A stretch of DNA of 55,152 nucleotides from an uncultured bacterium (GTDB lineage Bacteria; Cyanobacteriota; Vampirovibrionia; Gastranaerophilales; Gastranaerophilaceae). The position numbers were made by a program, and so were the translations under genes. Where the stretch lies: positions 1-55,152 of the forward strand of contig CAMOPX010000011.1 of assembly GCA_946622415.1 (NCBI GenBank), in the 5' to 3' direction. A model generated the notes under the pieces. That model was given only the letters and a program-made list of their open reading frames with translations, searched no databases and was not told where the DNA came from. Below are positions 1 through 55,152 of the stretch, piece by piece; position 1 is the first letter of the stretch; each line of letters begins with the position of its first letter.

Positions 1-145
1 TTTAAAATATTTTATCTATATATTGGATTGCTTCGTCACTTGCGTTCCTCGCAATGACGGGACGTTATTGTGCTTCCCATAGGATACTAATAACAAATTC
101 AGCATGACAATTGTTCAACATGCCAAACAAAAATTCAAAAAAATC
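1..145. repeat. Intergenic dispersed short repeats at the left edge
   Basis: No gene is visible here. The stretch carries GCTTCGTCACTTGCGTTCC followed by CTCGCAATGACGGG, and a fragment TTCAGCATGACA. The same words return at the right edge (54.8-55.15 kb), where CAGCATGAC recurs several times and the window ends in CATTGCGAGCC, the reverse complement style of the first word. These are short multi-copy intergenic repeats, not coding sequence. Their function is unknown. Confidence 0.6.
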
Positions 146-826
146 TCACTTTAATAAATCAGGGCGTCTTTTTTTGGTTCTTTTCAGGCTCTCTTTTTTC
201 CTGAATTCTTCAATCTCTTTATGATTCCCGTTTAACAACACTTCAGGTACAACCATACCCTCAAATTCTCTGGGTTTTGTATAATGCGGATATTCAAGCA
301 ATCCTTCCATCCCGTCAGAAAAACTATCGTTGTGGAATGAAGCCTCTTTACCCAAAAAATTTTCTATGTTTCTTGAAATAGAGTCAATAAGAATCAAGGC
401 GGGTAATTCTCCGCCTGTCAATACAAAATCACCGATTGAGATTTCTCTCGGTTTTAATCCCAATCTTATTCTTTCATCAAAACCCTCATAATGACCGCAG
501 AGGAGAATTATTTGTTCTTTTTTTGATAATTCGTCGGCTGTTTTTTGGTTGTATTTTTCGCCTTGGGGCGAAAGCATAATAAATTCATGATTTTCAAGTT
601 TTTCAATATCCCGATAACAATCAAAAATAGGCTGACACATCAAAACCATTCCGTCACCGCCGCCGTAGGGAGTATCATCAACTTTTTTGTGTTTATTTTT
701 GGTGTATTCTCTCGGGTTATGAACATTTACTTGAATTATATTGTTTTCTATTGCACGTTTTGCAATAGAGGATTGAAAATAACTTTCTATAAATTCAGGA
801 AATAAGGTGATTACATCATACCTCAT
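146..826 (-). CDS. trmD: tRNA (guanine-N1-)-methyltransferase TrmD
   Basis: This SPOUT-class enzyme methylates G37 next to the anticodon from S-adenosylmethionine, which prevents +1 frameshifting. The 226 residues match the family length. Visible family motifs are LFPEF near residue 8, the glycine-rich YGGGDGM at 54-60, GHYEGFDERI at 111-120 and the trefoil-knot segment IGDFVLTGGELPAL at 131-144, followed by EYPHYTKP. The first loop reads GGGDGM where most homologues have GGGPGM, a mild variant. The start codon overlaps the rimM stop by four bases, so the two genes are translationally coupled. The pair is usually found with rpsP and rplS, which are not seen here. Confidence 0.97.
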   Translation of the reverse strand: MRYDVITLFPEFIESYFQSSIAKRAIENNIIQVNVHNPREYTKNKHKKVDDTPYGGGDGMVLMCQPIFDCYRDIEKLENHEFIMLSPQGEKYNQKTADELSKKEQIILLCGHYEGFDERIRLGLKPREISIGDFVLTGGELPALILIDSISRNIENFLGKEASFHNDSFSDGMEGLLEYPHYTKPREFEGMVVPEVLLNGNHKEIEEFRKKESLKRTKKRRPDLLK

Positions 827-1335
827 GACAATAATCCTTCAATTGGTTTTATTATAATTTTTTTATTTTCAATATCTACAACGGGAAAAAATTCATCCAC
901 AAAAGGCACAATATCAATTTTCCCTATTGTATTTTTTATGTTCAATAAATCCGTTGAAGAATTATTTGAAATATCTGTCACTTCACCGATTTTTTCGTTA
1001 TTTTCGTTATATACAACACAGCCGATTAAATCTCTTATTAAAAATTCATTCTTATCCAGCTGTTCTTTTGCTTCTTTTGTTGAAATAAATATTCTCTGCC
1101 CTTTATATTTCAAAAGCTCATTTATATCATCAATTTCCGAAAATTTTATTATCGCAAAATTTTTGTGAAATCTAACTTTTTCTATTGTGAGCGTTCTTTT
1201 TGATTCATCATCCAATAAGAAAACCTTTTTTGCTGATTTAATATGATTTTCACTGCTGTAGCCGACTTTGGCTTCGCCCTTTATGCCGAAAAAATTGGTT
1301 ATTTTTCCTATGGAAATATAATCTTTATTGTTCAT
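823..1335 (-). CDS. rimM: Ribosome maturation factor RimM
   Basis: RimM assists maturation of the 30S head by binding ribosomal protein S19. The 170-residue protein has the N-terminal RimM beta-barrel (ISIGKITNFFGIKGEAKV, residues 7-24) and a C-terminal PRC-barrel beginning at LIGCVVYNENNEKIGEV. It ends in a typical KKIIIKPIEGLL. It overlaps trmD downstream by four bases (ATGA), the conserved rimM-trmD order. It is divergent from the zinc-ribbon gene at 1398, leaving about 60 bp for both promoters. Confidence 0.93.
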   Translation of the reverse strand: MNNKDYISIGKITNFFGIKGEAKVGYSSENHIKSAKKVFLLDDESKRTLTIEKVRFHKNFAIIKFSEIDDINELLKYKGQRIFISTKEAKEQLDKNEFLIRDLIGCVVYNENNEKIGEVTDISNNSSTDLLNIKNTIGKIDIVPFVDEFFPVVDIENKKIIIKPIEGLLS

Positions 1336-1397
1336 AAGAAAATTTTATCATGAAAATGTATGTTTGATTTTTAGAAAAAAATTGATAGAATTTAAGT

Positions 1398-1889
1398 ATG
1401 ACAGTACACGGATTAGTAAATTGCAAAAAATGCGGAACATTATTTTTTAAAACTTCGGGCAGAGAAATTTGCGACGAATGTTTTAAAAAAGAATTAGATA
1501 CAATTGATAACATAAAAGCAGTTATCCAAAAAAGTGAAGCGGATAAAATTCCTCTTGAAAATTTGCCCGCTATGACGGGGCTTGATTTGGATGAATTAAA
1601 AGATTTAATTGAAAGAGGCAGATTGTTTGCGGTTTTACCGAGAATTGCAATAAAATGCAGATTTTGCGGTATTGATTTAGCGGATGATGAAAAAACGGGA
1701 TTCACCTGCAAAAAATGTCTTATGAAGTTTTCTCCGAAAGTAAATGAGCTTCAAAAAAAAGGTATAGACATACATAAATACGAACAGGAAGCAAAAAACC
1801 TTAATAGGCGCCTTAGAGGGGGATACAGAACCAATAACACATCCGACGATTCAAGACGTTTTGGTTTTATTCAGAATTATGATTTATAA
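1398..1889 (+). CDS. YvyF-like zinc-ribbon/helical protein
   Basis: A 163-residue cytoplasmic protein. The N-terminus is a zinc ribbon (CKKCG at 9-13, CDECF at 25-29). A helical segment with the wording of an HTH follows (residues about 35-80, ending LKDLIERGRLFAV). A second zinc ribbon (CRFCG and CKKC, residues about 92-113) comes next, then a basic tail. The arrangement recalls the YvyF/TIGR03826 flagellar-operon protein of Firmicutes, but no flagellar genes are nearby, so a general regulatory or nucleic-acid role is only inferred. The 3' end overlaps the next gene by about ten bases, suggesting co-transcription. Confidence 0.7.
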   Translation: MTVHGLVNCKKCGTLFFKTSGREICDECFKKELDTIDNIKAVIQKSEADKIPLENLPAMTGLDLDELKDLIERGRLFAVLPRIAIKCRFCGIDLADDEKTGFTCKKCLMKFSPKVNELQKKGIDIHKYEQEAKNLNRRLRGGYRTNNTSDDSRRFGFIQNYDL

Positions 1890-2181
1890 AAAATTATTCG
1901 TATTATTTGTTTTTTTGTTATTCGGGTTTTCATTTGCCAAAGCCGAGTTTGGCGAATACAAATATTCTAAATATATGGGTATTCAACAACAAATGAATAA
2001 CAGACGTGCTGCTGCAAGATTAATCGAAGCAAGAAGAAATTCGGACCCGACCCGCAATATCAGGTATCCGAATGCCTATAACCAATATCCGAATATACAA
2101 AGAACAAACTACAACAGAATAAATGCTTATCAAAGATATTCACCTGCGTATTATCAAAGAGCTTATAGAAACAGTCGGTAA
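1879..2181 (+). CDS. Small secreted Tyr/Asn/Arg-rich protein
   Basis: The start at 1879 gives about 100 residues opening with MIYKKLFVLFVFLLFGFSF, a lysine-led hydrophobic signal peptide with likely cleavage after AKA. An in-frame ATG 18 bases upstream would only add residues before the signal. The mature part is basic and rich in Tyr, Asn and Arg, with repeated NAYN, NRINAYQRY and YQRAYRNS wording and no catalytic motif. It is probably a secreted or envelope protein of unknown role. It overlaps the zinc-ribbon gene and is followed at once by a strong terminator. Confidence 0.7.
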   Translation: MIYKKLFVLFVFLLFGFSFAKAEFGEYKYSKYMGIQQQMNNRRAAARLIEARRNSDPTRNIRYPNAYNQYPNIQRTNYNRINAYQRYSPAYYQRAYRNSR

Positions 2182-2217
2182 AAAATCCGCCCTTTATTTT
2201 AGAGCGGATTTTTTTGC
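2181..2217 (+). terminator. Rho-independent terminator
   Basis: The inverted repeat AAATCCGC...GCGGATTT is followed by a run of T, directly after the stop codon of the secreted-protein gene. It closes the 1398-2181 transcription unit and separates it from the convergent zinc-ribbon gene. Confidence 0.85.
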
Positions 2218-2231
2218 ATTTGTTTTTGATT

Positions 2232-2510
2232 TTAAGCTTGTTGTTCTTCTTGTCTTTTTTTATAGCATTCTTTGCAGAAGATTTCTTTTCCTTCTATAGG
2301 TTTAAACGGAACTTTTGTGCTTGCTCCGCATGCTGAACATACTGCATCATACATTTTTCTTCTGGAATTTTTGCGTCTGATTTTTCTGCATTCGGGACAT
2401 CTTTTCGGAACATTAACTAAACCTTTTTGCGCATAGAATTCTTGTTCACCTGCAGTAAAGACGAATTCTTTTCCGCAATCTTCGCACACAAGATTTTGAT
2501 CTTCGTACAT
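2232..2510 (-). CDS. CxxC-x17-CxxC zinc-ribbon protein
   Basis: A 92-residue protein with two zinc-binding modules. The N-terminal probable zinc-ribbon (LVCEDCGKEFVFTAGEQEF, then CPECR) matches the zf-trcl/PF13451 type. The C-terminal module has CSAC and CKEC separated by exactly 17 residues, the signature of the CxxC-x17-CxxC family. An AAGGAGAG ribosome-binding site lies just upstream. The 5' region contains a perfect CACCGGTG palindrome (2543-2550), a possible operator. Such proteins occur in cyanobacteria, Dehalococcoidia and Patescibacteria; their role is unknown, but nucleic-acid binding is plausible. Confidence 0.85.
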   Translation of the reverse strand: MYEDQNLVCEDCGKEFVFTAGEQEFYAQKGLVNVPKRCPECRKIRRKNSRRKMYDAVCSACGASTKVPFKPIEGKEIFCKECYKKRQEEQQA

Positions 2511-2640
2511 TTTTCTCTCCTTGTTTTTAAATATAATCTGTTCACCGGTGCGAAAATTTTTTAATTGTTCTTAAATAATTCCCTGCACATCCAGTTATTT
2601 TTTATATTTTATAACTTTTTTAGTTTTTTGTAAATAATTT

Positions 2641-3996
2641 TTATTTCAGGCATTTATACACTTCATTCAATGAAGAAGGAACCGTGAAGATAAGCATTTC
2701 TTCGTTTTTTTCCAATGCCCAATAGCAAGAATTGATTGAGTATTTAATTTGGTTATCCATGGTAATCAATGAAGGATTAACTCCCGCATATTTTAATCTT
2801 AATGCCATATCATCAAAACGTTTTCCTGTCACATAGACTCTGTTTTCATAATTTTCAAGACAACTTAAATTTGCATCCCAAATCCAGCTTGTATCCTCAC
2901 CATCTGCATAATCGGAATCAAAAACAAAGAGCAGTTTTTTATTTTTTGAACCATGGACTTCCAAAATTGCTTCCGATAACGAGGTCGGATTTTTTATTAT
3001 TTTGATTTTTATTTTTTTGTTTTTATATTCAATAATTTCATCACGTCCCCTCAGATGCTTATAATTATCAAAGGCCTCTGAGATTGTTTTTCTGTCTATT
3101 TTTAATAACATAGAAACGGCGATAGCGGAAAGGGCATTATAGGCATTATAAATTCCGCCCAAGGGAAGCTTGAATACCATTTTTTTGTCGTTATAAAGCA
3201 CCTCCATAAATGAATAATCACTGAATACTTTAATATTTGCCATCATATCGGGTTTTGGACGTCTAAAGCCGCATTCACAGTAATAATCACCCAAATGAGA
3301 ATAGAATCTTTTTTTGTATTGAAGATTACAGCCGCATCTCGGGCATTTTATTATATCTGTTTTTTGAATTAATTTTTCTTTGTTATCGTATAATTCCGCA
3401 TCATTTATGCCGTAGAAAAATTTGCTTCTTTTTTTGCCGATAATAATATCGTCTTTGATTTCGTCAATTTCAAAAAACATAGGGTCATCTGCATTAATAA
3501 CGAGATTTAATTTTGAATTCAAAATGATTGCATCCTGCAATTTTTTCTTTTTTTCATATACGGAAGCAAAATCCGTCTGAGAAGAAAAAATATTTCCCAA
3601 TACAAGGTAATCAAAATTCATTAAATTAAAATTTTTGATTAATTCATTGTCGTTACAAACAACATTTAAGATATTGCTTTTTTCATCTTCGCTTTTTGAA
3701 TTTCCGAATAAAACAGAAGTTGTTATGGGATGAATTTTTCCGTCTAAAGTAAAATTGGTAATAAAATCCGAATTATTTGCTTCTAAAATATTATTCAGGA
3801 TATTCGCAGAGGTTCTTTTCCCGTTTGTTGACGAGAAGATAATTCTTTCTTTGTCTAAATATTTTTGGACGGCAGAAGAAATTCTGGGGTAATTGTTATC
3901 TAAAAATGTATCTATATCGATACTTTCATTCAAACCCATTTTTTCTAATAATAAATATATTTTTTCTGTTAAGTTAATGATGGTTTTATAATTCAT
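2641..3996 (-). CDS. murT: MurT-like Mur ligase (lipid II isoglutaminyl synthase subunit)
   Basis: A 451-residue Mur-ligase homologue of the MurT type, which with GatD amidates the D-Glu of lipid II. The family shows in the P-loop region TNGKRTSAN at 57-65, the MurT-specific four-cysteine zinc ribbon inserted in the ATPase domain (CPRCG...CECGFRRP, about 217-245), and the C-terminal DUF1727 domain with DYADGEDTSWIWDAN (about 360). The last contains the aspartate that completes the GatD active site. The P-loop is unusual: GKRT replaces the normal GKTT. No GatD glutaminase is encoded in this window, whereas the two genes are normally adjacent. The C-terminus ends LNEVYKCLK. An intact MurT is likely; complex formation is inferred. 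Confidence 0.85.
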   Translation of the reverse strand: MNYKTIINLTEKIYLLLEKMGLNESIDIDTFLDNNYPRISSAVQKYLDKERIIFSSTNGKRTSANILNNILEANNSDFITNFTLDGKIHPITTSVLFGNSKSEDEKSNILNVVCNDNELIKNFNLMNFDYLVLGNIFSSQTDFASVYEKKKKLQDAIILNSKLNLVINADDPMFFEIDEIKDDIIIGKKRSKFFYGINDAELYDNKEKLIQKTDIIKCPRCGCNLQYKKRFYSHLGDYYCECGFRRPKPDMMANIKVFSDYSFMEVLYNDKKMVFKLPLGGIYNAYNALSAIAVSMLLKIDRKTISEAFDNYKHLRGRDEIIEYKNKKIKIKIIKNPTSLSEAILEVHGSKNKKLLFVFDSDYADGEDTSWIWDANLSCLENYENRVYVTGKRFDDMALRLKYAGVNPSLITMDNQIKYSINSCYWALEKNEEMLIFTVPSSLNEVYKCLK

Positions 3997-4045
3997 TATT
4001 CCCTTAAATCGTATATTTCTTATAGAATTTTTTCGATAAATATAT

Positions 4046-4057
4046 TATAATACATTA
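4046..4057 (+). promoter_or_regulatory. -10 box placed for a leaderless start
   Basis: A consensus TATAAT lies at 4046-4051, seven bases before the ATG at 4058. No Shine-Dalgarno precedes that ATG, so transcription would begin at or next to the start codon and the mRNA would be leaderless. The -35 region is weak. Confidence 0.4.
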
Positions 4058-4459
4058 ATGATAATTTTAAATTGTGTCAGTTTAATAATTTTAATAATTT
4101 TTGAGATAGTTTTAACGGTATTTTGTGTTAAAAAACTCATAAATGCAGATACTAACGTTCAAAAACTAAGCCAAAATCTTTCCGTTGCAGGAAGCACTAT
4201 ATTAGCAATTTTTTATAAAACAAAAGACATTGTTTTTAAAACAAACAAATTTGTTTCAATTTTGACAAGCAAAAAACTTTTAAGAATCCATACTATTTTA
4301 AAATACACTTTAAATATAGCAGAAATTTATTTTCTTATAAGAACACTTGATTTTTCAAAAGGCTCAAAAAAATTGACCTTCAAAAATATAAAAAAGCTTC
4401 TTTTTACGGAAGCCGCAAAAAAACTCATTTTCAAAGCAATAAATTTTGTTTGCCATTGA
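4058..4459 (+). CDS. Hypothetical protein with N-terminal membrane anchor
   Basis: A 133-residue protein of no recognised family. Residues 4-25 are strongly hydrophobic and predict one membrane anchor. The rest is Lys/Phe/Leu-rich and helical, with a second moderately hydrophobic stretch (TLNIAEIYFLI). The last ten codons, the stop codon and the next few bases (4427-4469) are repeated almost perfectly at 4762-4803, on the far side of structured element A. The start was chosen at the first ATG after the promoter; there is no clear ribosome-binding site. Confidence 0.6.
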   Translation: MIILNCVSLIILIIFEIVLTVFCVKKLINADTNVQKLSQNLSVAGSTILAIFYKTKDIVFKTNKFVSILTSKKLLRIHTILKYTLNIAEIYFLIRTLDFSKGSKKLTFKNIKKLLFTEAAKKLIFKAINFVCH

Positions 4460-4803
4460 TGTTTTTTAAGGTTGAGCAAGACTTGTTTCAAAAGTACAAT
4501 AAATAAAAATAAGATATGGTTGAGTATTTTTTAGCTGCCGAAGCTTACTCAAATCTCGCGCATTAACGTAGCGAATATTTGTTGAATCTTCGTTAAAAAA
4601 CTGTGTTGTTTGAGGGATGAAATTCCGAGTTCACAGTTTTAGAAAATTAAAAGATTACAAACAAATAATGAGCGAAGTGAAGCGCGGGGAGTTTCTTTCC
4701 TGCCCCTTTCTTTTGTCGAAAAGAAAGGGGCAAATACTATAAATCAAAATATAGTTACTTTATTTTCAAAGCAATAAATTTTGTTTGTCATTGATGTTTT
4801 TAA
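4427..4803. mobile_element. Structured repeat element A (family 3) bounded by 43-bp direct repeats of the upstream gene end
   Basis: Left direct repeat 4427-4469 and right direct repeat 4762-4803 differ by one base plus one T in a T-run, and both include the stop region of the 133-residue gene. The roughly 290-bp interior has an outer pairing CGCGC (about 4556) with GCGCG (about 4682). Inside it are a stem AAACTGTG/CACAGTTT enclosing TGTTTGAG and CGAGTT around a GGGAT-GAA-ATTCC hairpin, the conserved word GGGGAGTTTCTTTCCTG, and a terminal hairpin GCCCCTTTCTTTT...AAAAGAAAGGGGC. There is no open reading frame. Element B at 46.9 kb has the same plan with compensated stems. It covers most of the gene-free stretch 4460-4928. 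Confidence 0.75.
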
Positions 4804-4813
4804 ACAGAATTTT

Positions 4814-5341
4814 GGCAGACTAAAATCTACCCTGTTATTACTCTCATCACATCTTACTTGACACTTAATTTTTATATTCTACACTTGTAAAAAGGTTGTG
4901 TATTTTTATTTAAAAGGAGAATATATTAATGTCTGTAGCTATATCACCTATATCACCTGTATCACATCATCTAAATGTCAGCCATAGTGATAATTTTTAT
5001 GAAAATGCAGCCAGACTTCAAGGTTACCCTGAAAATCAAGCTTTTATTAATCCGGCCTATGTTGAATCCGACGAATTTTACGATAAAGGCGTACGTGAAA
5101 TTACGATGATAGATGGTAAAAAATTTTATTTTGAGTCCAGCGTTGCAGAGCAAGCAAGTTCGCAATATGGGAAAGCACCTGAAAACGAAGAACCTGATTC
5201 AGATATTATGTATATGCAACTCGGCTCGAACGGTTGGACTATTACTACAGTCAATGGACAAGAAAGACAGACCGATAAGAATGAGGTAGGAGAAATTATT
5301 AATTATACCGCATAAGTGTGTAGAGTAAATTTTAGTCTGCC
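4814..5341. mobile_element. 528-bp cassette with inverted-repeat ends
   Basis: GGCAGACTAAAAT at 4814-4826 recurs inverted as ATTTTAGTCTGCC at 5329-5341. Allowing one mismatch, the match extends to 17 bases inward. The ends enclose exactly one gene (4929-5315) and about 100 bp of leader. The right end stops one base before the hisS stop codon. No transposase is encoded and no clear target duplication is seen, so this is either a non-autonomous MITE-like cassette or a paired regulatory or terminator site. Confidence 0.45.
4929..5315 (+). CDS. Hypothetical protein in an inverted-repeat cassette
   Basis: A 128-residue acidic soluble protein, not recognised. It begins with a low-complexity SPISPVSHH segment and has no signal peptide or membrane segment. 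A C-terminal region (MYMQLGSNGWTITTVNG) reads like beta strands. AAAAGGAGAATATATTAATG provides a strong ribosome-binding site. A TTGACA box occurs at 4858-4863 without a well-spaced -10. The gene sits alone between the inverted repeats at 4814 and 5341, so it may be the passenger of a small cassette. Confidence 0.6.
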   Translation: MSVAISPISPVSHHLNVSHSDNFYENAARLQGYPENQAFINPAYVESDEFYDKGVREITMIDGKKFYFESSVAEQASSQYGKAPENEEPDSDIMYMQLGSNGWTITTVNGQERQTDKNEVGEIINYTA

Positions 5342-5342
5342 A

Positions 5343-6575
5343 TTACAGCATTTCAAAATCAAAAACCTTATTTTGTTCTGATGTATTAAGGTCTTTTACA
5401 CTGTAAAATCCCTGATTTATTTCATCTTCACCGAGAATTAAGGCTTTATTTGCCACTTTTGAAGCTTTTTCAAGTTGTTTTGTAAATTTTTTATTTTGAG
5501 TGCAATAGTCGGCTGTTTTTCCGTTTCTTCTTAATTTTTGAGCCAGCTTCATGGCTTCAATTGTATTATTAGATACAATATAATAATCTATTTTTTGGGG
5601 CTCGATTTTTTCCATTAAAGAAGCCAACCTTTCAACCCCCATTGCAAAACCGATAGCAGGTGTAGGTTGTCCACCCAGCATTTCCACTAAACCATCATAC
5701 CTTCCGCCGCCACAAACAGCACTTTGAGAACCTAATAAATTGGATTTTATTTCAAAAACAGTACGGTTATAATAGTCCAACCCTCTAACAAGAAGTTTGT
5801 TTTTAGAATATTTTATATTCAAATTATCAAGATAAGAGGTCAGTTTATCAAAGTGGTCTTTACATTCTTCGCAAACATAATCTCCAAAGATAACTTTCTT
5901 CACTTCTTCTTTTTCAAATATTTTTTGGCAGTTTTCGTTTTTGCAATCCAAAATACGGAGCGGATTTTTTTCAAATCTCATTTTACAATCGTCACAAAGC
6001 TCTTCCAAATAAGGTTCAAGCACTTTTTTAATAGAAGTTTTATAATCATCTTTGCAGTTTTTACAGCCGAGTGAATTTAATTCAACCTCTAAATCATTAA
6101 GTCCCAAGGATTTTAACAATTCAACCGCCGTCATAATAACTTCTGCATCTGCCGCAGCATCTGCCACCCCGAACATTTCCACCCCTACCTGATGAAATTG
6201 GCGCTGTCTGCCCGCTTGCGGCCTCTCATATCTGAACATGGGCCCAAAGTACCAGAATTTTTGCGGAGGAGATTGTCTTTGTATATTGTGCTCAATATAA
6301 CTTCTGACCACACCTGCCGTATTTTCGGGTCTTAAAGTAATTGAGGTTTCATCCTTGTTTATTCCACCGACACAAAACGTGTACATTTCTTTGTTTACTA
6401 TATCGGTTGAATCTCCGACACCTCTGTTAAACAGTTCCGTTGCTTCAAAAATCGGGGTTTGGATTCTGTTAAAACATGCGTTTTGAAACACTTCTTTTGC
6501 CGAATTTTCAATTTTTTGCCATATTAAAATTTCGTCACCCAATATATCTTTTGTACCACGTTGCGCTTTTATCAT
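5343..6575 (-). CDS. hisS: Histidyl-tRNA synthetase
   Basis: Class II aminoacyl-tRNA synthetase that charges tRNA-His. The start at 6575 (MIKAQRGTKDILGDE) is preferred over an upstream ATG at 6608 because AAGGAAAA lies just before it and homologues begin there; the protein is then 410 residues. Visible are the motif 1 region (RIQTPIFE), motif 2 with GRQRQFHQVGVEMFG, the HisA motif LVRGLDYYNRTVFE, GGGRYDGL and motif 3 AIGFAMGVERL. The C-terminal anticodon-binding domain starts at DYYIVSNN. An inserted cysteine-containing segment (CKNCK, CDDC, CKNENCQ, CEEC) resembles a zinc site found in some bacterial HisRS. The gene is monocistronic and divergent from sua5. Confidence 0.96.
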   Translation of the reverse strand: MIKAQRGTKDILGDEILIWQKIENSAKEVFQNACFNRIQTPIFEATELFNRGVGDSTDIVNKEMYTFCVGGINKDETSITLRPENTAGVVRSYIEHNIQRQSPPQKFWYFGPMFRYERPQAGRQRQFHQVGVEMFGVADAAADAEVIMTAVELLKSLGLNDLEVELNSLGCKNCKDDYKTSIKKVLEPYLEELCDDCKMRFEKNPLRILDCKNENCQKIFEKEEVKKVIFGDYVCEECKDHFDKLTSYLDNLNIKYSKNKLLVRGLDYYNRTVFEIKSNLLGSQSAVCGGGRYDGLVEMLGGQPTPAIGFAMGVERLASLMEKIEPQKIDYYIVSNNTIEAMKLAQKLRRNGKTADYCTQNKKFTKQLEKASKVANKALILGEDEINQGFYSVKDLNTSEQNKVFDFEML

Positions 6576-6658
6576 AATTTTTCCTTGTTTTTGCTTCTTT
6601 ATATTCATTTTACTATAAACAAATTCGTTATATAATAAAATACAAAAAAGGAAGCTTT

Positions 6659-7213
6659 ATGAATCTGAAAAAAGGTGAGGTTCTGGCGTTTTCGACAGAT
6701 ACTGTATGGGGCTTCGGGTGTTTGCCCGAAGATGAAGAAGCTGTTCAAAATATTTATAAAATTAAAAATCGCGATTCAAAAAAACCGCTTATTTTAATGA
6801 GCAATAGTTTTGAAGCGTTAAAAAAATATGTAAAATCCATTCCAAATTACGCTTATGAATTAATCGAAAAATATTTACCGGGCGGGCTCACTCTTATTTT
6901 TGAAAAATCTCCTTTGTGTCCCGATTTTGTTACATCATATCAAAATACAGTCGGCATAAGGATTCCCGATAGCGAGGATTTTAGAATACTAACGGAAAAT
7001 ATTAAAGGAAACGTTCTTGCAACAACCTCATGCAACGTTACAAACGAAGCCCCTGTCGAAAATTACATTCAGGCAAAAGAAAAATTTGAAAATTCGGCAA
7101 CAATAATAAAACCGATAAATGACATCATTCACGAAAATAAACCCTCAACCGTGATTTTATGCAACAAAGAAGGATATAAGATTTTAAGACAAGGAAGTGT
7201 GAAATTAGTTTAA
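6659..7213 (+). CDS. tsaC: L-threonylcarbamoyladenylate synthase (Sua5/YciO/YrdC family)
   Basis: It makes threonylcarbamoyl-AMP from threonine, bicarbonate and ATP, the activated donor for t6A at position 37 of ANN-decoding tRNAs. The 184 residues are a bare YrdC domain without the C-terminal Sua5 domain. Family motifs are the N-terminal TDTVWGFGC, YKIKNRDSKKPL near residue 40, LPGGLTLIFE and NTVGIRIPD. A ribosome-binding site AAGGAAG precedes the ATG. The stop codon overlaps the ATG of mtaB (TAATG), coupling t6A synthesis to its methylthiolation. Confidence 0.93.
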   Translation: MNLKKGEVLAFSTDTVWGFGCLPEDEEAVQNIYKIKNRDSKKPLILMSNSFEALKKYVKSIPNYAYELIEKYLPGGLTLIFEKSPLCPDFVTSYQNTVGIRIPDSEDFRILTENIKGNVLATTSCNVTNEAPVENYIQAKEKFENSATIIKPINDIIHENKPSTVILCNKEGYKILRQGSVKLV

Positions 7214-8481
7214 TGAAAAAATTTTATATAAAATCCTTAGGCTGTAAACAAAACCAACTCGAAGGTCAAATAATTAAAGATAAATTGTTATTATCAGGTT
7301 TTAAATCTGCAAAAAACATTAAAGATGCGGATATTTATATCTTGAATTCCTGTACCGTCACATCTCACGCTGATTCGCAAACAAATTATTTATTAAACCA
7401 TGCAAAAAAAGAAAGCCCGAATATTAAAACAATTTTAACGGGCTGTGTTGCGCAAACCATAAAAGAACATAAAAATTTTAACTATTCTATAGCTGATTTA
7501 ATCTTAGGTAACAGCGAAAAAATGAATATTGATAAATACATAAAAGAACTCTTTGATAAAAATGAAAAGGTTTTTGTTCAAAATATTTTTGATATAAAAG
7601 AATTTGAAAACGAGTTTTTATTATCGCCTGATTCCACCCGTGTCAGCATAAAAATACAAGACGGCTGCAACAACAGATGCAGCTACTGCATTATCCCTTA
7701 TGCGAGAGGAAATTCCCGCTCTAATTCAATCGAAAACATAATAAAACAAATTGAAACGGTAATTGAAAAAGGGATAAAAGAAATAGTATTAACAGGTATC
7801 CACATCGGTCAATGGGGAATGGAATTTAATAAAACTTTAATTGATTTATTGATTGAAATCGAAAAAACAAAAATCCCAAGATACCGCCTTGGTTCTTTAT
7901 ATGTAAATGAACTTGATGACAATACTCTCGATTTTTTAAAAAACTCTAAAAAATTCTGTCCGCATTTTCACTTATCGCTTCAATCCATGTGCGATAAAAC
8001 CTTAAAAAACATGAACAGATGTTATACTGTTCAAGAAGCCTTAAATGTTATCGATAAAATTCATAAAAATTTCAACCTTGCATACATAGGGTCAGATATT
8101 ATCGTAGGTTTCCCTTATGAAACGGATGAAGATTTTAATATTACATATAATAATCTGAAACGAGCAAAACTATCCTCAATCCACTGTTTTCCTTGTTCAA
8201 AAAGAGAAAATACCCCTGCATATTCAATGCCTCAAGTACAGGATAAAATTAAAACCAAAAGATGTAAAGAAATAATGGAATTATCAAAAATTTTACACAA
8301 AGAATTTTTAGATAAAAATAAAAATACCCTACAAGAAATTTTAATTGAAAGAAAATCACCAAAAACGGGTATGTATAGCGCAATTACAAGAAACTACATA
8401 AAAATTCACTTTAAAAGCGACGATAATAATTTAAGACATAATATAAAAACTGTTAATTTAGCAGACTTTGAATTAGAATAA
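7213..8481 (+). CDS. mtaB: t6A-tRNA 2-methylthiotransferase MtaB
   Basis: A radical SAM methylthiotransferase that converts t6A37 into ms2t6A37. Order of domains: N-terminal UPF0004 domain with three cysteines ([26 protein letters not shown]), then the radical SAM core with [15 protein letters not shown] near residue 150, then a TRAM-like C-terminus ([13 protein letters not shown]). The 422 residues fit MtaB better than MiaB, as do GCKQNQ and the missing long insert. It overlaps the upstream YrdC gene, so both steps of the same tRNA modification are co-translated. Confidence 0.94.
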
Positions 8482-8510
8482 ATTTATACAAAACAAAAAA
8501 GGAATTAAAA

Positions 8511-9605
8511 ATGAAAAATATAGCTGTTTTAATGGGTGACGGTGTCGGAGTAGAAATACTTGAACAAACAATAAGAGTATTGGATAAAGTTTCTTCAATA
8601 TACAAATTGGATTTTAAATACCACTATACTCCCATAGGCGGAAACGCTTATGAAGAAACAGGAACACCGCTTCCAAATAAAACAATAGAAATAGCAAAAG
8701 CTTCAGATGCTGTTTTATTGGGCGCTGTCGGAGATTGGAAATACGATATTCTTCCGCCCGAATTAAGACCTGAAAAGGCGCTTTTAGGTATAAGGAAAAA
8801 ATTAAATTTATTTGCAAATCTTAGACCCGTTAAGGTTTTTGATGAATTGTTACATGCTTCACCTCTAAGACCTGAAATCGCACAAAATACAGACATAATG
8901 ATAGTAAGAGAACTTACAGGCGACGTCTATTTCGGTGAACCAAGAGGAATAGAAAGAAAAACCACACTCGATGGCAGAGAAATAAAAGTCGGTTTTAACA
9001 ACATGATTTATGATGAAGACGAAATAAGAAGAATTGCCCATGTTGCTTTTAAATCAGCACAAAAACGCAAAAAAAGAGTTTGCTGTGTTGATAAAGCAAA
9101 CGTTCTTGATGTTTCACGTTTGTTTAGAGAAATAACCGCAGAAGTTGCAAAAGAATATTCTGATGTTGAACTGTCATATATGTATGTTGATAATTGTGCA
9201 ATGCAACTTGTTCTCAACCCGAAACAGTTTGATGTAATATTAACAGGCAACATCTTTGGCGATATTTTATCCGATGAAGCCTCTACAATTTGCGGTTCTT
9301 TGGGAATGCTTCCATCAGCATCATTATCCGACGGAAACACTCCGTTTTTATATGAACCAATCCACGGCTCTGCGCCCGATTTAAAAGGTAAAAACGTAGT
9401 TAACCCAATAGCAACAATATTGTCTGCCGCTATGATGTTAAATTATTCTTTTGACAACAAATTGGCTGCCGATAATATCACAAGAGCAATCAAAGAAACT
9501 CTTAAAGAAGGCTACAGAACGAGAGATATTTTCAATAAAGAAAACGGGGATGAACTCGTTACCACTTCAAAAATTACGGATGTAATTATTGATAAGATAA
9601 GATAA
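8511..9605 (+). CDS. leuB: 3-isopropylmalate dehydrogenase
   Basis: An NAD-dependent oxidative decarboxylase of the leucine pathway, 364 residues. Recognisable blocks: [18 protein letters not shown] at the start, [92 protein letters not shown] and the NAD-site signature [13 protein letters not shown]. The [12 protein letters not shown] and GLR-type substrate loop favour LeuB over isocitrate or tartrate dehydrogenase. It follows mtaB by 29 bp with its own AAAGGAATT site. No leuACD genes are in view. Confidence 0.95.
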
Positions 9606-9692
9606 TCAAAATACTGCTATCAAAATTTATCTGTTAGCTATAAAATAATAAAGCGCACGTTTAAATTTTGTGTTAGAATTATTATAAAACAG

Positions 9693-9711
9693 TATAATTT
9701 TTGAGGAAGAT
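9693..9711 (+). promoter_or_regulatory. thrS -10 box and short leader
   Basis: TATAAT at 9693-9698 lies 14 bases before the thrS ATG at 9712, with GAGGAAG as ribosome-binding site. The leader is too short to hold a T-box or an operator-mimic stem, so none of the classical ThrRS autoregulation devices is present. Confidence 0.45.
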
Positions 9712-11493
9712 ATGAAAAATAATAACGAAAGACTGCATACAATCAGACACTCATGCTCGCATATTATGGCACAGGCAGTACAAAAACTCTATCCGCAAGC
9801 AAAGCTTGCGATTGGTCCCGCTATCGAAAACGGTTTTTATTATGATTTTGATATAGAAGGCGTTACTTTGTCCGATGAAAATTTAAAAGAAATCGAAAAA
9901 GTAATGAAAAAGCTTATTGCGGGAAATTTAACATTTGAAAAATACGTTATTCCTGATGTAGAAGCCCAAATAAAAGAATTCAAAGAACAAGGCGAAATAT
10001 ATAAAGCAGAATTGTTGGAAGAACACAAAAACGACAATCCGACATTGTATTTGACAAAAGATAAAGACGGAAACGTATTGTTTAATGACCTTTGCTCAGG
10101 ACCTCACATAGAATCAACAAAAGAAATTAAAGCATTCAAATTAATGTCTGTTGCAGGAGCATATTGGAGAGGAAATGAAAAAAACAAAATGCTTCAAAGA
10201 ATCTATGCAACTGCATTTGAAACTAAAGAAGAATTAGATGCTTATATAAACCAACTGGAAGAAGCAAAACGCAGAGACCACAGAAAACTCGGAACGCAAT
10301 TAGATTTATTTTCCGTTAGAGATGAAATCGGTGGCGGTCTGGTTCTTTGGCACCCGAATCTATATACAGTAAGAGAAGAAATAGAAAACTACTGGAGAAG
10401 CGAACACAGAAAAAGAGGCTATGTTATTGTTCAAACTCCGCAATTAGCAAAATCAAAATTGTGGGAATTATCCGGTCACATTGACCACTATAAAGAAAAT
10501 ATGTTCTTTATCCAAAAAGAAGATGAAAATGATGAACAATACATTGTTAAGCCAATGAATTGTCCTTTCCATATTTTAATTTATCAATCTCAACGTCATT
10601 CATACCGTGATTTGCCGCTTCGTATGGCAGAACTCGGTACTGTATATCGTCGTGAAAAATCAGGTGCTTTATCGGGTCTTACTCGTGTGCAAGGCTTTAC
10701 GCAAGATGATGCGCATATTTTCTGCACACCCGAACAATTGGTTTCAGAAATCAATGAAATTATTGATTTTGTGGCAGATACCATGAAAATCTTTAAAATG
10801 GATTTTGAAGTTGAATTATCAACACGACCCGAAAGTTATGTCGGCGACCTTAAAAACTGGGAATTAGCAGAAGCCGGTTTAAGAGAAGCAATGGATAAAC
10901 GCGGCATGAAATATGAAATCAATGAAGGCGACGGAGCCTTTTACGGACCAAAAATTGATTTCAAGGTAAAAGACGCAATCGGCAGAACTTGGCAATGCGC
11001 GACTATTCAACTTGATTTCAATTTGCCCGAACGTTTTGAAATAAAATACCAAGATAAAGACGGCGCCTTAAAAACTCCTGTTATGCTCCATAGGGTAATT
11101 TTCGGCTCAATGGAAAGATTCCACGGAATTTTAATAGAACATTATGCGGGCGCATTCCCGACTTGGCTTGCACCGCATCAAGTTGCACTTGTTCCTATTT
11201 CAAGTGAAAAACATAACGATTATCTTGAAAATGTCTATAAGAAATTAAGAGAAAACAATATAAGAGTAATCTTTGAAGATAAATCGGAATCAATGAACTA
11301 CAGAATCCGTGATTATCTGCAAAACAAAAAAGTTCCCTACGTTCTTGTCGCAGGTGATAAAGAAGTTGAAGCCAATACTGTTGCAATCAGAAAACGTGGT
11401 GTCGGACAAATCGGTGTAATGTCCGTTGATGAATTTATTGAAAAAATCAAAGAAGAAATAAATTCAAAAGGTGCTGTAGAAATAAAAGAATAG
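9712..11493 (+). CDS. thrS: Threonyl-tRNA synthetase lacking the TGS domain
   Basis: Class II synthetase charging tRNA-Thr. The 593-residue protein starts directly with the editing domain: RHSCSHIMAQAVQKLYPQAK (H-x3-H at residues 11-15), later CSGPHIESTKEIKAFKLMS with the Cys and His that complete the editing zinc site. The catalytic core contains the zinc-binding KPMNCPFHILIYQS, motif 2 RREKSGALSGLTRVQGFTQDDAH and motif 3 LHRVIFGSMERFHGILIEH. The HGTP anticodon domain follows. The N-terminal TGS domain of E. coli ThrRS (about 642 residues) is absent, as in some other bacteria. The start is fixed by GAGGAAG and a -10 box immediately upstream. Confidence 0.97.
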   Translation: MKNNNERLHTIRHSCSHIMAQAVQKLYPQAKLAIGPAIENGFYYDFDIEGVTLSDENLKEIEKVMKKLIAGNLTFEKYVIPDVEAQIKEFKEQGEIYKAELLEEHKNDNPTLYLTKDKDGNVLFNDLCSGPHIESTKEIKAFKLMSVAGAYWRGNEKNKMLQRIYATAFETKEELDAYINQLEEAKRRDHRKLGTQLDLFSVRDEIGGGLVLWHPNLYTVREEIENYWRSEHRKRGYVIVQTPQLAKSKLWELSGHIDHYKENMFFIQKEDENDEQYIVKPMNCPFHILIYQSQRHSYRDLPLRMAELGTVYRREKSGALSGLTRVQGFTQDDAHIFCTPEQLVSEINEIIDFVADTMKIFKMDFEVELSTRPESYVGDLKNWELAEAGLREAMDKRGMKYEINEGDGAFYGPKIDFKVKDAIGRTWQCATIQLDFNLPERFEIKYQDKDGALKTPVMLHRVIFGSMERFHGILIEHYAGAFPTWLAPHQVALVPISSEKHNDYLENVYKKLRENNIRVIFEDKSESMNYRIRDYLQNKKVPYVLVAGDKEVEANTVAIRKRGVGQIGVMSVDEFIEKIKEEINSKGAVEIKE

Positions 11494-11502
11494 GAGAGAG
11501 TT

Positions 11503-11673
11503 ATGGACGGAAGAAAAATATTATTAATAATAATTATTGCGGTTGCAGGGTATTTTTTCTTTAAAAACTTCGATTTTCAAACTATGACATTAAAAACAAG
11601 CGATGAATTGATTAAGTACGAAGGCGGAACAACTCAGCAATCAGAACTGCATGAAGCAGCAAAACAATTATAG
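11503..11673 (+). CDS. Small single-span membrane protein (56 aa)
   Basis: ATG at 11503 is preceded by GGAGAGAG, nine bases after the thrS stop. The 56 codons encode MDGRKILLIIIIAVAGYFFF, one membrane span, then a short polar tail ending SELHEAAKQL. The close spacing and shared terminator downstream support co-transcription with thrS. The family is unknown. Confidence 0.65.
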   Translation: MDGRKILLIIIIAVAGYFFFKNFDFQTMTLKTSDELIKYEGGTTQQSELHEAAKQL

Positions 11674-11683
11674 AAATAAAATA

Positions 11684-11719
11684 AAACTGTCATTTTTCAA
11701 CGAAATGGCAGTTTTTTTA
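11684..11719 (+). terminator. Rho-independent terminator of thrS operon
   Basis: AAACTGTCATTT...AAATGGCAGTTTTTTT forms a stem with a T-run, closing the thrS transcript just before the convergent RNase P RNA terminator. Confidence 0.85.
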
Positions 11720-11735
11720 TCTTTAAATAAGCATT

Positions 11736-11760
11736 AAAAAACTGCCTATTTCTAGGCAGA
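11736..11760 (-). terminator. Terminator of RNase P RNA
   Basis: Read on the minus strand, CTGCCTAGAAATAGGCAG is followed by TTTTTT immediately after the mature 3' end of the RNase P RNA. Confidence 0.85.
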
Positions 11761-12526
11761 AAGTCGGTTATAAGCCGAGTTCCGTATTAAGATGATTATC
11801 TGTCTAATGCGTTTTGTCTTGCAATTTTCAAAAATGAAAACGGAAATAGCACCTTTTGCAAATTCAAACTTGCAGCCTGTCGGGGTTTACCTGTCCTGAT
11901 ATTTCACAATATCAGCCGGTGGGCTCTTACCCCACCGTTGCACAATCGCTGGCACGAAACACAACATTTTGTTTTGTTCCGCACAGCATTCTTCTTTCGC
12001 CTGTGGGTATTTCGGTAGGCTAAGCTAAGACGCTTAGCACCTCAATTATCCTACGGCGAATTTCTAATGTCTGCACAAAACAAAATTGAACATTTTGTTT
12101 TGTTCCGCACAGCATTCTTCTTTTCTGTGGCACTTTCCTCGCCCTCACGGACACTTAGATTTCCTAAGCAAACTGCTATTTTGGCTGCCCGGACTTTCCT
12201 CATACCCTTTATCGAACGAGCCTAGCCGGACTCGGCTTGGCAAGTGAAGATAAAGGCATAGGTGCAATCGCACTTCGCAATGCTTTAGCTGTTGCAACTT
12301 TAGTTGCATACAGATAAAGTAGTCCTGCGGACACTTCTGCCCTCGTCATCGCTCGTTAAGTGCTTGCGCACTAAACTCGCTCGACTCTCGACAGTACGGC
12401 TACGTGCTGTCGGCAAAGCTCATCGCTTTCCCGTTCGCACTTCGCACACTTCTGCCCTCGTCATCGCTCGTTAAGTGCTTGCGCACTAAACTCGCTCGAC
12501 TCGGGTACGCAATCATCAGCCGACTT
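11761..12526 (-). ncRNA. rnpB: RNase P RNA, type A, greatly expanded
   Basis: This is the catalytic RNA that matures tRNA 5' ends. On the minus strand the universal blocks are all present: P4 5' strand GAGGAAAGTCCGGGC (about 12205), GTGCCACAGAAA, GGTGGGGTAAGAGCCCACC, GGTAAACCCC, AGACAGATAATCATC and the 3' GGCTTATAACCGACTT. P1 pairs AAGTCGG with CCGACTT, and P2 pairs GATGATT with AATCATC. The RNA is 766 nt against about 377 in E. coli. Extra length lies in P3, which is about 290 nt and is still closed by TACCC/GGGTA. It holds two identical 57-nt copies of a repeat also found at 27.4 kb. A 35-nt internal duplication accounts for more (11963-11997 and 12089-12123). It covers the gene-free stretch 11674-12568. 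Confidence 0.95.
12331..12502 (-). repeat. Two family-1 repeat copies inside P3 of the RNase P RNA
   Basis: The 57-nt sequences at 12331-12387 and 12446-12502 are identical and in the same orientation, 115 nt apart. On the minus strand they read GAGTCGAGCGAG, TTTA, stem GTGC-GCAA-GCAC, TTAACGAGCGATGACGAGG, GCAGAAGTGT. The first copy continues with CGAACGGG, stem AAAGC-GATGA-GCTTT and GCCGACAG. The same order of conserved words and variable stems appears in the 27.4-28.2 kb array. Confidence 0.8.
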
Positions 12527-12568
12527 TTTTATCAATTTACGGTTCTTTTGGCAATATTATAATACAAA

Positions 12569-13336
12569 CTATTCAATTTTTGGAATAGCAACACTGCCGC
12601 GAACATCTTTTCTTGCACCGGTCGTTTCAAACAAAGACCTTGATAAATCTTCTTCAGAGTCCGCCGTCATAAATTTTCCTCTTGTCATTAAAGCAGTGCA
12701 ACGAAGCTGGTTGTTTGCTTCAGCATCATGGATATCAAATGCAATCACATCAACCTTAATATCGTCTCTATCCTTCATTAAATTTATAACATATGTGCAA
12801 GGGCTTTCGTCACAATTTTCGCCGCCATCGGTTAACAAAATGATATGTTTCTTTTCCGCAATCCCTGCAAAATCATGATTTATTGCTTGTTTTAGAGAAT
12901 ATGTAATAGGTGTCCAACCTGTAGCATAAGAAGAATATAAATTATTCATTATACTTTGATGATTGTTATACCCTAAAGGCACCTTTATGGATGAAGCCTG
13001 ACAGCCTTGCAAATATGTAAAACCTGCCTTGTGACCATAGATTCTCAATCCCGTTTTAATATTTGGCGGAATCTTGGGTAAAATTTCCGCAAGCGTTGCT
13101 CTTGCCATATCGAGTTTTGTTTTTCCGTTTATTGTATCGTTCATTGAATTAGAAAAATCGACTATAAAAAGAATATTAGTATCTTTTGATTCTTCTGAAA
13201 CAGTTTTAGAAAGTTTGGATAAGTTGGAAGGTGTATATATGCTGTAGTCATAATTTGATGCAACAGATACTTTTGATCCAAATAAAACTGAAATCAAACC
13301 CAAAAATAAAGAAGAAATCAAAAAACGTTTTAACAT
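12569..13336 (-). CDS. Secreted von Willebrand factor A domain protein
   Basis: A 255-residue exported protein. Residues 1-26 form a signal peptide (MLKRFLISSLFLGLISVLFG) with cleavage near VASN. The rest is a vWA domain with a complete metal-ion-dependent adhesion site: DFSNSMN (DxSxS) at about 59-65, the Thr in GWTPITYSL, and the Asp in LLTDGGENCDES. Four cysteines suggest disulfides (CQAS, CDESPC, LRC). The role is probably protein or ligand binding at the cell surface. It stands alone between the RNase P RNA and dCMP deaminase. Confidence 0.85.
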   Translation of the reverse strand: MLKRFLISSLFLGLISVLFGSKVSVASNYDYSIYTPSNLSKLSKTVSEESKDTNILFIVDFSNSMNDTINGKTKLDMARATLAEILPKIPPNIKTGLRIYGHKAGFTYLQGCQASSIKVPLGYNNHQSIMNNLYSSYATGWTPITYSLKQAINHDFAGIAEKKHIILLTDGGENCDESPCTYVINLMKDRDDIKVDVIAFDIHDAEANNQLRCTALMTRGKFMTADSEEDLSRSLFETTGARKDVRGSVAIPKIE

Positions 13337-13377
13337 ATAAATAACCTACATTAAATTTTTCTATTTTAAAATAACCT

Positions 13378-13854
13378 TTAGCATACCGTGGCTACTGTCG
13401 TATCAGACAATTCTTTTTTTAATTCATCAGCAGTTACTACAACAACAGGAGTTGACTCATCTTTTTTTAAATATATTGTTTCAATTCCCGCTTGAACAAT
13501 AAAACGTTTGCACAATATACAAATAAAATTATGGCCGTATATGTACAAATCCGACCCCATGCATCTGTCTTGCCCCGCTTGAATAATAGCGTTTTGTTCG
13601 GCATGGATGCTTCTGCATGTTTCATACATTGTACCTGATTGAATATTATTTTTAATTCTGTAGCATTCTCCCATCTCTAAACAGGAAAGAACTTTTGAGG
13701 GTGTACCGTTATAACCTGTTGCTTTAATTTTTTTGTCTTTTCCGACAACAACTGCTCCGACTTGCGCTCTTAAACAAGTAGAACGCTTTGAAACAGTTTT
13801 TGCAATTTCAAGAAAATATTCATTCCAGTCAATTCTTTGTTTAATTTCATTCAT
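13378..13854 (-). CDS. dCMP deaminase family protein
   Basis: A zinc-dependent deaminase, 158 residues, most similar to deoxycytidylate deaminase, which makes dUMP for thymidylate synthesis. Zinc and catalytic motifs: HAEQNAIIQAG near residue 84 (His plus proton-shuttle Glu) and CILCKRFIVQAG near 112. The usual Pro before the CxxC is replaced by Ile. The N-terminal WNEYFLEIAKTVSKRSTC and GAVVVGKDKKIKATGYNG match dCMP deaminases and ComEB. The 42-bp gap to the vWA gene contains no obvious promoter. Confidence 0.88.
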   Translation of the reverse strand: MNEIKQRIDWNEYFLEIAKTVSKRSTCLRAQVGAVVVGKDKKIKATGYNGTPSKVLSCLEMGECYRIKNNIQSGTMYETCRSIHAEQNAIIQAGQDRCMGSDLYIYGHNFICILCKRFIVQAGIETIYLKKDESTPVVVVTADELKKELSDTTVATVC

Positions 13855-13893
13855 AAATAATACTCCAACGGCAATATTTTAACACAAATCAAT

Positions 13894-13919
13894 AAAAAAA
13901 TGGGCATGCCCATTTTTTT
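13894..13919. promoter_or_regulatory. Perfect 26-bp palindrome between divergent genes
   Basis: AAAAAAATGGGC followed by its exact complement (13894-13919) lies between the dCMP deaminase and yggS starts. It has the shape of a bidirectional terminator but is not downstream of any gene. It could be an attenuator in a long yggS leader or an operator. A second looser repeat CATGTC...GACATG follows near 13970-13996. Confidence 0.45.
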
Positions 13920-14123
13920 ATGAAAACTAATAATATTAAGAAATATTACTAAAATTTTAAAAAATATTAACATGTCAAAACATGCACCATGACATGATTT
14001 GAGCATGATTTTAAAAATCGGAAAATTCAATAAAACGAATTATTTGCAGGGTAAAAAAAATATTTTATAATAAAGGAGTGGGTTAAATACCGGCAGAAAT
14101 GAGGAGTAATAGAAGGCTTTTAA

Positions 14124-14768
14124 ATGACTGTTAAAGATAATTTAAATAGAATTTTAAAAGACACAAAAAATTACAACTCAAAAATAATCGCAGTAACAAA
14201 ATACTACGGTGTAGATAAAATGATAGAGGCTTATAATGCGGGTTTGAGGGATTTTGCAGAAAGCAAAGTGCTTGATGCGGTTGCAAAAATCGGCAAAATA
14301 GACGATACGATAAAATCGCAATCGTTATATCATTTTATTGGTCATTTACAGACAAACAAAGTCAAACACGCAGTCGGTGCTTTTGACTATATACAATCGG
14401 TAGACAGTTTAAAAGTAGCAGAGTGTATTGACCATGAGGCAAACAAAAAAGGTATTGTTCAAAAAATATTAATCCAAGTTAATAATGCACGGGAGCCTCA
14501 GAAGTATGGAATTGAACCTTGTAATCTTGAAAATTTAATTAACAAAATCTCAACGATGAAAAATGTAGAATTAACAGGTTTAATGAATATTGCGCCGTTG
14601 ACAGATGATGTTAAAGAAATAGACAGACTGTTTTCAGAAATGAAAAAGCTTCAAGAGCAATATAATTTAAAAGAGCTTTCAATGGGAATGAGTCACGATT
14701 ACAAAATTGCACTTGAAAACGGTGCAACAATGATAAGATTAGGCAGAATATTATTCGAAAATATTTAA
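14124..14768 (+). CDS. yggS: YggS-family PLP-binding protein (PLP homeostasis)
   Basis: A fold-type III pyridoxal-phosphate protein involved in B6 and amino-acid homeostasis, without known catalysis. The PLP lysine is in IIAVTKYYGVD (about residue 27). Other family blocks: FAESKVLDA (usually GENRVQE), HFIGHLQTNKVK, LIQVNNAREPQKYGI, LTGLMNIAP and LSMGMSHDYKIALENGATMIRLG. Two residues of the usual GENY/Q signature are altered. It is 11 bp upstream of sepF, the same pairing seen in cyanobacteria and Firmicutes. An 11-codon ORF (ATG 14099) overlaps its start and may be a leader peptide or chance. Confidence 0.92.
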   Translation: MTVKDNLNRILKDTKNYNSKIIAVTKYYGVDKMIEAYNAGLRDFAESKVLDAVAKIGKIDDTIKSQSLYHFIGHLQTNKVKHAVGAFDYIQSVDSLKVAECIDHEANKKGIVQKILIQVNNAREPQKYGIEPCNLENLINKISTMKNVELTGLMNIAPLTDDVKEIDRLFSEMKKLQEQYNLKELSMGMSHDYKIALENGATMIRLGRILFENI

Positions 14769-14778
14769 AGGAGAAAAG

Positions 14779-15285
14779 ATGGCACTTTCAGAAAAAATTA
14801 AGGAAATTATAGGCGACTTGGTTGGTTCCTTAAATCCTATGGGTCCCGATGACGAAGTCTATGAACCGGATGAATTGGATAATGCATACGGTCCTGAATT
14901 TCCGACAAAAGACAACGCCGCATTAGATCCGGTGTTCAAAGAAACAAATCCGATTAGAAAAAATCGTCCGAACATCAGAGTTTTACCTCAACCAAAAGCA
15001 GGTGCTAATGAAATCGTTGTTATTGAACCAAAAGCATACAATGAATCTATTTCTATTGTAGAAGCACTGAAAGACAAAAAGACAGTAATTTTAAATTTGC
15101 AACTTTTAGACAGAGAGCAATCACAACGTATCGTTGACTTTTTATGCGGATGTACGCACGCATTAAACGGCGGTCAAAAGAAAGTCGGCGAAAACGTATT
15201 CATCTTTACTCCGTCAAACACAAGCATCTCTCAAGAATTTGTTAATTCTAAATTATCATCAGATGCTATGTGGACAAAATCATAA
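14779..15285 (+). CDS. sepF: Cell division protein SepF
   Basis: SepF polymerises into rings that tether and align FtsZ at the septum. The 168 residues contain an N-terminal amphipathic helix (ALSEKIKEIIGDLVGSL), an acidic linker (DDEVYEPDELD), and the C-terminal SepF core (IVVIEPKAYNESISIVEAL, VILNLQLLDREQSQRIVDFLCG and NVFIFTPSN). The glycine before the dimerisation helix is present (FLCGCTHALNGG). AAAGGAGAAAAG gives the ribosome-binding site. It lies directly after yggS and ends at a terminator. Confidence 0.95.
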   Translation: MALSEKIKEIIGDLVGSLNPMGPDDEVYEPDELDNAYGPEFPTKDNAALDPVFKETNPIRKNRPNIRVLPQPKAGANEIVVIEPKAYNESISIVEALKDKKTVILNLQLLDREQSQRIVDFLCGCTHALNGGQKKVGENVFIFTPSNTSISQEFVNSKLSSDAMWTKS

Positions 15286-15384
15286 ACGATTGCCAAAAGA
15301 AAGTGTCAAAAATTAAAATTTAACAATACAAGAACAAATACGTGAATGGATTGTTCTTGGTATTATGGAGAATAGAGAGTTAAA

Positions 15385-15415
15385 TAAGGTGTTTTTTAAA
15401 ACACCTTTTTATTTT
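15385..15415. terminator. Bidirectional terminator between sepF and LUD gene
   Basis: AAGGTGTTTT followed by AAAACACCTTTTTATTTT is a near-perfect stem with T-rich tails on both sides, serving convergent sepF and the LUD-domain gene. Confidence 0.8.
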
Positions 15416-15437
15416 GCAATTTTTTTAAAAAATTAAC

Positions 15438-16085
15438 TTAATATCCAAAATCGCCGTTAACAAGAAGAACATTTATTCTTCCTTTAGGAAAAGACAGCCT
15501 TGTGATTAGAATATCCGAGCATATTGAAGTTTCGGATTTGCAATCCGCACAAATTCCCGTTTTTATACATGGTGTATCAACCTTAAAAACAGAAGAAACT
15601 CTTTTGGCGTTAATGGGAGCTGCTTTTGTTCTTGCTCTTTTTATTGCATCATCTAAAGTTTTTTCAATTTTATTTACACCTGCAATAACAAAAACTTTTT
15701 TAGGTCCATAGCATAATGCCGCAATCCTGTTTCCATGCCCGTCTATATTCACAAGCTCGCCATCGTATGAAATTGCATTTGCGCTCATTAAAAAATTATC
15801 CGCACACAAACCTTCAAGAATTAATTTTCTTTTTTCTTCAGGAGTAGAGGCTTTTGCTCTATCTATTACATTATAGTTATTTTTTATAAGATAGTCTTTT
15901 AAACCCGTTTCATCCAAAGTAACCGACCCGCCCCAAGAGAATGTTTCTGTTGGTTTTGTCAGTTCTGTAATTTTTTTTATAACATCTTCTTTGTTTTCAC
16001 AATAAAATGCATTAAAATTTCTTTTTTCAAAAGCCTTTATTACGGCATTAATTAAAAGCTTATTTCTTTCAAATTTATTTTGCAT
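15438..16085 (-). CDS. LUD-domain protein (LutC/YkgG-like)
   Basis: A 215-residue protein of the LUD (lactate utilisation) domain superfamily. Motifs: FSWGGSVTLDETGL, DRAKASTPEEKRK, FLMSANAISYDGELVNIDGHGNRIAAL, PKKVFVIAGVNKI and a C-terminal cysteine cluster TPCIKTGICADCKSETSIC. The start at 16085 (MQNKFERNK) has AAGGAG 11 bases upstream and is preferred to the longer frame from 16157. LutC partners LutAB in lactate oxidation, but no lutAB is nearby, so the physiological role is open. This single-gene DUF162 type is common in anaerobes. Confidence 0.85.
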   Translation of the reverse strand: MQNKFERNKLLINAVIKAFEKRNFNAFYCENKEDVIKKITELTKPTETFSWGGSVTLDETGLKDYLIKNNYNVIDRAKASTPEEKRKLILEGLCADNFLMSANAISYDGELVNIDGHGNRIAALCYGPKKVFVIAGVNKIEKTLDDAIKRARTKAAPINAKRVSSVFKVDTPCIKTGICADCKSETSICSDILITRLSFPKGRINVLLVNGDFGY

Positions 16086-16175
16086 GGGCAAATAACTCCT
16101 TTTTTTAAATAAAGTTATCATATTAAAATATTTTTGACAATAAAATTTTTTATACAAATAATCCGTATCAAAAAA

Positions 16176-16430
16176 TTATTCATCATCCGAAATATAATTA
16201 AAATCCAAATCAGCAAGCAATTCGTCGATTTTTATTCCCAGCGATTCGCACACTTTTAAAAGAGTATTAAATTTAACATCTACTACCCCGTTTTCAATCC
16301 TGCTCCAAGTTGCAGTTGTAATTTCGGAATATTTAAATACAAACTTATTCAACGAAAGATCGTTTTTTAATCTTAATGATTTTATTCTGTCGCCCAAAAT
16401 TTTTAAGTTTTCTTTTTCGAATCGTTGCAT
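16176..16430 (-). CDS. XRE-family HTH regulator
   Basis: An 84-residue Cro/C1-type DNA-binding protein. The start at 16430 (MQRFEKENLKIL) is taken instead of the hydrophobic 12-residue extension from 16466. The HTH spans about residues 12-65: LGDRIKSLRLKNDLSLNKF, ITTATWSRIENG, LLKVCESLGIKIDELL. The tail is acidic. It is divergent from a 69-residue small gene, with ATACGTAT and TTACA-N4-TGTAA palindromes in the shared region, the layout of an autoregulated pair. Confidence 0.85.
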   Translation of the reverse strand: MQRFEKENLKILGDRIKSLRLKNDLSLNKFVFKYSEITTATWSRIENGVVDVKFNTLLKVCESLGIKIDELLADLDFNYISDDE

Positions 16431-16440
16431 AAATGTAATG

Positions 16441-16480
16441 ATATACGTATAATAAAATAAATTCATTACACGTATGTAAC
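16441..16480. promoter_or_regulatory. Putative operator pair of the divergent HTH gene
   Basis: The perfect palindrome ATACGTAT (16443-16450) and the repeat TTACA-CGTA-TGTAA (16466-16479) share the ACGTAT core. They lie 27 bp apart in the gap between the HTH gene and the 69-residue ORF, a spacing expected for autoregulatory binding. Confidence 0.45.
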
Positions 16481-16492
16481 AGGGTAAAAATT

Positions 16493-16702
16493 ATGACTTT
16501 CAGGGAAGAATTGTCTTGTTTGTTTGACAAAATATACGAACTAACAGACACATTATATAAAATAATGAATCACATGATAGAATATTCAGAATGTGAAAAT
16601 CAATATATGCAAATTAAAACAATGAATTTTAATGACATCACATATGATTTAGAAGAAAATTATAAAAAAGTAATCGAATTATGCTGTAATACTTATTATT
16701 AA
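16493..16702 (+). CDS. Small acidic helical protein (69 aa), hypothetical
   Basis: A 69-residue protein rich in Glu, Tyr and Met, predicted helical, with two cysteine pairs (YSECENQ and ELCCN). No family is recognised. It is divergent from the HTH gene, and its last codon overlaps the priA 3' end tail to tail. Its pairing with a small XRE regulator could indicate a toxin-antitoxin-like or simple regulatory unit; nothing in the sequence decides this. Confidence 0.5.
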   Translation: MTFREELSCLFDKIYELTDTLYKIMNHMIEYSECENQYMQIKTMNFNDITYDLEENYKKVIELCCNTYY

Positions 16703-18729
16703 AGTATATCCGCAGGATCAATATCTACAACCATTTTTATATCGTCGGGCAATTTTATGGATTTTAAAAATCTCAGTATTATATTGTGGCCATTTTGTGA
16801 CAACTTATTTTTTATTAAAATATTGAATCTGTATTCTTCTTTTATCTTGCTGATTACACACGGGCTCGGACCAAGAACGATAATTGTTTCATCGAGAGAA
16901 AGTTTTTTAACATAATCGGATAAATGAAGCTCTATCTCGAGTGCCGATTTTTCGGCTCTGTATTCATTTTTTGAAGATAAAACAACTCTAATCATTTTAG
17001 AATACGGCGGGTAATCCAAAAGTTCTCTCATTTTTATTTCTGAATCGTAAAATTCTTCATAATTTTGTTCTTTTGCATTCAACAAATAGAGGTTATCTTT
17101 ATTGTAGGTTTGAAAAATCACTTTTCCGGATTTTTCTCCTCTGCCGGATCTTCCTGCCACCTGTGTTAATATAGAAAAACCTCTTTCCGAGCTTCTGTAA
17201 TCCGGAAGATTAAAGCTTAAATCCGCATTAATAACGCCGACAAGCGTAACGTTTTTGTTATCCAATCCTTTAGCAATCATTTGTGTGCCGATTAAAATAT
17301 CGATTTCGCCCTTGTTGAAACGCTTCAAGAGGTCAAGATGTTCATTTTTTCTTGTTAATATATCAGAATCGAATCTTTCTATTCTATAATCAGGAAAATG
17401 CGCTCTTGTGGCAGCTTCTACTTTTTGTGTACCCATTCCGAAATGTTCAAAAACATCGCCGCCGCATTTTTTACATTTTGGGTTTTTAATTTCCGTATTA
17501 CAATAGTGACATTTATAAGAATCCGTGCTTGAATGATAAATCATCGGGATAGCACATTTCGGGCATTCAATTACCTCTCCGCATTCCATACACTGCGTAT
17601 AGCTTGCAAAACCTCTGCGGTTAATGAGAAAAATAACTTGGTTTCCCTCTTCGATTGTTTTTATAACCTGTTCTTTTAAAGTTCTTGAAAAGAGAGTATA
17701 ATTTTTTTCGGCACGCTCAAGCTTCATATCAATAACAGAAACTGTCGGCAATTGGGCGTTATTATATCTTTCTTTTAATTTAAACAGAGAATTTGTGTTT
17801 ATTGCCTCATAATAACTTTCAATAGAAGGTGTTGCAGAACCGAGCAGCAATTTTGCATCATACAATTCGCAGAGTTTTTTTGCAACGTCTTTTGTATTAT
17901 ATCTTGGATTTGGCATGGTTTGTTTATAGCCGGAATCGTGTTCTTCATCAATAATAACAAGCCCCAAATTCTGAACAGGCGCAAATATTGCGCTTCTTGC
18001 ACCAAATAAAATCTTTATTTCGTTGTTTCTCAATCTTTTCCAAGTTTCGTATTTTTCGGCTTCACTTATTGAACTGTGCCAAACAGCAACACAATCTGAG
18101 CCAAAGTGCTCCATGGTTCTGACGGTCAACTGTGTCACGAGTGCAATTTCCGGCGCCAAGAAAATAACGTTTTTGCCTTTTTTAATCGTATCTTCTATTA
18201 ATTTAAAATATATTTCGGTTTTACCCGAACCCGTTATACCATACAAAAGCGAGGTTTTAGCGCTAACATGGTTAATTTCTTCATAAATTCTTTTTTGCTC
18301 GGGCGATAGAATATGAATATCCTCTGATTTTTTTGTTTTTTTGATTTTATTTTCTATTCTCGGTTTTCTATAGTTTTTTACATTTTTTTCAAAGAATTTT
18401 TGCGGTAGCGCCGTATTTAAAACAGCTTGAACGTCGCAAAAATAATAACTCGAAACCCATTCCAAAAGTTTCAAATATTCAAGCGAAAATAAAGGAGTAG
18501 GTTCAATCACCTCGGTTATTTCTTTTGCCTTTATTCCTTCTTCAAGATAGTTTGAAAATCCGACAACATAAGCTTTCAGGCCTTCTTTTCTTCTTCCGAA
18601 GGGAACCAGCACTGCGACACCAATTTTAATTTCATCTTTTAGCCTTTCTGGAATCAAATAGCTAAAGGTTTTTGAACCCAATTTACCTATATCAACAAGC
18701 ACCTGAGCATATTTTGGATTTTCTTGCAT
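16699..18729 (-). CDS. priA: Primosomal protein N' (replication restart helicase PriA)
   Basis: A 3'-5' superfamily 2 helicase that reloads the replisome at stalled forks. The 676-residue protein has an N-terminal DNA-binding domain (YAQVLVDIGKLGSKTFSYLIP), Walker A GITGSGKTEIYF (about 163-174) and Walker B VIIDEEHDSGYKQ. Eight zinc-binding cysteines follow, in CMECGEVIECPKC and CHYCNTEIKNPKCKKCGG. Helicase motifs IGTQMIAKGLD and QVAGRSGRGEKSGKV are present. The stop of the upstream small secreted-protein gene abuts its ATG, so they are probably co-transcribed with polA. Confidence 0.97.
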   Translation of the reverse strand: MQENPKYAQVLVDIGKLGSKTFSYLIPERLKDEIKIGVAVLVPFGRRKEGLKAYVVGFSNYLEEGIKAKEITEVIEPTPLFSLEYLKLLEWVSSYYFCDVQAVLNTALPQKFFEKNVKNYRKPRIENKIKKTKKSEDIHILSPEQKRIYEEINHVSAKTSLLYGITGSGKTEIYFKLIEDTIKKGKNVIFLAPEIALVTQLTVRTMEHFGSDCVAVWHSSISEAEKYETWKRLRNNEIKILFGARSAIFAPVQNLGLVIIDEEHDSGYKQTMPNPRYNTKDVAKKLCELYDAKLLLGSATPSIESYYEAINTNSLFKLKERYNNAQLPTVSVIDMKLERAEKNYTLFSRTLKEQVIKTIEEGNQVIFLINRRGFASYTQCMECGEVIECPKCAIPMIYHSSTDSYKCHYCNTEIKNPKCKKCGGDVFEHFGMGTQKVEAATRAHFPDYRIERFDSDILTRKNEHLDLLKRFNKGEIDILIGTQMIAKGLDNKNVTLVGVINADLSFNLPDYRSSERGFSILTQVAGRSGRGEKSGKVIFQTYNKDNLYLLNAKEQNYEEFYDSEIKMRELLDYPPYSKMIRVVLSSKNEYRAEKSALEIELHLSDYVKKLSLDETIIVLGPSPCVISKIKEEYRFNILIKNKLSQNGHNIILRFLKSIKLPDDIKMVVDIDPADIL

Positions 18730-19088
18730 TATTTAACCTGCTCAATTGGGGTTTTGAGTTTTTCCGAAAGTAAACTAAACACATCCGCCGCAACGACGCT
18801 ACCAAGAGAATAGTCACTGTTTTGGGGTAAAATTTTAACCTCTGTTTGATTTTGATAACGCTTTGTAACGGTTAAAAGATAGTATTTACCCGCATTTAAA
18901 AACAAAATGTAGCCGTTTTTGGATTGAAGTTCTGAAATTGTATATTCGTTTGCTGCATTTAATACGGCAACGGCATTCATATAGACCGTATCCGCATCAT
19001 TCGGATATAGTTTGTAGCATTCTTCAAGATTGAATGCATAAGCACTTATTGTAAATAAAAAACCGAGTATCAAAAATAGCTTCTTCAT
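18729..19088 (-). CDS. Small secreted protein between polA and priA
   Basis: A 119-residue protein with a clear signal peptide (MKKLFLILGFLFTISAYA) and a mature domain starting FNLEECYKLYPND. It has no recognised family and no catalytic motif; beta-rich patches such as YILFLNAGKYYLLTVTKRY are visible. Its ATG overlaps the polA stop by one base and its stop overlaps the priA start by one base, so three genes are tightly coupled. That exported proteins sit inside a DNA-replication operon is probably just compact packing. Confidence 0.75.
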   Translation of the reverse strand: MKKLFLILGFLFTISAYAFNLEECYKLYPNDADTVYMNAVAVLNAANEYTISELQSKNGYILFLNAGKYYLLTVTKRYQNQTEVKILPQNSDYSLGSVVAADVFSLLSEKLKTPIEQVK

Positions 19089-21715
19089 TATTTTTCCATC
19101 CAGGTTTTTCCGTATCCGACTTCTACTTTCAAAGGCACTCTCAAGGGTTGATTCATTTCCATTGATTTTATAACCAATCCTTTTACTTCTTCTATTTCAT
19201 TATCCGGCACTTCAAGTACAAGTTCATCATGGATTTGTAGTATCATTTTTGATTTATAATTCTTTAATTTTGAATACAAATCAACCATTGCCATTTTGAT
19301 TATATCAGCACTTGTTCCTTGCAGAGGTGCATTAATTGCAGCTCTATAGGCAAATTCTCTTATATTTGCATTTCTTGAATTTAATTCAGCGCCTAAATAT
19401 CTTCTTCTTCCGTACAAAGTTTCAACATATCCGTTTATTTGGGCTTTTTCCACTGTTTCTTGCATATATTGAGAAATTTTCGGATAGGTTTCAAAATATT
19501 TATTTATCAAATCCTGTGCCTCATATGGAGAAATCTTTAATGTTTGAGAAAGTCCGTATCTTGTTTGTCCGTATATTATACCGAAATTAACGGTTTTTGC
19601 GATTCTTCTTTGCTGTTTTGTAACCTCTTCAACAGGAATGCCATAGATTTTTGATGCTGTAACAGAATGGATATCTATATCTTTTATAAAAGCATCAGTT
19701 AAAATCTCGTCTTTAGAATAATGCGCAAGAAGTCTTAGTTCAACTTGCGAATAATCTGCGGATAGAATCACACTGTTTGGTTCGGATGGCACAAAAGCAC
19801 CTCTGATTCTGTTAGAAAATTCTGTTCTTATGGGAATATTTTGCAAATTAGGTTCAGATGAAGACAATCTGCCCGTTGTTGTCACAATTTGATTGAAATG
19901 GGTATGGATTTTTCCATCTTGTTTAATTAATTTAGGAAGTGCGTCAATATACGTTGTTTTTAATTTCATCAATTGACGATGTTCTAAAATATCTCTTGCT
20001 ATTTGATGTTCAATTGCTAAATCCTCAAGTATTTTTGCACCTGTTGAAAAATTACCCGATTTTCCCTTTTTCTTCGGAGCAATTTGTAATTTTTCAAAAA
20101 GAGCCTCTGCAACCTGTTTTGGAGAATTTATATTAAAAACATATCCTGTTGTATCATATATTTTCTTTTCGTATTCTTTTATTTTTTGAGTTATTATTTC
20201 ATCTAAATTTTTAAAACATTCTAAATCCAATTTAACACCCGTTAATTCCATATCCTTTAGGACATAAGAAAGCGGAAGTTCAACATTATTTAATAAATCA
20301 AGTTCTTTTTGCGACAATGTTTTATTATAAAAATCGTATAAATCAGATAAATATGAACTCAATAAAGCATAGTCATTTTCATCAGGAATAGCTTTTAAAT
20401 ATTCATTTATTTGTGTAATTAAATCGTGTTTTCTTGATGAATCTTTTATATAACCCGCCAACTGTACATCACAGATTATTCCTTCGATTTTAGATGTTAT
20501 ATTTTTAATATCATATACAATTTTTTTAATTTCAGGGTTTTCAATTATGCTTTTAACATCATCACAGGCAGATTTTAATACTTTATTATCTTTAGATATA
20601 TAGCAATAATTTTTATCTTGAAAATCTTCTAAAAATCCTATTGTATCACCGTTTTTGATATCGGAAATCAAAAGCTCTTCGATTTTTTTGGTTTCTTTTT
20701 TTTGAATATCCGAAAAATCAAATAATCCCAACTGTCCTTTATTTTCTTCCTTTTCTTCTTCTATTGGTGAAAATTTAACGATTTCATCCGTATTTTCACA
20801 AGAATTTTGATTTTTAAAAGGAGTTAAAATTGTATCAATTTTTTTAATAAAGGTATAGAATTGCAATTTTTGAAGATATTTTGCGACGTTATCTTTGTTT
20901 GGAATATTAAGACACGCCTTTTCAAAATCAAAATCAATATCAACATCTTCAACAATTTTTGCAAGATATTGAGATAAATATGCATCCTCTTTTCCTGAAA
21001 CAAGTTTTTCTTTTAGGGCTTTTTTTGTAATCTTATCAATATTTTCATATATATTATCGAGCGTTTTATATTCTGAAAGCAGTCCGGAAGCAGATTTTGG
21101 TCCTATGCCTTTAATCCCCGGAATATTATCCGAAGTATCTCCGCACAAAGCCTTATAGTCAACAATTTGTTCGGGGTATACCTCCATTTTTTCAAAAACT
21201 TCTAATCTGTTATATTTAACAAGCTCCCCTTTTGAAGGAATCAAAATAGTAACAAGTCCCTCATTATCCACAAGCTGAAAGGCATCTCTGTCGCCCGTTA
21301 GCACATAGGTTTTATGTCCTTCTTTGCGTGCTTTATTTGCAATAGTGCCTATTATATCGTCACCTTCAAAGCCTTCTTTTGTATATATAGGAATTTCAAA
21401 CGCATCAAGTCCTTCTTTGATTAATTCAATCTGGCTTCTTAATGTATCCGGCATTGCAAGCCTGTTTGCTTTATATTCTTCATATTTTTCAACTCTGAAG
21501 GTTTTTTTTGAAACATCAAAAGCAACAGCAATAGCATTCGGTTTAATGTTTAGTTTTTTATCCTGCAATAAATCGAAAATAGCTTTAAAAAACCCATATA
21601 CCGCCCAAGTAGGCTCATGGGATGTTGTTTGCATATTTGTACGTTCAAGTGCAAAAAACATTCTAAAAGCTAGAGCATGCCCGTCTATCAGTATAAGAGT
21701 TTTTTTGTTTTCCAT
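19088..21715 (-). CDS. polA: DNA polymerase I
   Basis: An 875-residue repair and lagging-strand polymerase. The N-terminal 5' nuclease domain (1-290) has LIDGHALAFRMFFAL, EGFEGDDIIGTIA, TGDRDAFQLV and GDTSDNIPGIKGIGPKSA. The polymerase domain has motif A SADYSQVELRLLAHYS (about 655), motif B RRIAKTVNFGIIYGQT and motif C LQIHDELVLEVP (about 829). In the middle proofreading domain I cannot find the DxE and other carboxylates of an active 3'-5' exonuclease (GDTIGFLEDFQD is the corresponding region), so proofreading is probably lost, as in Taq and many others. It heads an operon with the secreted gene and priA. Confidence 0.97.
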   Translation of the reverse strand: MENKKTLILIDGHALAFRMFFALERTNMQTTSHEPTWAVYGFFKAIFDLLQDKKLNIKPNAIAVAFDVSKKTFRVEKYEEYKANRLAMPDTLRSQIELIKEGLDAFEIPIYTKEGFEGDDIIGTIANKARKEGHKTYVLTGDRDAFQLVDNEGLVTILIPSKGELVKYNRLEVFEKMEVYPEQIVDYKALCGDTSDNIPGIKGIGPKSASGLLSEYKTLDNIYENIDKITKKALKEKLVSGKEDAYLSQYLAKIVEDVDIDFDFEKACLNIPNKDNVAKYLQKLQFYTFIKKIDTILTPFKNQNSCENTDEIVKFSPIEEEKEENKGQLGLFDFSDIQKKETKKIEELLISDIKNGDTIGFLEDFQDKNYCYISKDNKVLKSACDDVKSIIENPEIKKIVYDIKNITSKIEGIICDVQLAGYIKDSSRKHDLITQINEYLKAIPDENDYALLSSYLSDLYDFYNKTLSQKELDLLNNVELPLSYVLKDMELTGVKLDLECFKNLDEIITQKIKEYEKKIYDTTGYVFNINSPKQVAEALFEKLQIAPKKKGKSGNFSTGAKILEDLAIEHQIARDILEHRQLMKLKTTYIDALPKLIKQDGKIHTHFNQIVTTTGRLSSSEPNLQNIPIRTEFSNRIRGAFVPSEPNSVILSADYSQVELRLLAHYSKDEILTDAFIKDIDIHSVTASKIYGIPVEEVTKQQRRIAKTVNFGIIYGQTRYGLSQTLKISPYEAQDLINKYFETYPKISQYMQETVEKAQINGYVETLYGRRRYLGAELNSRNANIREFAYRAAINAPLQGTSADIIKMAMVDLYSKLKNYKSKMILQIHDELVLEVPDNEIEEVKGLVIKSMEMNQPLRVPLKVEVGYGKTWMEK

Positions 21716-21743
21716 ATCTTCTCCACAAGCCGTATTAAATTTG

Positions 21744-22451
21744 TTATTGCAAACTTCTCGGGATTTTTATTTTCTTTTTATCCATTTTAGGCTTCATACA
21801 AATCCAAAAGAAATTTTTTATGTACGGTGCAATAAGCATTATTATAAGACTTAATATAATATCATAACCGATTTTACTTCCGCTGACCACATTAACAATC
21901 AAAGGAATCATGGAAAAATCTATTGCTTTAAAAATTGCCAATATAACACAATAAATAAGGGCGCATATATGTATTGTAAAAACCCCTAAAACGGCGCTCA
22001 ACAAGCGAACTCTCAGGGTATGCTTCAGTTTTAATAAAGCTCCGACTATAAAAATTGCACAAATAAAACCCAAAAAATAACCGAAAGGATAGGTTTTAAT
22101 GTATTCTAAACCTCCGCCAAATAAAAATATCGGATATATAAAAAACCCAACAACCAGATAAATCAAAAAAGTAACAAGGCTGTATACTCTTCCTACCAAA
22201 TATATTATGAATATCATTGCAGGAATTTGCGGAGAATAGGATATTTCTTTTGAAACAAATCCGAGTCCCGCGGGCGTCATGGTTAATACAGGGATACTAA
22301 AATTTAATTGAGTAAATGTTGTAACCAAAATCAAAAGAAAACACATTCCGCAAACAATAAGCGTACCCAAGGTAAAAGGTGTACTTTGCCCTTTATAAAT
22401 GTATTGTTCAAATATATCTCTGTATCTTTTATTAATTGAATCCATTTTCAT
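21744..22451 (-). CDS. BioY-like biotin transporter S component
   Basis: A 235-residue integral membrane protein with about six hydrophobic segments. The segment LFGGGLEYIKTYPFGYFLGF (about 123-142) carries the GGxxY...P/FGYxxGF signature of BioY, the substrate-binding subunit of biotin ECF transporters. There is also a preceding proline-containing helix (TFTQLNFSIPVLTMTPAG). No EcfA/EcfT genes are nearby, so it may use a shared ECF module or act alone, as some BioY do. It overlaps rimI by 20 bases. The family assignment rests on motif memory and is moderate. Confidence 0.65.
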   Translation of the reverse strand: MKMDSINKRYRDIFEQYIYKGQSTPFTLGTLIVCGMCFLLILVTTFTQLNFSIPVLTMTPAGLGFVSKEISYSPQIPAMIFIIYLVGRVYSLVTFLIYLVVGFFIYPIFLFGGGLEYIKTYPFGYFLGFICAIFIVGALLKLKHTLRVRLLSAVLGVFTIHICALIYCVILAIFKAIDFSMIPLIVNVVSGSKIGYDIILSLIIMLIAPYIKNFFWICMKPKMDKKKIKIPRSLQ

Positions 22452-22959
22452 TTTTATTATTTATCTCAACTCTTAAATTATCGTACAGGTCTTTATATTT
22501 CTTGTCAAAAATATTCTCGCTCCACATTATGAGCGCATCTTCGTTATTGTCCTGATAGTAATTTTTTCTGATACCTAAAGACTTAAATCCGAACTTTTCG
22601 TACAAATGAATTGCATTTTTATTGGAAACCCTGACTTCAAGCGTTATATATTTTATTTTTGATTTATAACATTCATCAATAGATTCCAATAAAAGTCTGT
22701 GTGCAAATTTTCTGTTACGATAATCCGGATGAACGGACAAATTTGTAACATGGGCTTCATCCACTATTTTCCAAATGCCCATATAGCCTACACATCTGTT
22801 TTCATTATTTACTATGCAATGATAGGAAGAAATTTGGTTATTTAATTCCGCAACAAACGAATCTCTTGACCAATGGTGCTTTCCATAGCAGCACTCTTCA
22901 ATAGTCAAAATATCATCTATATTTTCACGTTCCATTTTTTTGATAAAAAATTCTTCCAT
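22432..22959 (-). CDS. rimI: Ribosomal-protein-alanine N-acetyltransferase RimI-like
   Basis: A 175-residue GNAT acetyltransferase. Motif A region: VTNLSVHPDYRNRKFAHRLL (about 71-90), whose R-N-R-K-F-A variant of Q/RxxGxG/A binds acetyl-CoA. RimI hallmarks: TIEECCYGKHHWSRDSF at the N-terminus, TLEVRVSNKNAIHLYEKFGF and RKNYYQDNNEDALIM. In bacteria RimI acetylates the N-terminus of ribosomal protein S18 and sometimes other proteins. It lies just upstream of and overlapping the BioY-like gene and is likely co-transcribed with speD. Confidence 0.88.
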   Translation of the reverse strand: MEEFFIKKMERENIDDILTIEECCYGKHHWSRDSFVAELNNQISSYHCIVNNENRCVGYMGIWKIVDEAHVTNLSVHPDYRNRKFAHRLLLESIDECYKSKIKYITLEVRVSNKNAIHLYEKFGFKSLGIRKNYYQDNNEDALIMWSENIFDKKYKDLYDNLRVEINNKNENGFN

Positions 22960-22988
22960 AAGAATATAATATCAAAACCCGAAAAAAA

Positions 22989-23450
22989 TTAAAATGCTTC
23001 TGACACTTTAAAAGATTGATGTTCTACATTATGAGCACTAAAATCAATAAGACCTCTATTCAGTTGTGAATATTTAGCGTCTTTTGAATTGAATTTTTTC
23101 TTTAAAAATTCGTAAGAAATTTTAGGATCGCATTGTTCGCCGCATGTAAATAAATCAACGGCAGCATATCCGAATTCGGGCCATGTATGAATGGCAAGAT
23201 GGCTTTCTGAAATAATAACAACACCGGAAACTCCGTGAGGCATAAACAAATGAAAACATTTATTAACCACTGTCGCGCCACATTCAAGTGCAGCTTGTAA
23301 CATATATTTTTCGACCAACTCGGGATTGTTTAATACGTTAGGATCGCATTCAAAAAATTCCGCTAAAATGTGTCTTCCCAAATACTGTGCATTGTTACAT
23401 TTCAATGTGTTTTCACAGTTCATGTCGCTTATAGGTGTCATTATTGCCAA
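22989..23450 (-). CDS. speD: S-adenosylmethionine decarboxylase proenzyme
   Basis: A pyruvoyl-dependent enzyme that supplies decarboxylated SAM for spermidine synthesis. At 153 residues it is the short class 1B prokaryotic type. The self-cleavage site is [11 protein letters not shown] (about 79-89), in which the Ser becomes the pyruvoyl group. The proton-donor Cys lies in TCGEQCDP, and [13 protein letters not shown] and [10 protein letters not shown] are conserved. There is an N-terminal extension of about 25 residues. A SpeE partner is not in the window. Confidence 0.93.
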
Positions 23451-23641
23451 TTCATATTCCCCCTTATATTTTTATTTTTTCTGTTCGCAAGAACAATTAT
23501 ACACTATATCTAAAAACATACAAGAAAAATTTTTTTACTGAAATAATACAAATCTTAACATTTTTTAATAAGTTTTTCAAGAAACAAACAATACTGTTTT
23601 ATGGTATGATATAAAAACGAAAATTAATATCGGGAAATATT

Positions 23642-24589
23642 ATGATTCTTGAATTAGTACAAAAATTTGTTCCATTAAAAGTTAAAACTTTTCTGAAGCC
23701 ATATTTCAGATTAATTTTTCCAAATAAATTAATGTCTGTTTTATGGATAACTTTTCGCTGCACTTATAGCTGCAGTTATTGTCCGTTTTGTTCAAAACAG
23801 AGCAATTTTCCTCAACAATTTCCGATTGAATGTGAAAAAAGCGGAGAAGAATGGATTGAAGCTCTTAAAAAAATACCGCCCACTTCTTTTTATATATCAG
23901 GCGGAGAACCTTTTTTGTATAAAGATTTACCGTATATTATAAACAATCTACCTGATAAACATTCAATAATAGGGATTATAACCAATTTATCAATGCCGAT
24001 AAGTGTATATGAAAAAGTTTCCAAAAAAATACATTTAAATGTTTCTTTTCATCGTGAATTTGTTAATGAAACGGATTTTATAGAAAAAATATTGGCACTT
24101 AAAAACCGTTTTCATATTAATGTCAATATTGTAGCAACCGAAGAAAATTTTGATTTTATAAAAAACAAAATCCATATTTTTGATAAAAACGAAATACCTT
24201 ATCATATTGACCCTCTTGTTGATAATGCCAATAAAATCCACGAATATAGCATTGAATATAAAGAATTATTGAAAAAATATTTGGAAAAAAGCAGAACCAT
24301 CAAAACCGAAGAAAAATTAGCTCAAAAAATTCCCAAAAAATGTTCTGCCGGAAGAAATTATTATAATTTATTGCCAAACGGAAATGCCTTAGTATGTTCG
24401 CGCATAATTGATTATAAATATTCTCCGTTTATACAAGAGGAAGTTGATGAATCCGCTTGTTTAGGAAATATTTTTGATGGCTCATTTTATCTGAATTCCG
24501 ACGATTGCATTTGCAAATACGATTGTATTGCGCATTGTGACAGAGATTATGCAAAAATCTCAATTATAAAGAATAAAGTGCACAAATAA
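23642..24589 (+). CDS. Radical SAM protein with C-terminal cysteine cluster
   Basis: A 315-residue radical SAM enzyme. The N-terminus is hydrophobic and basic (FVPLKVKTFLKPYFRLIFP). The cluster motif CTYSCSYCPFC starts near residue 40. Then come SFYISGGEPFLYKDLPYI (SAM-contacting GGEP) and a SPASM-like tail with CSAGRNYYNLLPNGNALVC and CICKYDCIAHCDRD, enough cysteines for an auxiliary Fe-S cluster. The substrate is unknown. Its 3' end overlaps that of a methyltransferase by 26 bp, tail to tail, which may point to a shared peptide- or sugar-modification island. Confidence 0.85.
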   Translation: MILELVQKFVPLKVKTFLKPYFRLIFPNKLMSVLWITFRCTYSCSYCPFCSKQSNFPQQFPIECEKSGEEWIEALKKIPPTSFYISGGEPFLYKDLPYIINNLPDKHSIIGIITNLSMPISVYEKVSKKIHLNVSFHREFVNETDFIEKILALKNRFHINVNIVATEENFDFIKNKIHIFDKNEIPYHIDPLVDNANKIHEYSIEYKELLKKYLEKSRTIKTEEKLAQKIPKKCSAGRNYYNLLPNGNALVCSRIIDYKYSPFIQEEVDESACLGNIFDGSFYLNSDDCICKYDCIAHCDRDYAKISIIKNKVHK

Positions 24590-25463
24590 CTTTTGAAATT
24601 CCAATAACCGAATACACGGAACAAATTTTGTTACAGATTGGCACAAAGCCGTTTCTTTTCATTAAACAGTCCAGTCCCTTTTGAGTATAGTAATTTATAT
24701 GTTCATGCATTAGAAAATGTTTTGTGGTTTTCATTTCTATATATTTTTTTAGAATATCTTTTAATTTAAAATATTTATTAAAAAGATACTGCACGTTATC
24801 TAAAGGATTTTTATAAAATGGTGAATCAAAAGGAAGTTCTATATATAAATATCCGTTATTTTTCATCAATGATTTTATCATTTTAATTGTTTCTTCGGGA
24901 TATGAAAGATGTTCTAATACATGTGCGCAAATAATAAAATCGTAACCGCAAGGCATATTATTTTCACATTCTTCTATGGTTTTAATCAATTTAATTTCAG
25001 GAAGAACACCTTTACAAGAAATATCATAAACATACTTTTTTGCATTATTTAAAATACTCGGAATGTATTGTCCCCTATCTCCACCAAAATCCAAAACATT
25101 ACGTATATTGCCGATATCAATATTGTTTTTTAAAATTTCGGAAAGATTTTTATTTCTGCTTTCAATCGCTCTTATATCATCGCCAATCAAATTATTTATT
25201 TCTTTGCTGTACCATGACTCATATTTTTGCCGCAGTTTCTGATATTGTTCATTTCTATACCCTGTGTATATTTTTGAAACTTCATTTTCATCGTATCTGT
25301 AATCAAAAAATGCACAACCACAATGTTTGCAATGAATTAAATTAAACGTTTCATTACTGTCGGAACCGATTTTAGCAGATATAAACGGTGCTAATGCGGC
25401 AGACTTTAATTCGATATCATTACTTTGGCAAAAAATACATTTTTTATTATTTAATAATTGCAT
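24564..25463 (-). CDS. Zinc-ribbon class I SAM-dependent methyltransferase
   Basis: A 299-residue methyltransferase. The N-terminal zinc ribbon (CIFCQSN and CKHCGCAFFDYRY) is typical of C-methyltransferases acting on nucleotide sugars or surface polymers. SAM motif I is degenerate, VLDFGGDRGQYIP (about 143-155). Motif II region YDFIICAHVLEHLSYPEETIK and LYIELPFDSPF follow. No glycosyltransferase cluster is nearby. The gene converges on, and overlaps, the radical SAM gene. Base composition is slightly AT-richer than neighbours by eye, so the pair could be acquired; this is weak. Confidence 0.82.
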   Translation of the reverse strand: MQLLNNKKCIFCQSNDIELKSAALAPFISAKIGSDSNETFNLIHCKHCGCAFFDYRYDENEVSKIYTGYRNEQYQKLRQKYESWYSKEINNLIGDDIRAIESRNKNLSEILKNNIDIGNIRNVLDFGGDRGQYIPSILNNAKKYVYDISCKGVLPEIKLIKTIEECENNMPCGYDFIICAHVLEHLSYPEETIKMIKSLMKNNGYLYIELPFDSPFYKNPLDNVQYLFNKYFKLKDILKKYIEMKTTKHFLMHEHINYYTQKGLDCLMKRNGFVPICNKICSVYSVIGISKVICALYSL

Positions 25464-25584
25464 TAAGTTTCCTGCATTTACAATTTAGTTTAGAAGTATA
25501 ATTTACAAAACGACAAAAGTCAAGAATTAAAACAATGTGTTAATACAGCCGATATAATAATTAAAAATTTTTCACAAAATATGA

Positions 25585-25609
25585 TATAATAGTCAAAAAA
25601 GGAGGAAAA
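25585..25609 (+). promoter_or_regulatory. Rubredoxin promoter -10 and ribosome-binding site
   Basis: GATATAAT (TATAAT at 25585-25590) followed by AAAAAAGGAGGAAAA immediately before the rubredoxin ATG; a strong GGAGG site for a short highly expressed gene. Confidence 0.5.
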
Positions 25610-25768
25610 ATGGAAAAATACATTTGTAATTTGTGCGGATATATATATGACGAAGAAGCAGGCGACCCCGATAACGGAATTTCTGCAGGAACAAAATTTG
25701 AAGATTTACCGGAAGATTGGGTATGTCCTCTTTGCCAAGCTGATAAGAGCGAATTTTCCAAGGAATAA
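25610..25768 (+). CDS. Rubredoxin
   Basis: A 52-residue electron carrier with one Fe(SCys)4 centre. Both knuckles are textbook: [11 protein letters not shown] (Cys 6 and 9) and [13 protein letters not shown] (Cys 39 and 42), with PDNGI and DLPEDW between. The ATG at 25610 follows GGAGG. Rubredoxin serves oxygen and peroxide detoxification in anaerobes. It lies 20 bp upstream of the YhcC-like gene, which probably shares its transcript. Confidence 0.96.
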
Positions 25769-25788
25769 TTTTTTGATATAATTTTTTC

Positions 25789-26688
25789 GTGGAAAAAAGA
25801 TATTATCCCTACAGTAAATATTTAAGAGAAACTTTCGGCAAAAAAATATACAAAATTACACTTGACGCGGGTTTTTATTGTCCTAACAGAGACGGAACAA
25901 TTTCTACAGGCGGTTGTGTATTTTGTGATGAAGTCGGAAGTTTTTCACGTTGCAGCGAAAAAACACTTTCTATAAAAGAACAAATAGATTTAAGCATAGA
26001 AAAATTATCTTCTCAATTTAAAGCGGAAGCATTTATTGCTTATTTTCAATCTTATTCAAATACCTATGCGCCTGTTGACGTTTTAAAAAAAACTTATGAT
26101 GATGTTTTTGAAAACGAAAAAATCGTTTCAATATCAATAGGAACAAGGCCTGATTGTGTTGATAAAGAGAAACTTGACCTTATTGCAAAATATCCTGAAC
26201 CTTGGATAGAATACGGGCTTCAAAGCGCAAAAGATGAAACATTAAAATTAATCAACAGGGGGCACGATTTTAATTGTTTTAAAAATGCGGTAACGGAATC
26301 TAAAAAAAGAGGTATAAAGGTCTGTGCCCACATTATTTTGGGATTTCCGAACGAAACAAAAAGCGATATGTTAAATACCGCTCATGAACTCTCAAAACTC
26401 GATATTGACGGGATTAAAATTCATATGTTAACCGTTTTAAAAGATTCACCGTTATTAAAAATATATGAAAAAGAGCCTTTTTATTTAATGACAATGGAAG
26501 AATACTGCTCGGTTGTGTGTGATATTTTAGAAATTTTACCTAAAAACTGTAATATTCAAAGAATAGCAGGAACCGGCTTCAGCGAAACAACAGTTACACC
26601 CAAATGGGTAAACAGGCGCTTTGAAATATTAAATTTGATAGATAAAATGATGATTCAAAGAAACGCATATCAGGGGGATAGGATATAA
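25789..26688 (+). CDS. YhcC/TIGR01212-family radical SAM protein
   Basis: A 299-residue radical SAM protein starting at GTG. The family is diagnosed by KRYYPYSKYLRETFGKKIYK and KITLDAGFYCPNRDGT, and by the widely spaced cluster cysteines in CPNRDGTISTGGCVFC (C-x7-type spacing before CxxC). Later come QSYSNTYAPVD, SIGTRPDCVD, EYGLQSAKDETLKLINRGHD and IILGFPNET. The molecular function of the family is not established; tRNA modification is often proposed. The gene ends before a bidirectional terminator shared with the 6S-like RNA. Confidence 0.92.
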   Translation: MEKRYYPYSKYLRETFGKKIYKITLDAGFYCPNRDGTISTGGCVFCDEVGSFSRCSEKTLSIKEQIDLSIEKLSSQFKAEAFIAYFQSYSNTYAPVDVLKKTYDDVFENEKIVSISIGTRPDCVDKEKLDLIAKYPEPWIEYGLQSAKDETLKLINRGHDFNCFKNAVTESKKRGIKVCAHIILGFPNETKSDMLNTAHELSKLDIDGIKIHMLTVLKDSPLLKIYEKEPFYLMTMEEYCSVVCDILEILPKNCNIQRIAGTGFSETTVTPKWVNRRFEILNLIDKMMIQRNAYQGDRI

Positions 26689-26742
26689 TTTAGAGAATAC
26701 AATAATATTTTATAATTTTATATATTCTTAAAATCAAGCATT

Positions 26743-26770
26743 AAAAAAGCACCCTTAAGGTGCTTTTTTA
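26743..26770. terminator. Bidirectional terminator
   Basis: AAAAAAGCACCCTTAAGGTGCTTTTTT serves both the YhcC-like gene on the plus strand and the 6S-like RNA on the minus strand. Confidence 0.85.
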
Positions 26771-26954
26771 GCCAATACGTGAGCAATTTTGTTTCCTGCC
26801 CAATCAGCAGGTGGGTGAACGCCAGGGTGCATCCATTTCCGTTAAACTACCAAAAGGTAAGTCGGTATACTTCAAACACCTAGCATATGCGTCTGAGCAA
26901 TTTTCTCCCGTTTAAATAAAATGTAGGAACAAAATTGTAAACCCACGCAAGGCT
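26766..26954 (-). ncRNA. ssrS: Putative 6S RNA (SsrS-like)
   Basis: This is a stable RNA of about 185 nt with its own promoter: -35 TTACAT, 17 bp, -10 TATAAT, at 26989-26961 on the minus strand. A terminator closes it. Its ends pair into a long rod: AGCC/GGCT, CGTG/CACG, and CAATTTTGTT/AACAAAATTG. A central open region follows, then an apical hairpin arm (GCTAGGTG against CACCCTGGC, CTTACC/GGTAG). This closing stem, central bubble and apical arm is the 6S plan, in which the RNA mimics an open promoter and sequesters housekeeping RNA polymerase. No tmRNA, SRP or riboswitch signature fits. It fills the gap 26689-27016. Confidence 0.55.
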
Positions 26955-27016
26955 ACTTTTATTATAACATACTTTAATGTAAAATGTAAGTGTCGGGTAA
27001 ATAAAGGAGAAAAAAA

Positions 27017-27385
27017 TTGAAAAAAGTTTTACTTATTTTTACGTTATTATTGGGAATGATATTAACATGCAGTCAAAAGATAGGAGCAAACATGACAACA
27101 AATTATAGTCAAGTTAGAGCAGAACATATACTCGTTAAAACGGAAGCCGAAGCAAACGATATTAAAACACAAATCGAAGAAGGAAAAATTTCATTTGAAG
27201 ATGCCGCAAAAGAATATTCAAAATGCCCATCAAAAGCAAATGGCGGTGACTTAGGTTATTTTGGCAGAGGCATGATGGTAAAAGAATTTGAAACAGCTTC
27301 TTTTGAAGGTGAAGTAGGAAAAGTATCCAACCCTGTTCAAACACAATTCGGCTGGCACTTGATTAAAGTTCTGGATAAAAAGTAA
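27017..27385 (+). CDS. Secreted parvulin-type peptidyl-prolyl isomerase
   Basis: A 122-residue single-domain PpiC-like isomerase that assists folding of exported proteins. The start is TTG at 27017, with AAAGGAGAAA ahead. Residues 1-24 form a signal sequence (MKKVLLIFTLLLGMILTC). The cysteine after ILT is not in a good lipobox. The parvulin domain runs from RAEHILVKTEAEA through FEDAAKEYSKCPSKANGGDLGYFGRG to FETASFEGEVGKVSNPVQTQFGWHLIKVL. The TAA stop (27383-27385) forms part of the AATCCCGAATC junction that recurs at every unit boundary of the repeat array behind it. Confidence 0.92.
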   Translation: MKKVLLIFTLLLGMILTCSQKIGANMTTNYSQVRAEHILVKTEAEANDIKTQIEEGKISFEDAAKEYSKCPSKANGGDLGYFGRGMMVKEFETASFEGEVGKVSNPVQTQFGWHLIKVLDKK

Positions 27386-28171
27386 TCCCGAATCGAACGA
27401 ATTTAGTGCGTCAGCACTTAATGAGTGAAGATGAGGGCAAAAGTGTATGAAGCTCGTGACGTCAGACTGGTGAAGTCTGACGGACAGAGCGGAATCGTAC
27501 TCAGGCGACGTGGAAATTTTCAATTTCCACAGGAGTAATCCCGAATCAAGTGAGCTTTAGTTTGCGATAGCAAACTTAGCGAACGCAGATGAGAGCACCG
27601 GGTGTGTGAAGCCCGAACGGGTTTGCGTTGAGCAAAGCCGACAGGGCGCAACCTTACCAAACCGCCGTTTCAAAACTTGTTTTGACAGGCGGAAATCCCG
27701 AATCAAGAGAGCTTTAGTTTGCGATAGCAAACTTAGCGAACGCAGATGAGAGCACCGGGTGTGTGAAGCCCGAACGGGTTTGCGTTGAGCAAAGCCGACA
27801 GGGCGCAACCTTACCAAACCGCCGTTTCAAAACTTGTTTTGACAGGCGGAAATCCCAAATCAAGAGAGCGGATTTTGACTAGCACGTAACGAAGTGAGTG
27901 CGTCTGTTTGAGAAAACTTATGAAACGAATGAAAATCTTTGATTTTCGGGAGTGAAATGCTAAGTTTTCGAGTTGTCAAAATCCAAGACAGCTTTAATTT
28001 GCGATAGCAAACTTAGCGAACGCAGATGAGAGCATAGCTGTGCAGAATAAACGGCAAAACGTTGAGTTTTGACGTTTATGTAGTCCTTAGATAGCCGCCG
28101 TTGCGAAGTGAAGCGATAGCGAAACGAGCGAAGAAATCTTCGATTTCACAGGCGGAAATCCCGAATCAAGC
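27381..28171. repeat. Array of family-1 structured repeats behind the ppiC-like gene
   Basis: Four consecutive units begin with AATCCC(G/A)AATC at 27385, 27536, 27692 and 27850, and a final partial header sits at 28158. Units 2 and 3 are nearly identical; unit 1 is diverged; unit 4 is enlarged by a nested family-2 element. Each unit contains TTTA-stem-TTA(A/G)(C/T)GA, GATGAGAGCA, a stem with TGA loop, (C/G)GACAG and a 3' hairpin CCGCC...ACAGGCGG. Stems differ in sequence but keep pairing. The first junction AGTAATCCCGAATC includes the ppiC stop codon. No protein is convincingly encoded across this 840-bp gene-free stretch. Confidence 0.85.
27870..27984. repeat. Family-2 element nested in array unit 4
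   Basis: GGATTTTGAC at 27870-27879 pairs with GTCAAAATCC at 27975-27984. Inside are AGCAC.../GTGC, AAAACTTA/TAAGTTTT and GAAAATC-TTT-GATTTTC hairpins and the internal motif TGTTTGAG/CGAGTT. It interrupts a family-1 unit just after GAGAGC and before TTTAATTTGC. Confidence 0.75.
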
Positions 28172-28173
28172 AT

Positions 28174-28207
28174 AAAAAAGAACCTTGGAAACAGGTTCTT
28201 TTTTTAA
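28174..28207. terminator. Bidirectional terminator between ppiC-like and ompH-like genes
   Basis: AAAAAAGAACCT...AGGTTCTTTTTTT. It lies beyond the repeat array, so it is presumably the original ppiC terminator, now displaced by about 790 bp. Confidence 0.85.
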
Positions 28208-28226
28208 ATACAAATTTTTCCGTTTT

Positions 28227-28667
28227 CTATTTTCCGTTTAAAGCTTTTATTACTTTATCCGTAATATCTACACCGCCAAAAAATACAACTGATTGTTCAA
28301 CAACAGTATCAACATTACTTGACATAGCTACTTGTTTAATCGTTGATTTAATGATTGTATCAATTTCAGCTTCTTTTTTGTCCTTTAATTTGATTAATGC
28401 TTCTTGACGACGGATAAGCTCTTTTTCTGTTGCGTCTTCAAAATTCTTTTTTTCTAAAGGCGTAGAGAGTCTTTTGTATTCTCTTGCTTTATCGAGTTTA
28501 AAACGTTCGATTTCTGCATATTTATCTGAAATTTCATCAGAAACAGTTTTAACTCTCGCAAAATTATCTACAACCTTATCAAAATCCACAACGCCGACTA
28601 CTTCAGCATTTGCAGCTGCAAAAAACAAAGAGCAAGCTACAACGGACAGACTTAATAATTTTTTCAT
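28227..28667 (-). CDS. OmpH/Skp-like periplasmic chaperone
   Basis: A 146-residue secreted protein. Signal peptide MKKLLSLSVVACSLFFAAANA; then VVGVVDFDKVVDNFARVKTV, the Skp N-terminal strand, followed by a long charged helical hairpin (residues about 45-115), and FFGGVDITDKVIKALNG at the end, the typical OmpH finish. Skp-type proteins escort unfolded outer-membrane proteins, so the host should be a diderm. AAGGAGAAAAG gives the ribosome-binding site. Confidence 0.85.
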   Translation of the reverse strand: MKKLLSLSVVACSLFFAAANAEVVGVVDFDKVVDNFARVKTVSDEISDKYAEIERFKLDKAREYKRLSTPLEKKNFEDATEKELIRRQEALIKLKDKKEAEIDTIIKSTIKQVAMSSNVDTVVEQSVVFFGGVDITDKVIKALNGK

Positions 28668-28755
28668 TCTTTTCTCCTTTTTTGGCTAAACTTACCAAGA
28701 CATACTTTATTTTTTTAGTATAATTATAGCATAAGGGAGAAAACAAGAAAACAAT

Positions 28756-29388
28756 ATGTCAAAAAATTATCAAAAAAGAAGTCCTAAAGAATACAACATT
28801 TTCAGAGGTATTTTTCAATGGATTACATGTACTTTGGTTTACGGAATGTATTACGAAATAGCTTACAATTTAAAAATTGAAGGCAGAAAAAATGTGCCCA
28901 AAAAAGGTTTTTTCATTGTAGCTTCTAACCATGTAAGTGCAATTGATCCTTTTCTTGTAATCCATGCCCTGCAAAGAAATGTTGCATATATGGCAAAAGT
29001 AGAATTATTTCAAAATAAAGTTGCAAGATTCTTTTTAAATTTATTGGGCGCTTTTGCGGTTGACAGAAATAAATTATCGCCATCAACAATAAAAACAGCC
29101 CTAAAATTAAAAGAAACCAATTGGGCACTGGGCATTTTCCCTCAAGGAACAAGAGAAACCGACGGAAATATGGATAACATCAACAGAGGTTTTGCAAGTT
29201 TTGCAAAAACCTTGAAATGCGATATTTTGCCGGTTGCAATAACAGGCTGTACAAAAGATCAAAGAAAACCCTTCAAAAGCAACATGAAAATAAAAATCGG
29301 AGAACCGATTCCATACAGAGAAAACATAGACGAAATGATTGAAATCTGGAGCAAGAAAATAGAAGAATTATCAGAGGGAAAAAGATAA
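28756..29388 (+). CDS. plsC: 1-acyl-sn-glycerol-3-phosphate acyltransferase (PlsC family), copy 1
   Basis: A 210-residue membrane-associated acyltransferase. Block I NHVSAIDPF (NHx4D, about 56-64), block II around GAFAVDRNK, and block III FPQGTRE (about 130-136) are intact. An amphipathic or hydrophobic N-terminus (IFQWITCTLVYGMYY) anchors it. Its stop overlaps the ATG of a second PlsC gene, so two acyltransferases are produced from one message. Confidence 0.93.
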   Translation: MSKNYQKRSPKEYNIFRGIFQWITCTLVYGMYYEIAYNLKIEGRKNVPKKGFFIVASNHVSAIDPFLVIHALQRNVAYMAKVELFQNKVARFFLNLLGAFAVDRNKLSPSTIKTALKLKETNWALGIFPQGTRETDGNMDNINRGFASFAKTLKCDILPVAITGCTKDQRKPFKSNMKIKIGEPIPYRENIDEMIEIWSKKIEELSEGKR

Positions 29389-30065
29389 TGACAAAAAAAG
29401 AAATTAATTTTGCGCAAAAAAAAGCTAAAGACTTTAATATATTAACAAGATTATACCAATATTACGCCCTGTATATATTATTCTTGCCCTTTTTCGGTAA
29501 TATGTTTTACAAATTGAAATTTCAAAGAAATAAAAATCTTGAAAAAAAGCCGTATATCTTTGCCCCAAACCATATTTCGTATGTAGATGTTTTTCTTGTT
29601 AATCATGTAATAGGCAGGCCCTTAGCTTATATGGCAAAACAAGAGCTATTCAAACAAGGTACATGGGGTCAACAGTGGGTAACCAGAAATGTCAACAGAT
29701 TGGGGGCATTTGCTGTTAATCGTGAAAAAGTTGCGCTTTCTACAATTAAAACGGTTAAAGAAGTATTCAAAGCAAATTACAACCTCTGCATTTTCCCTCA
29801 GGGGGGTATCAGAAAAAATAAAACCATAGAAAACATTAACGAAGGTTTTATTTACTTTGCAAAAACAAACAAGATAGACATTGTTCCGATTGGAATTTCC
29901 GGTCTTGAACAATACAGTTGGAATATTTTTCATAAACCTAAGGTTTCAATTAAAATGGGTGAGCCTATTTCTTGGCAATTGGATGAAAAAGAAATTCTGA
30001 AACAATGGTGCAATCAGATTGCCGATTTAACGGGTTATCAAAATAACGAAAACATTTCTTGTTAG
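29388..30065 (+). CDS. PlsC-family acyltransferase, copy 2
   Basis: A 225-residue paralogue of the preceding gene. NHISYVDVF, GAFAVNREK and FPQGGIRKNK correspond to the three PlsC blocks, but block III lacks the usual Thr/Arg (GGIR instead of GTRS), so its acyl or acceptor preference may differ. A hydrophobic stretch (YYALYILFLPFFGNMFY) lies near residue 23. The tandem pair may divide phosphatidate and lysophospholipid or other acylations; this is inference. Confidence 0.9.
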   Translation: MTKKEINFAQKKAKDFNILTRLYQYYALYILFLPFFGNMFYKLKFQRNKNLEKKPYIFAPNHISYVDVFLVNHVIGRPLAYMAKQELFKQGTWGQQWVTRNVNRLGAFAVNREKVALSTIKTVKEVFKANYNLCIFPQGGIRKNKTIENINEGFIYFAKTNKIDIVPIGISGLEQYSWNIFHKPKVSIKMGEPISWQLDEKEILKQWCNQIADLTGYQNNENISC

Positions 30066-30120
30066 CAAATTTTTTCTTTTACATGTTTTATAAAAAAGGA
30101 TAAAACAGTAGGACAATATT

Positions 30121-31533
30121 GTGCTTGTTAACAACAACTATAGCAGATTGGCTAATACCGTAAGAATTTTAAATGACCCGACAATGCCATGGGGAACTTT
30201 GGCAGAAGAAATCCCGACTGATATCGGACGGTCTTATGCGGGTTATAAAAGAGGCGGAGTTCTTGAAGGTCTTGAAAAATTAAGAAAAGAGCTCATGACG
30301 GCTGCTGTTTGGATGTTTGGCATGCCTGCTTTTAATAAGTTAGGTAACATTTTTTGTGAAAAAGTATTAAAAATACCGACTAAAGATATAGATTTTTCAG
30401 ATGCCATAAGAGGAAATGACGCTTTAGGAGATACGGCAAAATATTTAACAAGCGGGGGGTTAATTAAAAAAGAAGGTCTTAATTACGATGAGCTCAAGCA
30501 CTTTTTATCCAATACAAAATTGATGGAAAAAATTAAAGGCACTTCTTGGCAAGATTTGGCAAAAAAAATGTCAAATGCCAAAAAAGCGACTTCTGTTCTT
30601 GCTTTGGGATTAAATATTGCTATGATGGGATTTGTCATTCCTAAATTTAATCAATATTTGACAAATAAAGCGCTTAAAAAACGTGAAGAAAAGAAAAAGA
30701 AAGAGCTTGAAAAATTCGTATCTTTCGATGAATTTCAAAATTCAACTAAGAAAAATGTGAACAATATTGCATTCAAAGGCGGTATTCCGAAGAATCTGTC
30801 CGAACTCACATATTCAGTTGAAAACAACAGCAGATTCCGCCTGCTTGTAACAGATATTCCGATGATTATAGGGCGTATGGTTACATCAAGAAATAAATAT
30901 GAAGCTTTAGAATTTCTTGTAATGGACGGTTTGAGCGCATATTTTTATAATTTTGCAAGCGAACACACTCAAAATTTCCTAAGAGGCAAAAAATTACCGG
31001 CTACACAGGCAATCAGCATAGAAGCGCTAACAAATAAGCCTGAGGCGCTTGAAGCAGGTTTAAAGAAAATAAAAGCAAATCCTGATATTTTTAAACTTCA
31101 AGAAGGACAAAAACCGGATTCAATATTAAAAAATATATTCGGTAATGAACTTGCAAGTGAAATATATAAAAACGAAACCTTCGGAAAATACGGAAAAGCA
31201 AACAGATATATAGAAAATGATACCATTAAAGGAATCAATGATAATATAGAAAGCTTTATTGCTCATTTATTTAAGCAAGCAGAAAAGCAAAATACCCAAT
31301 TGCTTACTGACGGAAAAATTAATATTGATTTTATAAATAAAACTGCAGACACCTTTAAACATAAAAATGCAAGATTGCTGGCAATAGGACTCGGAGTGAG
31401 CATATTCGGCTTATCCGTTTTGATTCCGAAACTTACTTTCTGGATAACTAAAAAATTAACCGGAAGAAATGAATTTATAGGTATTGCAAAATTTGACGAC
31501 GATAAGAAGAATAAAAACGATAAAAAATCGTAA
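30121..31533 (+). CDS. Hypothetical multi-span membrane protein
   Basis: A 470-residue protein starting at GTG. Three hydrophobic segments can be seen, near 58-78 (MTAAVWMFGMPAF), 160-180 (VLALGLNIAMMGFVIP) and 420-445 (LLAIGLGVSIFGLSVLIP). The last two resemble each other in sequence (GLxxxxxGxxxP), suggesting an internal duplication. Between them are long charged helices and NIAFKGGIPK, similar to the NFxG/IxFxG tag found at the N-terminus of other proteins here. No family or catalytic residues are recognised; it is probably a lineage-specific envelope protein. Confidence 0.75.
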   Translation: MLVNNNYSRLANTVRILNDPTMPWGTLAEEIPTDIGRSYAGYKRGGVLEGLEKLRKELMTAAVWMFGMPAFNKLGNIFCEKVLKIPTKDIDFSDAIRGNDALGDTAKYLTSGGLIKKEGLNYDELKHFLSNTKLMEKIKGTSWQDLAKKMSNAKKATSVLALGLNIAMMGFVIPKFNQYLTNKALKKREEKKKKELEKFVSFDEFQNSTKKNVNNIAFKGGIPKNLSELTYSVENNSRFRLLVTDIPMIIGRMVTSRNKYEALEFLVMDGLSAYFYNFASEHTQNFLRGKKLPATQAISIEALTNKPEALEAGLKKIKANPDIFKLQEGQKPDSILKNIFGNELASEIYKNETFGKYGKANRYIENDTIKGINDNIESFIAHLFKQAEKQNTQLLTDGKINIDFINKTADTFKHKNARLLAIGLGVSIFGLSVLIPKLTFWITKKLTGRNEFIGIAKFDDDKKNKNDKKS

Positions 31534-31582
31534 AATTTTATAAATATTTATTAACATTTTTACTTTTTATCTAATTATCCTC

Positions 31583-31628
31583 TATAATATTGATAAGAGA
31601 AATTTATTTTTAAGGAGAGAGGCTAGTG
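31583..31628 (+). promoter_or_regulatory. -10 box and ribosome-binding site of the 31.6-kb operon
   Basis: TATAAT at 31583-31588 and AAGGAGAG just ahead of the GTG at 31626 support this GTG start and mark the beginning of the two-gene unit that includes the histidine kinase. Confidence 0.45.
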
Positions 31629-32255
31629 CAGGAATCGTTATTAAAGACGGTGCAAAAACTGAAATCAGAAGATAAAATTAACGTTGAAGAATTAGAAACA
31701 CTTTTAAACAGCAATATTGATGAAGTTGTTACTTTATGCAAAAAAGCATGCCTCAAACCAAAAACGGATAAAATGGGAAATGCATATTTCACAAAACGTG
31801 ATGTAGATATGCTTAAAAAAATAAAAGAACTTTATATACAAAGCACAAAAGTTCAAAATAAAGTTGTACAACCTGCCCCTTTGACTCAAAGCGAAGATAG
31901 CGAAAACGATTATACAAATCCGAATAAAAAAATTAATTTCTTGGAAAAAGCACGCTCACGAGTAAAAAACGAAGCTATTATTGCCGCTTCCGCTCATCCT
32001 ATGATGTCAATTCAAGATAAAATCGACAAATTAGAAAACAATCTTGTCGCTAAAATGAGCGAAATCCTAAGCGAAAAAATGGATGGCTTTGATGAAATTA
32101 TTGTCGAATTAATAAGGGCAAAAACAGAAAATGAAAATCTAAGAGCTCAAGTAAATTCTCTCAATAAACAAGTTTATATTTTGAAAAACGAGCTTGCTTC
32201 TTTTTCACCTGTTGCTTTTGGAATTTATACAAAAAAAGAAACAAAAGAACCGTAG
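31626..32255 (+). CDS. HTH/coiled-coil protein upstream of the histidine kinase
   Basis: A 209-residue soluble protein starting with GTG. The N-terminal 70 residues read like a MerR-type winged helix (DEVVTLCKKACLKPKTDKMGNAYFTKRDVDMLKKIKEL). The C-terminal third is a coiled coil (KIDKLENNLVAKMSEIL through LRAQVNSLNKQVYILKNEL). It is three bases upstream of a histidine kinase gene, so it may be that kinase's output or partner, in the absence of a response regulator. Function is inferred only. Confidence 0.75.
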   Translation: MQESLLKTVQKLKSEDKINVEELETLLNSNIDEVVTLCKKACLKPKTDKMGNAYFTKRDVDMLKKIKELYIQSTKVQNKVVQPAPLTQSEDSENDYTNPNKKINFLEKARSRVKNEAIIAASAHPMMSIQDKIDKLENNLVAKMSEILSEKMDGFDEIIVELIRAKTENENLRAQVNSLNKQVYILKNELASFSPVAFGIYTKKETKEP

Positions 32256-32258
32256 ACT

Positions 32259-33965
32259 ATGGGCAATGCCTTAATAGATTTTTACCACAATCTTGAAGAG
32301 CCGATTGTTGTTTATGATAGAAAACTTGATATTTTTTATCATAATTTGTCGTTTAAGAAAATTTTTGGTGATTTTAATAATTCAAAAAATTTTTCGGGCC
32401 TGGATAAGTTATCATACAGATTTTCTTATCAGATGTGTTTTTTAAATTCTTCCGATTTAAAAACATACAATCCGATAATTTCAGCTATCGAAAACCCCTA
32501 TAACTATACAACATTTGCAACTTTTCAAAAAGACGAAAACAATTTTTTTAATTACATGATAAAGGCTTTTAATTTTAAAAAGAGATATCGTGTTGTTTAT
32601 TTTTACGATATGACGGATGAAATCCAAAAAGAAAAATTAAAAGAAGAAAACGAAAAATTAAAAATACAAAATATTGAATTTGCATCCACCAATTCAAAGG
32701 CTCAAAATCAAGCGGTAAAAATGGCTCTTTTGAATAGAATTTCCGTAAGTTTGAAAAATGAATTGGACATTAAAACGTTAATTGAAAAATCCCTGAAAGA
32801 ATTAAGTATAATCGTGGGTGCAAATAAAAGTTATTTTGCAAAATTCAAAAAAGATAGTTTTGTAATTGAATACACATATCCCGAGGTTTATTCTCCCCAA
32901 ATAAACGAAGAAATTTTTTATTCAAAAAAAATAATCAATGAGCTTCACTTGGGTCAAAATTCCATTCAAACATGCTTAAAAGAACACGATAAAGCGGAAA
33001 TTCCTCTTTTAAATCCTTGTATTAGAATAATTTTGCCAATTCTCAAAAATTCACAGCTGTTTGGAATTATTGTTATTTTTACTCCGAAAAAACAAATAAC
33101 GGCACTCGAAAATGAGCTTCTTGTCGGTATTTCAATGCAAGTTACATCTTCTTTATTGCAGGCGAGCCTGTTTAATGAGATTTCTCAAAAGAAAATTGAA
33201 CTGGAAGCAACAATAAAAGAATTAAAAGAAACCCAACTGCAGTTAATTAATTCCGAAAAAATGGCATCCTTGGGTCAGCTTGTAGCTTCTGTTGCGCATG
33301 AAATTAATACTCCTTTAGGCGCAATTAATGCCAATAACGAAATGATGAAAAAGATTTTTGAAGGAATAAATGCGGATTCAAAAGAAATTCTTAATGAAAT
33401 AAATACTGTTGATAAAGACGCAATAAATAGAATAAACAACATTGTTCAATCCCTGAAACGCTTTGTCAGATTAGATGAAACCGTTCAGCAAGAGGCAGAT
33501 ATTAATCAGGAATTAAATTTAACACTCGAACTTATTCATCACAAAATAAAAAACGGTTTTGAAGTGATAAAAGAATACGGTTCAATTCCTTATGTAAATT
33601 GTTATCCTAATATGTTAAATCAGGTATTTCTGAATATATTAATGAATGCAATTCATTCTATTGAAGATATAAAGGCGTATGACAAAAATTATACAGGAAA
33701 ATTGAAGCTTAAAACCGAAATAGATGGAGATTATTTAAAGATTTCAATATTCGATAACGGCAAAGGGATTCCTCTTTCCGATAAAGAAAAAATATTTCAG
33801 GCAGGTTTTACAACAAAGAAAAAAGGACAGGGAACAGGTTTAGGACTCGCCATATGTAAAAAGATTATTGAAAAACATAACGGAAGCATTGATTTTGAAA
33901 GCGGAAGAATAGAAAATGAGCCTGAATATAAGACTAAGTTTGTTATTAATATTCCGTTGTTTTAA
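32259..33965 (+). CDS. PAS-GAF sensor histidine kinase, cytoplasmic
   Basis: A 568-residue kinase without membrane segments. Order: PAS-like domain (1-120, IVVYDRKLDIFYHNLSFKKIF), short coiled coil, GAF-like domain (about 160-310, ending IILPILKNSQLFGIIVIFTP), signalling helix (IKELKETQLQLINSEKMASLG), H-box SVAHEINTPLGAI with phospho-His near 347, N-box NILMNAIHSIED (about 460), G1 IFDNGKGIPL and G2 GTGLGLAICKK (about 525). All catalytic boxes are intact. There is no adjacent response regulator; the upstream coiled-coil HTH protein is the only linked gene. Confidence 0.93.
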   Translation: MGNALIDFYHNLEEPIVVYDRKLDIFYHNLSFKKIFGDFNNSKNFSGLDKLSYRFSYQMCFLNSSDLKTYNPIISAIENPYNYTTFATFQKDENNFFNYMIKAFNFKKRYRVVYFYDMTDEIQKEKLKEENEKLKIQNIEFASTNSKAQNQAVKMALLNRISVSLKNELDIKTLIEKSLKELSIIVGANKSYFAKFKKDSFVIEYTYPEVYSPQINEEIFYSKKIINELHLGQNSIQTCLKEHDKAEIPLLNPCIRIILPILKNSQLFGIIVIFTPKKQITALENELLVGISMQVTSSLLQASLFNEISQKKIELEATIKELKETQLQLINSEKMASLGQLVASVAHEINTPLGAINANNEMMKKIFEGINADSKEILNEINTVDKDAINRINNIVQSLKRFVRLDETVQQEADINQELNLTLELIHHKIKNGFEVIKEYGSIPYVNCYPNMLNQVFLNILMNAIHSIEDIKAYDKNYTGKLKLKTEIDGDYLKISIFDNGKGIPLSDKEKIFQAGFTTKKKGQGTGLGLAICKKIIEKHNGSIDFESGRIENEPEYKTKFVINIPLF

Positions 33966-33982
33966 TTTTTTTAATAAAACAC

Positions 33983-34010
33983 TTGCAAGAAAGTTATTAT
34001 TTGATATGAT
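33983..34010 (+). promoter_or_regulatory. Likely tRNA-Arg promoter
   Basis: TTGCAA (33983-33988), 16 bp, TATGAT (34005-34010), about 80 bases before the tRNA. Spacing and composition fit a housekeeping promoter. Confidence 0.45.
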
Positions 34011-34093
34011 ACTGTTGTTCTAATGTTTAGTTGGAGCAAGCGGTTTTAACATGATACAGTTGAACCGAGAATAATGAAAATTTAATAGATTAT

Positions 34094-34167
34094 GCCCTGG
34101 TAGCTCAGCTGGATAGAGCAACTGCCTTCTAAGCAGTAGGTCATGCGTTCGAATCGCATCCAGGGTA
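34094..34167 (+). tRNA. tRNA-Arg (anticodon UCU)
   Basis: The complete cloverleaf is visible. The acceptor GCCCTGG pairs with CCAGGGT (G-U at the first pair), the D arm is GCTC/GAGC, the anticodon arm is ACTGC-CTTCTAA-GCAGT with anticodon TCT, and the T arm is ATGCG-TTCGAAT-CGCAT. The discriminator is A; CCA is not encoded. It reads AGA codons. Its T arm and acceptor 3' half are copied again at 34287-34310 and 34630-34648. Confidence 0.95.
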
Positions 34168-34175
34168 AATTATTT

Positions 34176-34206
34176 AAAAGACCTACATAAAGTAGGTCTT
34201 TTTTTA
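34176..34206 (+). terminator. tRNA-Arg terminator
   Basis: AGACCTAC-ATAAA-GTAGGTCT followed by eight T. A compensated copy sits at 34654-34683, and an unrelated terminator (AGAGGTTA/TAACCTCT) follows the middle tRNA fragment. Confidence 0.85.
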
Positions 34207-34385
34207 TACCCTGAAGGATTCTCAGCATCCCCCATTAGCACATTGGGAACGTATCATTATATTTATATCATAATAATGGGGACCCTGTTCGAATCGCATC
34301 CAGGGTAAATAAAAAGAGGTTAGATAAAACTAACCTCTTTTTATTTATTTTGTATAGATGAGAACGCTGTTTTATACGTTCGAGC

Positions 34386-34624
34386 GGATTTTGTGTAGTG
34401 TGTAACGAAGTGAACACGAAGTAGCAAAAAACAAATGAAGCGGCAGCGATAGCGAAGCGAAATACTGTTTTTTGTGAAACAAAATCCAAGAGAGCGGATT
34501 TTGACTAGGGCGGAACAGGGCTTTAGCCCGTCGTGAGCCCGTCTGTTTGAGAAAACTTATGGAATGAAGATTTTGCAATAGCAAAATCGAAATGGAATAC
34601 TAAGTTTTCGAGTTGTCAAAATCC
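34386..34624. repeat. Two tandem family-2 elements
   Basis: Copy a: GGATTTTGT (34386) to ACAAAATCC (34487). Copy b: GGATTTTGAC (34496) to GTCAAAATCC (34624). Both are preceded by GAGC and followed by AAGA. The second stem is GCAAAAAACA/TGTTTTTTGT in copy a and AGAAAACTTA/TAAGTTTTC in copy b; the first hairpin in copy b is extended (GGGCTTTAGCCC). Pairing is kept while sequence changes. Confidence 0.75.
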
Positions 34625-34725
34625 AAGACAATCGCATCCAGGGTAAATTATTTAAAAGACCTGCATAGAGCAGGTCTTTTTTATACCCTGAAGGATTCTC
34701 AGCATCCCTCATTAGCACAACAAAA

Positions 34726-35094
34726 CTAATCTTTCTTGCATTTTGGCTCATCAATATCATCACATTTACTCAATATTTCTCGTGCAAGACTATTGAATTT
34801 CGCAGTTTCTTCTCCTTGTTGTTTGAATAAATTTGCAGCTTTACAAGCTTCATCCAAAGTGGAATAGTTACAGCTGCATCTTGTTCCGTCGCTAACGTAA
34901 TAATATGGAGTACCGCCATCTTTATCATTACCTAAATAAATATTATTATGGTTTCCTTTTTGTTCTTCAACTGCTTGCCCGATTTTTTTAAGTTCTTCTA
35001 TGCTTCCTTCGGTTTGATGAATCGCGTAATATGCAGCTCTTTTTGTTATATTTCCAAAGTTAACATTAATTGGTTTAATACCCGATACATTCAT
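34726..35094 (-). CDS. Hypothetical protein with N-terminal NFG tag
   Basis: A 122-residue soluble protein, family unknown. The N-terminus MNVSGIKPINVNFGNITKR carries the short tag shared by several unrelated proteins in this window. The body is helical and charged, with a central beta segment YYYVSDGTRCSCNYSTLDEA and six cysteines (CSC, CKAA, CDD, CKK). There is no signal peptide. It lies just beyond the tRNA-Arg island. Confidence 0.65.
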   Translation of the reverse strand: MNVSGIKPINVNFGNITKRAAYYAIHQTEGSIEELKKIGQAVEEQKGNHNNIYLGNDKDGGTPYYYVSDGTRCSCNYSTLDEACKAANLFKQQGEETAKFNSLAREILSKCDDIDEPKCKKD

Positions 35095-35346
35095 ATTTTT
35101 CTTTTTCCTTTCGGTTATCTTGTCATTTTATACAGATACAAGATTGCTGAAAGAAAAAATTTGCTAAAATATTGCCAAATGTAAAAAATCGGAAATTTTT
35201 AACAAATTGATTCTCGATAATTCAATCTAATTTATTTAAAGAAATCTACTCAGGAAAATTTACCTTAAAAACAATTTAATTCTGTCCTCTGTTTGAACTA
35301 TATCCTGCCATAAGTCATATGGTAGAATGGGAAAAAGGACAAAATC

Positions 35347-36306
35347 ATGTTAAAAACAATACAAAAAATCAGCAGTTTTTTATCATCAAAAACATCAATC
35401 TTTATAATTTTAGTTGCGGTTATTACATACTTTTTCCCCAATATCTTTATGTGGGTAAAAGGCGATACTCAAACGGTTGTTTTGGGAATCATTATGCTCA
35501 CAATGGGTATGACTCTAACGTTAGACGATTTTAAGATTCTCATAAAGCGCCCTTTTGATATCGGAATCGGAACATTTGCACAATACTTTTTTATGCCTAT
35601 AATAGCAATAAGTTTAGTTCATATTTTGCATTTACCCAAAGAAATTTCAATAGGTTTAATTCTTGTCGGATGCTGCCCCGGCGGAGTTTCATCAAACATA
35701 ATGTCATTTTTATGTAAAGGCGATGTTGCGTTCTCTGTCGGAATGACTGCGGTATCTACGTTATTAGCACCGGTTATGACGCCAACATTAGTATATTATT
35801 TGGCGAAAGAGTCCGTTGATGTTGATATTATAGGAATGTTTCAATCCGTATTGATTGTTACGATTCTGCCCGTTGTAACAGGTGTTATACTAAATTATAT
35901 ATTCAGGAATAACAAAACATATCCCGAAATCTGTAAAATTATGCCCGCATTTTCCGTGATAGGTTTAGCATGTATTGTCGGGGGTGTTGTTTCTCATTTC
36001 GGCGCCGTTTTTATACAATCAAGCGTGGTTATCTTTATTGCTGCTTTTTGTCACAATTTAATCGGTTATATTGCAGGCTGGCTGATAGGCGCAACGGTAA
36101 AAATGCCCGAAGCAAAAAAGAGAACTATTTCAATAGAAGTCGGTATGCAAAATGCAGGATTAGCAACCGTATTGGCCGTTAAACATTTTGCCATGATTCC
36201 CGAAGCTGCTATTATTTCCGCTGTTTCATGCGTATGGCATTCAATTTCAGGTACAATTTTAGCAAATATATTTGTACTTAAAGATAAAATTAAAAAATCT
36301 CAATAA
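35347..36306 (+). CDS. Bile acid:sodium symporter family (BASS) transporter
   Basis: A 319-residue membrane protein with about ten hydrophobic segments, typical of the BASS/PF01758 family that cotransports sodium with bile acids, pyruvate, pantothenate or similar anions. Signatures: LTMGMTLTLDDFKILIKRP at 56-74, GCCPGGVSSNIMSFLCKGD with the conserved crossover motif (about 113-131), and IEVGMQNAGLATVLAVKHF near the end. The substrate cannot be read from sequence; the YocS-like subgroup is plausible. It is preceded by 250 bp without a gene or clear repeat. Confidence 0.92.
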   Translation: MLKTIQKISSFLSSKTSIFIILVAVITYFFPNIFMWVKGDTQTVVLGIIMLTMGMTLTLDDFKILIKRPFDIGIGTFAQYFFMPIIAISLVHILHLPKEISIGLILVGCCPGGVSSNIMSFLCKGDVAFSVGMTAVSTLLAPVMTPTLVYYLAKESVDVDIIGMFQSVLIVTILPVVTGVILNYIFRNNKTYPEICKIMPAFSVIGLACIVGGVVSHFGAVFIQSSVVIFIAAFCHNLIGYIAGWLIGATVKMPEAKKRTISIEVGMQNAGLATVLAVKHFAMIPEAAIISAVSCVWHSISGTILANIFVLKDKIKKSQ

Positions 36307-36400
36307 CAAACTTAATTTTTATATATTGAGGATGCTGAAAAACTGATATTTTACACATCTTCTTTTGACAATTTTTTTGTTTTATCGGTTTTATAATTTT

Positions 36401-38068
36401 ATGAAAATAAATTCGTTTTCAAAAATTATTCCCCAATATAATATAAGAACTTTCGATACAAGACCAAAGCTTCAAAATAAATCTGAAAACAAAATTTCTG
36501 CTCCTGTCTTGAATCCTTCTTATATCGTACCTTTTATGGGAGATAATTATTCATACAAAAGAATTTCCCGACTTGAACCAAATTTTAGTCCTTTATATTG
36601 CGATTATTCAAATCCTGTTGAATTTTCAAACGCTTTTGCGGAAAAAATTGATTCGCAGATGCTAAGTGTTGATGAAAAAGATATTGAAAATTTAGTTATG
36701 AGAATAAAAATTAAAACAGGCGCAGATGAAGGTTTGATAAGAGAATTTTTATACAGATTAACGGAATTTTCTTCTTACGATACAATTAATATTTTTCAAG
36801 ATATAGCGCAAAAATATTCAACAAATACCTTTGGAATCACTATGGAAAAAAGTTCAGCAGAAAGCGATTATTCCCTAAATACCGCTCTTAATTATTTATC
36901 CTTAAACAAACGAATGATAGATATAGAAAATCCGACTTCAAGAAGAATTATTGTTCTGGATGATATATTTTTAAAACAACTCGAAGAATCAAAAAAAGGG
37001 GATAGAAAATTTTATGATAATTTTATGTCCGATTTGGAATCGGGCAACCTTGTTATTTTAAATTTGGAAGGCTGGGATATTGAATGTGCGGATAAAAACT
37101 ACAGAAGCGCAAACTTTCTCTGCGGTGTAGGATATCTTGAAGATATGACAACAGATTGTTTAAAAAGATTTAAAAACGGCGAAGATATAAATAAAATTTT
37201 GTACGGTAATTTTGAAGAAAGATTAAAAAACATAACAGGTAAAGACATCGAAGTAATTAAAATTAAAAACAGAAATATTCAAGGCAAAAAGCAATACAAA
37301 GATATACTTCAAAATATCAAAAAACCCTCTTTAACACCATTAGAAATTCAAGCTGCAATAAGAAATCATATTCGCTTAATCTCCAAAAAATCAATGAAGG
37401 AAGAATTAAATAATATTGCTCATCTTGAATCTTTTTGTAAATACTTGGATTCAAGCACCGTTATCTATTCATCGGATTCTCTGGGTGAAGAATTGGCAAA
37501 TCTTAAAAAACAAATTGATAAAAAATACGGGAACAACCACAAATATATGGTGCTTGCAAATAATAAGAGTTTTGGTTATATGACGGCAATTTATGCAAAA
37601 ATAAACAACATAGACCCTAATGATATCGCAACTTTAGGATATATAGGCAAAAACAGAATCAAAGATAACACTGCATATATTGCACTTGATGATATAACGG
37701 CAAGCGGAGATACAATATACCGCTATCTCATTGATTCTCAAATATTGAAAATTGAACAGAATATCGACTTAATTTTTGCAACCGTACTTGCAAGCGAAAA
37801 CTCTATCAATAGAATCAATGAATCTATGAACCGACTCCGAATTATTTATGCAAAGAAATTAAAAAATCTCCTTGTCAAACTTGACGATGATGAATTATTA
37901 AAACAAAAAGATAAAAAATTTATATCCAAAAGAGTAGGAACAGGCTGGCGTCAATCTGATTTATCTTGCATATTTCCGCATATTGTTCCCGATAATACAA
38001 CAAAATTAAGCGGAAGATTGTTTAGAAAATTGTTAATTAAAAATACACATAAATCGAATAAGTCCTAG
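36401..38068 (+). CDS. Tagged protein with C-terminal phosphoribosyltransferase-like domain
   Basis: The start at 36401 gives 555 residues opening MKINSFSKIIPQYNIRTFD, one of the tagged N-termini; a hydrophobic 12-residue extension from 36365 is less likely. The middle part (50-360) is helical and unrecognised. Near 428-437 the sequence YIALDDITASGDTIYRYL matches the PRPP-binding loop of type I phosphoribosyltransferases (hydrophobic strand, DD, small residues, SG, T). It is preceded by a strand-rich region YMVLANNKSFGYMTAIYAK. A fold relationship is likely; catalysis is unproven. Confidence 0.7.
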   Translation: MKINSFSKIIPQYNIRTFDTRPKLQNKSENKISAPVLNPSYIVPFMGDNYSYKRISRLEPNFSPLYCDYSNPVEFSNAFAEKIDSQMLSVDEKDIENLVMRIKIKTGADEGLIREFLYRLTEFSSYDTINIFQDIAQKYSTNTFGITMEKSSAESDYSLNTALNYLSLNKRMIDIENPTSRRIIVLDDIFLKQLEESKKGDRKFYDNFMSDLESGNLVILNLEGWDIECADKNYRSANFLCGVGYLEDMTTDCLKRFKNGEDINKILYGNFEERLKNITGKDIEVIKIKNRNIQGKKQYKDILQNIKKPSLTPLEIQAAIRNHIRLISKKSMKEELNNIAHLESFCKYLDSSTVIYSSDSLGEELANLKKQIDKKYGNNHKYMVLANNKSFGYMTAIYAKINNIDPNDIATLGYIGKNRIKDNTAYIALDDITASGDTIYRYLIDSQILKIEQNIDLIFATVLASENSINRINESMNRLRIIYAKKLKNLLVKLDDDELLKQKDKKFISKRVGTGWRQSDLSCIFPHIVPDNTTKLSGRLFRKLLIKNTHKSNKS

Positions 38069-38113
38069 TATTCACAAATATTTGAACCGAAAATAATATT
38101 CTGACTTGTTGAT

Positions 38114-38485
38114 TTATATCAATCCTTTTGTTATTTCAATATTACGCGGATCCGTTAAAAAAGTAATTTGCATTTTTTGATCATCAGTCAGACTGCCTTG
38201 ATGTTCTTGATTAATAGGTAAATCTTTAGGCTCAATTCCAAGATATCCGCAAATTCTTTCAAAATTGCTTATTTGTTCGTCCAATTCTTCAGGTTTCATA
38301 CCTTCTTGCAATATTGCTCTTATTAATTCCATTGCATCTTCATTTGAAAAGCTTTCAGATGAACTTATAAAGGTATCCGTATTTTGACCCTGAAAATTTA
38401 TTTTGGCAGGTATCTTATTTAAAGATATTTTTTGAGGTTTAAGAATTGAATTTTGTTTATTTAAACTGATGCGCGGAATTTGCAT
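38114..38485 (-). CDS. Small tagged protein behind a cobalamin-type riboswitch
   Basis: A 123-residue soluble protein, family unknown. The N-terminus MQIPRISLNKQNSIL...KINFQGQ is a long form of the tag shared by other proteins here. The rest is acidic and helical (SFSNEDAMELIRAILQEGM, PEELDEQISNFERICGYLG). AAGGAG lies seven bases before the ATG. Upstream is a structured leader resembling a cobalamin riboswitch. There are no downstream cotranscribed genes, so this protein is the only apparent target. Confidence 0.65.
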   Translation of the reverse strand: MQIPRISLNKQNSILKPQKISLNKIPAKINFQGQNTDTFISSSESFSNEDAMELIRAILQEGMKPEELDEQISNFERICGYLGIEPKDLPINQEHQGSLTDDQKMQITFLTDPRNIEITKGLI

Positions 38486-38514
38486 AATTTCTCCTTAGTC
38501 ACGTAAGAACAATG

Positions 38515-38610
38515 AAAATCAAGTATTCCGACTGTACGGCTGCGGACCAGTGCAGGATTTTAACAATTATTGTTATCACCTGCTTTCCTTAATCTTCAAT
38601 ACTATTGTAT
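38515..38610 (-). promoter_or_regulatory. Putative cobalamin riboswitch
   Basis: On the minus strand, from about 38610: AGTATT, then AAGGAAAGCAGGTGATAA, AAAATCCTGCACTGGTCC, GCAGCCGTA, CAGTCGGAATACTTG. These words match the cobalamin core (GGAAA, GCAGGTG, AAATCCTGC, CTGGTCCGCAGCCGTA, TCGGAATAC). The outer pairing is AGTATT/AATACT. A 15-base palindrome TAACAATAATTGTTA is inserted in the loop normally written GGTGAAAATCC (L5). A TATAAT -10 lies at 38614-38609. It controls the 38114-38485 gene. Confidence 0.6.
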
Positions 38611-38684
38611 TATAAAATATAAAACAAGTGTCGATAATATTTCAATATATTAATAAGTTCAATCCCGCTTTTTAATTCTTTTTT

Positions 38685-40121
38685 CTATTTCTTCTTCCAC
38701 AAGAATACTGTCACAAATAAAACCGCAATCAATCCGCAAATTTCAGCATACTTGAGCGGCAGATTAAATCCGATTTTTTCGCTAAAGATAAATGACATTG
38801 TAATAAATACATAAAATAGAGCAGGGATTAAGGCTATAAAATAATTTTTCTTTCTTCTATATAAAAATATGGCAGCACAACACAAGGTCGGAATAGAAAT
38901 CAATTGATTAAAGAAGGTAAAATAACGCCAAATCAAAGAAAAACTGTCCGAATTGATTTTTGCCCAGATGAGAATTAATAATACGCAAATTATGATAGGC
39001 ACTACAATAAGCAATCTGTTGATAATCTTCTTTTGGTTGAGGTTAATTGCGTCCGCTATCGTGATTCTGAGTCCTCTGAGTGCGGTATCTCCCGATGTAA
39101 TAGGCAGAATAATTACCGCTATAGTTACAAGGCAAGCCAAATGCAAAGGAACAAATTTATTTGCGATAATATTTACGACGTTGACCGTTCCTATCAAATT
39201 GTTCGGAACAAGGTTTAAACTGTATACATCCATAGCGGCAGCTGCCCAAATAATGGCAATTAAAGATTCAAGACACATCATTCCGTAAAAAATCAATTTT
39301 CCGTCTTGTTCTTTGTTGACTGTTCTTGAAATAATTGTTGCCTGAGTAGAATGGAACCCTGACAATAGTCCGCAGCTTACCGTCATAAAAAACATAGGAA
39401 TTAAAGGCAGATGTTTTGGATGCAGATTGTAGTTTCTTATATCAAAATTGCTAAGATTAACTCCTTCTATAAAAAATCCGACAAGAATCAATCCTGTTCC
39501 TAAAATCAACATCAAACCCAAAAACGGGTAGAATCTTCCTATGATTTTATCTATCGGAAAAAGGGTCGCTATAATAAAATATAATAAAATAAAAAGATAA
39601 GTTCCAAGTACAAGAGGATTTGATATAGCAAAATCTTTTACATTGAAAAATCTTTCAACAAACAAATCCCCTGCGGTATAAACAAAAACGGTTGCAAGCA
39701 ATAAAAGCATAACGGAAACTATTATCATAAATATTCTATAGGCGGATTTTCCCAAGTATTTATTTATAAGCCCCGTTATTTGCGTACCGCCGTTTTTAAT
39801 AGATAGCATTCCCGCAAAATAATCATGCACACCGCCTGCAAAAATACATCCTAAAGGTATTAAAATAAATGCCACAGGCCCGAATAAAATCCCTTGTAAG
39901 GCGCCTATAATCGGTCCCATGCCCGCAATATTCAACAAATGAATAAGCGCGTTTTTTGTTTTTGACATCGGAACAAAATCTACTCCGTCATTTATTTTGT
40001 TTGCAGGAGTTTCCGTATCTTCAGGCGAAAATTGTTTTTCAACATATTTTGAATAAAAAATATAACCCAAAACTAAAATTGTAATACTAAGAAGAAATGT
40101 AATCATAATTAAATTATACAT
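38685..40121 (-). CDS. cstA: CstA-family carbon starvation / pyruvate transporter
   Basis: A 478-residue integral membrane protein with many spans. The CstA signature region is AGMGPIIGALQGILFGPVAFILIPLGCIFAGGVHDYFAGMLSIKNGG (residues about 67-112). GLLSGFHSTQATIISRTV and TSGDTALRGLRITIADA follow, both highly conserved. The protein is shorter than E. coli CstA (701), as in the compact BtsT/CstA-like group. Family members import pyruvate or peptides during carbon limitation. It is divergent from a small secreted-protein gene. Confidence 0.93.
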   Translation of the reverse strand: MYNLIMITFLLSITILVLGYIFYSKYVEKQFSPEDTETPANKINDGVDFVPMSKTKNALIHLLNIAGMGPIIGALQGILFGPVAFILIPLGCIFAGGVHDYFAGMLSIKNGGTQITGLINKYLGKSAYRIFMIIVSVMLLLLATVFVYTAGDLFVERFFNVKDFAISNPLVLGTYLFILLYFIIATLFPIDKIIGRFYPFLGLMLILGTGLILVGFFIEGVNLSNFDIRNYNLHPKHLPLIPMFFMTVSCGLLSGFHSTQATIISRTVNKEQDGKLIFYGMMCLESLIAIIWAAAAMDVYSLNLVPNNLIGTVNVVNIIANKFVPLHLACLVTIAVIILPITSGDTALRGLRITIADAINLNQKKIINRLLIVVPIIICVLLILIWAKINSDSFSLIWRYFTFFNQLISIPTLCCAAIFLYRRKKNYFIALIPALFYVFITMSFIFSEKIGFNLPLKYAEICGLIAVLFVTVFLWKKK

Positions 40122-40164
40122 TAAAAATCCTGCGTTGGCATTTTTTTGTGTTAATATTTTTATT

Positions 40165-40545
40165 ATGAAGAATTTTATCAGATGTATTTTTCTTTTATTT
40201 TTCTTTTTTGGTGTGCTTTCGGCAAACGCAAATAATTTTGCCGGTTATTCCGTTATTGAAAATGCAAACATAAAAACAAAATATATTACAAACAAGCAGA
40301 ATGAATCACTGTTAGAAATTTCAAAAGAACAAAATAATATCTTTATTAAAAATGAGAATAATGAAGAAGTATCAGTTTTTAATAATCAAAAAAATTCTTC
40401 TTCAAGCAAATGCCCGATAAATATATATAACAATGATTTATTTATTAATAATCTTTTTTCCTATAAGCTAAACGATTTCTGTTGTCTAATTTCATATAAT
40501 ATTTCTCCCATACTTAAATATTCGATTCAAAAAAGAGCACCATAA
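40165..40545 (+). CDS. Small secreted Asn/Lys-rich protein
   Basis: The start at 40165 (MKNFIRCIFLLFFFFGVLSANA) gives a strong signal peptide; the upstream frame from 40135 merely lengthens it. The mature part of about 100 residues is Asn/Ile/Ser-rich with no motif. It is unrecognised. It lies divergently 40 bp from cstA, and a 47-codon membrane-protein gene follows. Confidence 0.55.
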   Translation: MKNFIRCIFLLFFFFGVLSANANNFAGYSVIENANIKTKYITNKQNESLLEISKEQNNIFIKNENNEEVSVFNNQKNSSSSKCPINIYNNDLFINNLFSYKLNDFCCLISYNISPILKYSIQKRAP

Positions 40546-40625
40546 AATTTTTCTTTTTTAATTTTTATTTATTTAAACTTCTTGAAATAAGAAGTTAGTT
40601 TTGCAATTTTAAAAAAGGGAAAATT

Positions 40626-40769
40626 ATGGAAAATAATATAGAAAAAAACATTCAAAAAGACCAAACCGAATACTGCAATAATTCCGAAAACACGGGTGCC
40701 TTAAAATCGGTTATCATCTCAGTTGTTATTATTCTTGCAATGTGGTTATTGTCACTTATTGTAGATTAA
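40626..40769 (+). CDS. Small single-span membrane protein (47 aa)
   Basis: ATG at 40626 is preceded by AAAAAAGGGAAAA. It encodes a polar N-terminus (MENNIEKNIQKDQTEYCNN) and one C-terminal membrane helix (KSVIISVVIILAMWLLSLIV) ending in Asp. A terminator follows directly. A real gene is likely, function unknown. Confidence 0.6.
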   Translation: MENNIEKNIQKDQTEYCNNSENTGALKSVIISVVIILAMWLLSLIVD

Positions 40770-40798
40770 AAGGGGGCAAAAGCCCTCTTTTAATTTTT
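40768..40798. terminator. Bidirectional terminator
   Basis: AAAAGGGGGC-AAA-AGCCCTCTTTTAATTTTT, shared by the 47-residue gene and the convergent tagged gene. Confidence 0.75.
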
Positions 40799-42257
40799 AT
40801 TCTTCGGGTTTTTTAAACGGAATTATTGTAGCGGGTTTTCTTTCAGGAATCCCCTCTCTGCGCAATGTAGCTAAAAATTCGTCCTTTGATGCCTTTCCTC
40901 TTGAATAGAAATCAGAATCGGTAAGATAATCCATAAGACTCTCTTTTGTCATTGTTTCTTCAAATAATTCAGGAGATAAGGTTCTAAAGTCTTCCATTTC
41001 TTTTACGCGGTCTGCTAAATCTTTGGTTTTTAAAAGATTACTCAAAAATGCAAAATGACCGGCTTTATAAACACTTCCTGATGTCATTTTGTTTAAGAGT
41101 TCATTTGAAATTCCGTTCAATACGGCAATATTTTGTTTTCTTAGTTCTCTATTTGTGCCGTTCAGCATCATTACATCAAAATTTATAGAATTTTTAGAAT
41201 ATCTTTTAAAGAATTTTTCACTGTCAAGTTTTCTTAAATCTCTCAAGATGTCTTTCGCTTGGGGATTTGTTGTAATACCTAATGAATCTTCTATTCCTAT
41301 TAAATAATCAATTCTTTCTTGAAGATTTTTAAATTTAGGGGGAGTTGCGGGTTTTTTAACGAGTCTTACGGACGGCACAAATTTTTTATCCTGTTCTTGC
41401 AAACTTCCGTTTGCGGCTTCTGTATCGGTATTTTCTCCTTTATCATCATGAATTAGCTCTTTCAAACGTTCATTTATGGTTTCTGTATCTGCCTTTTCTC
41501 CTTCAATATCAAAAATAAACACTGCTTCTGATTTTGTAAGAGGTCTTAATAAACCTGATTTCAAGTTTCCTTCTTCATCTTTTTCATCCGAAGTCCAGCT
41601 GTTTAATTTTTCTAAGTTTTTAGATATTTTATCCGCCAAACATTCCGCTATAACTACATTGGGATTGCATTCATATTTTATTATTTCCGATTCTTCGTAA
41701 TAACCTTGAACAGCCCTTGCGGTTTCTTCATCCATTTTGCCTTTTAATATCATTCCGGCAATAATTATATCGAAGCCTTTATTTATATATTTTGCCAATT
41801 CTACAGGCGAAAAATCGGCTTCACCTACATCGTAGCCTTTTTCTTCTTCCGTTAAATTATATTTATCAAATCCGAATAAATATTGTGAATAATAACCATC
41901 CATATTTTCATTTACGTATACAATCGCTTCTAAGGGTGTTAAATTATCTTCTCTTGATTCAATATTGTGATAAGGAACGTACTTTCCTTCATATTCATCA
42001 TAAACGCCGTTAACCAATTTTTCATATAGTGTATCTTCTGTGTTTACATCCTGATAAAATTCTTTTACCAATTTGTTAGCGTATGCGGGTTTATAACCAA
42101 TGTCTGCTAATCCTTTTATTAATTCAAACCGTTCTTTACCGAAAGGTGAAATTTTAATTGTATCCTTTTTTGATTGAAAACTAACAGGTCTGTTCTTATT
42201 TGTAAATATCGGTTGTTGTATTCTTATGCTGCCCAAAACGGGAAAATTAATTTTCAT
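40797..42257 (-). CDS. Large tagged hypothetical protein
   Basis: The start at 42257 (MKINFPVLGSIRIQQPIF) has GAGAGGG seven bases upstream and yields 486 residues; the 23-residue extension from 42326 has no such site. The N-terminus again shows MKIN...VSFQSK, the tag found in neighbours. The body is acidic and helical with recurrent phrases on paired helices (LVNGVYDEYEGKYVPYHN, PLEAIVYVNENMDGYYSQYLFG, SPVELAKYINKGFDIIIAG). A helical repeat scaffold is possible. No catalytic motif, signal peptide or membrane span is seen. Confidence 0.7.
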   Translation of the reverse strand: MKINFPVLGSIRIQQPIFTNKNRPVSFQSKKDTIKISPFGKERFELIKGLADIGYKPAYANKLVKEFYQDVNTEDTLYEKLVNGVYDEYEGKYVPYHNIESREDNLTPLEAIVYVNENMDGYYSQYLFGFDKYNLTEEEKGYDVGEADFSPVELAKYINKGFDIIIAGMILKGKMDEETARAVQGYYEESEIIKYECNPNVVIAECLADKISKNLEKLNSWTSDEKDEEGNLKSGLLRPLTKSEAVFIFDIEGEKADTETINERLKELIHDDKGENTDTEAANGSLQEQDKKFVPSVRLVKKPATPPKFKNLQERIDYLIGIEDSLGITTNPQAKDILRDLRKLDSEKFFKRYSKNSINFDVMMLNGTNRELRKQNIAVLNGISNELLNKMTSGSVYKAGHFAFLSNLLKTKDLADRVKEMEDFRTLSPELFEETMTKESLMDYLTDSDFYSRGKASKDEFLATLRREGIPERKPATIIPFKKPEE

Positions 42258-42430
42258 TTTAGCCCTCTCTACACTTTTTATATATTTAAAACAGCTAAAT
42301 ACGAATGTTTGCATATTTTTATTCATTATGTAAAGAATTGTAAAAAATAAACATTTTTTCCTAAAGTTTTATTGAAAGTGTGACGATATACATTATACAA
42401 GACAATAAAGCGAAAATAAGGAGAATGACA

Positions 42431-42823
42431 ATGGAAATAGGTAAAGTTAAATTTGGTGAGTACTCAGTCGGAAACGGACAAGTAGGTTCAGGAAAAAAAG
42501 GCGAAGAAAAACAAGAAGTTCAAACCAATGCACAAATTCAAAGCGAAAAAGCAAAAACAGTAAAAGCAGAAGATGTTTATAATGCTTTAGGTGCACTTGG
42601 TACACAAAACATGGCATTTATTACAAAGAATGCCGGCGTGGGTGATGTAGAAGCAGCAACAAAACTACTGGGCGAAGAAAGAACAAGTGATATTGAAGCT
42701 ATGATGGCTGAATTTGAAAACGGAGTAAACGATATAGCAGACATTATTGATGATGAATTTGGCGATATCTTCTCCGAACCCGAAAAAAATGCTCTTGCAG
42801 CAAGAATATTTGCGAAAGAGTAA
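42431..42823 (+). CDS. Small acidic protein with KFG tag
   Basis: The ATG at 42431 is chosen because AAGGAG (42418-42423) is seven bases upstream, whereas the ATG at 42425 is only one base away. The protein has 130 residues, starts MEIGKVKFGEYSVGNGQVG, continues with a Lys/Gln/Glu-rich linker, and ends in an acidic helical part (ARIFAKE). It is not recognised. It is divergent from the larger tagged gene at 40797-42257, and the two share the tag style. Confidence 0.65.
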   Translation: MEIGKVKFGEYSVGNGQVGSGKKGEEKQEVQTNAQIQSEKAKTVKAEDVYNALGALGTQNMAFITKNAGVGDVEAATKLLGEERTSDIEAMMAEFENGVNDIADIIDDEFGDIFSEPEKNALAARIFAKE

Positions 42824-42863
42824 ATGAGAAGTTTCCTTATTCTCCTCTATTGTTTAATTTTAT

Positions 42864-42900
42864 CGCCGTTAAAGTTTAATACCTTAGCGGCTTTATTTTA
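42864..42900 (+). terminator. Putative terminator
   Basis: GCCGTTAAAG...CCTTAGCGGC followed by TTTATTTTAATT, downstream of the 130-residue gene. Pairing is imperfect. Confidence 0.45.
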
Positions 42901-42932
42901 ATTAAAACAAAATAAGGAAAAGTTTTTAGATT

Positions 42933-43979
42933 CTACTTTTCTATATTCTTCTTTAATTCCAAAATTTTTTCACACGAAGCATCAATATTTTCTATATCAA
43001 TTTCGCCTGATTTAACCTGTTTTTTTATACTTTTATGAATCTTCTTTACTATGTTTCTGTCATAGAATTTTATGTTATTGGAAAATATTAATACATTAAC
43101 ACCTGAATTTATTGAGAGTCTGAGTGTTTCATCAAGAGTGTAATTATTTTTTATTGCGCCCATATCCATATCATCACTGATTATTACGCCCTTAAAACCG
43201 ACATCGTTCTTTAAATAATCAATTGTTTTTTTTGATAAACTGGCAGGGTGTTTGTTGTCGAATTTTGAATTGAAAATATGAGACACCATAACAGTATTTA
43301 ATTTGTCATAATTTTTTAAATCATAATAAGGTTCAAGTTCTTCTTTTTTAAACGTGTTTGTTGCATCAGCAAAAGATAAATGTGTATCAACATCAATTGA
43401 ACCGTGTCCGGGGAAATGTTTTATTGATGTAATTATATTTTTTTTATTGTGTTCATCTATAAATATTTTTGCATATTTTGAAACAATTTTCGGATTATCG
43501 CTATAGCTTCTTTTTTTAATTGAAATTATTGATTTTTTATTTAATTCCAAATCAACAACCGGAGCAAAATTAGTATTAAATTTTAATTCTTTTAAAGAAT
43601 CTGCCATTTTTTCGTATTCTTTTTGAGCTTCATCTTCTTTCAATTGGGAAGTTTCTTTTGCGGATAAATTAGAAAAATAATCGTGTCTTTGTATCATTCC
43701 GCCTTCATTATCTATTGCAATAAAGGGCGTTACCTTATTCAAAGACAAAAATTTTTCATTCATCTTTATTAAATCTTCTTTTGATTTTAAATTTTTATTA
43801 AATAAAATAACTCCCGAAATTTCCCCTTTTTGAATTTGTTTTTGAATTTTTCTTGTATTATTAATGTTATCGCCTTTAAAACCGACAATAATCATTTGGC
43901 CTATTTTTTCATCCAACGTTAAAGCAAAAGAATTTAACGTCATCAATAAAACAAAAGCTCCGAATAATCTTTTTATCAT
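42933..43979 (-). CDS. nagZ: Glycoside hydrolase family 3 beta-N-acetylhexosaminidase (NagZ-like), exported
   Basis: A 348-residue GH3 enzyme, probably recycling peptidoglycan by releasing GlcNAc. Signal peptide MIKRLFGAFVLLMTLNSFA. Conserved blocks: DEKIGQMIIVGFKG, FIAIDNEGGMIQRHDY, NFAPVVDLELN, SIKHFPGHGSIDVDTHLSFAD (catalytic His-containing loop, about 184-204) and IISDDMDMGAI (nucleophile Asp, about 268). It overlaps the upstream YihY gene by four bases; together with nrnA they form a three-gene coupled operon. Confidence 0.92.
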   Translation of the reverse strand: MIKRLFGAFVLLMTLNSFALTLDEKIGQMIIVGFKGDNINNTRKIQKQIQKGEISGVILFNKNLKSKEDLIKMNEKFLSLNKVTPFIAIDNEGGMIQRHDYFSNLSAKETSQLKEDEAQKEYEKMADSLKELKFNTNFAPVVDLELNKKSIISIKKRSYSDNPKIVSKYAKIFIDEHNKKNIITSIKHFPGHGSIDVDTHLSFADATNTFKKEELEPYYDLKNYDKLNTVMVSHIFNSKFDNKHPASLSKKTIDYLKNDVGFKGVIISDDMDMGAIKNNYTLDETLRLSINSGVNVLIFSNNIKFYDRNIVKKIHKSIKKQVKSGEIDIENIDASCEKILELKKNIEK

Positions 43980-44851
43980 ATATTTTTCGCTTTCTTTTTA
44001 TCCAATAGAGTTAATTTTCTGAGTGTCTGATTATTTACTTGTCCGCCTATCAATAAAATTATGGAAGAATAATATAACCAAATCATTAGTATGGCAAAAG
44101 CACCGATTGTTCCGTAGACTCTGTTGTATGTGCCTAAAGCATTAACATACAAAGAAAATCCCCAAGAACCCAATAACCAAAATATGCAGAAAAATAACGC
44201 ACCGGGGATAATGCTTTTTCTTTTTGAACTGAAATCACGAGCAGGAAGTACGTAATAGTTTATTGTTGCAAGCAAAAATAACATCAAAAATGCCAAAGGC
44301 CATCTTGTAATCAAAATTGTATCCGTAATTACCTTTGAAATTTGAAAATAAGTACCTATAAAACTAAGTAAAACCTTTCCTAAAATGATTAAGTTTATAC
44401 TTATGAACAAAAAGAATGTGTTTACAAACACCATCAGCATAGCAAGACAACGCACCTTAATAAAGCTTCTGTTTTCCATAACGTTGTTTGCTCTATTTAA
44501 TCCTTTTATTATCACGGCAATTGCATTGGAAGTTAAAAACAAAGTAACAAAAAATCCGACAAGCGCCATTGTGGTACCGCTTTTGAATATAACAACCTCG
44601 TTTAAAACAAGATTTATCATATCAATAACCTGCTCGGGCGCAATTGCGGATAAACCCGTTATAATTTTATTGATAAAAAAAGTTTTTCCAAGCCATCCAA
44701 AAACAGCCATCAAAAAAAGCATAAAAGGAAAAATCCCGAGTGCTGTCATATATGCCATTTCTCCCGCAGCGTTGGCATAATCATCTCTTATTATGCTGTG
44801 TATGAGGTTTTTCAGATATTCTTTTAATATACAAAAAATTTTTCTTATCAT
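43976..44851 (-). CDS. YihY/BrkB-family membrane protein
   Basis: A 291-residue integral membrane protein with six predicted spans. Family features: DDYANAAGEMAYMTALGIFPFMLFLMA near the N-terminus (the A-x-x-A-Y-x-x-L-x-x-x-P pattern), RWPLAFLMLFLLATINYYVLPARD, PGALFFCIFWLLGSWGFSLYV and GTIGAFAILMIWLYYSSIILLIGG. The exact function is uncertain (once called RNase BN; virulence factor BrkB). It overlaps nagZ and nrnA by four bases on each side. Confidence 0.92.
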   Translation of the reverse strand: MIRKIFCILKEYLKNLIHSIIRDDYANAAGEMAYMTALGIFPFMLFLMAVFGWLGKTFFINKIITGLSAIAPEQVIDMINLVLNEVVIFKSGTTMALVGFFVTLFLTSNAIAVIIKGLNRANNVMENRSFIKVRCLAMLMVFVNTFFLFISINLIILGKVLLSFIGTYFQISKVITDTILITRWPLAFLMLFLLATINYYVLPARDFSSKRKSIIPGALFFCIFWLLGSWGFSLYVNALGTYNRVYGTIGAFAILMIWLYYSSIILLIGGQVNNQTLRKLTLLDKKKAKNI

Positions 44852-45810
44852 ATCAGTTTTTTTATTTCATTCAAAAGAAGCTCAATTGCGGCAGGCATTT
44901 TATCTTTAATTGTACAACCTGCGGCACGCTTGTGTCCTCCGCCGTTGAATTTATCCGTGATTATTGTGGCATCTATTTCTTTTGTTCTAATTGAAACTTT
45001 TATCGAATTGTCTTTTTCTTTCAAAACAAAAGCCGCTTCTACTCCCGCTATAGACCTTAATGTTTCGGCTATTCCTTCCGTATATTCATCTTTGGCACTA
45101 AATTTTTCTATAAGTTCTTTTGTAACTTGAGCGTATGCAACTTTATTATTAAAACAGAATTGTGCATTTGAAATTATGTTGTTTTGGAAAAGAATGAGAT
45201 TTTTGGGTTTATTTGTATAACATAAATCCGCAATTTCAGAGGTATTTATGCCTGTTGAAGACAGTTCTGATGCAATATTGAATGTATGAGGTGTTGTACT
45301 TTCATACTTAAAACATCCGGTATCCGTTAGTATTGCAGCATAAAGACCTGTTGCCATTTCGGGCGTTATATTAATTTCCGAAGCTTTAAAAAAATCAAAA
45401 AGAACTTCGCCGACAGATGAAATTCCGCCTCTAATGTAATTTATTTTAGCATAACCTTTATTTGTTTTATGATGGTCAAATGCGATTGTATTTTTGCAAT
45501 TATCAAAAATTTCTCTTGCTTTTCCTATCATTCTGTCTATTGATGCTATATCAACCGCAATCACTAAATCATAGTTGTTTTCGACATTTGAAAAGTTCTT
45601 TGCACTGTTAATGTGAGGCAAAAAACTGTATGTATTAGGGAAATTAAAATTGTCCTCAATTTGAATTAATATGTCGGATTTTATATTTATATCATTTAAA
45701 AAACTCTTTAATGAAGATGCGCTGCCCAATGTGTCGCCGTCGGGATTAATGTGTGTTATGATTAAAACATTAGAAGAGTTTTTTATTGTATTTAAAATTT
45801 CTCTTTCCAT
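44848..45810 (-). CDS. nrnA: DHH/DHHA1 phosphoesterase (NrnA-like oligoribonuclease/pAp phosphatase)
   Basis: A 320-residue enzyme that degrades nanoRNA and dephosphorylates pAp. The start at 45810 (MEREILNTIKNS) is preferred over a TTG six codons earlier. Metal-binding motifs are ITHINPDGDTLGSASSL (about 20-36), VIAVDIASIDRM, AFDHHKTNKGYAKINYI with the DHH triad (about 112), and ILTDTGCFKYESTTP. The C-terminal DHHA1 RNA-binding GGGHKRAAGC (about 297) is complete. First gene of the nrnA-yihY-nagZ operon; divergent from the exchanger gene with only 36 bp between. Confidence 0.93.
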   Translation of the reverse strand: MEREILNTIKNSSNVLIITHINPDGDTLGSASSLKSFLNDINIKSDILIQIEDNFNFPNTYSFLPHINSAKNFSNVENNYDLVIAVDIASIDRMIGKAREIFDNCKNTIAFDHHKTNKGYAKINYIRGGISSVGEVLFDFFKASEINITPEMATGLYAAILTDTGCFKYESTTPHTFNIASELSSTGINTSEIADLCYTNKPKNLILFQNNIISNAQFCFNNKVAYAQVTKELIEKFSAKDEYTEGIAETLRSIAGVEAAFVLKEKDNSIKVSIRTKEIDATIITDKFNGGGHKRAAGCTIKDKMPAAIELLLNEIKKLI

Positions 45811-45846
45811 TTGTAAATAGAATAACAAAAAGTCAGTGAAAAATAA

Positions 45847-46857
45847 ATGTTTTTTTTGATGAACGGAATTTTAGTTTTAATATATCTTTTAGGAATTATT
45901 TTTGCCTGCGTATTATTCACAAATGCAATTGAAAGTTTAGGTTCAAAATTAAAGCTCTCAAATAGCGCCACAGGCGGAATCCTCGCCGTAATAGGAACGA
46001 CACTGCCCGAAACTATTGTTCCTATAATTGCAATTTTATCTTCATTTCTTTTAAATAAACCTGCAGGATTAAATATTGCGCAGGGCGCTATCATAGGCTC
46101 ACCTTTTATGCTGTCTGTTTTTGCCATGTCGCTTCTTGGTATTTGTCTTGTCTTTTTAAAACGCAAAACCCTGAATATTGACAACAATATGGTATTCAGA
46201 TTTTATAAATATTTTTTGATAACTTATTCAATCGGAATTTTAGCTTCTTTTATTCATAAATTTGAATTTAAGCTTATTGTTTCTTTGTTTCTTGTTATAA
46301 GTTATGTATTTTTTGTTAAAAGAACTCTCGCAAAAGCAAAAGATGATTTTATTCAAGAAGAAACCGAAGAATTATTTTTTAAAAAAATATTAAAAGCAAA
46401 ATCCGAAACAATTTGTTTAATTCTTTTTCAAATTTTAATTTCTCTTGTTTTTCTGGTTATATTTTCACATCTTTTTGTACATAAAATTGCATTTATTTCA
46501 GAAATCTTAAATCTTAATCCCACGATTTTGAGCCTTATTATCACACCTTTTGCAACCGAATTACCCGAATGTATAAACAGTATAATCTGGATAAAAGCCA
46601 AAAAAGACGATTTGGCCGTTTCAAATATTCTTGGCGCAACTGTTTTTCAGGCGGTAATTCCGATGTCAATAGGAATTATTTTTACGCCATGGATTTTGCC
46701 TGATTTTATTCTTTTAAATTCTTTTGTTGTGGTTTTTTATTCTTTATTTGTTGTATTGACTTTATTGATAACAAAAAAAATTCGTCTTTTATCCCTTCTT
46801 TCGGGTTTGATTTTTTATTTTGGGTACATTGTTTTTATATTATTGCATAGTTTGTAA
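45847..46857 (+). CDS. Sodium/calcium exchanger family membrane protein
   Basis: A 336-residue CaCA-superfamily antiporter with about ten spans in two halves. The alpha-1 repeat contains SATGGILAVIGTTLPETIVPIIAI (about 39-62). The alpha-2 repeat contains NPTILSLIITPFATELPECINSIIWI (about 225-250). The acidic residue in each (TLPE and TELPE) is the ion ligand. It may export Ca2+ or related cations. Its last codons and stop are repeated at 47120-47160, beyond element B, as with the gene at 4.4 kb. Confidence 0.9.
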   Translation: MFFLMNGILVLIYLLGIIFACVLFTNAIESLGSKLKLSNSATGGILAVIGTTLPETIVPIIAILSSFLLNKPAGLNIAQGAIIGSPFMLSVFAMSLLGICLVFLKRKTLNIDNNMVFRFYKYFLITYSIGILASFIHKFEFKLIVSLFLVISYVFFVKRTLAKAKDDFIQEETEELFFKKILKAKSETICLILFQILISLVFLVIFSHLFVHKIAFISEILNLNPTILSLIITPFATELPECINSIIWIKAKKDDLAVSNILGATVFQAVIPMSIGIIFTPWILPDFILLNSFVVVFYSLFVVLTLLITKKIRLLSLLSGLIFYFGYIVFILLHSL

Positions 46858-47160
46858 AATTAAAATTCTTTAACAGACAAAAATAAAAACCTGTTTGCAT
46901 CGCATAATATTTATATATTCCCACGCATTAACGAAGCGAAGTATTTGTTATACAACGAAAATTTCGTTAAAAAATCGTATTGTCTGAGGGATGAAATCCC
47001 GAGTTTACGATTTTAGAAATTAAGTTGTAATAACAAAACAAACGGAGTAGAAGCGTGGGGAGTTTCTTTCCTGTTTGCTTTCTTTGACCGCAAAGAAAGC
47101 AAACGAAAATAAATAAAGATTTTTATATTGTTACATAGTTTGTAAAATTAAGATTCTTTA
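46832..47160. mobile_element. Structured repeat element B (family 3) bounded by 41-bp direct repeats of the exchanger gene end
   Basis: Bases 46832-46872, covering the end and stop codon of the exchanger gene, recur at 47120-47160 with three mismatches. The interior of about 247 bp has the element A plan: outer pairing CCCACGC/GCGTGGG, stem AAATCGTA/TACGATTT around TGTCTGAG...CGAGTT and a GGGAT-GAA-ATCCC hairpin, then GGGGAGTTTCTTTCCTG and terminal hairpin TTTGCTTTCTTTG...CAAAGAAAGCAAA. Compared with element A, paired positions change together in all three stems. It fills the gene-free stretch 46858-47176. Confidence 0.78.
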
Positions 47161-47176
47161 GGTTATAATTTAAAAT

Positions 47177-48091
47177 ATGAAATTTGCAGTAAGAATAATT
47201 AAAAATCAATTTCATCCCTTGAAAGTACCGCCCAATGCCAATTTGAAACAAGGACAATATGTACTTGTCAAAACAGATAAAGGCGAAGAAGTTTTCACGG
47301 TGTTTCTTGTAAACAGCGAAATTCAAAAAATTTGGGAAAAACATCAGCCCGAACCTTTTTCCGTTATCAGAATCATGACACCTGAAGATATGGAAACTTA
47401 CGAAGAACAAAAAAAGCTTGAAATCAGTGCATTTTATAAGTGCAGAGATTTAGCTCAAAAAAGAAATCTTGTTATGAAATTTACACAGGCAAGATACACA
47501 TTCGACAGAAAAAAAATTACTTTTTATTATACAGCACCGGAAAGAGTTGATTTCAGGGAGCTTTTAAAGGATTTAACTCAGGAATTTAAACGGGTAAGAA
47601 TAGATTTAAGACACATAGGTGTGCGTGATGAAACATCTATTCTGCAAGGACAAGGTGTTTGCGGACAAGATTATTGCTGTTGCAGATTTTTGAAAAAATT
47701 TGAACAGGTAAATACAAAACTCGCAAAAGATCAAGGTATTCCTATTGCACCGGGAAAAATTACGGGCGCATGCGGAAGATTGTTGTGCTGTTTAAATTAC
47801 GAATACAAAACCTATATAGATGCCGCAAAAACCCTTCCCCCTGTGGGTTCGGGTGTTATGACGCCTGATGGTATCGGAAAAGTATTTATGGTTAATTTCC
47901 TCAAAAAATCAGTAAACGTAAAACTTGAGGACGGTAAAATTAAAGAATACAATAAATCTGAAATCGAAATGATAGACGGAGAAGTTGATATAGATATTAA
48001 TATAGACAACAATCTGAATTATCAGGAAGATGAAGTTGTTGATATTAAATCATTAAATGACGATAAAAACTCAACAACAGGAAATATATAA
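47177..48091 (+). CDS. ricT: PSP1-domain protein (RicT/YaaT-like)
   Basis: A 304-residue cytoplasmic protein of the PSP1 C-terminal domain family. In Firmicutes RicT forms the RicAFT complex, which carries Fe-S clusters and modulates RNase Y and biofilm or sporulation control. Visible hallmarks are the cysteine-rich motif CGQDYCCCRFLKKFEQV (about 161-177) and GKITGACGRLLCCLNYE (about 192-208), as well as TAPERVDFRELLKDL and RVRIDLRHIGVRDE. There is an acidic C-terminal tail. RicA and RicF are not seen. rsfS follows after four bases. Confidence 0.92.
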   Translation: MKFAVRIIKNQFHPLKVPPNANLKQGQYVLVKTDKGEEVFTVFLVNSEIQKIWEKHQPEPFSVIRIMTPEDMETYEEQKKLEISAFYKCRDLAQKRNLVMKFTQARYTFDRKKITFYYTAPERVDFRELLKDLTQEFKRVRIDLRHIGVRDETSILQGQGVCGQDYCCCRFLKKFEQVNTKLAKDQGIPIAPGKITGACGRLLCCLNYEYKTYIDAAKTLPPVGSGVMTPDGIGKVFMVNFLKKSVNVKLEDGKIKEYNKSEIEMIDGEVDIDINIDNNLNYQEDEVVDIKSLNDDKNSTTGNI

Positions 48092-48095
48092 TATT

Positions 48096-48509
48096 ATGGA
48101 AAATACTGTTAACATCACAAGTGAAAAATTTGCTTCAATAATAGCAAGAATATTAGACGATAACAAAGCTCAGGATATCGTTATTTTAAACGTATCCAAT
48201 GTTTGTTCTCTTTCGGATTATTTTATAATCGCAACAGGTTCTTCAACTCCTCATGTCAGAGGTCTGACAGAAACTGTCAGAAAAAAAATTAAAGACATAT
48301 TCAAAAGAATCCCAATGGGCGAAGAAACAGAAAAACAAAACAGATGGAATCTTTTGGATTACGGAGAAGTTGTTGTTCATATAATGCACAGTGTCGAAAG
48401 AGAAAACTATAAAATAGAAAAATTCTGGTCGCACGCTCTGACATTAGATAGAGAAGTTTGGGAAAAAGAATCAAAAGAATATTCTATCTACGAAGATAAA
48501 AACAAATAG
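48096..48509 (+). CDS. rsfS: Ribosome silencing factor RsfS
   Basis: It binds ribosomal protein L14 and blocks subunit joining under starvation. The start at 48096 (MENTVNITSEKFA) gives 137 residues; the longer frame from 48057 overlaps ricT without a ribosome-binding site. Family motifs: NVSNVCSLSDYFIIATGSS (about 37-55), HVRGLTETVRKK, NRWNLLDYGEVVVHIMHSVERENYKIEKFW (about 87-116). It is usually next to nadD; here it follows ricT, indicating a rearranged context. Confidence 0.93.
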   Translation: MENTVNITSEKFASIIARILDDNKAQDIVILNVSNVCSLSDYFIIATGSSTPHVRGLTETVRKKIKDIFKRIPMGEETEKQNRWNLLDYGEVVVHIMHSVERENYKIEKFWSHALTLDREVWEKESKEYSIYEDKNK

Positions 48510-48532
48510 AATTATTTAAATACAGTACGATT

Positions 48533-49450
48533 TTAACCTACAAAAGAAAATATTTTTCCTTTTGTCATAGTTCCACTGGAATCAAATGCGGCTCCTTCCG
48601 TATATGATTTTATTTTTCCGTCCGTAAATTCAATACTCAATCTTTCATTTTCGCTTTTCATGGGGATATCTTCGTGGTTTTCAGAATATTTAATTATTTT
48701 TCCGTCAAAAGCTTTAAGAAACTTCGAGTATTTTGTACTTTTATCAGGAGATATTTCACCGTCAGCCATATATATCATTAATTTTCTGTTTTGCATATTT
48801 AAAAGGATAAGAGATTCTTTACTATTTTCGCTTTGATCGGGATGTTTTTCCTGATCTTTTATAAATGCTTTCAATTCATTATTATGTAATTCAAAAACTT
48901 TTTTTGAAGTTTCCGCTCCATCTTCTGATTTCTTGTAATCTTCATAATATACCAATACATCACTTTCAGGATGCCATTCGTACTTGTTTGTACCGTTTTC
49001 ATTTGTTTCTTCTATAATCATATCGCCTTTCGGCCCAAAAGTTGTTTTTCTTTTTATATTTCCGCTCGGGGATGTTTGCGTTATTACGGTTGAAGCGCCA
49101 TTTCTTGCAGCTTTAGCCATTTCGGCACCGTGCTTGTGTCTGCATTGTTTATATAATTCTTTAGCCTCATCTATTATATCTTCTGCATGAAAACGTACTT
49201 CATACATTAGCGCGCTTGCTTCTTCTTCCATATTTTGCGCTTTGGATAGAGTTCTTTGTGCCTTAAATTCCGCTACTCTAATATGCGTTTCGTTCATTTG
49301 CGCAGATGCGCTCAATGCCTCTAATATATCATTAAATCTTTCTTCGGGAGCCGATTTTGTATCAGGAATGCTTTTATTATTCTTGGGATTTTTTTCTAAT
49401 TGAGATGTAAAATTTTGTTTTTGAAACAATGATATTCTGTTGATTTGCAT
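48533..49450 (-). CDS. Tagged hypothetical protein with beta-rich C-terminal repeats
   Basis: A 305-residue soluble protein. The N-terminus MQINRISLFQKQNFTSQLEK is one of the shared tags. An alpha-helical part (30-110, ALSASAQMNETHIRVAEFKAQ) is followed by a beta-rich section of repeating short strands (KRKTTFGPKGDMIIEETNEN, KYEWHPESDVLVYYEDYK, RLSIEFTDGKIKSYTEG) that resemble MORN/Rhs-like strand repeats. Function is unknown. It converges with rsfS and is divergent from the CDF exporter. Confidence 0.7.
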   Translation of the reverse strand: MQINRISLFQKQNFTSQLEKNPKNNKSIPDTKSAPEERFNDILEALSASAQMNETHIRVAEFKAQRTLSKAQNMEEEASALMYEVRFHAEDIIDEAKELYKQCRHKHGAEMAKAARNGASTVITQTSPSGNIKRKTTFGPKGDMIIEETNENGTNKYEWHPESDVLVYYEDYKKSEDGAETSKKVFELHNNELKAFIKDQEKHPDQSENSKESLILLNMQNRKLMIYMADGEISPDKSTKYSKFLKAFDGKIIKYSENHEDIPMKSENERLSIEFTDGKIKSYTEGAAFDSSGTMTKGKIFSFVG

Positions 49451-49574
49451 TGACTTTTCCTTTTGTTAAAACTTGATATGTATTATTATAAAACTTAAAA
49501 AATAAATTTTTTGCTAGCCGCGATTTTTATCGATTCTTTATGTTAATATATTGATGACAAATCGGATTTAAGTT

Positions 49575-50252
49575 ATGGAAGCAAATCAAAGGCAGAATAA
49601 CGAAAAGAAAACATTAATCGCAATTATTTTAACCGTAATTACAATGGCGGCCGAAATAATTTTCGGATATTTGACTCATTCAATGGCGCTTCTCGCCGAC
49701 GGTTTTCACATGGGAACCCACGCTTTTGCCTTGACATTAACGTTTATTGCTTACGTATTAATTCGCAAATTTTCGGATTCAAAATATTTTCCGAAAGGAA
49801 CAGAAAAAATCGGTACACTAAGTGCCTATACAAGTTCGCTTTTTCTTGGCGCAACAGGGATTTGGATAGTAATAGAAAGCATTAACAGGTTTTTGCATCC
49901 TTTAAACATACAATTTAGAGAAGCAATCATTGTTGCTTTTATCGGGTTAATTGTGAATGTTGCTTGCATATATGTTATGGAAAATAACCATGACCACAAT
50001 TCACATCATCACCACGAACACCACGACAAAGAAGAAGAAAAAAAGGACTTCAACTACAAAGCTGCCTATTATCATATTTTAGCCGATATTTTGACATCAA
50101 TTCTTGCGATTTTTGCGCTGTTTGCGGGTAAATATTTTAATATAACGTATCTTGATTCCATAATAGGAATTTTAGGCGGTATTTTAATAATAAAATGGGC
50201 AATAAGTTTGATTAAAGATACGGTTGTTGAATTGATTGATATGGAAATATAA
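49575..50252 (+). CDS. Cation diffusion facilitator (DmeF/ZitB-like), short form
   Basis: A 225-residue divalent-metal/proton antiporter with six spans. The first metal site is LLADGFHMGTHAFALTL (HxxxH variant of HxxxD, about 35-51), and the second is YYHILADILTSILAI (HxxxD, about 160-174). The loop between spans 4 and 5 is His-rich (HDHNSHHHHEHHDKEEEK, about 138-155), as in Zn, Co or Ni exporters. The cytoplasmic C-terminal domain is missing, as in DmeF-type proteins. Metal specificity is not readable. Confidence 0.92.
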   Translation: MEANQRQNNEKKTLIAIILTVITMAAEIIFGYLTHSMALLADGFHMGTHAFALTLTFIAYVLIRKFSDSKYFPKGTEKIGTLSAYTSSLFLGATGIWIVIESINRFLHPLNIQFREAIIVAFIGLIVNVACIYVMENNHDHNSHHHHEHHDKEEEKKDFNYKAAYYHILADILTSILAIFALFAGKYFNITYLDSIIGILGGILIIKWAISLIKDTVVELIDMEI

Positions 50253-50302
50253 AAATTACTTGACCCAAACAGGATTTGGAATTTAAAATAAACATAAAAA
50301 AA

Positions 50303-50349
50303 TGCCCTATGGATGAAGGGCAAGCATATCTCAAAAGAAAGAGATATGG
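50303..50349 (+). terminator. Hairpins behind the CDF gene
   Basis: TGCCCT-ATGGATGA-AGGGCA followed by CATATCTC-AAAAGAAA-GAGATATG. Two consecutive stems; the first may terminate the exporter transcript, although its T-run is poor. Confidence 0.4.
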
Positions 50350-50370
50350 ATTAGTATAAAATTTTTTTTC

Positions 50371-50450
50371 ACCCTGAATCCGTTTCAGGGTCTTTCTTCA
50401 ATATCATTCCGAAACAAGTTCAAAATGACATTGTTCGGTATGACATTTTT
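50371..50450. repeat. Dispersed intergenic repeats
   Basis: CACCCTGAATCCGTTTCAGG and GAAACAAGTTCAAAATGACA belong to the same CAGGGT/AACAAGTTCA...ATGAC short-repeat vocabulary found at 54.7-55.1 kb. They occupy the gap 50253-50500 together with the hairpins on either side. Confidence 0.6.
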
Positions 50451-50460
50451 TATAAATTAT

Positions 50461-50486
50461 GGCTTATACCAAAATGGTATAAGCCA
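50461..50486 (-). terminator. Terminator of the RTX-like gene
   Basis: GGCTTATACC-AAAAT-GGTATAAGCC is a perfect 10-bp stem just after the stop of the large minus-strand gene, with an AT-rich tail on either side. Confidence 0.7.
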
Positions 50487-50500
50487 TATTTTTATATTAT

Positions 50501-53500
50501 CTATTGATACATTTGAGCAGAGAATGTTTTTTCGCCTACTGTTACTTCGTCACCTTGATAAATAGCAAGTAATTTAGCAGCATTACCACCGCCTGCAGCT
50601 AATACATCATAAGCTGAATCGCCTTTTCCGTATCCTGCACTTCTCATGAATGATGCTACTTGTTCAGCTACACCTTTAACATTCAATGTATAGTCAGTGT
50701 TTCCAACAGTAACTTTTTTGATTGAACCGTTGAATGTTACTGTGCCGTCTGTTGTTGTATTACCATCGTCGAATGTAAATACTTTGCCGACTTTATCTTT
50801 CTTAGCGTTTTTGCCTAAAGTTACATCAAATAGAATTGTATCTTTTTCTGCTAATTTAACAACGTTTTTACCTGATGTATCTTTAATACTTACTGAACCG
50901 TCATAGCTATAAGCAGATAAATCATAGATATCATTACCTTTTCCACCGTTTACAAATGCATTTGAATCACCTGAGAAGATAAATTCATCAACATTTTTAC
51001 CGCCTGTGATTATGCTTTCACCGCCTGTAATTGTGTATGTATTTTTACCTGCGGTACCTTTAACAACGTTTATACCGCCATTGATTACGATATCATCGTT
51101 ACCTTTGCCTAGAGTAATTGTGTTGTAGCCATCTTCAGCAATTATATAGTCATCACCTGCGCCTGCATTTATTTTGTTTATGCTGTCTATGCCTTGAGCT
51201 ACGTTATTTATTCTGATATCATCAGCCTTTTTGCCGCCTGTGATATTGTTGTTACCGCCATTAATTGTTACATCGAGCGTACCTTTTTTACCAGCTTTTA
51301 CGGTATTTGTTGCGCCATCGATTTTTACGGTATCCGTACCTTTTCCGCCCGTGAATTTATTCACACCGAATCCATTAAGCGAAACAGTATTGTTTCCGCC
51401 TGAAGTTTTGATTGTTGCAGAAGCGAGTCTATCGATAGTAATTGTATCATCACCTTTTCCTGTTGTGATTTTATTTACACCTGCAGATTCTGTTATATCG
51501 TTGTTACCTGCTTTAAGGTTCAATGTATCATTGAATGCGGAACCGAAAATGGTATCGTCACCTGCTTTTGTGATGATGTTTGCACCTTTACCGTTTTCAG
51601 AAGTTAAACCTGTTAAGCTGATAACTTTATCATTAGATACTTTTGATAAATCCAATTTGCCTTTTTTGCTCTTTGCAATAACATCTTCAGCTTCAAATAA
51701 TGTATTTGCAGCTTTCAATTGTTCTTTAACTTCGGGGTCTAACGTGTTTATATTACCAACCTCTGCAGTAACAACTTTTCCTTCAATAGTAACATCTGCA
51801 CCGCTATTTAAAGCGTTTTTAACAGTAACCGTACTTGGTGTAGCAGCAGCTAAAAGTTTTTCATTAAATGTGCTGAATGTTGCAAGGTCTGTATATTCAC
51901 TTTTATATGCGTCTGTTACATCCACACCTGCAGCACCGTTTATTGATTCATATACTTTTAAAGTAGTGTTATCCAAAAGTATTCCGCCGAATTCTTCCGC
52001 AGTTTCTTCACTTTCAAGGTTTCCATTATCAAGGAACAAATATACTCCATTCGGATATTCTTTTGACTTGTAGAATGCTTTTTCTGACCTCCAGAGCATT
52101 TTACCTTTCATATCTTCAACGGGGTCGCCATATTTTGCAAGTACGAATTTAACTTCAACTTCACCGTTTGTTGCGCCGTCGAAATCATAACCCGTAATCT
52201 TTTGACCATCCATTGTCGCATAAGTTACTTCATTGTCACCCTCACCTTCCGTTATTGTTGCGGATTTTGTGATAGTCATTGTTGCATAGTATTCAACTTT
52301 TGTTGAAGCCACTACATCACTGCCTTTAACGGTAATTTTTGCTACGTCTAAATCTGTTGTATTTTGTAAAATACCTGCTTTATCATATTTTAAAGTTAAA
52401 GTTTCATCTTTATTTGCAATAACAGTATCGTTACCGTTGTTAAGAGCTTTTACTGTGATTACATCGTCACCTGTTCCGAGGTTAATTGTATCATTCAACG
52501 CAGTTGTTGTTGCGGTATTATCTCTCCAAGTACCTGTCATTGTAGTTGCAGTAGCTTTTTCTGGGTCTTCGTTATTGTATTCAACCGTTGCGGATTCGTC
52601 ACCAAACAATTTAAAACCAGTTTCCAAACCTTGAACATTAGGTTCAAAATTTCCGAATACATTCTTTTCATTTAAACCTTGGAATGTAATTGAACCTAAA
52701 TCTTCAGTTGTAGACTCTTTGCCTTTAATAGTTAAAATTACATCTTTGTCGGAATAAGATACTTCGGATTTGTATAATGTATTATCAAAATCTGTAAAGT
52801 TAACGGTTAATTTTTCGCCTTCGGTTCCGATTACGGTATCATTACCAAAATCGGAAGTTACATCAATATTGATTACATTAGTACCTGTTCCTAATTTGAA
52901 AATATCATCATTTGCAGTTGATTCTGCTTTTTCATTCAAAGAAGTACCTACGTAGCTTAAACCGGGGTTTGTGGGACCAACATACGTTTCACCTGTAACA
53001 TTGTATCCTGCGCCATTATTTGTTATTAAATTGTCGCATTCTGTAAGTACGTGATTTTCACTGTCTTTTACAACCAATTCGATTGCGACACCATCTTGAC
53101 CTAAAGTTGCTGCATTTTTAAGAATCAATTTTGCAGGGTCGCCTGTGTATTGTTTTGCGTAATCTGTGGCAGTTTGCGCTAATTCGGCAGTAGAAGCTTC
53201 AAATGAAGTAAATGCTGTTTTAGATTCGTCAGAAGTTTCGCTTAATTGACCAAGGTAATCGTATGTTTTTTTGAAATATGTTGTTTTATCAGCAATTGCA
53301 GTTGCAGATTCAAAATCACCAGAAGAATCAGGTGTACCATAACCACTGCCTGAATATTTTGCAATTGTTGTAGAATAAGTATATTTATTATCATCTAATT
53401 TCACATTGGCTAAACCAGCTTCCGCAACAGCAACACTGCCGTTTTCAACAGGAGTCAATAAACTCCAGCTTGAACCAGCCCAAGTTTGATTATATTTAAC

Positions 53501-54178
53501 TGTTGCATAAGTTGTGCTTGCTGTAACAGGTTCTTCAGGTTGAGATTTTGTAATTGATGAAACTTGTGCAAAATTCCAATTGCTATCAGAATCTTTTGCG
53601 TTTGCACGTGAAATTGTTGTTGTGTAAACATGAACCGTTGTATCGTTTCCGAATGCAGTAACGTTGTTTTCGCCAAGAACATTTGCTATATCGGTAACGT
53701 TTGTAAAATTTGCGCCATAAGTTTCAACAGCTTTTAATGCATCTAAATCTGCAACATGAATAGTTTCCGTACCTACTTTTTGAACGGCATCTGATAATTC
53801 AACCGCCCAAACACCGTTTGCATCTTGTTCTCTGGTTTGTTCCATTACTTTTAAATCATATCCACTTGTTTCATCTCCCGTAACAAGTAAATATGAATGT
53901 TTAGTAACAAAATTATCATCTACTGTTACTACTGTTTTTTCTAAAAATTGTGTTGCAAGAGTTTTTTCTGTATATACTTTTTTAAAGTATTCAAAAGTCT
54001 TGTAATTTTTGTTTAATTGCGGTTCTAAAACAGTAACCACAATATCATCGCCCGATACATTCCAACTGATTTGGTCTGCTCTGGCATTTTTAAATTTAAT
54101 GTCATAATTCTGTCCTGATTTAATTTCGATTTCTGAACCGGTGAAACCTTCAGCATCGTAATTTTTTACTGTACTCAT
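50501..54178 (-). CDS. Giant RTX-like repeat protein, probably surface-exposed or secreted
   Basis: The start at 54178 (MSTVKNYDAEGFTGSEIEI) has AAGGAG six bases upstream and gives 1225 residues. The N-terminal 800 residues are beta-rich, with Thr/Asp/Asn-rich repeats such as NDTINLGTGDDVITVK and DDIFKLGTGTNVINIDV. From about 860 on come hemolysin-type calcium-binding (GGxGxD-like) repeats: TKAGDDTIFG, TGKGDDTITI, TGGKGTDTVKI, AGAGDDYIIA, LGKGNDDIVI, NGGKGNDIYDL. There is no Sec signal, which fits C-terminal type I secretion; no T1SS genes are near. The end, GYGKGDSAYDVLAAGGG...VGEKTFSAQMYQ, looks like a dedicated C-terminal domain. It is divergent from an XRE regulator. Confidence 0.88.
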   Translation of the reverse strand: MSTVKNYDAEGFTGSEIEIKSGQNYDIKFKNARADQISWNVSGDDIVVTVLEPQLNKNYKTFEYFKKVYTEKTLATQFLEKTVVTVDDNFVTKHSYLLVTGDETSGYDLKVMEQTREQDANGVWAVELSDAVQKVGTETIHVADLDALKAVETYGANFTNVTDIANVLGENNVTAFGNDTTVHVYTTTISRANAKDSDSNWNFAQVSSITKSQPEEPVTASTTYATVKYNQTWAGSSWSLLTPVENGSVAVAEAGLANVKLDDNKYTYSTTIAKYSGSGYGTPDSSGDFESATAIADKTTYFKKTYDYLGQLSETSDESKTAFTSFEASTAELAQTATDYAKQYTGDPAKLILKNAATLGQDGVAIELVVKDSENHVLTECDNLITNNGAGYNVTGETYVGPTNPGLSYVGTSLNEKAESTANDDIFKLGTGTNVINIDVTSDFGNDTVIGTEGEKLTVNFTDFDNTLYKSEVSYSDKDVILTIKGKESTTEDLGSITFQGLNEKNVFGNFEPNVQGLETGFKLFGDESATVEYNNEDPEKATATTMTGTWRDNTATTTALNDTINLGTGDDVITVKALNNGNDTVIANKDETLTLKYDKAGILQNTTDLDVAKITVKGSDVVASTKVEYYATMTITKSATITEGEGDNEVTYATMDGQKITGYDFDGATNGEVEVKFVLAKYGDPVEDMKGKMLWRSEKAFYKSKEYPNGVYLFLDNGNLESEETAEEFGGILLDNTTLKVYESINGAAGVDVTDAYKSEYTDLATFSTFNEKLLAAATPSTVTVKNALNSGADVTIEGKVVTAEVGNINTLDPEVKEQLKAANTLFEAEDVIAKSKKGKLDLSKVSNDKVISLTGLTSENGKGANIITKAGDDTIFGSAFNDTLNLKAGNNDITESAGVNKITTGKGDDTITIDRLASATIKTSGGNNTVSLNGFGVNKFTGGKGTDTVKIDGATNTVKAGKKGTLDVTINGGNNNITGGKKADDIRINNVAQGIDSINKINAGAGDDYIIAEDGYNTITLGKGNDDIVINGGINVVKGTAGKNTYTITGGESIITGGKNVDEFIFSGDSNAFVNGGKGNDIYDLSAYSYDGSVSIKDTSGKNVVKLAEKDTILFDVTLGKNAKKDKVGKVFTFDDGNTTTDGTVTFNGSIKKVTVGNTDYTLNVKGVAEQVASFMRSAGYGKGDSAYDVLAAGGGNAAKLLAIYQGDEVTVGEKTFSAQMYQ

Positions 54179-54261
54179 CGTTACTCCTTTTTTGTTGTAC
54201 AACTCCTTAAATTTCGCTTAGTTTAAATAAAACTATGCTCATTTTATAAGTTTTATTATAA

Positions 54262-54296
54262 ATGTTTAACATTTAGTGTCAATATGTTACACATTG
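54262..54296. promoter_or_regulatory. Putative operator between the RTX-like gene and its divergent regulator
   Basis: TAACAT (54267-54272) and ATGTTA (54284-54289) form an inverted repeat. Around them the half-sites AATGTTTAACATT and AATATGTTACACATTG resemble each other. They lie centrally in the 160-bp divergent gap, upstream of both start codons. Confidence 0.45.
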
Positions 54297-54338
54297 TTAT
54301 TCTGAATATTCTAATTTAATATAATTCAAATAAAGGAT

Positions 54339-54671
54339 ATGGATATGGGCAATTATATTCAAAAAGGCTTGGGGCAAAGGATTCAAAAACTAAGACGTGA
54401 TTTCGGATACAGTCAGGAACAATTTGCCGAAAAAATAGGTATTGCAATAAATACCCTAAGCAATATTGAAAGAGGAAATGCCTTTATGACGGCACAAACA
54501 ATGGAAAAAATAATTCATGTCCTAAATATTAATCCGCAGGAATTGTTTTTGTTTTCTGATGATTTTAGTGAAGAAGAATCATATAAATATATTATTTATA
54601 AAGTCAATTTGATTAAAAAAAATAAACATAAATTGGAAATACTTGAGAAATTTTTAAAGTATGTGTTGTAG
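54339..54671 (+). CDS. XRE-family HTH regulator divergent from the RTX-like gene
   Basis: A 110-residue regulator. The HTH spans about 12-68: GQRIQKLRRDFGYSQEQFAEKIGIAINTLSNIERG, then TMEKIIHVLNINPQELFLF. A charged C-terminal helix follows, probably for dimerisation. It starts at 54339 (MDMGNYIQKG), with AAAGGAT close ahead; the second Met is equally possible. Position and the palindromes in the shared gap suggest that it controls itself and the 1225-residue gene. Confidence 0.88.
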   Translation: MDMGNYIQKGLGQRIQKLRRDFGYSQEQFAEKIGIAINTLSNIERGNAFMTAQTMEKIIHVLNINPQELFLFSDDFSEEESYKYIIYKVNLIKKNKHKLEILEKFLKYVL

Positions 54672-55152
54672 TATAACTTGTCACCTTTGAACTTGTTTTG
54701 GGGTCTTTATTTCAATTTGTCACCCTGAATTTGCAAAACGAACCGACGAATTTATGAGTCGTGTGAGCTTGTACACAGAGTGCATTTCAGAGTTTTTATT
54801 TCAATTTGTCACCCTGAATTTATTTCAGGGTCTTTTATAGTGCGTTTCAGGGTCTTTTATATTTTCCAATGGGATGCTGAAACGAGTTCAGCATGACGGG
54901 AGGGTTATTGTGGTTCTCATGGGATGCTGAAACAAGTTCAGCATGACAGTATTCTATAATGGCACATTATTATTTACTGCTTTCCAATGGGATGCTGAAA
55001 CAAGTTCAGCATGACAAATTAAAAAGATTCTAAAAACAAGTTTTAAAATGACATTGTTCAGCATGACATTTTAATTATTTTTATTTGTTATTAAGAGAAA
55101 TCGCTTGCGATTTCGTGGCAATCCGAATAGCTTTTGTCATTGCGAGCCGATT
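54672..55152. repeat. Cluster of dispersed short repeats at the right edge
   Basis: No gene is visible. CACCCTGAATTT...CAGGGTCTTT occurs about three times, and GGGATGCTGAAAC(A/G)AGTTCAGCATGAC occurs three times (about 54869, 54922 and 54988). The latter is itself an inverted repeat (ATGCTGAA/TTCAGCAT). The window ends in ATCGCTTGCGATTT and CATTGCGAGCC, words that match the left edge. Multi-copy intergenic repeat sequence, function unknown. Confidence 0.7.

Follow-up and report, generated by a model that had tools for sequence, protein, structure and literature searches.

Small structured repeat families in a Candidatus Gastranaerophilales genome and the placement of one of them behind gene 3′ ends

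Relation to described repeat elements

In E. coli, REPs protect the mRNA that lies upstream of them. REPs measure 20–40 bp and bear a GTAG or CGTC tag. Two reports describe them as multicopy non-coding hairpins that are probably transcribed and for the most part follow coding regions, between tandem or convergent genes (PMC3733652; PMC2817692); the CGTC group is reported without a dedicated transposase (PMC3733652). It is a long-standing question by what means REP-like repeats that lack a transposase of their own are moved, and what accounts for their abundance downstream of genes. The intergenic space of the Candidatus Gastranaerophilales metagenome-assembled genome studied here (MAG, 92% complete) contains small non-coding repeats that fold on themselves and belong to several distinct families, among them those designated A, B and C. 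Like the REP/BIME elements, family B is present in many copies, outside genes and downstream of them. It differs in its unit of about 100–120 nt, its CCCGA start, its head-to-tail arrangement and its covarying stems, a size and tag that are not those of REPs, and, from REP/BIME elements with a RAYT, in that no Y1 (RAYT) transposase is found in the 92%-complete MAG. We read B as REP-like in effect, with unusually exact and polar placement.

Prokaryotic MITEs (QMITE2, Correia, RUP/BOX/SPRITE) are described as short, non-autonomous, structured, intergenic or 3′-untranslated, and sometimes nested, with a target duplication of 7–11 nt in QMITE2 (PMC10969869; PMC5896051). Families A and C look most similar to these elements, although the duplications flanking 3 of 13 A copies, at 41–51 bp, exceed those of QMITE2. 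Family B shows neither terminal inverted repeats nor, at ppiC, a duplicated target. Rickettsia palindromic elements are also reported inside RNA genes, tmRNA and RNase P RNA (PMC2229807), and B likewise occurs inside RNase P RNA. The Rickettsia elements are known, however, for in-frame insertion into proteins, whereas the catalogued B arrays, brief overlaps with called ORFs apart, are found after stop codons, between genes or in rnpB. Finally, group IIC introns are reported to insert at intrinsic transcriptional terminators (PMC4424553), and 9 of 52 B arrays start directly behind one. B is far smaller than these introns, this genome has no recognised reverse transcriptase, and the regions scanned contain no Rfam intron match, either at gathering level or in permissive scans.

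Repeat families and gene-end duplications in the window

The window, that is, the whole stretch of 55,152 nucleotides analysed, contains four loci (Table 1) for which the original prediction proposed a single mobile system of small structured elements that enter at gene ends and rebuild them. The four loci are genuine, yet they are not one kind of event, and the prediction left out another repeat type in the same window (54–141, 50369–50430 and 54696–55048). The inserts are, as proposed, non-coding and structured, since all fold better than 200 shuffles (z-scores of −7.7 for A, −4.2 as DNA and −3.6 as RNA for B, and −3.6 for C). Membership of A, B or C in a known RNA family was rejected: the regions scanned give no Rfam match at gathering level, and permissive RNA-family scans return sub-gathering matches only (best E 0.011, to a microRNA model). 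B is a structured-RNA or structured-DNA family that Rfam does not recognise here.

Table 1. Features of the four repeat loci and of rnpB (positions within the 55,152-nucleotide window)
Feature	Position	Strand	Remark
133-aa gene	4058..4459	+	no Pfam or NCBIfam match; present across genus
43-bp repeat, left copy	4427..4469	+	holds last 33 bases of 133-aa gene, stop included
Family A insert	4470..4761	+	A core about 4555-4735
43-bp repeat, right copy	4762..4804	+	41/43 identical to left copy
RNase P RNA	11756..12234	-	RF00010 match; long insertion between model positions 136 and 137
B unit in 5′ part of rnpB	12393..12505	-	
PpiC-type peptidyl-prolyl isomerase gene	27017..27385	+	native stop 27383-27385
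Family B array	27386..28170	+	begins directly behind ppiC stop codon
B model matches in ppiC array	27387-27501, 27540-27658, 27697-27815, 27977-28091		
Family C element nested in B unit	27868..27989	+	
tRNA-Arg (tct)	34093..34168	+	
tRNA 3′ end, terminator and trailer repeat, left copy	34152..34242	+	
Second tRNA 3′ end	34287..34310	+	followed by a different terminator
Two family C elements in tandem	34384..34629	+	boundary about 34493/34494
tRNA 3′ end repeat, right copy	34630..34719	+	third tRNA end, interrupted by C
Sodium/calcium exchanger family gene	45847..46857	+	
41-bp repeat, left copy	46832..46872	+	holds last 26 bases of exchanger gene, stop included
Family A insert	46873..47119	+	A core about 46920-47105
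41-bp repeat, right copy	47120..47160	+	38/41 identical to left copy

Family A is a species-restricted cruciform; both A and C close as long palindromes. The expectation that all four loci duplicate the gene end holds at the two family A loci and fails at ppiC and tRNA-Arg. Within the four loci, locus-specific repeats of 41–43 bp that include the gene end flank only the two A copies, and these repeats score above every between-locus control. A decayed third case is found on contig C30. Among 38 repeat loci of the genome, five have a flanking duplication at an empirical p < 0.001, namely the three A loci and two tRNA loci, while two further loci at p 0.003–0.004 represent a low-complexity match and an element's own repeat. 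Because duplications are confined to few loci, gene-end duplication is not the rule, and its status as a common rule was rejected once the copies of this genome had been catalogued; the proposed placement at gene ends holds for B. Where it does accompany A, the duplication would most simply come from template back-jumping or from the filling-in of a staggered break. In the empty-site comparison, the sequence that follows the 133-aa gene is too divergent in the congeners, which also lack the exchanger at the corresponding place. Spread through viruses finds no support in exact-match scans, which prove little: one pattern each for A and B gives 0 matches in viral_contigs, and the A pattern gives 0 in genome_contigs, where this genome may be missing.

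Of the direct repeats proposed, the 43-bp, 41-bp and approximately 90-bp pairs are confirmed, and the one at ppiC belongs to family B: AATCCCGAATCAAG is the element's own end and recurs at B units of other loci. The ppiC-like protein has a similar end whether or not a congener carries B; its stop codon is therefore native and simply kept, and no part of the gene is duplicated. The same comparison reveals no target duplication at this locus. Most of the 26 congeners have no B at the corresponding place, and many have a terminator hairpin there.

The tRNA-Arg repeat had been ascribed to the inserted element. Three tRNA 3′ ends are present instead, the first two (34147–34170 and 34287–34310) identical at 24/24 positions and the third, from 34630, broken by two C elements with about 1 bp duplicated. 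The long repeat aligns as two adjoining blocks, 50/53 and 42/43 identical. It looks like a tRNA 3′-end scar older than its two C insertions. Judged by eye, C insertion with about 1 bp duplicated recurs in three contexts: at tRNA-Arg, at tRNA-Glu (contig C8) and within B units. Family C is thus an element in its own right, short and palindromic, whose copies can be nested within B or within the scars of tRNA 3′ ends. Both tRNA-Arg and tRNA-Glu have tRNA 3′ ends repeated together with terminators, which resemble the att scars of tRNA-integrating elements, including an identical core at tRNA-Arg. They differ in that C elements sit in the scars and that no integrase is recognised among the Pfam matches beside tRNA-Arg, where the adjacent ORF (34726–35094) has none.

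Structure, placement and recurrence of family B

Family B is a non-autonomous, modular double-hairpin repeat that occurs as one unit or as a head-to-tail array. Its unit measures 101–120 nt in the alignment and up to 157 nt with spacer. The structure comprises 25 pairs, 16 of which have changes on both sides; 97.5% of the cells are paired, compared with 79.5% in shuffles, and the covariation score is 0.556, compared with 0.196 when shuffled and ≤0.088 when partners are slid. With one invariant G-U pair set aside, the counts of G-U cells (55) and A-C cells (41) are close to each other, an outcome that does not establish action as a transcript. The right end is ragged, and tail-first contacts may therefore be under-counted. 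The true 5′ part of rnpB probably lies upstream of the B insertion, judging from the P1 partner near 12520. We take the loops of rnpB to be P3 and P12, and P12 tolerates extra sequence.

Of the 59 B left ends, 7 are internal and 19 lie 0–4 nt behind the stop codon of an ORF of 60 codons or more, one of the 19 (L171) being internal on visual inspection. A further 9 follow a T-run, 3 share one rnpB flank and 21 are elsewhere. Array starts fall 0–4 nt behind a stop in 18 of 52 cases, with 1.05 expected (P 7e-18), and directly behind a T-run in 9, with 1.25 expected (P 4e-6), against per-position intergenic backgrounds of 2.0% and 2.4% that rest on a simple ORF caller; 21 of the 52 belong to neither class. 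The loci in this test are related, and the ppiC orthologues L251, L256 and L260 were included because they were known to carry B; with each gene counted once, 13 of 47 are stop-adjacent (P 7e-12). The peak is weaker when measured from BLAST boundaries than from model-based ends: 20 boundaries fall within −7..+3 nt and 13 in the following 26 nt (P 5.5e-4), and for the relatives alone P is 0.027.

All 14 scored stop-adjacent arrays are head-first, compared with 17 sense and 13 antisense across all tandem contexts. In the relatives, 31 of 89 B loci lie between convergent and 6 between divergent genes (P 4e-5). For all families of this genome together, the figures are 12 and 5 of 52 kept loci, which is not significant. 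The proposed bias toward gene 3′ ends is supported for small non-coding structured elements, and for family B it holds in an exact and polar form. In several cases the start codon of the next gene follows a stop-adjacent array after only 26–34 nt. The position just after a stop codon could be favoured by purifying selection where operons are tight.

Of 28 genomes in the genus, 22 carry B, this one included, as do 29 of 192 in the order, all within the same family. The relatives compared are congeners at 85–90% RicT identity, with no strain pair among them, and no movement of B is observed. Four of the seven stop-adjacent genes of this genome (the ppiC-like gene, rpsH, a flagellar rod gene and a response regulator) also have B behind the stop in other lineages, and the ppiC carriers sit in two separate parts of the tree. 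Conserved, essential operons are among those occupied; many other B loci are not common to congeners. Insertion reaches genes of narrow tolerance, those for ribosomal proteins, flagella and RNase P.

Explanations for the placement of family B

The reading that we consider probable is that B is a non-autonomous double-hairpin repeat delivered head-first to gene 3′ ends, with A and C as separate families. The CCCGA end would be placed directly behind a stop codon or the T-run of an intrinsic terminator; lying after the stop and ahead of the following ribosome-binding site or terminator, the element spares the protein. The moving form of B may be a folded single strand that a trans-acting factor recognises. 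Once in place, it could act as REP hairpins do, marking a cistron boundary, protecting the mRNA 3′ end or serving as an RNase substrate. Profile searches of the 92%-complete MAG return no reverse transcriptase (RVT_1; control matches in 3 of 14 genomes) and no Y1_Tnp (PF01797; control matches in 5 of 14 genomes). Both were accordingly rejected as the mover, and the result fits the earlier suggestion of a factor encoded elsewhere, or since lost. A stronger form of this reading, which we offer tentatively, is that B recognises gene 3′ ends as such, whether stop codon or terminator, in one fixed polarity and without duplicating its target; that it travels as a folded single strand, moved by machinery other than a reverse transcriptase or a Y1/HUH transposase; and that the same operon gaps, for example behind rpsH, are found repeatedly in different species.

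Random insertion followed by selection alone, with B copies surviving where they are least harmful behind operon stops or terminators, appears unlikely. It would account for the convergent-gene excess and for arrays in very short gaps, and REPs are reported with a similar broad bias (PMC3733652). However, it predicts neither the uniform head-first orientation, nor the peak at 0–4 nt, nor the same gene being hit in different lineages. Moreover, A and the other repeats of this genome, under equal selection, have gene-end-facing boundaries within −7..+3 nt of a stop in 1 of 35 cases, compared with 7 of 19 for B (Fisher P 0.0018). Family B, which starts within a few nucleotides of stops and terminators in one polarity and at differing gene sets in related genomes, makes the question of REP-like placement testable, since the orientations and distances expected from an insertion preference are not those expected from selection.

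It is still less likely, in our judgement, that B is an inherited 3′ trailer, an old regulatory hairpin of ppiC, rpsH and other genes that many species have lost and that gene conversion has kept uniform inside each genome. The occupation of the same genes in distant congeners, the strong covariation and the involvement of conserved, essential operons are as this explanation would have them. The scarcity of B at ppiC among congeners, many with a terminator hairpin in its place, and the many unshared loci speak against it, and the two separate groups of ppiC carriers would require many losses.

The single mobile system originally envisaged is very improbable and already contradicted for B and C: the gene-end duplications at three A loci are in its favour, but 33 of 38 repeat loci have none at p < 0.001, the ppiC repeat is part of B, the tRNA repeat predates C, and the families differ in range, A being matched in this genome only, of 58, and B extending across one family.

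Repeat families and their distribution

The metagenome-assembled genome (MAG) that contains the window (1.885 Mb, 50 contigs, 92% complete; the window is contig C11) was searched with the window repeats, and self-comparison of the returned loci defined three main families at the four loci, with smaller modules nested within them. Some copies sit at contig ends, so copies with both flanks represent only a sample.

Repeats of the window and their positions
Repeat	Coordinates	Description
Family A inserts	4470-4761, 46873-47119	nested cruciform with attached hairpin
Family B	27386-28170; also within rnpB	modular repeat, frequently tandem
Family C	27868-27989; two copies in 34384-34629	palindrome, shorter
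GGGATGCTGAAACAAGTTCAGCATGAC and relatives, outside A, B and C	54-141, 50369-50430, 54696-55048	palindromic; near the two ends of the contig and in the gap separating two genes

By eye, A, B and C have an architectural habit in common: each contains hairpins in which GA steps on the two strands break the stem, as TTTGAG...CGAGTT in A and C and as CCCGA...GAGGG in B. A further nested element, ACTTTATCTGTA...GCAACTAAAGTTGCAACAGCTAAAGC (about 55 bp), lies in rnpB, the RNase P RNA gene, at about 12267-12330, and is also found on contigs C39, C30 and C27, in two A copies and, in varied form, in a B array.

The closest relatives by RicT (85–90% identical in the closest 24 of 80 listed) are mostly named Candidatus Gastranaerophilales MAGs. 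Of 58 genomes searched, 27 of them same-genus, none but the own one matched family A. For B, DNA matches occur in 22 of the 28 genomes that represent the genus (the own one is counted), and a B covariance model matched 29 of 192 sampled genomes of the order, all in the own taxonomic family, in 11 of 45 genera; scores per genome were subject to a cap, which makes the covariance-model counts lower bounds. RVT_1 and Y1_Tnp had no match in the 92% complete own genome; the positive controls of both searches gave matches.

This kind of element is already known. REPs are found chiefly behind coding regions, and the CGTC type lacks a transposase of its own (PMC3733652); QMITE2 favours 3′ untranslated regions, and pneumococcal repeats nest in each other (PMC10969869, PMC5896051); Rickettsia RNase P RNA contains palindromic repeats (PMC2229807); and group IIC introns insert at terminators (PMC4424553). 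No description of a structured repeat abutting stop codons with fixed polarity was found in a small sample of the literature.

Placement and polarity of family B

The original prediction held that all four inserts duplicate gene 3′ ends. Gene-end placement proved real, and sharper for B than the first reading could show, but duplication was not general. Of the boundaries facing a gene end, the interval from -7 to +3 nt of the stop held 7 of 19 for own B, 13 of 104 for relatives' B and 1 of 35 for the rest of the own families. These 20 B boundaries compare with 13 over the 26 nt that follow (P 5.5e-4; relatives only, P 0.027). Model-defined B left ends (n = 59) are sharper than these boundaries: 19 lie 0–4 nt behind the stop of a long ORF and 9 behind a T-run of at least 6; a single rnpB flank accounts for 3, 7 are internal and 21 lie elsewhere. 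A-runs occur at 2. For 52 left ends, the intergenic background of these loci predicts about one in each of the stop and T-run classes. The P values for B starts overstate the case, as related loci were counted and three ppiC orthologues knowingly included. Counting each gene once reduces the 18 retained stop-adjacent starts to 13, and 13 of 47 still gives P 7e-12.

Orientation was scored for 66 B arrays. All 14 stop-adjacent arrays (7 own, 7 relative) are head-first, with the B left end (CCCGA) facing the gene end. Because the right end of B is harder to delimit, the position of tail-first contacts may be uncertain by some nucleotides. Of 17 arrays in convergent gaps, 14 begin at the nearer gene end, and tandem contexts overall are mixed (17 sense, 13 antisense). 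Relatives' arrays lie between convergent genes in 31 of 89 cases and between divergent genes in 6 (P 4e-5); the figures for all own families (12 and 5 of 52 kept) are not significant.

B was found at -30 to +60 nt of 66 gene ends, with six gene clusters drawn from more than one genome. It directly follows the stop of ribosomal protein S8 in the own genome and three relatives (G016, G021, G040), of a flagellar rod protein in the own genome and, in diverged form, in G005, and of a response regulator in the own genome and G003. B also abuts the stop of another flagellar rod gene of the own genome, of a CorA transporter gene (G017) and of nusG (G042). Of the seven own loci with B at the stop, four, ppiC among them, recur in another lineage.

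Comparison of the ppiC gene end covered 26 congeners besides the own genome; nearly all encode a C-terminal DKK or similar triplet. B directly follows the stop in the own genome, G001, G002 and G020; G004 has a degraded B piece, a contig end cuts the locus in G023, and at least 8 of the remaining congeners have, by eye, a terminator-like hairpin immediately after the stop. In a tree of RicT and the ppiC-like protein, the own genome falls outside the clade of the other carriers (support 0.999); G013, inside that clade, is without B at ppiC. Two gains and one loss would be the simpler reading of this tree, whose deep nodes are weak. The short repeat here, first taken for a gene-end duplication, is the start of B and recurs at B units of other loci.

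Gene-end duplications and tRNA ends

Duplication was confirmed at the two A loci of the window, where a 43-bp repeat includes the last 33 bases of the 133-residue gene and a 41-bp repeat the last 26 of the exchanger gene. In a copy-by-copy comparison of left with right flank, these loci scored 38 and 33.5 against a maximum of 17.5 for control comparisons with other copies' flanks; the remaining 11 of the 13 own copies complete enough for the test scored at best 14.5, barely over the controls' 95% point. With 2 mismatches in 43 positions at the first locus and 3 in 41 at the second, the gene-end copies are not an assembly echo. The exchanger gene (45847-46857) was not found within about 1.5 kb either side of ricT at 21 same-genus loci, a case of gene gain or rearrangement at that spot.

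A genome-wide catalogue, with boundaries tested at 38 repeat loci, argues against duplication as a rule. Five duplications reached p < 0.001: the two window loci, tRNA-Arg, tRNA-Glu on contig C8, and C30:9201-9234/9997-10030, a repeat identical at 27 of 34 positions that terminates with a gene's stop codon. A test aimed at gene ends placed 3 of 42 cases above every control, namely the two window loci and the C30 repeat; the next-best (p 0.0018) was a low-complexity match. Long gene-end duplications exist, all three at A loci, and the majority of A copies are without them.

Two more tRNA 3′ ends lie downstream of tRNA-Arg. One (34287-34310) continues into a terminator of different sequence; in the other, two C copies break the sequence at GTTCGA^ATCGC, after which it resumes at 34630 with the original terminator. 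A similar arrangement occurs at C8:53575-53904 (locus L068), where an extra tRNA-Glu 3′ end with its own terminator is split by C. In all three contexts, the others being an insertion inside B (AAGTGA^GCTTTAG) and that at tRNA-Glu (CGCTTG^GGGG), C duplicates by eye only about 1 base, so the 90-bp tRNA-Arg repeat was not made by this insert. The extra tRNA ends may be scars of integrative elements; beside tRNA-Arg no integrase was recognised, and the neighbouring ORF (34726-35094) has no Pfam match. Duplication is a secondary trait, seen in tRNA scars and in the smaller part of A insertions, and a single mobile system rebuilding gene ends is mostly wrong as an explanation.

Structure of family B and its occurrence in RNase P RNA

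Across 26 distinct units, B has 25 predicted pairs, 16 with changes on both sides. Pairing holds in 97.5% of cells, against 79.5% after shuffling, and the signal is lost when the partners are slid by one to three columns; in the outer stem, the facing GA steps between stems are invariant. An alignment of 136 distinct hits, model-fitted and hence biased towards the model, contains 166 G-U cells, 111 of them in one near-invariant pair, and the remaining 55 versus 41 A-C cells give no clear sign of selection on a transcript rather than folded DNA. Matched stems could also be maintained through hairpin repair by template switching.

The own genome and the relative G041 carry a B unit in what is probably the 5′ portion of RNase P RNA, and a long insertion between model positions 136 and 137, which we take to be P12. 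In G040 a B unit is preceded by the same flank. Part of the long G041 insertion (L241:1560-1615) aligns with positions 58-114 of the B model, its second half (E 8e-9), and weak B hits that occur singly in several other genera could be rnpB too; B modules could have derived from rnpB or have entered it. In the window, an identical 35-bp direct repeat (11963-11997 and 12089-12123) lies within and beside the long rnpB insertion.
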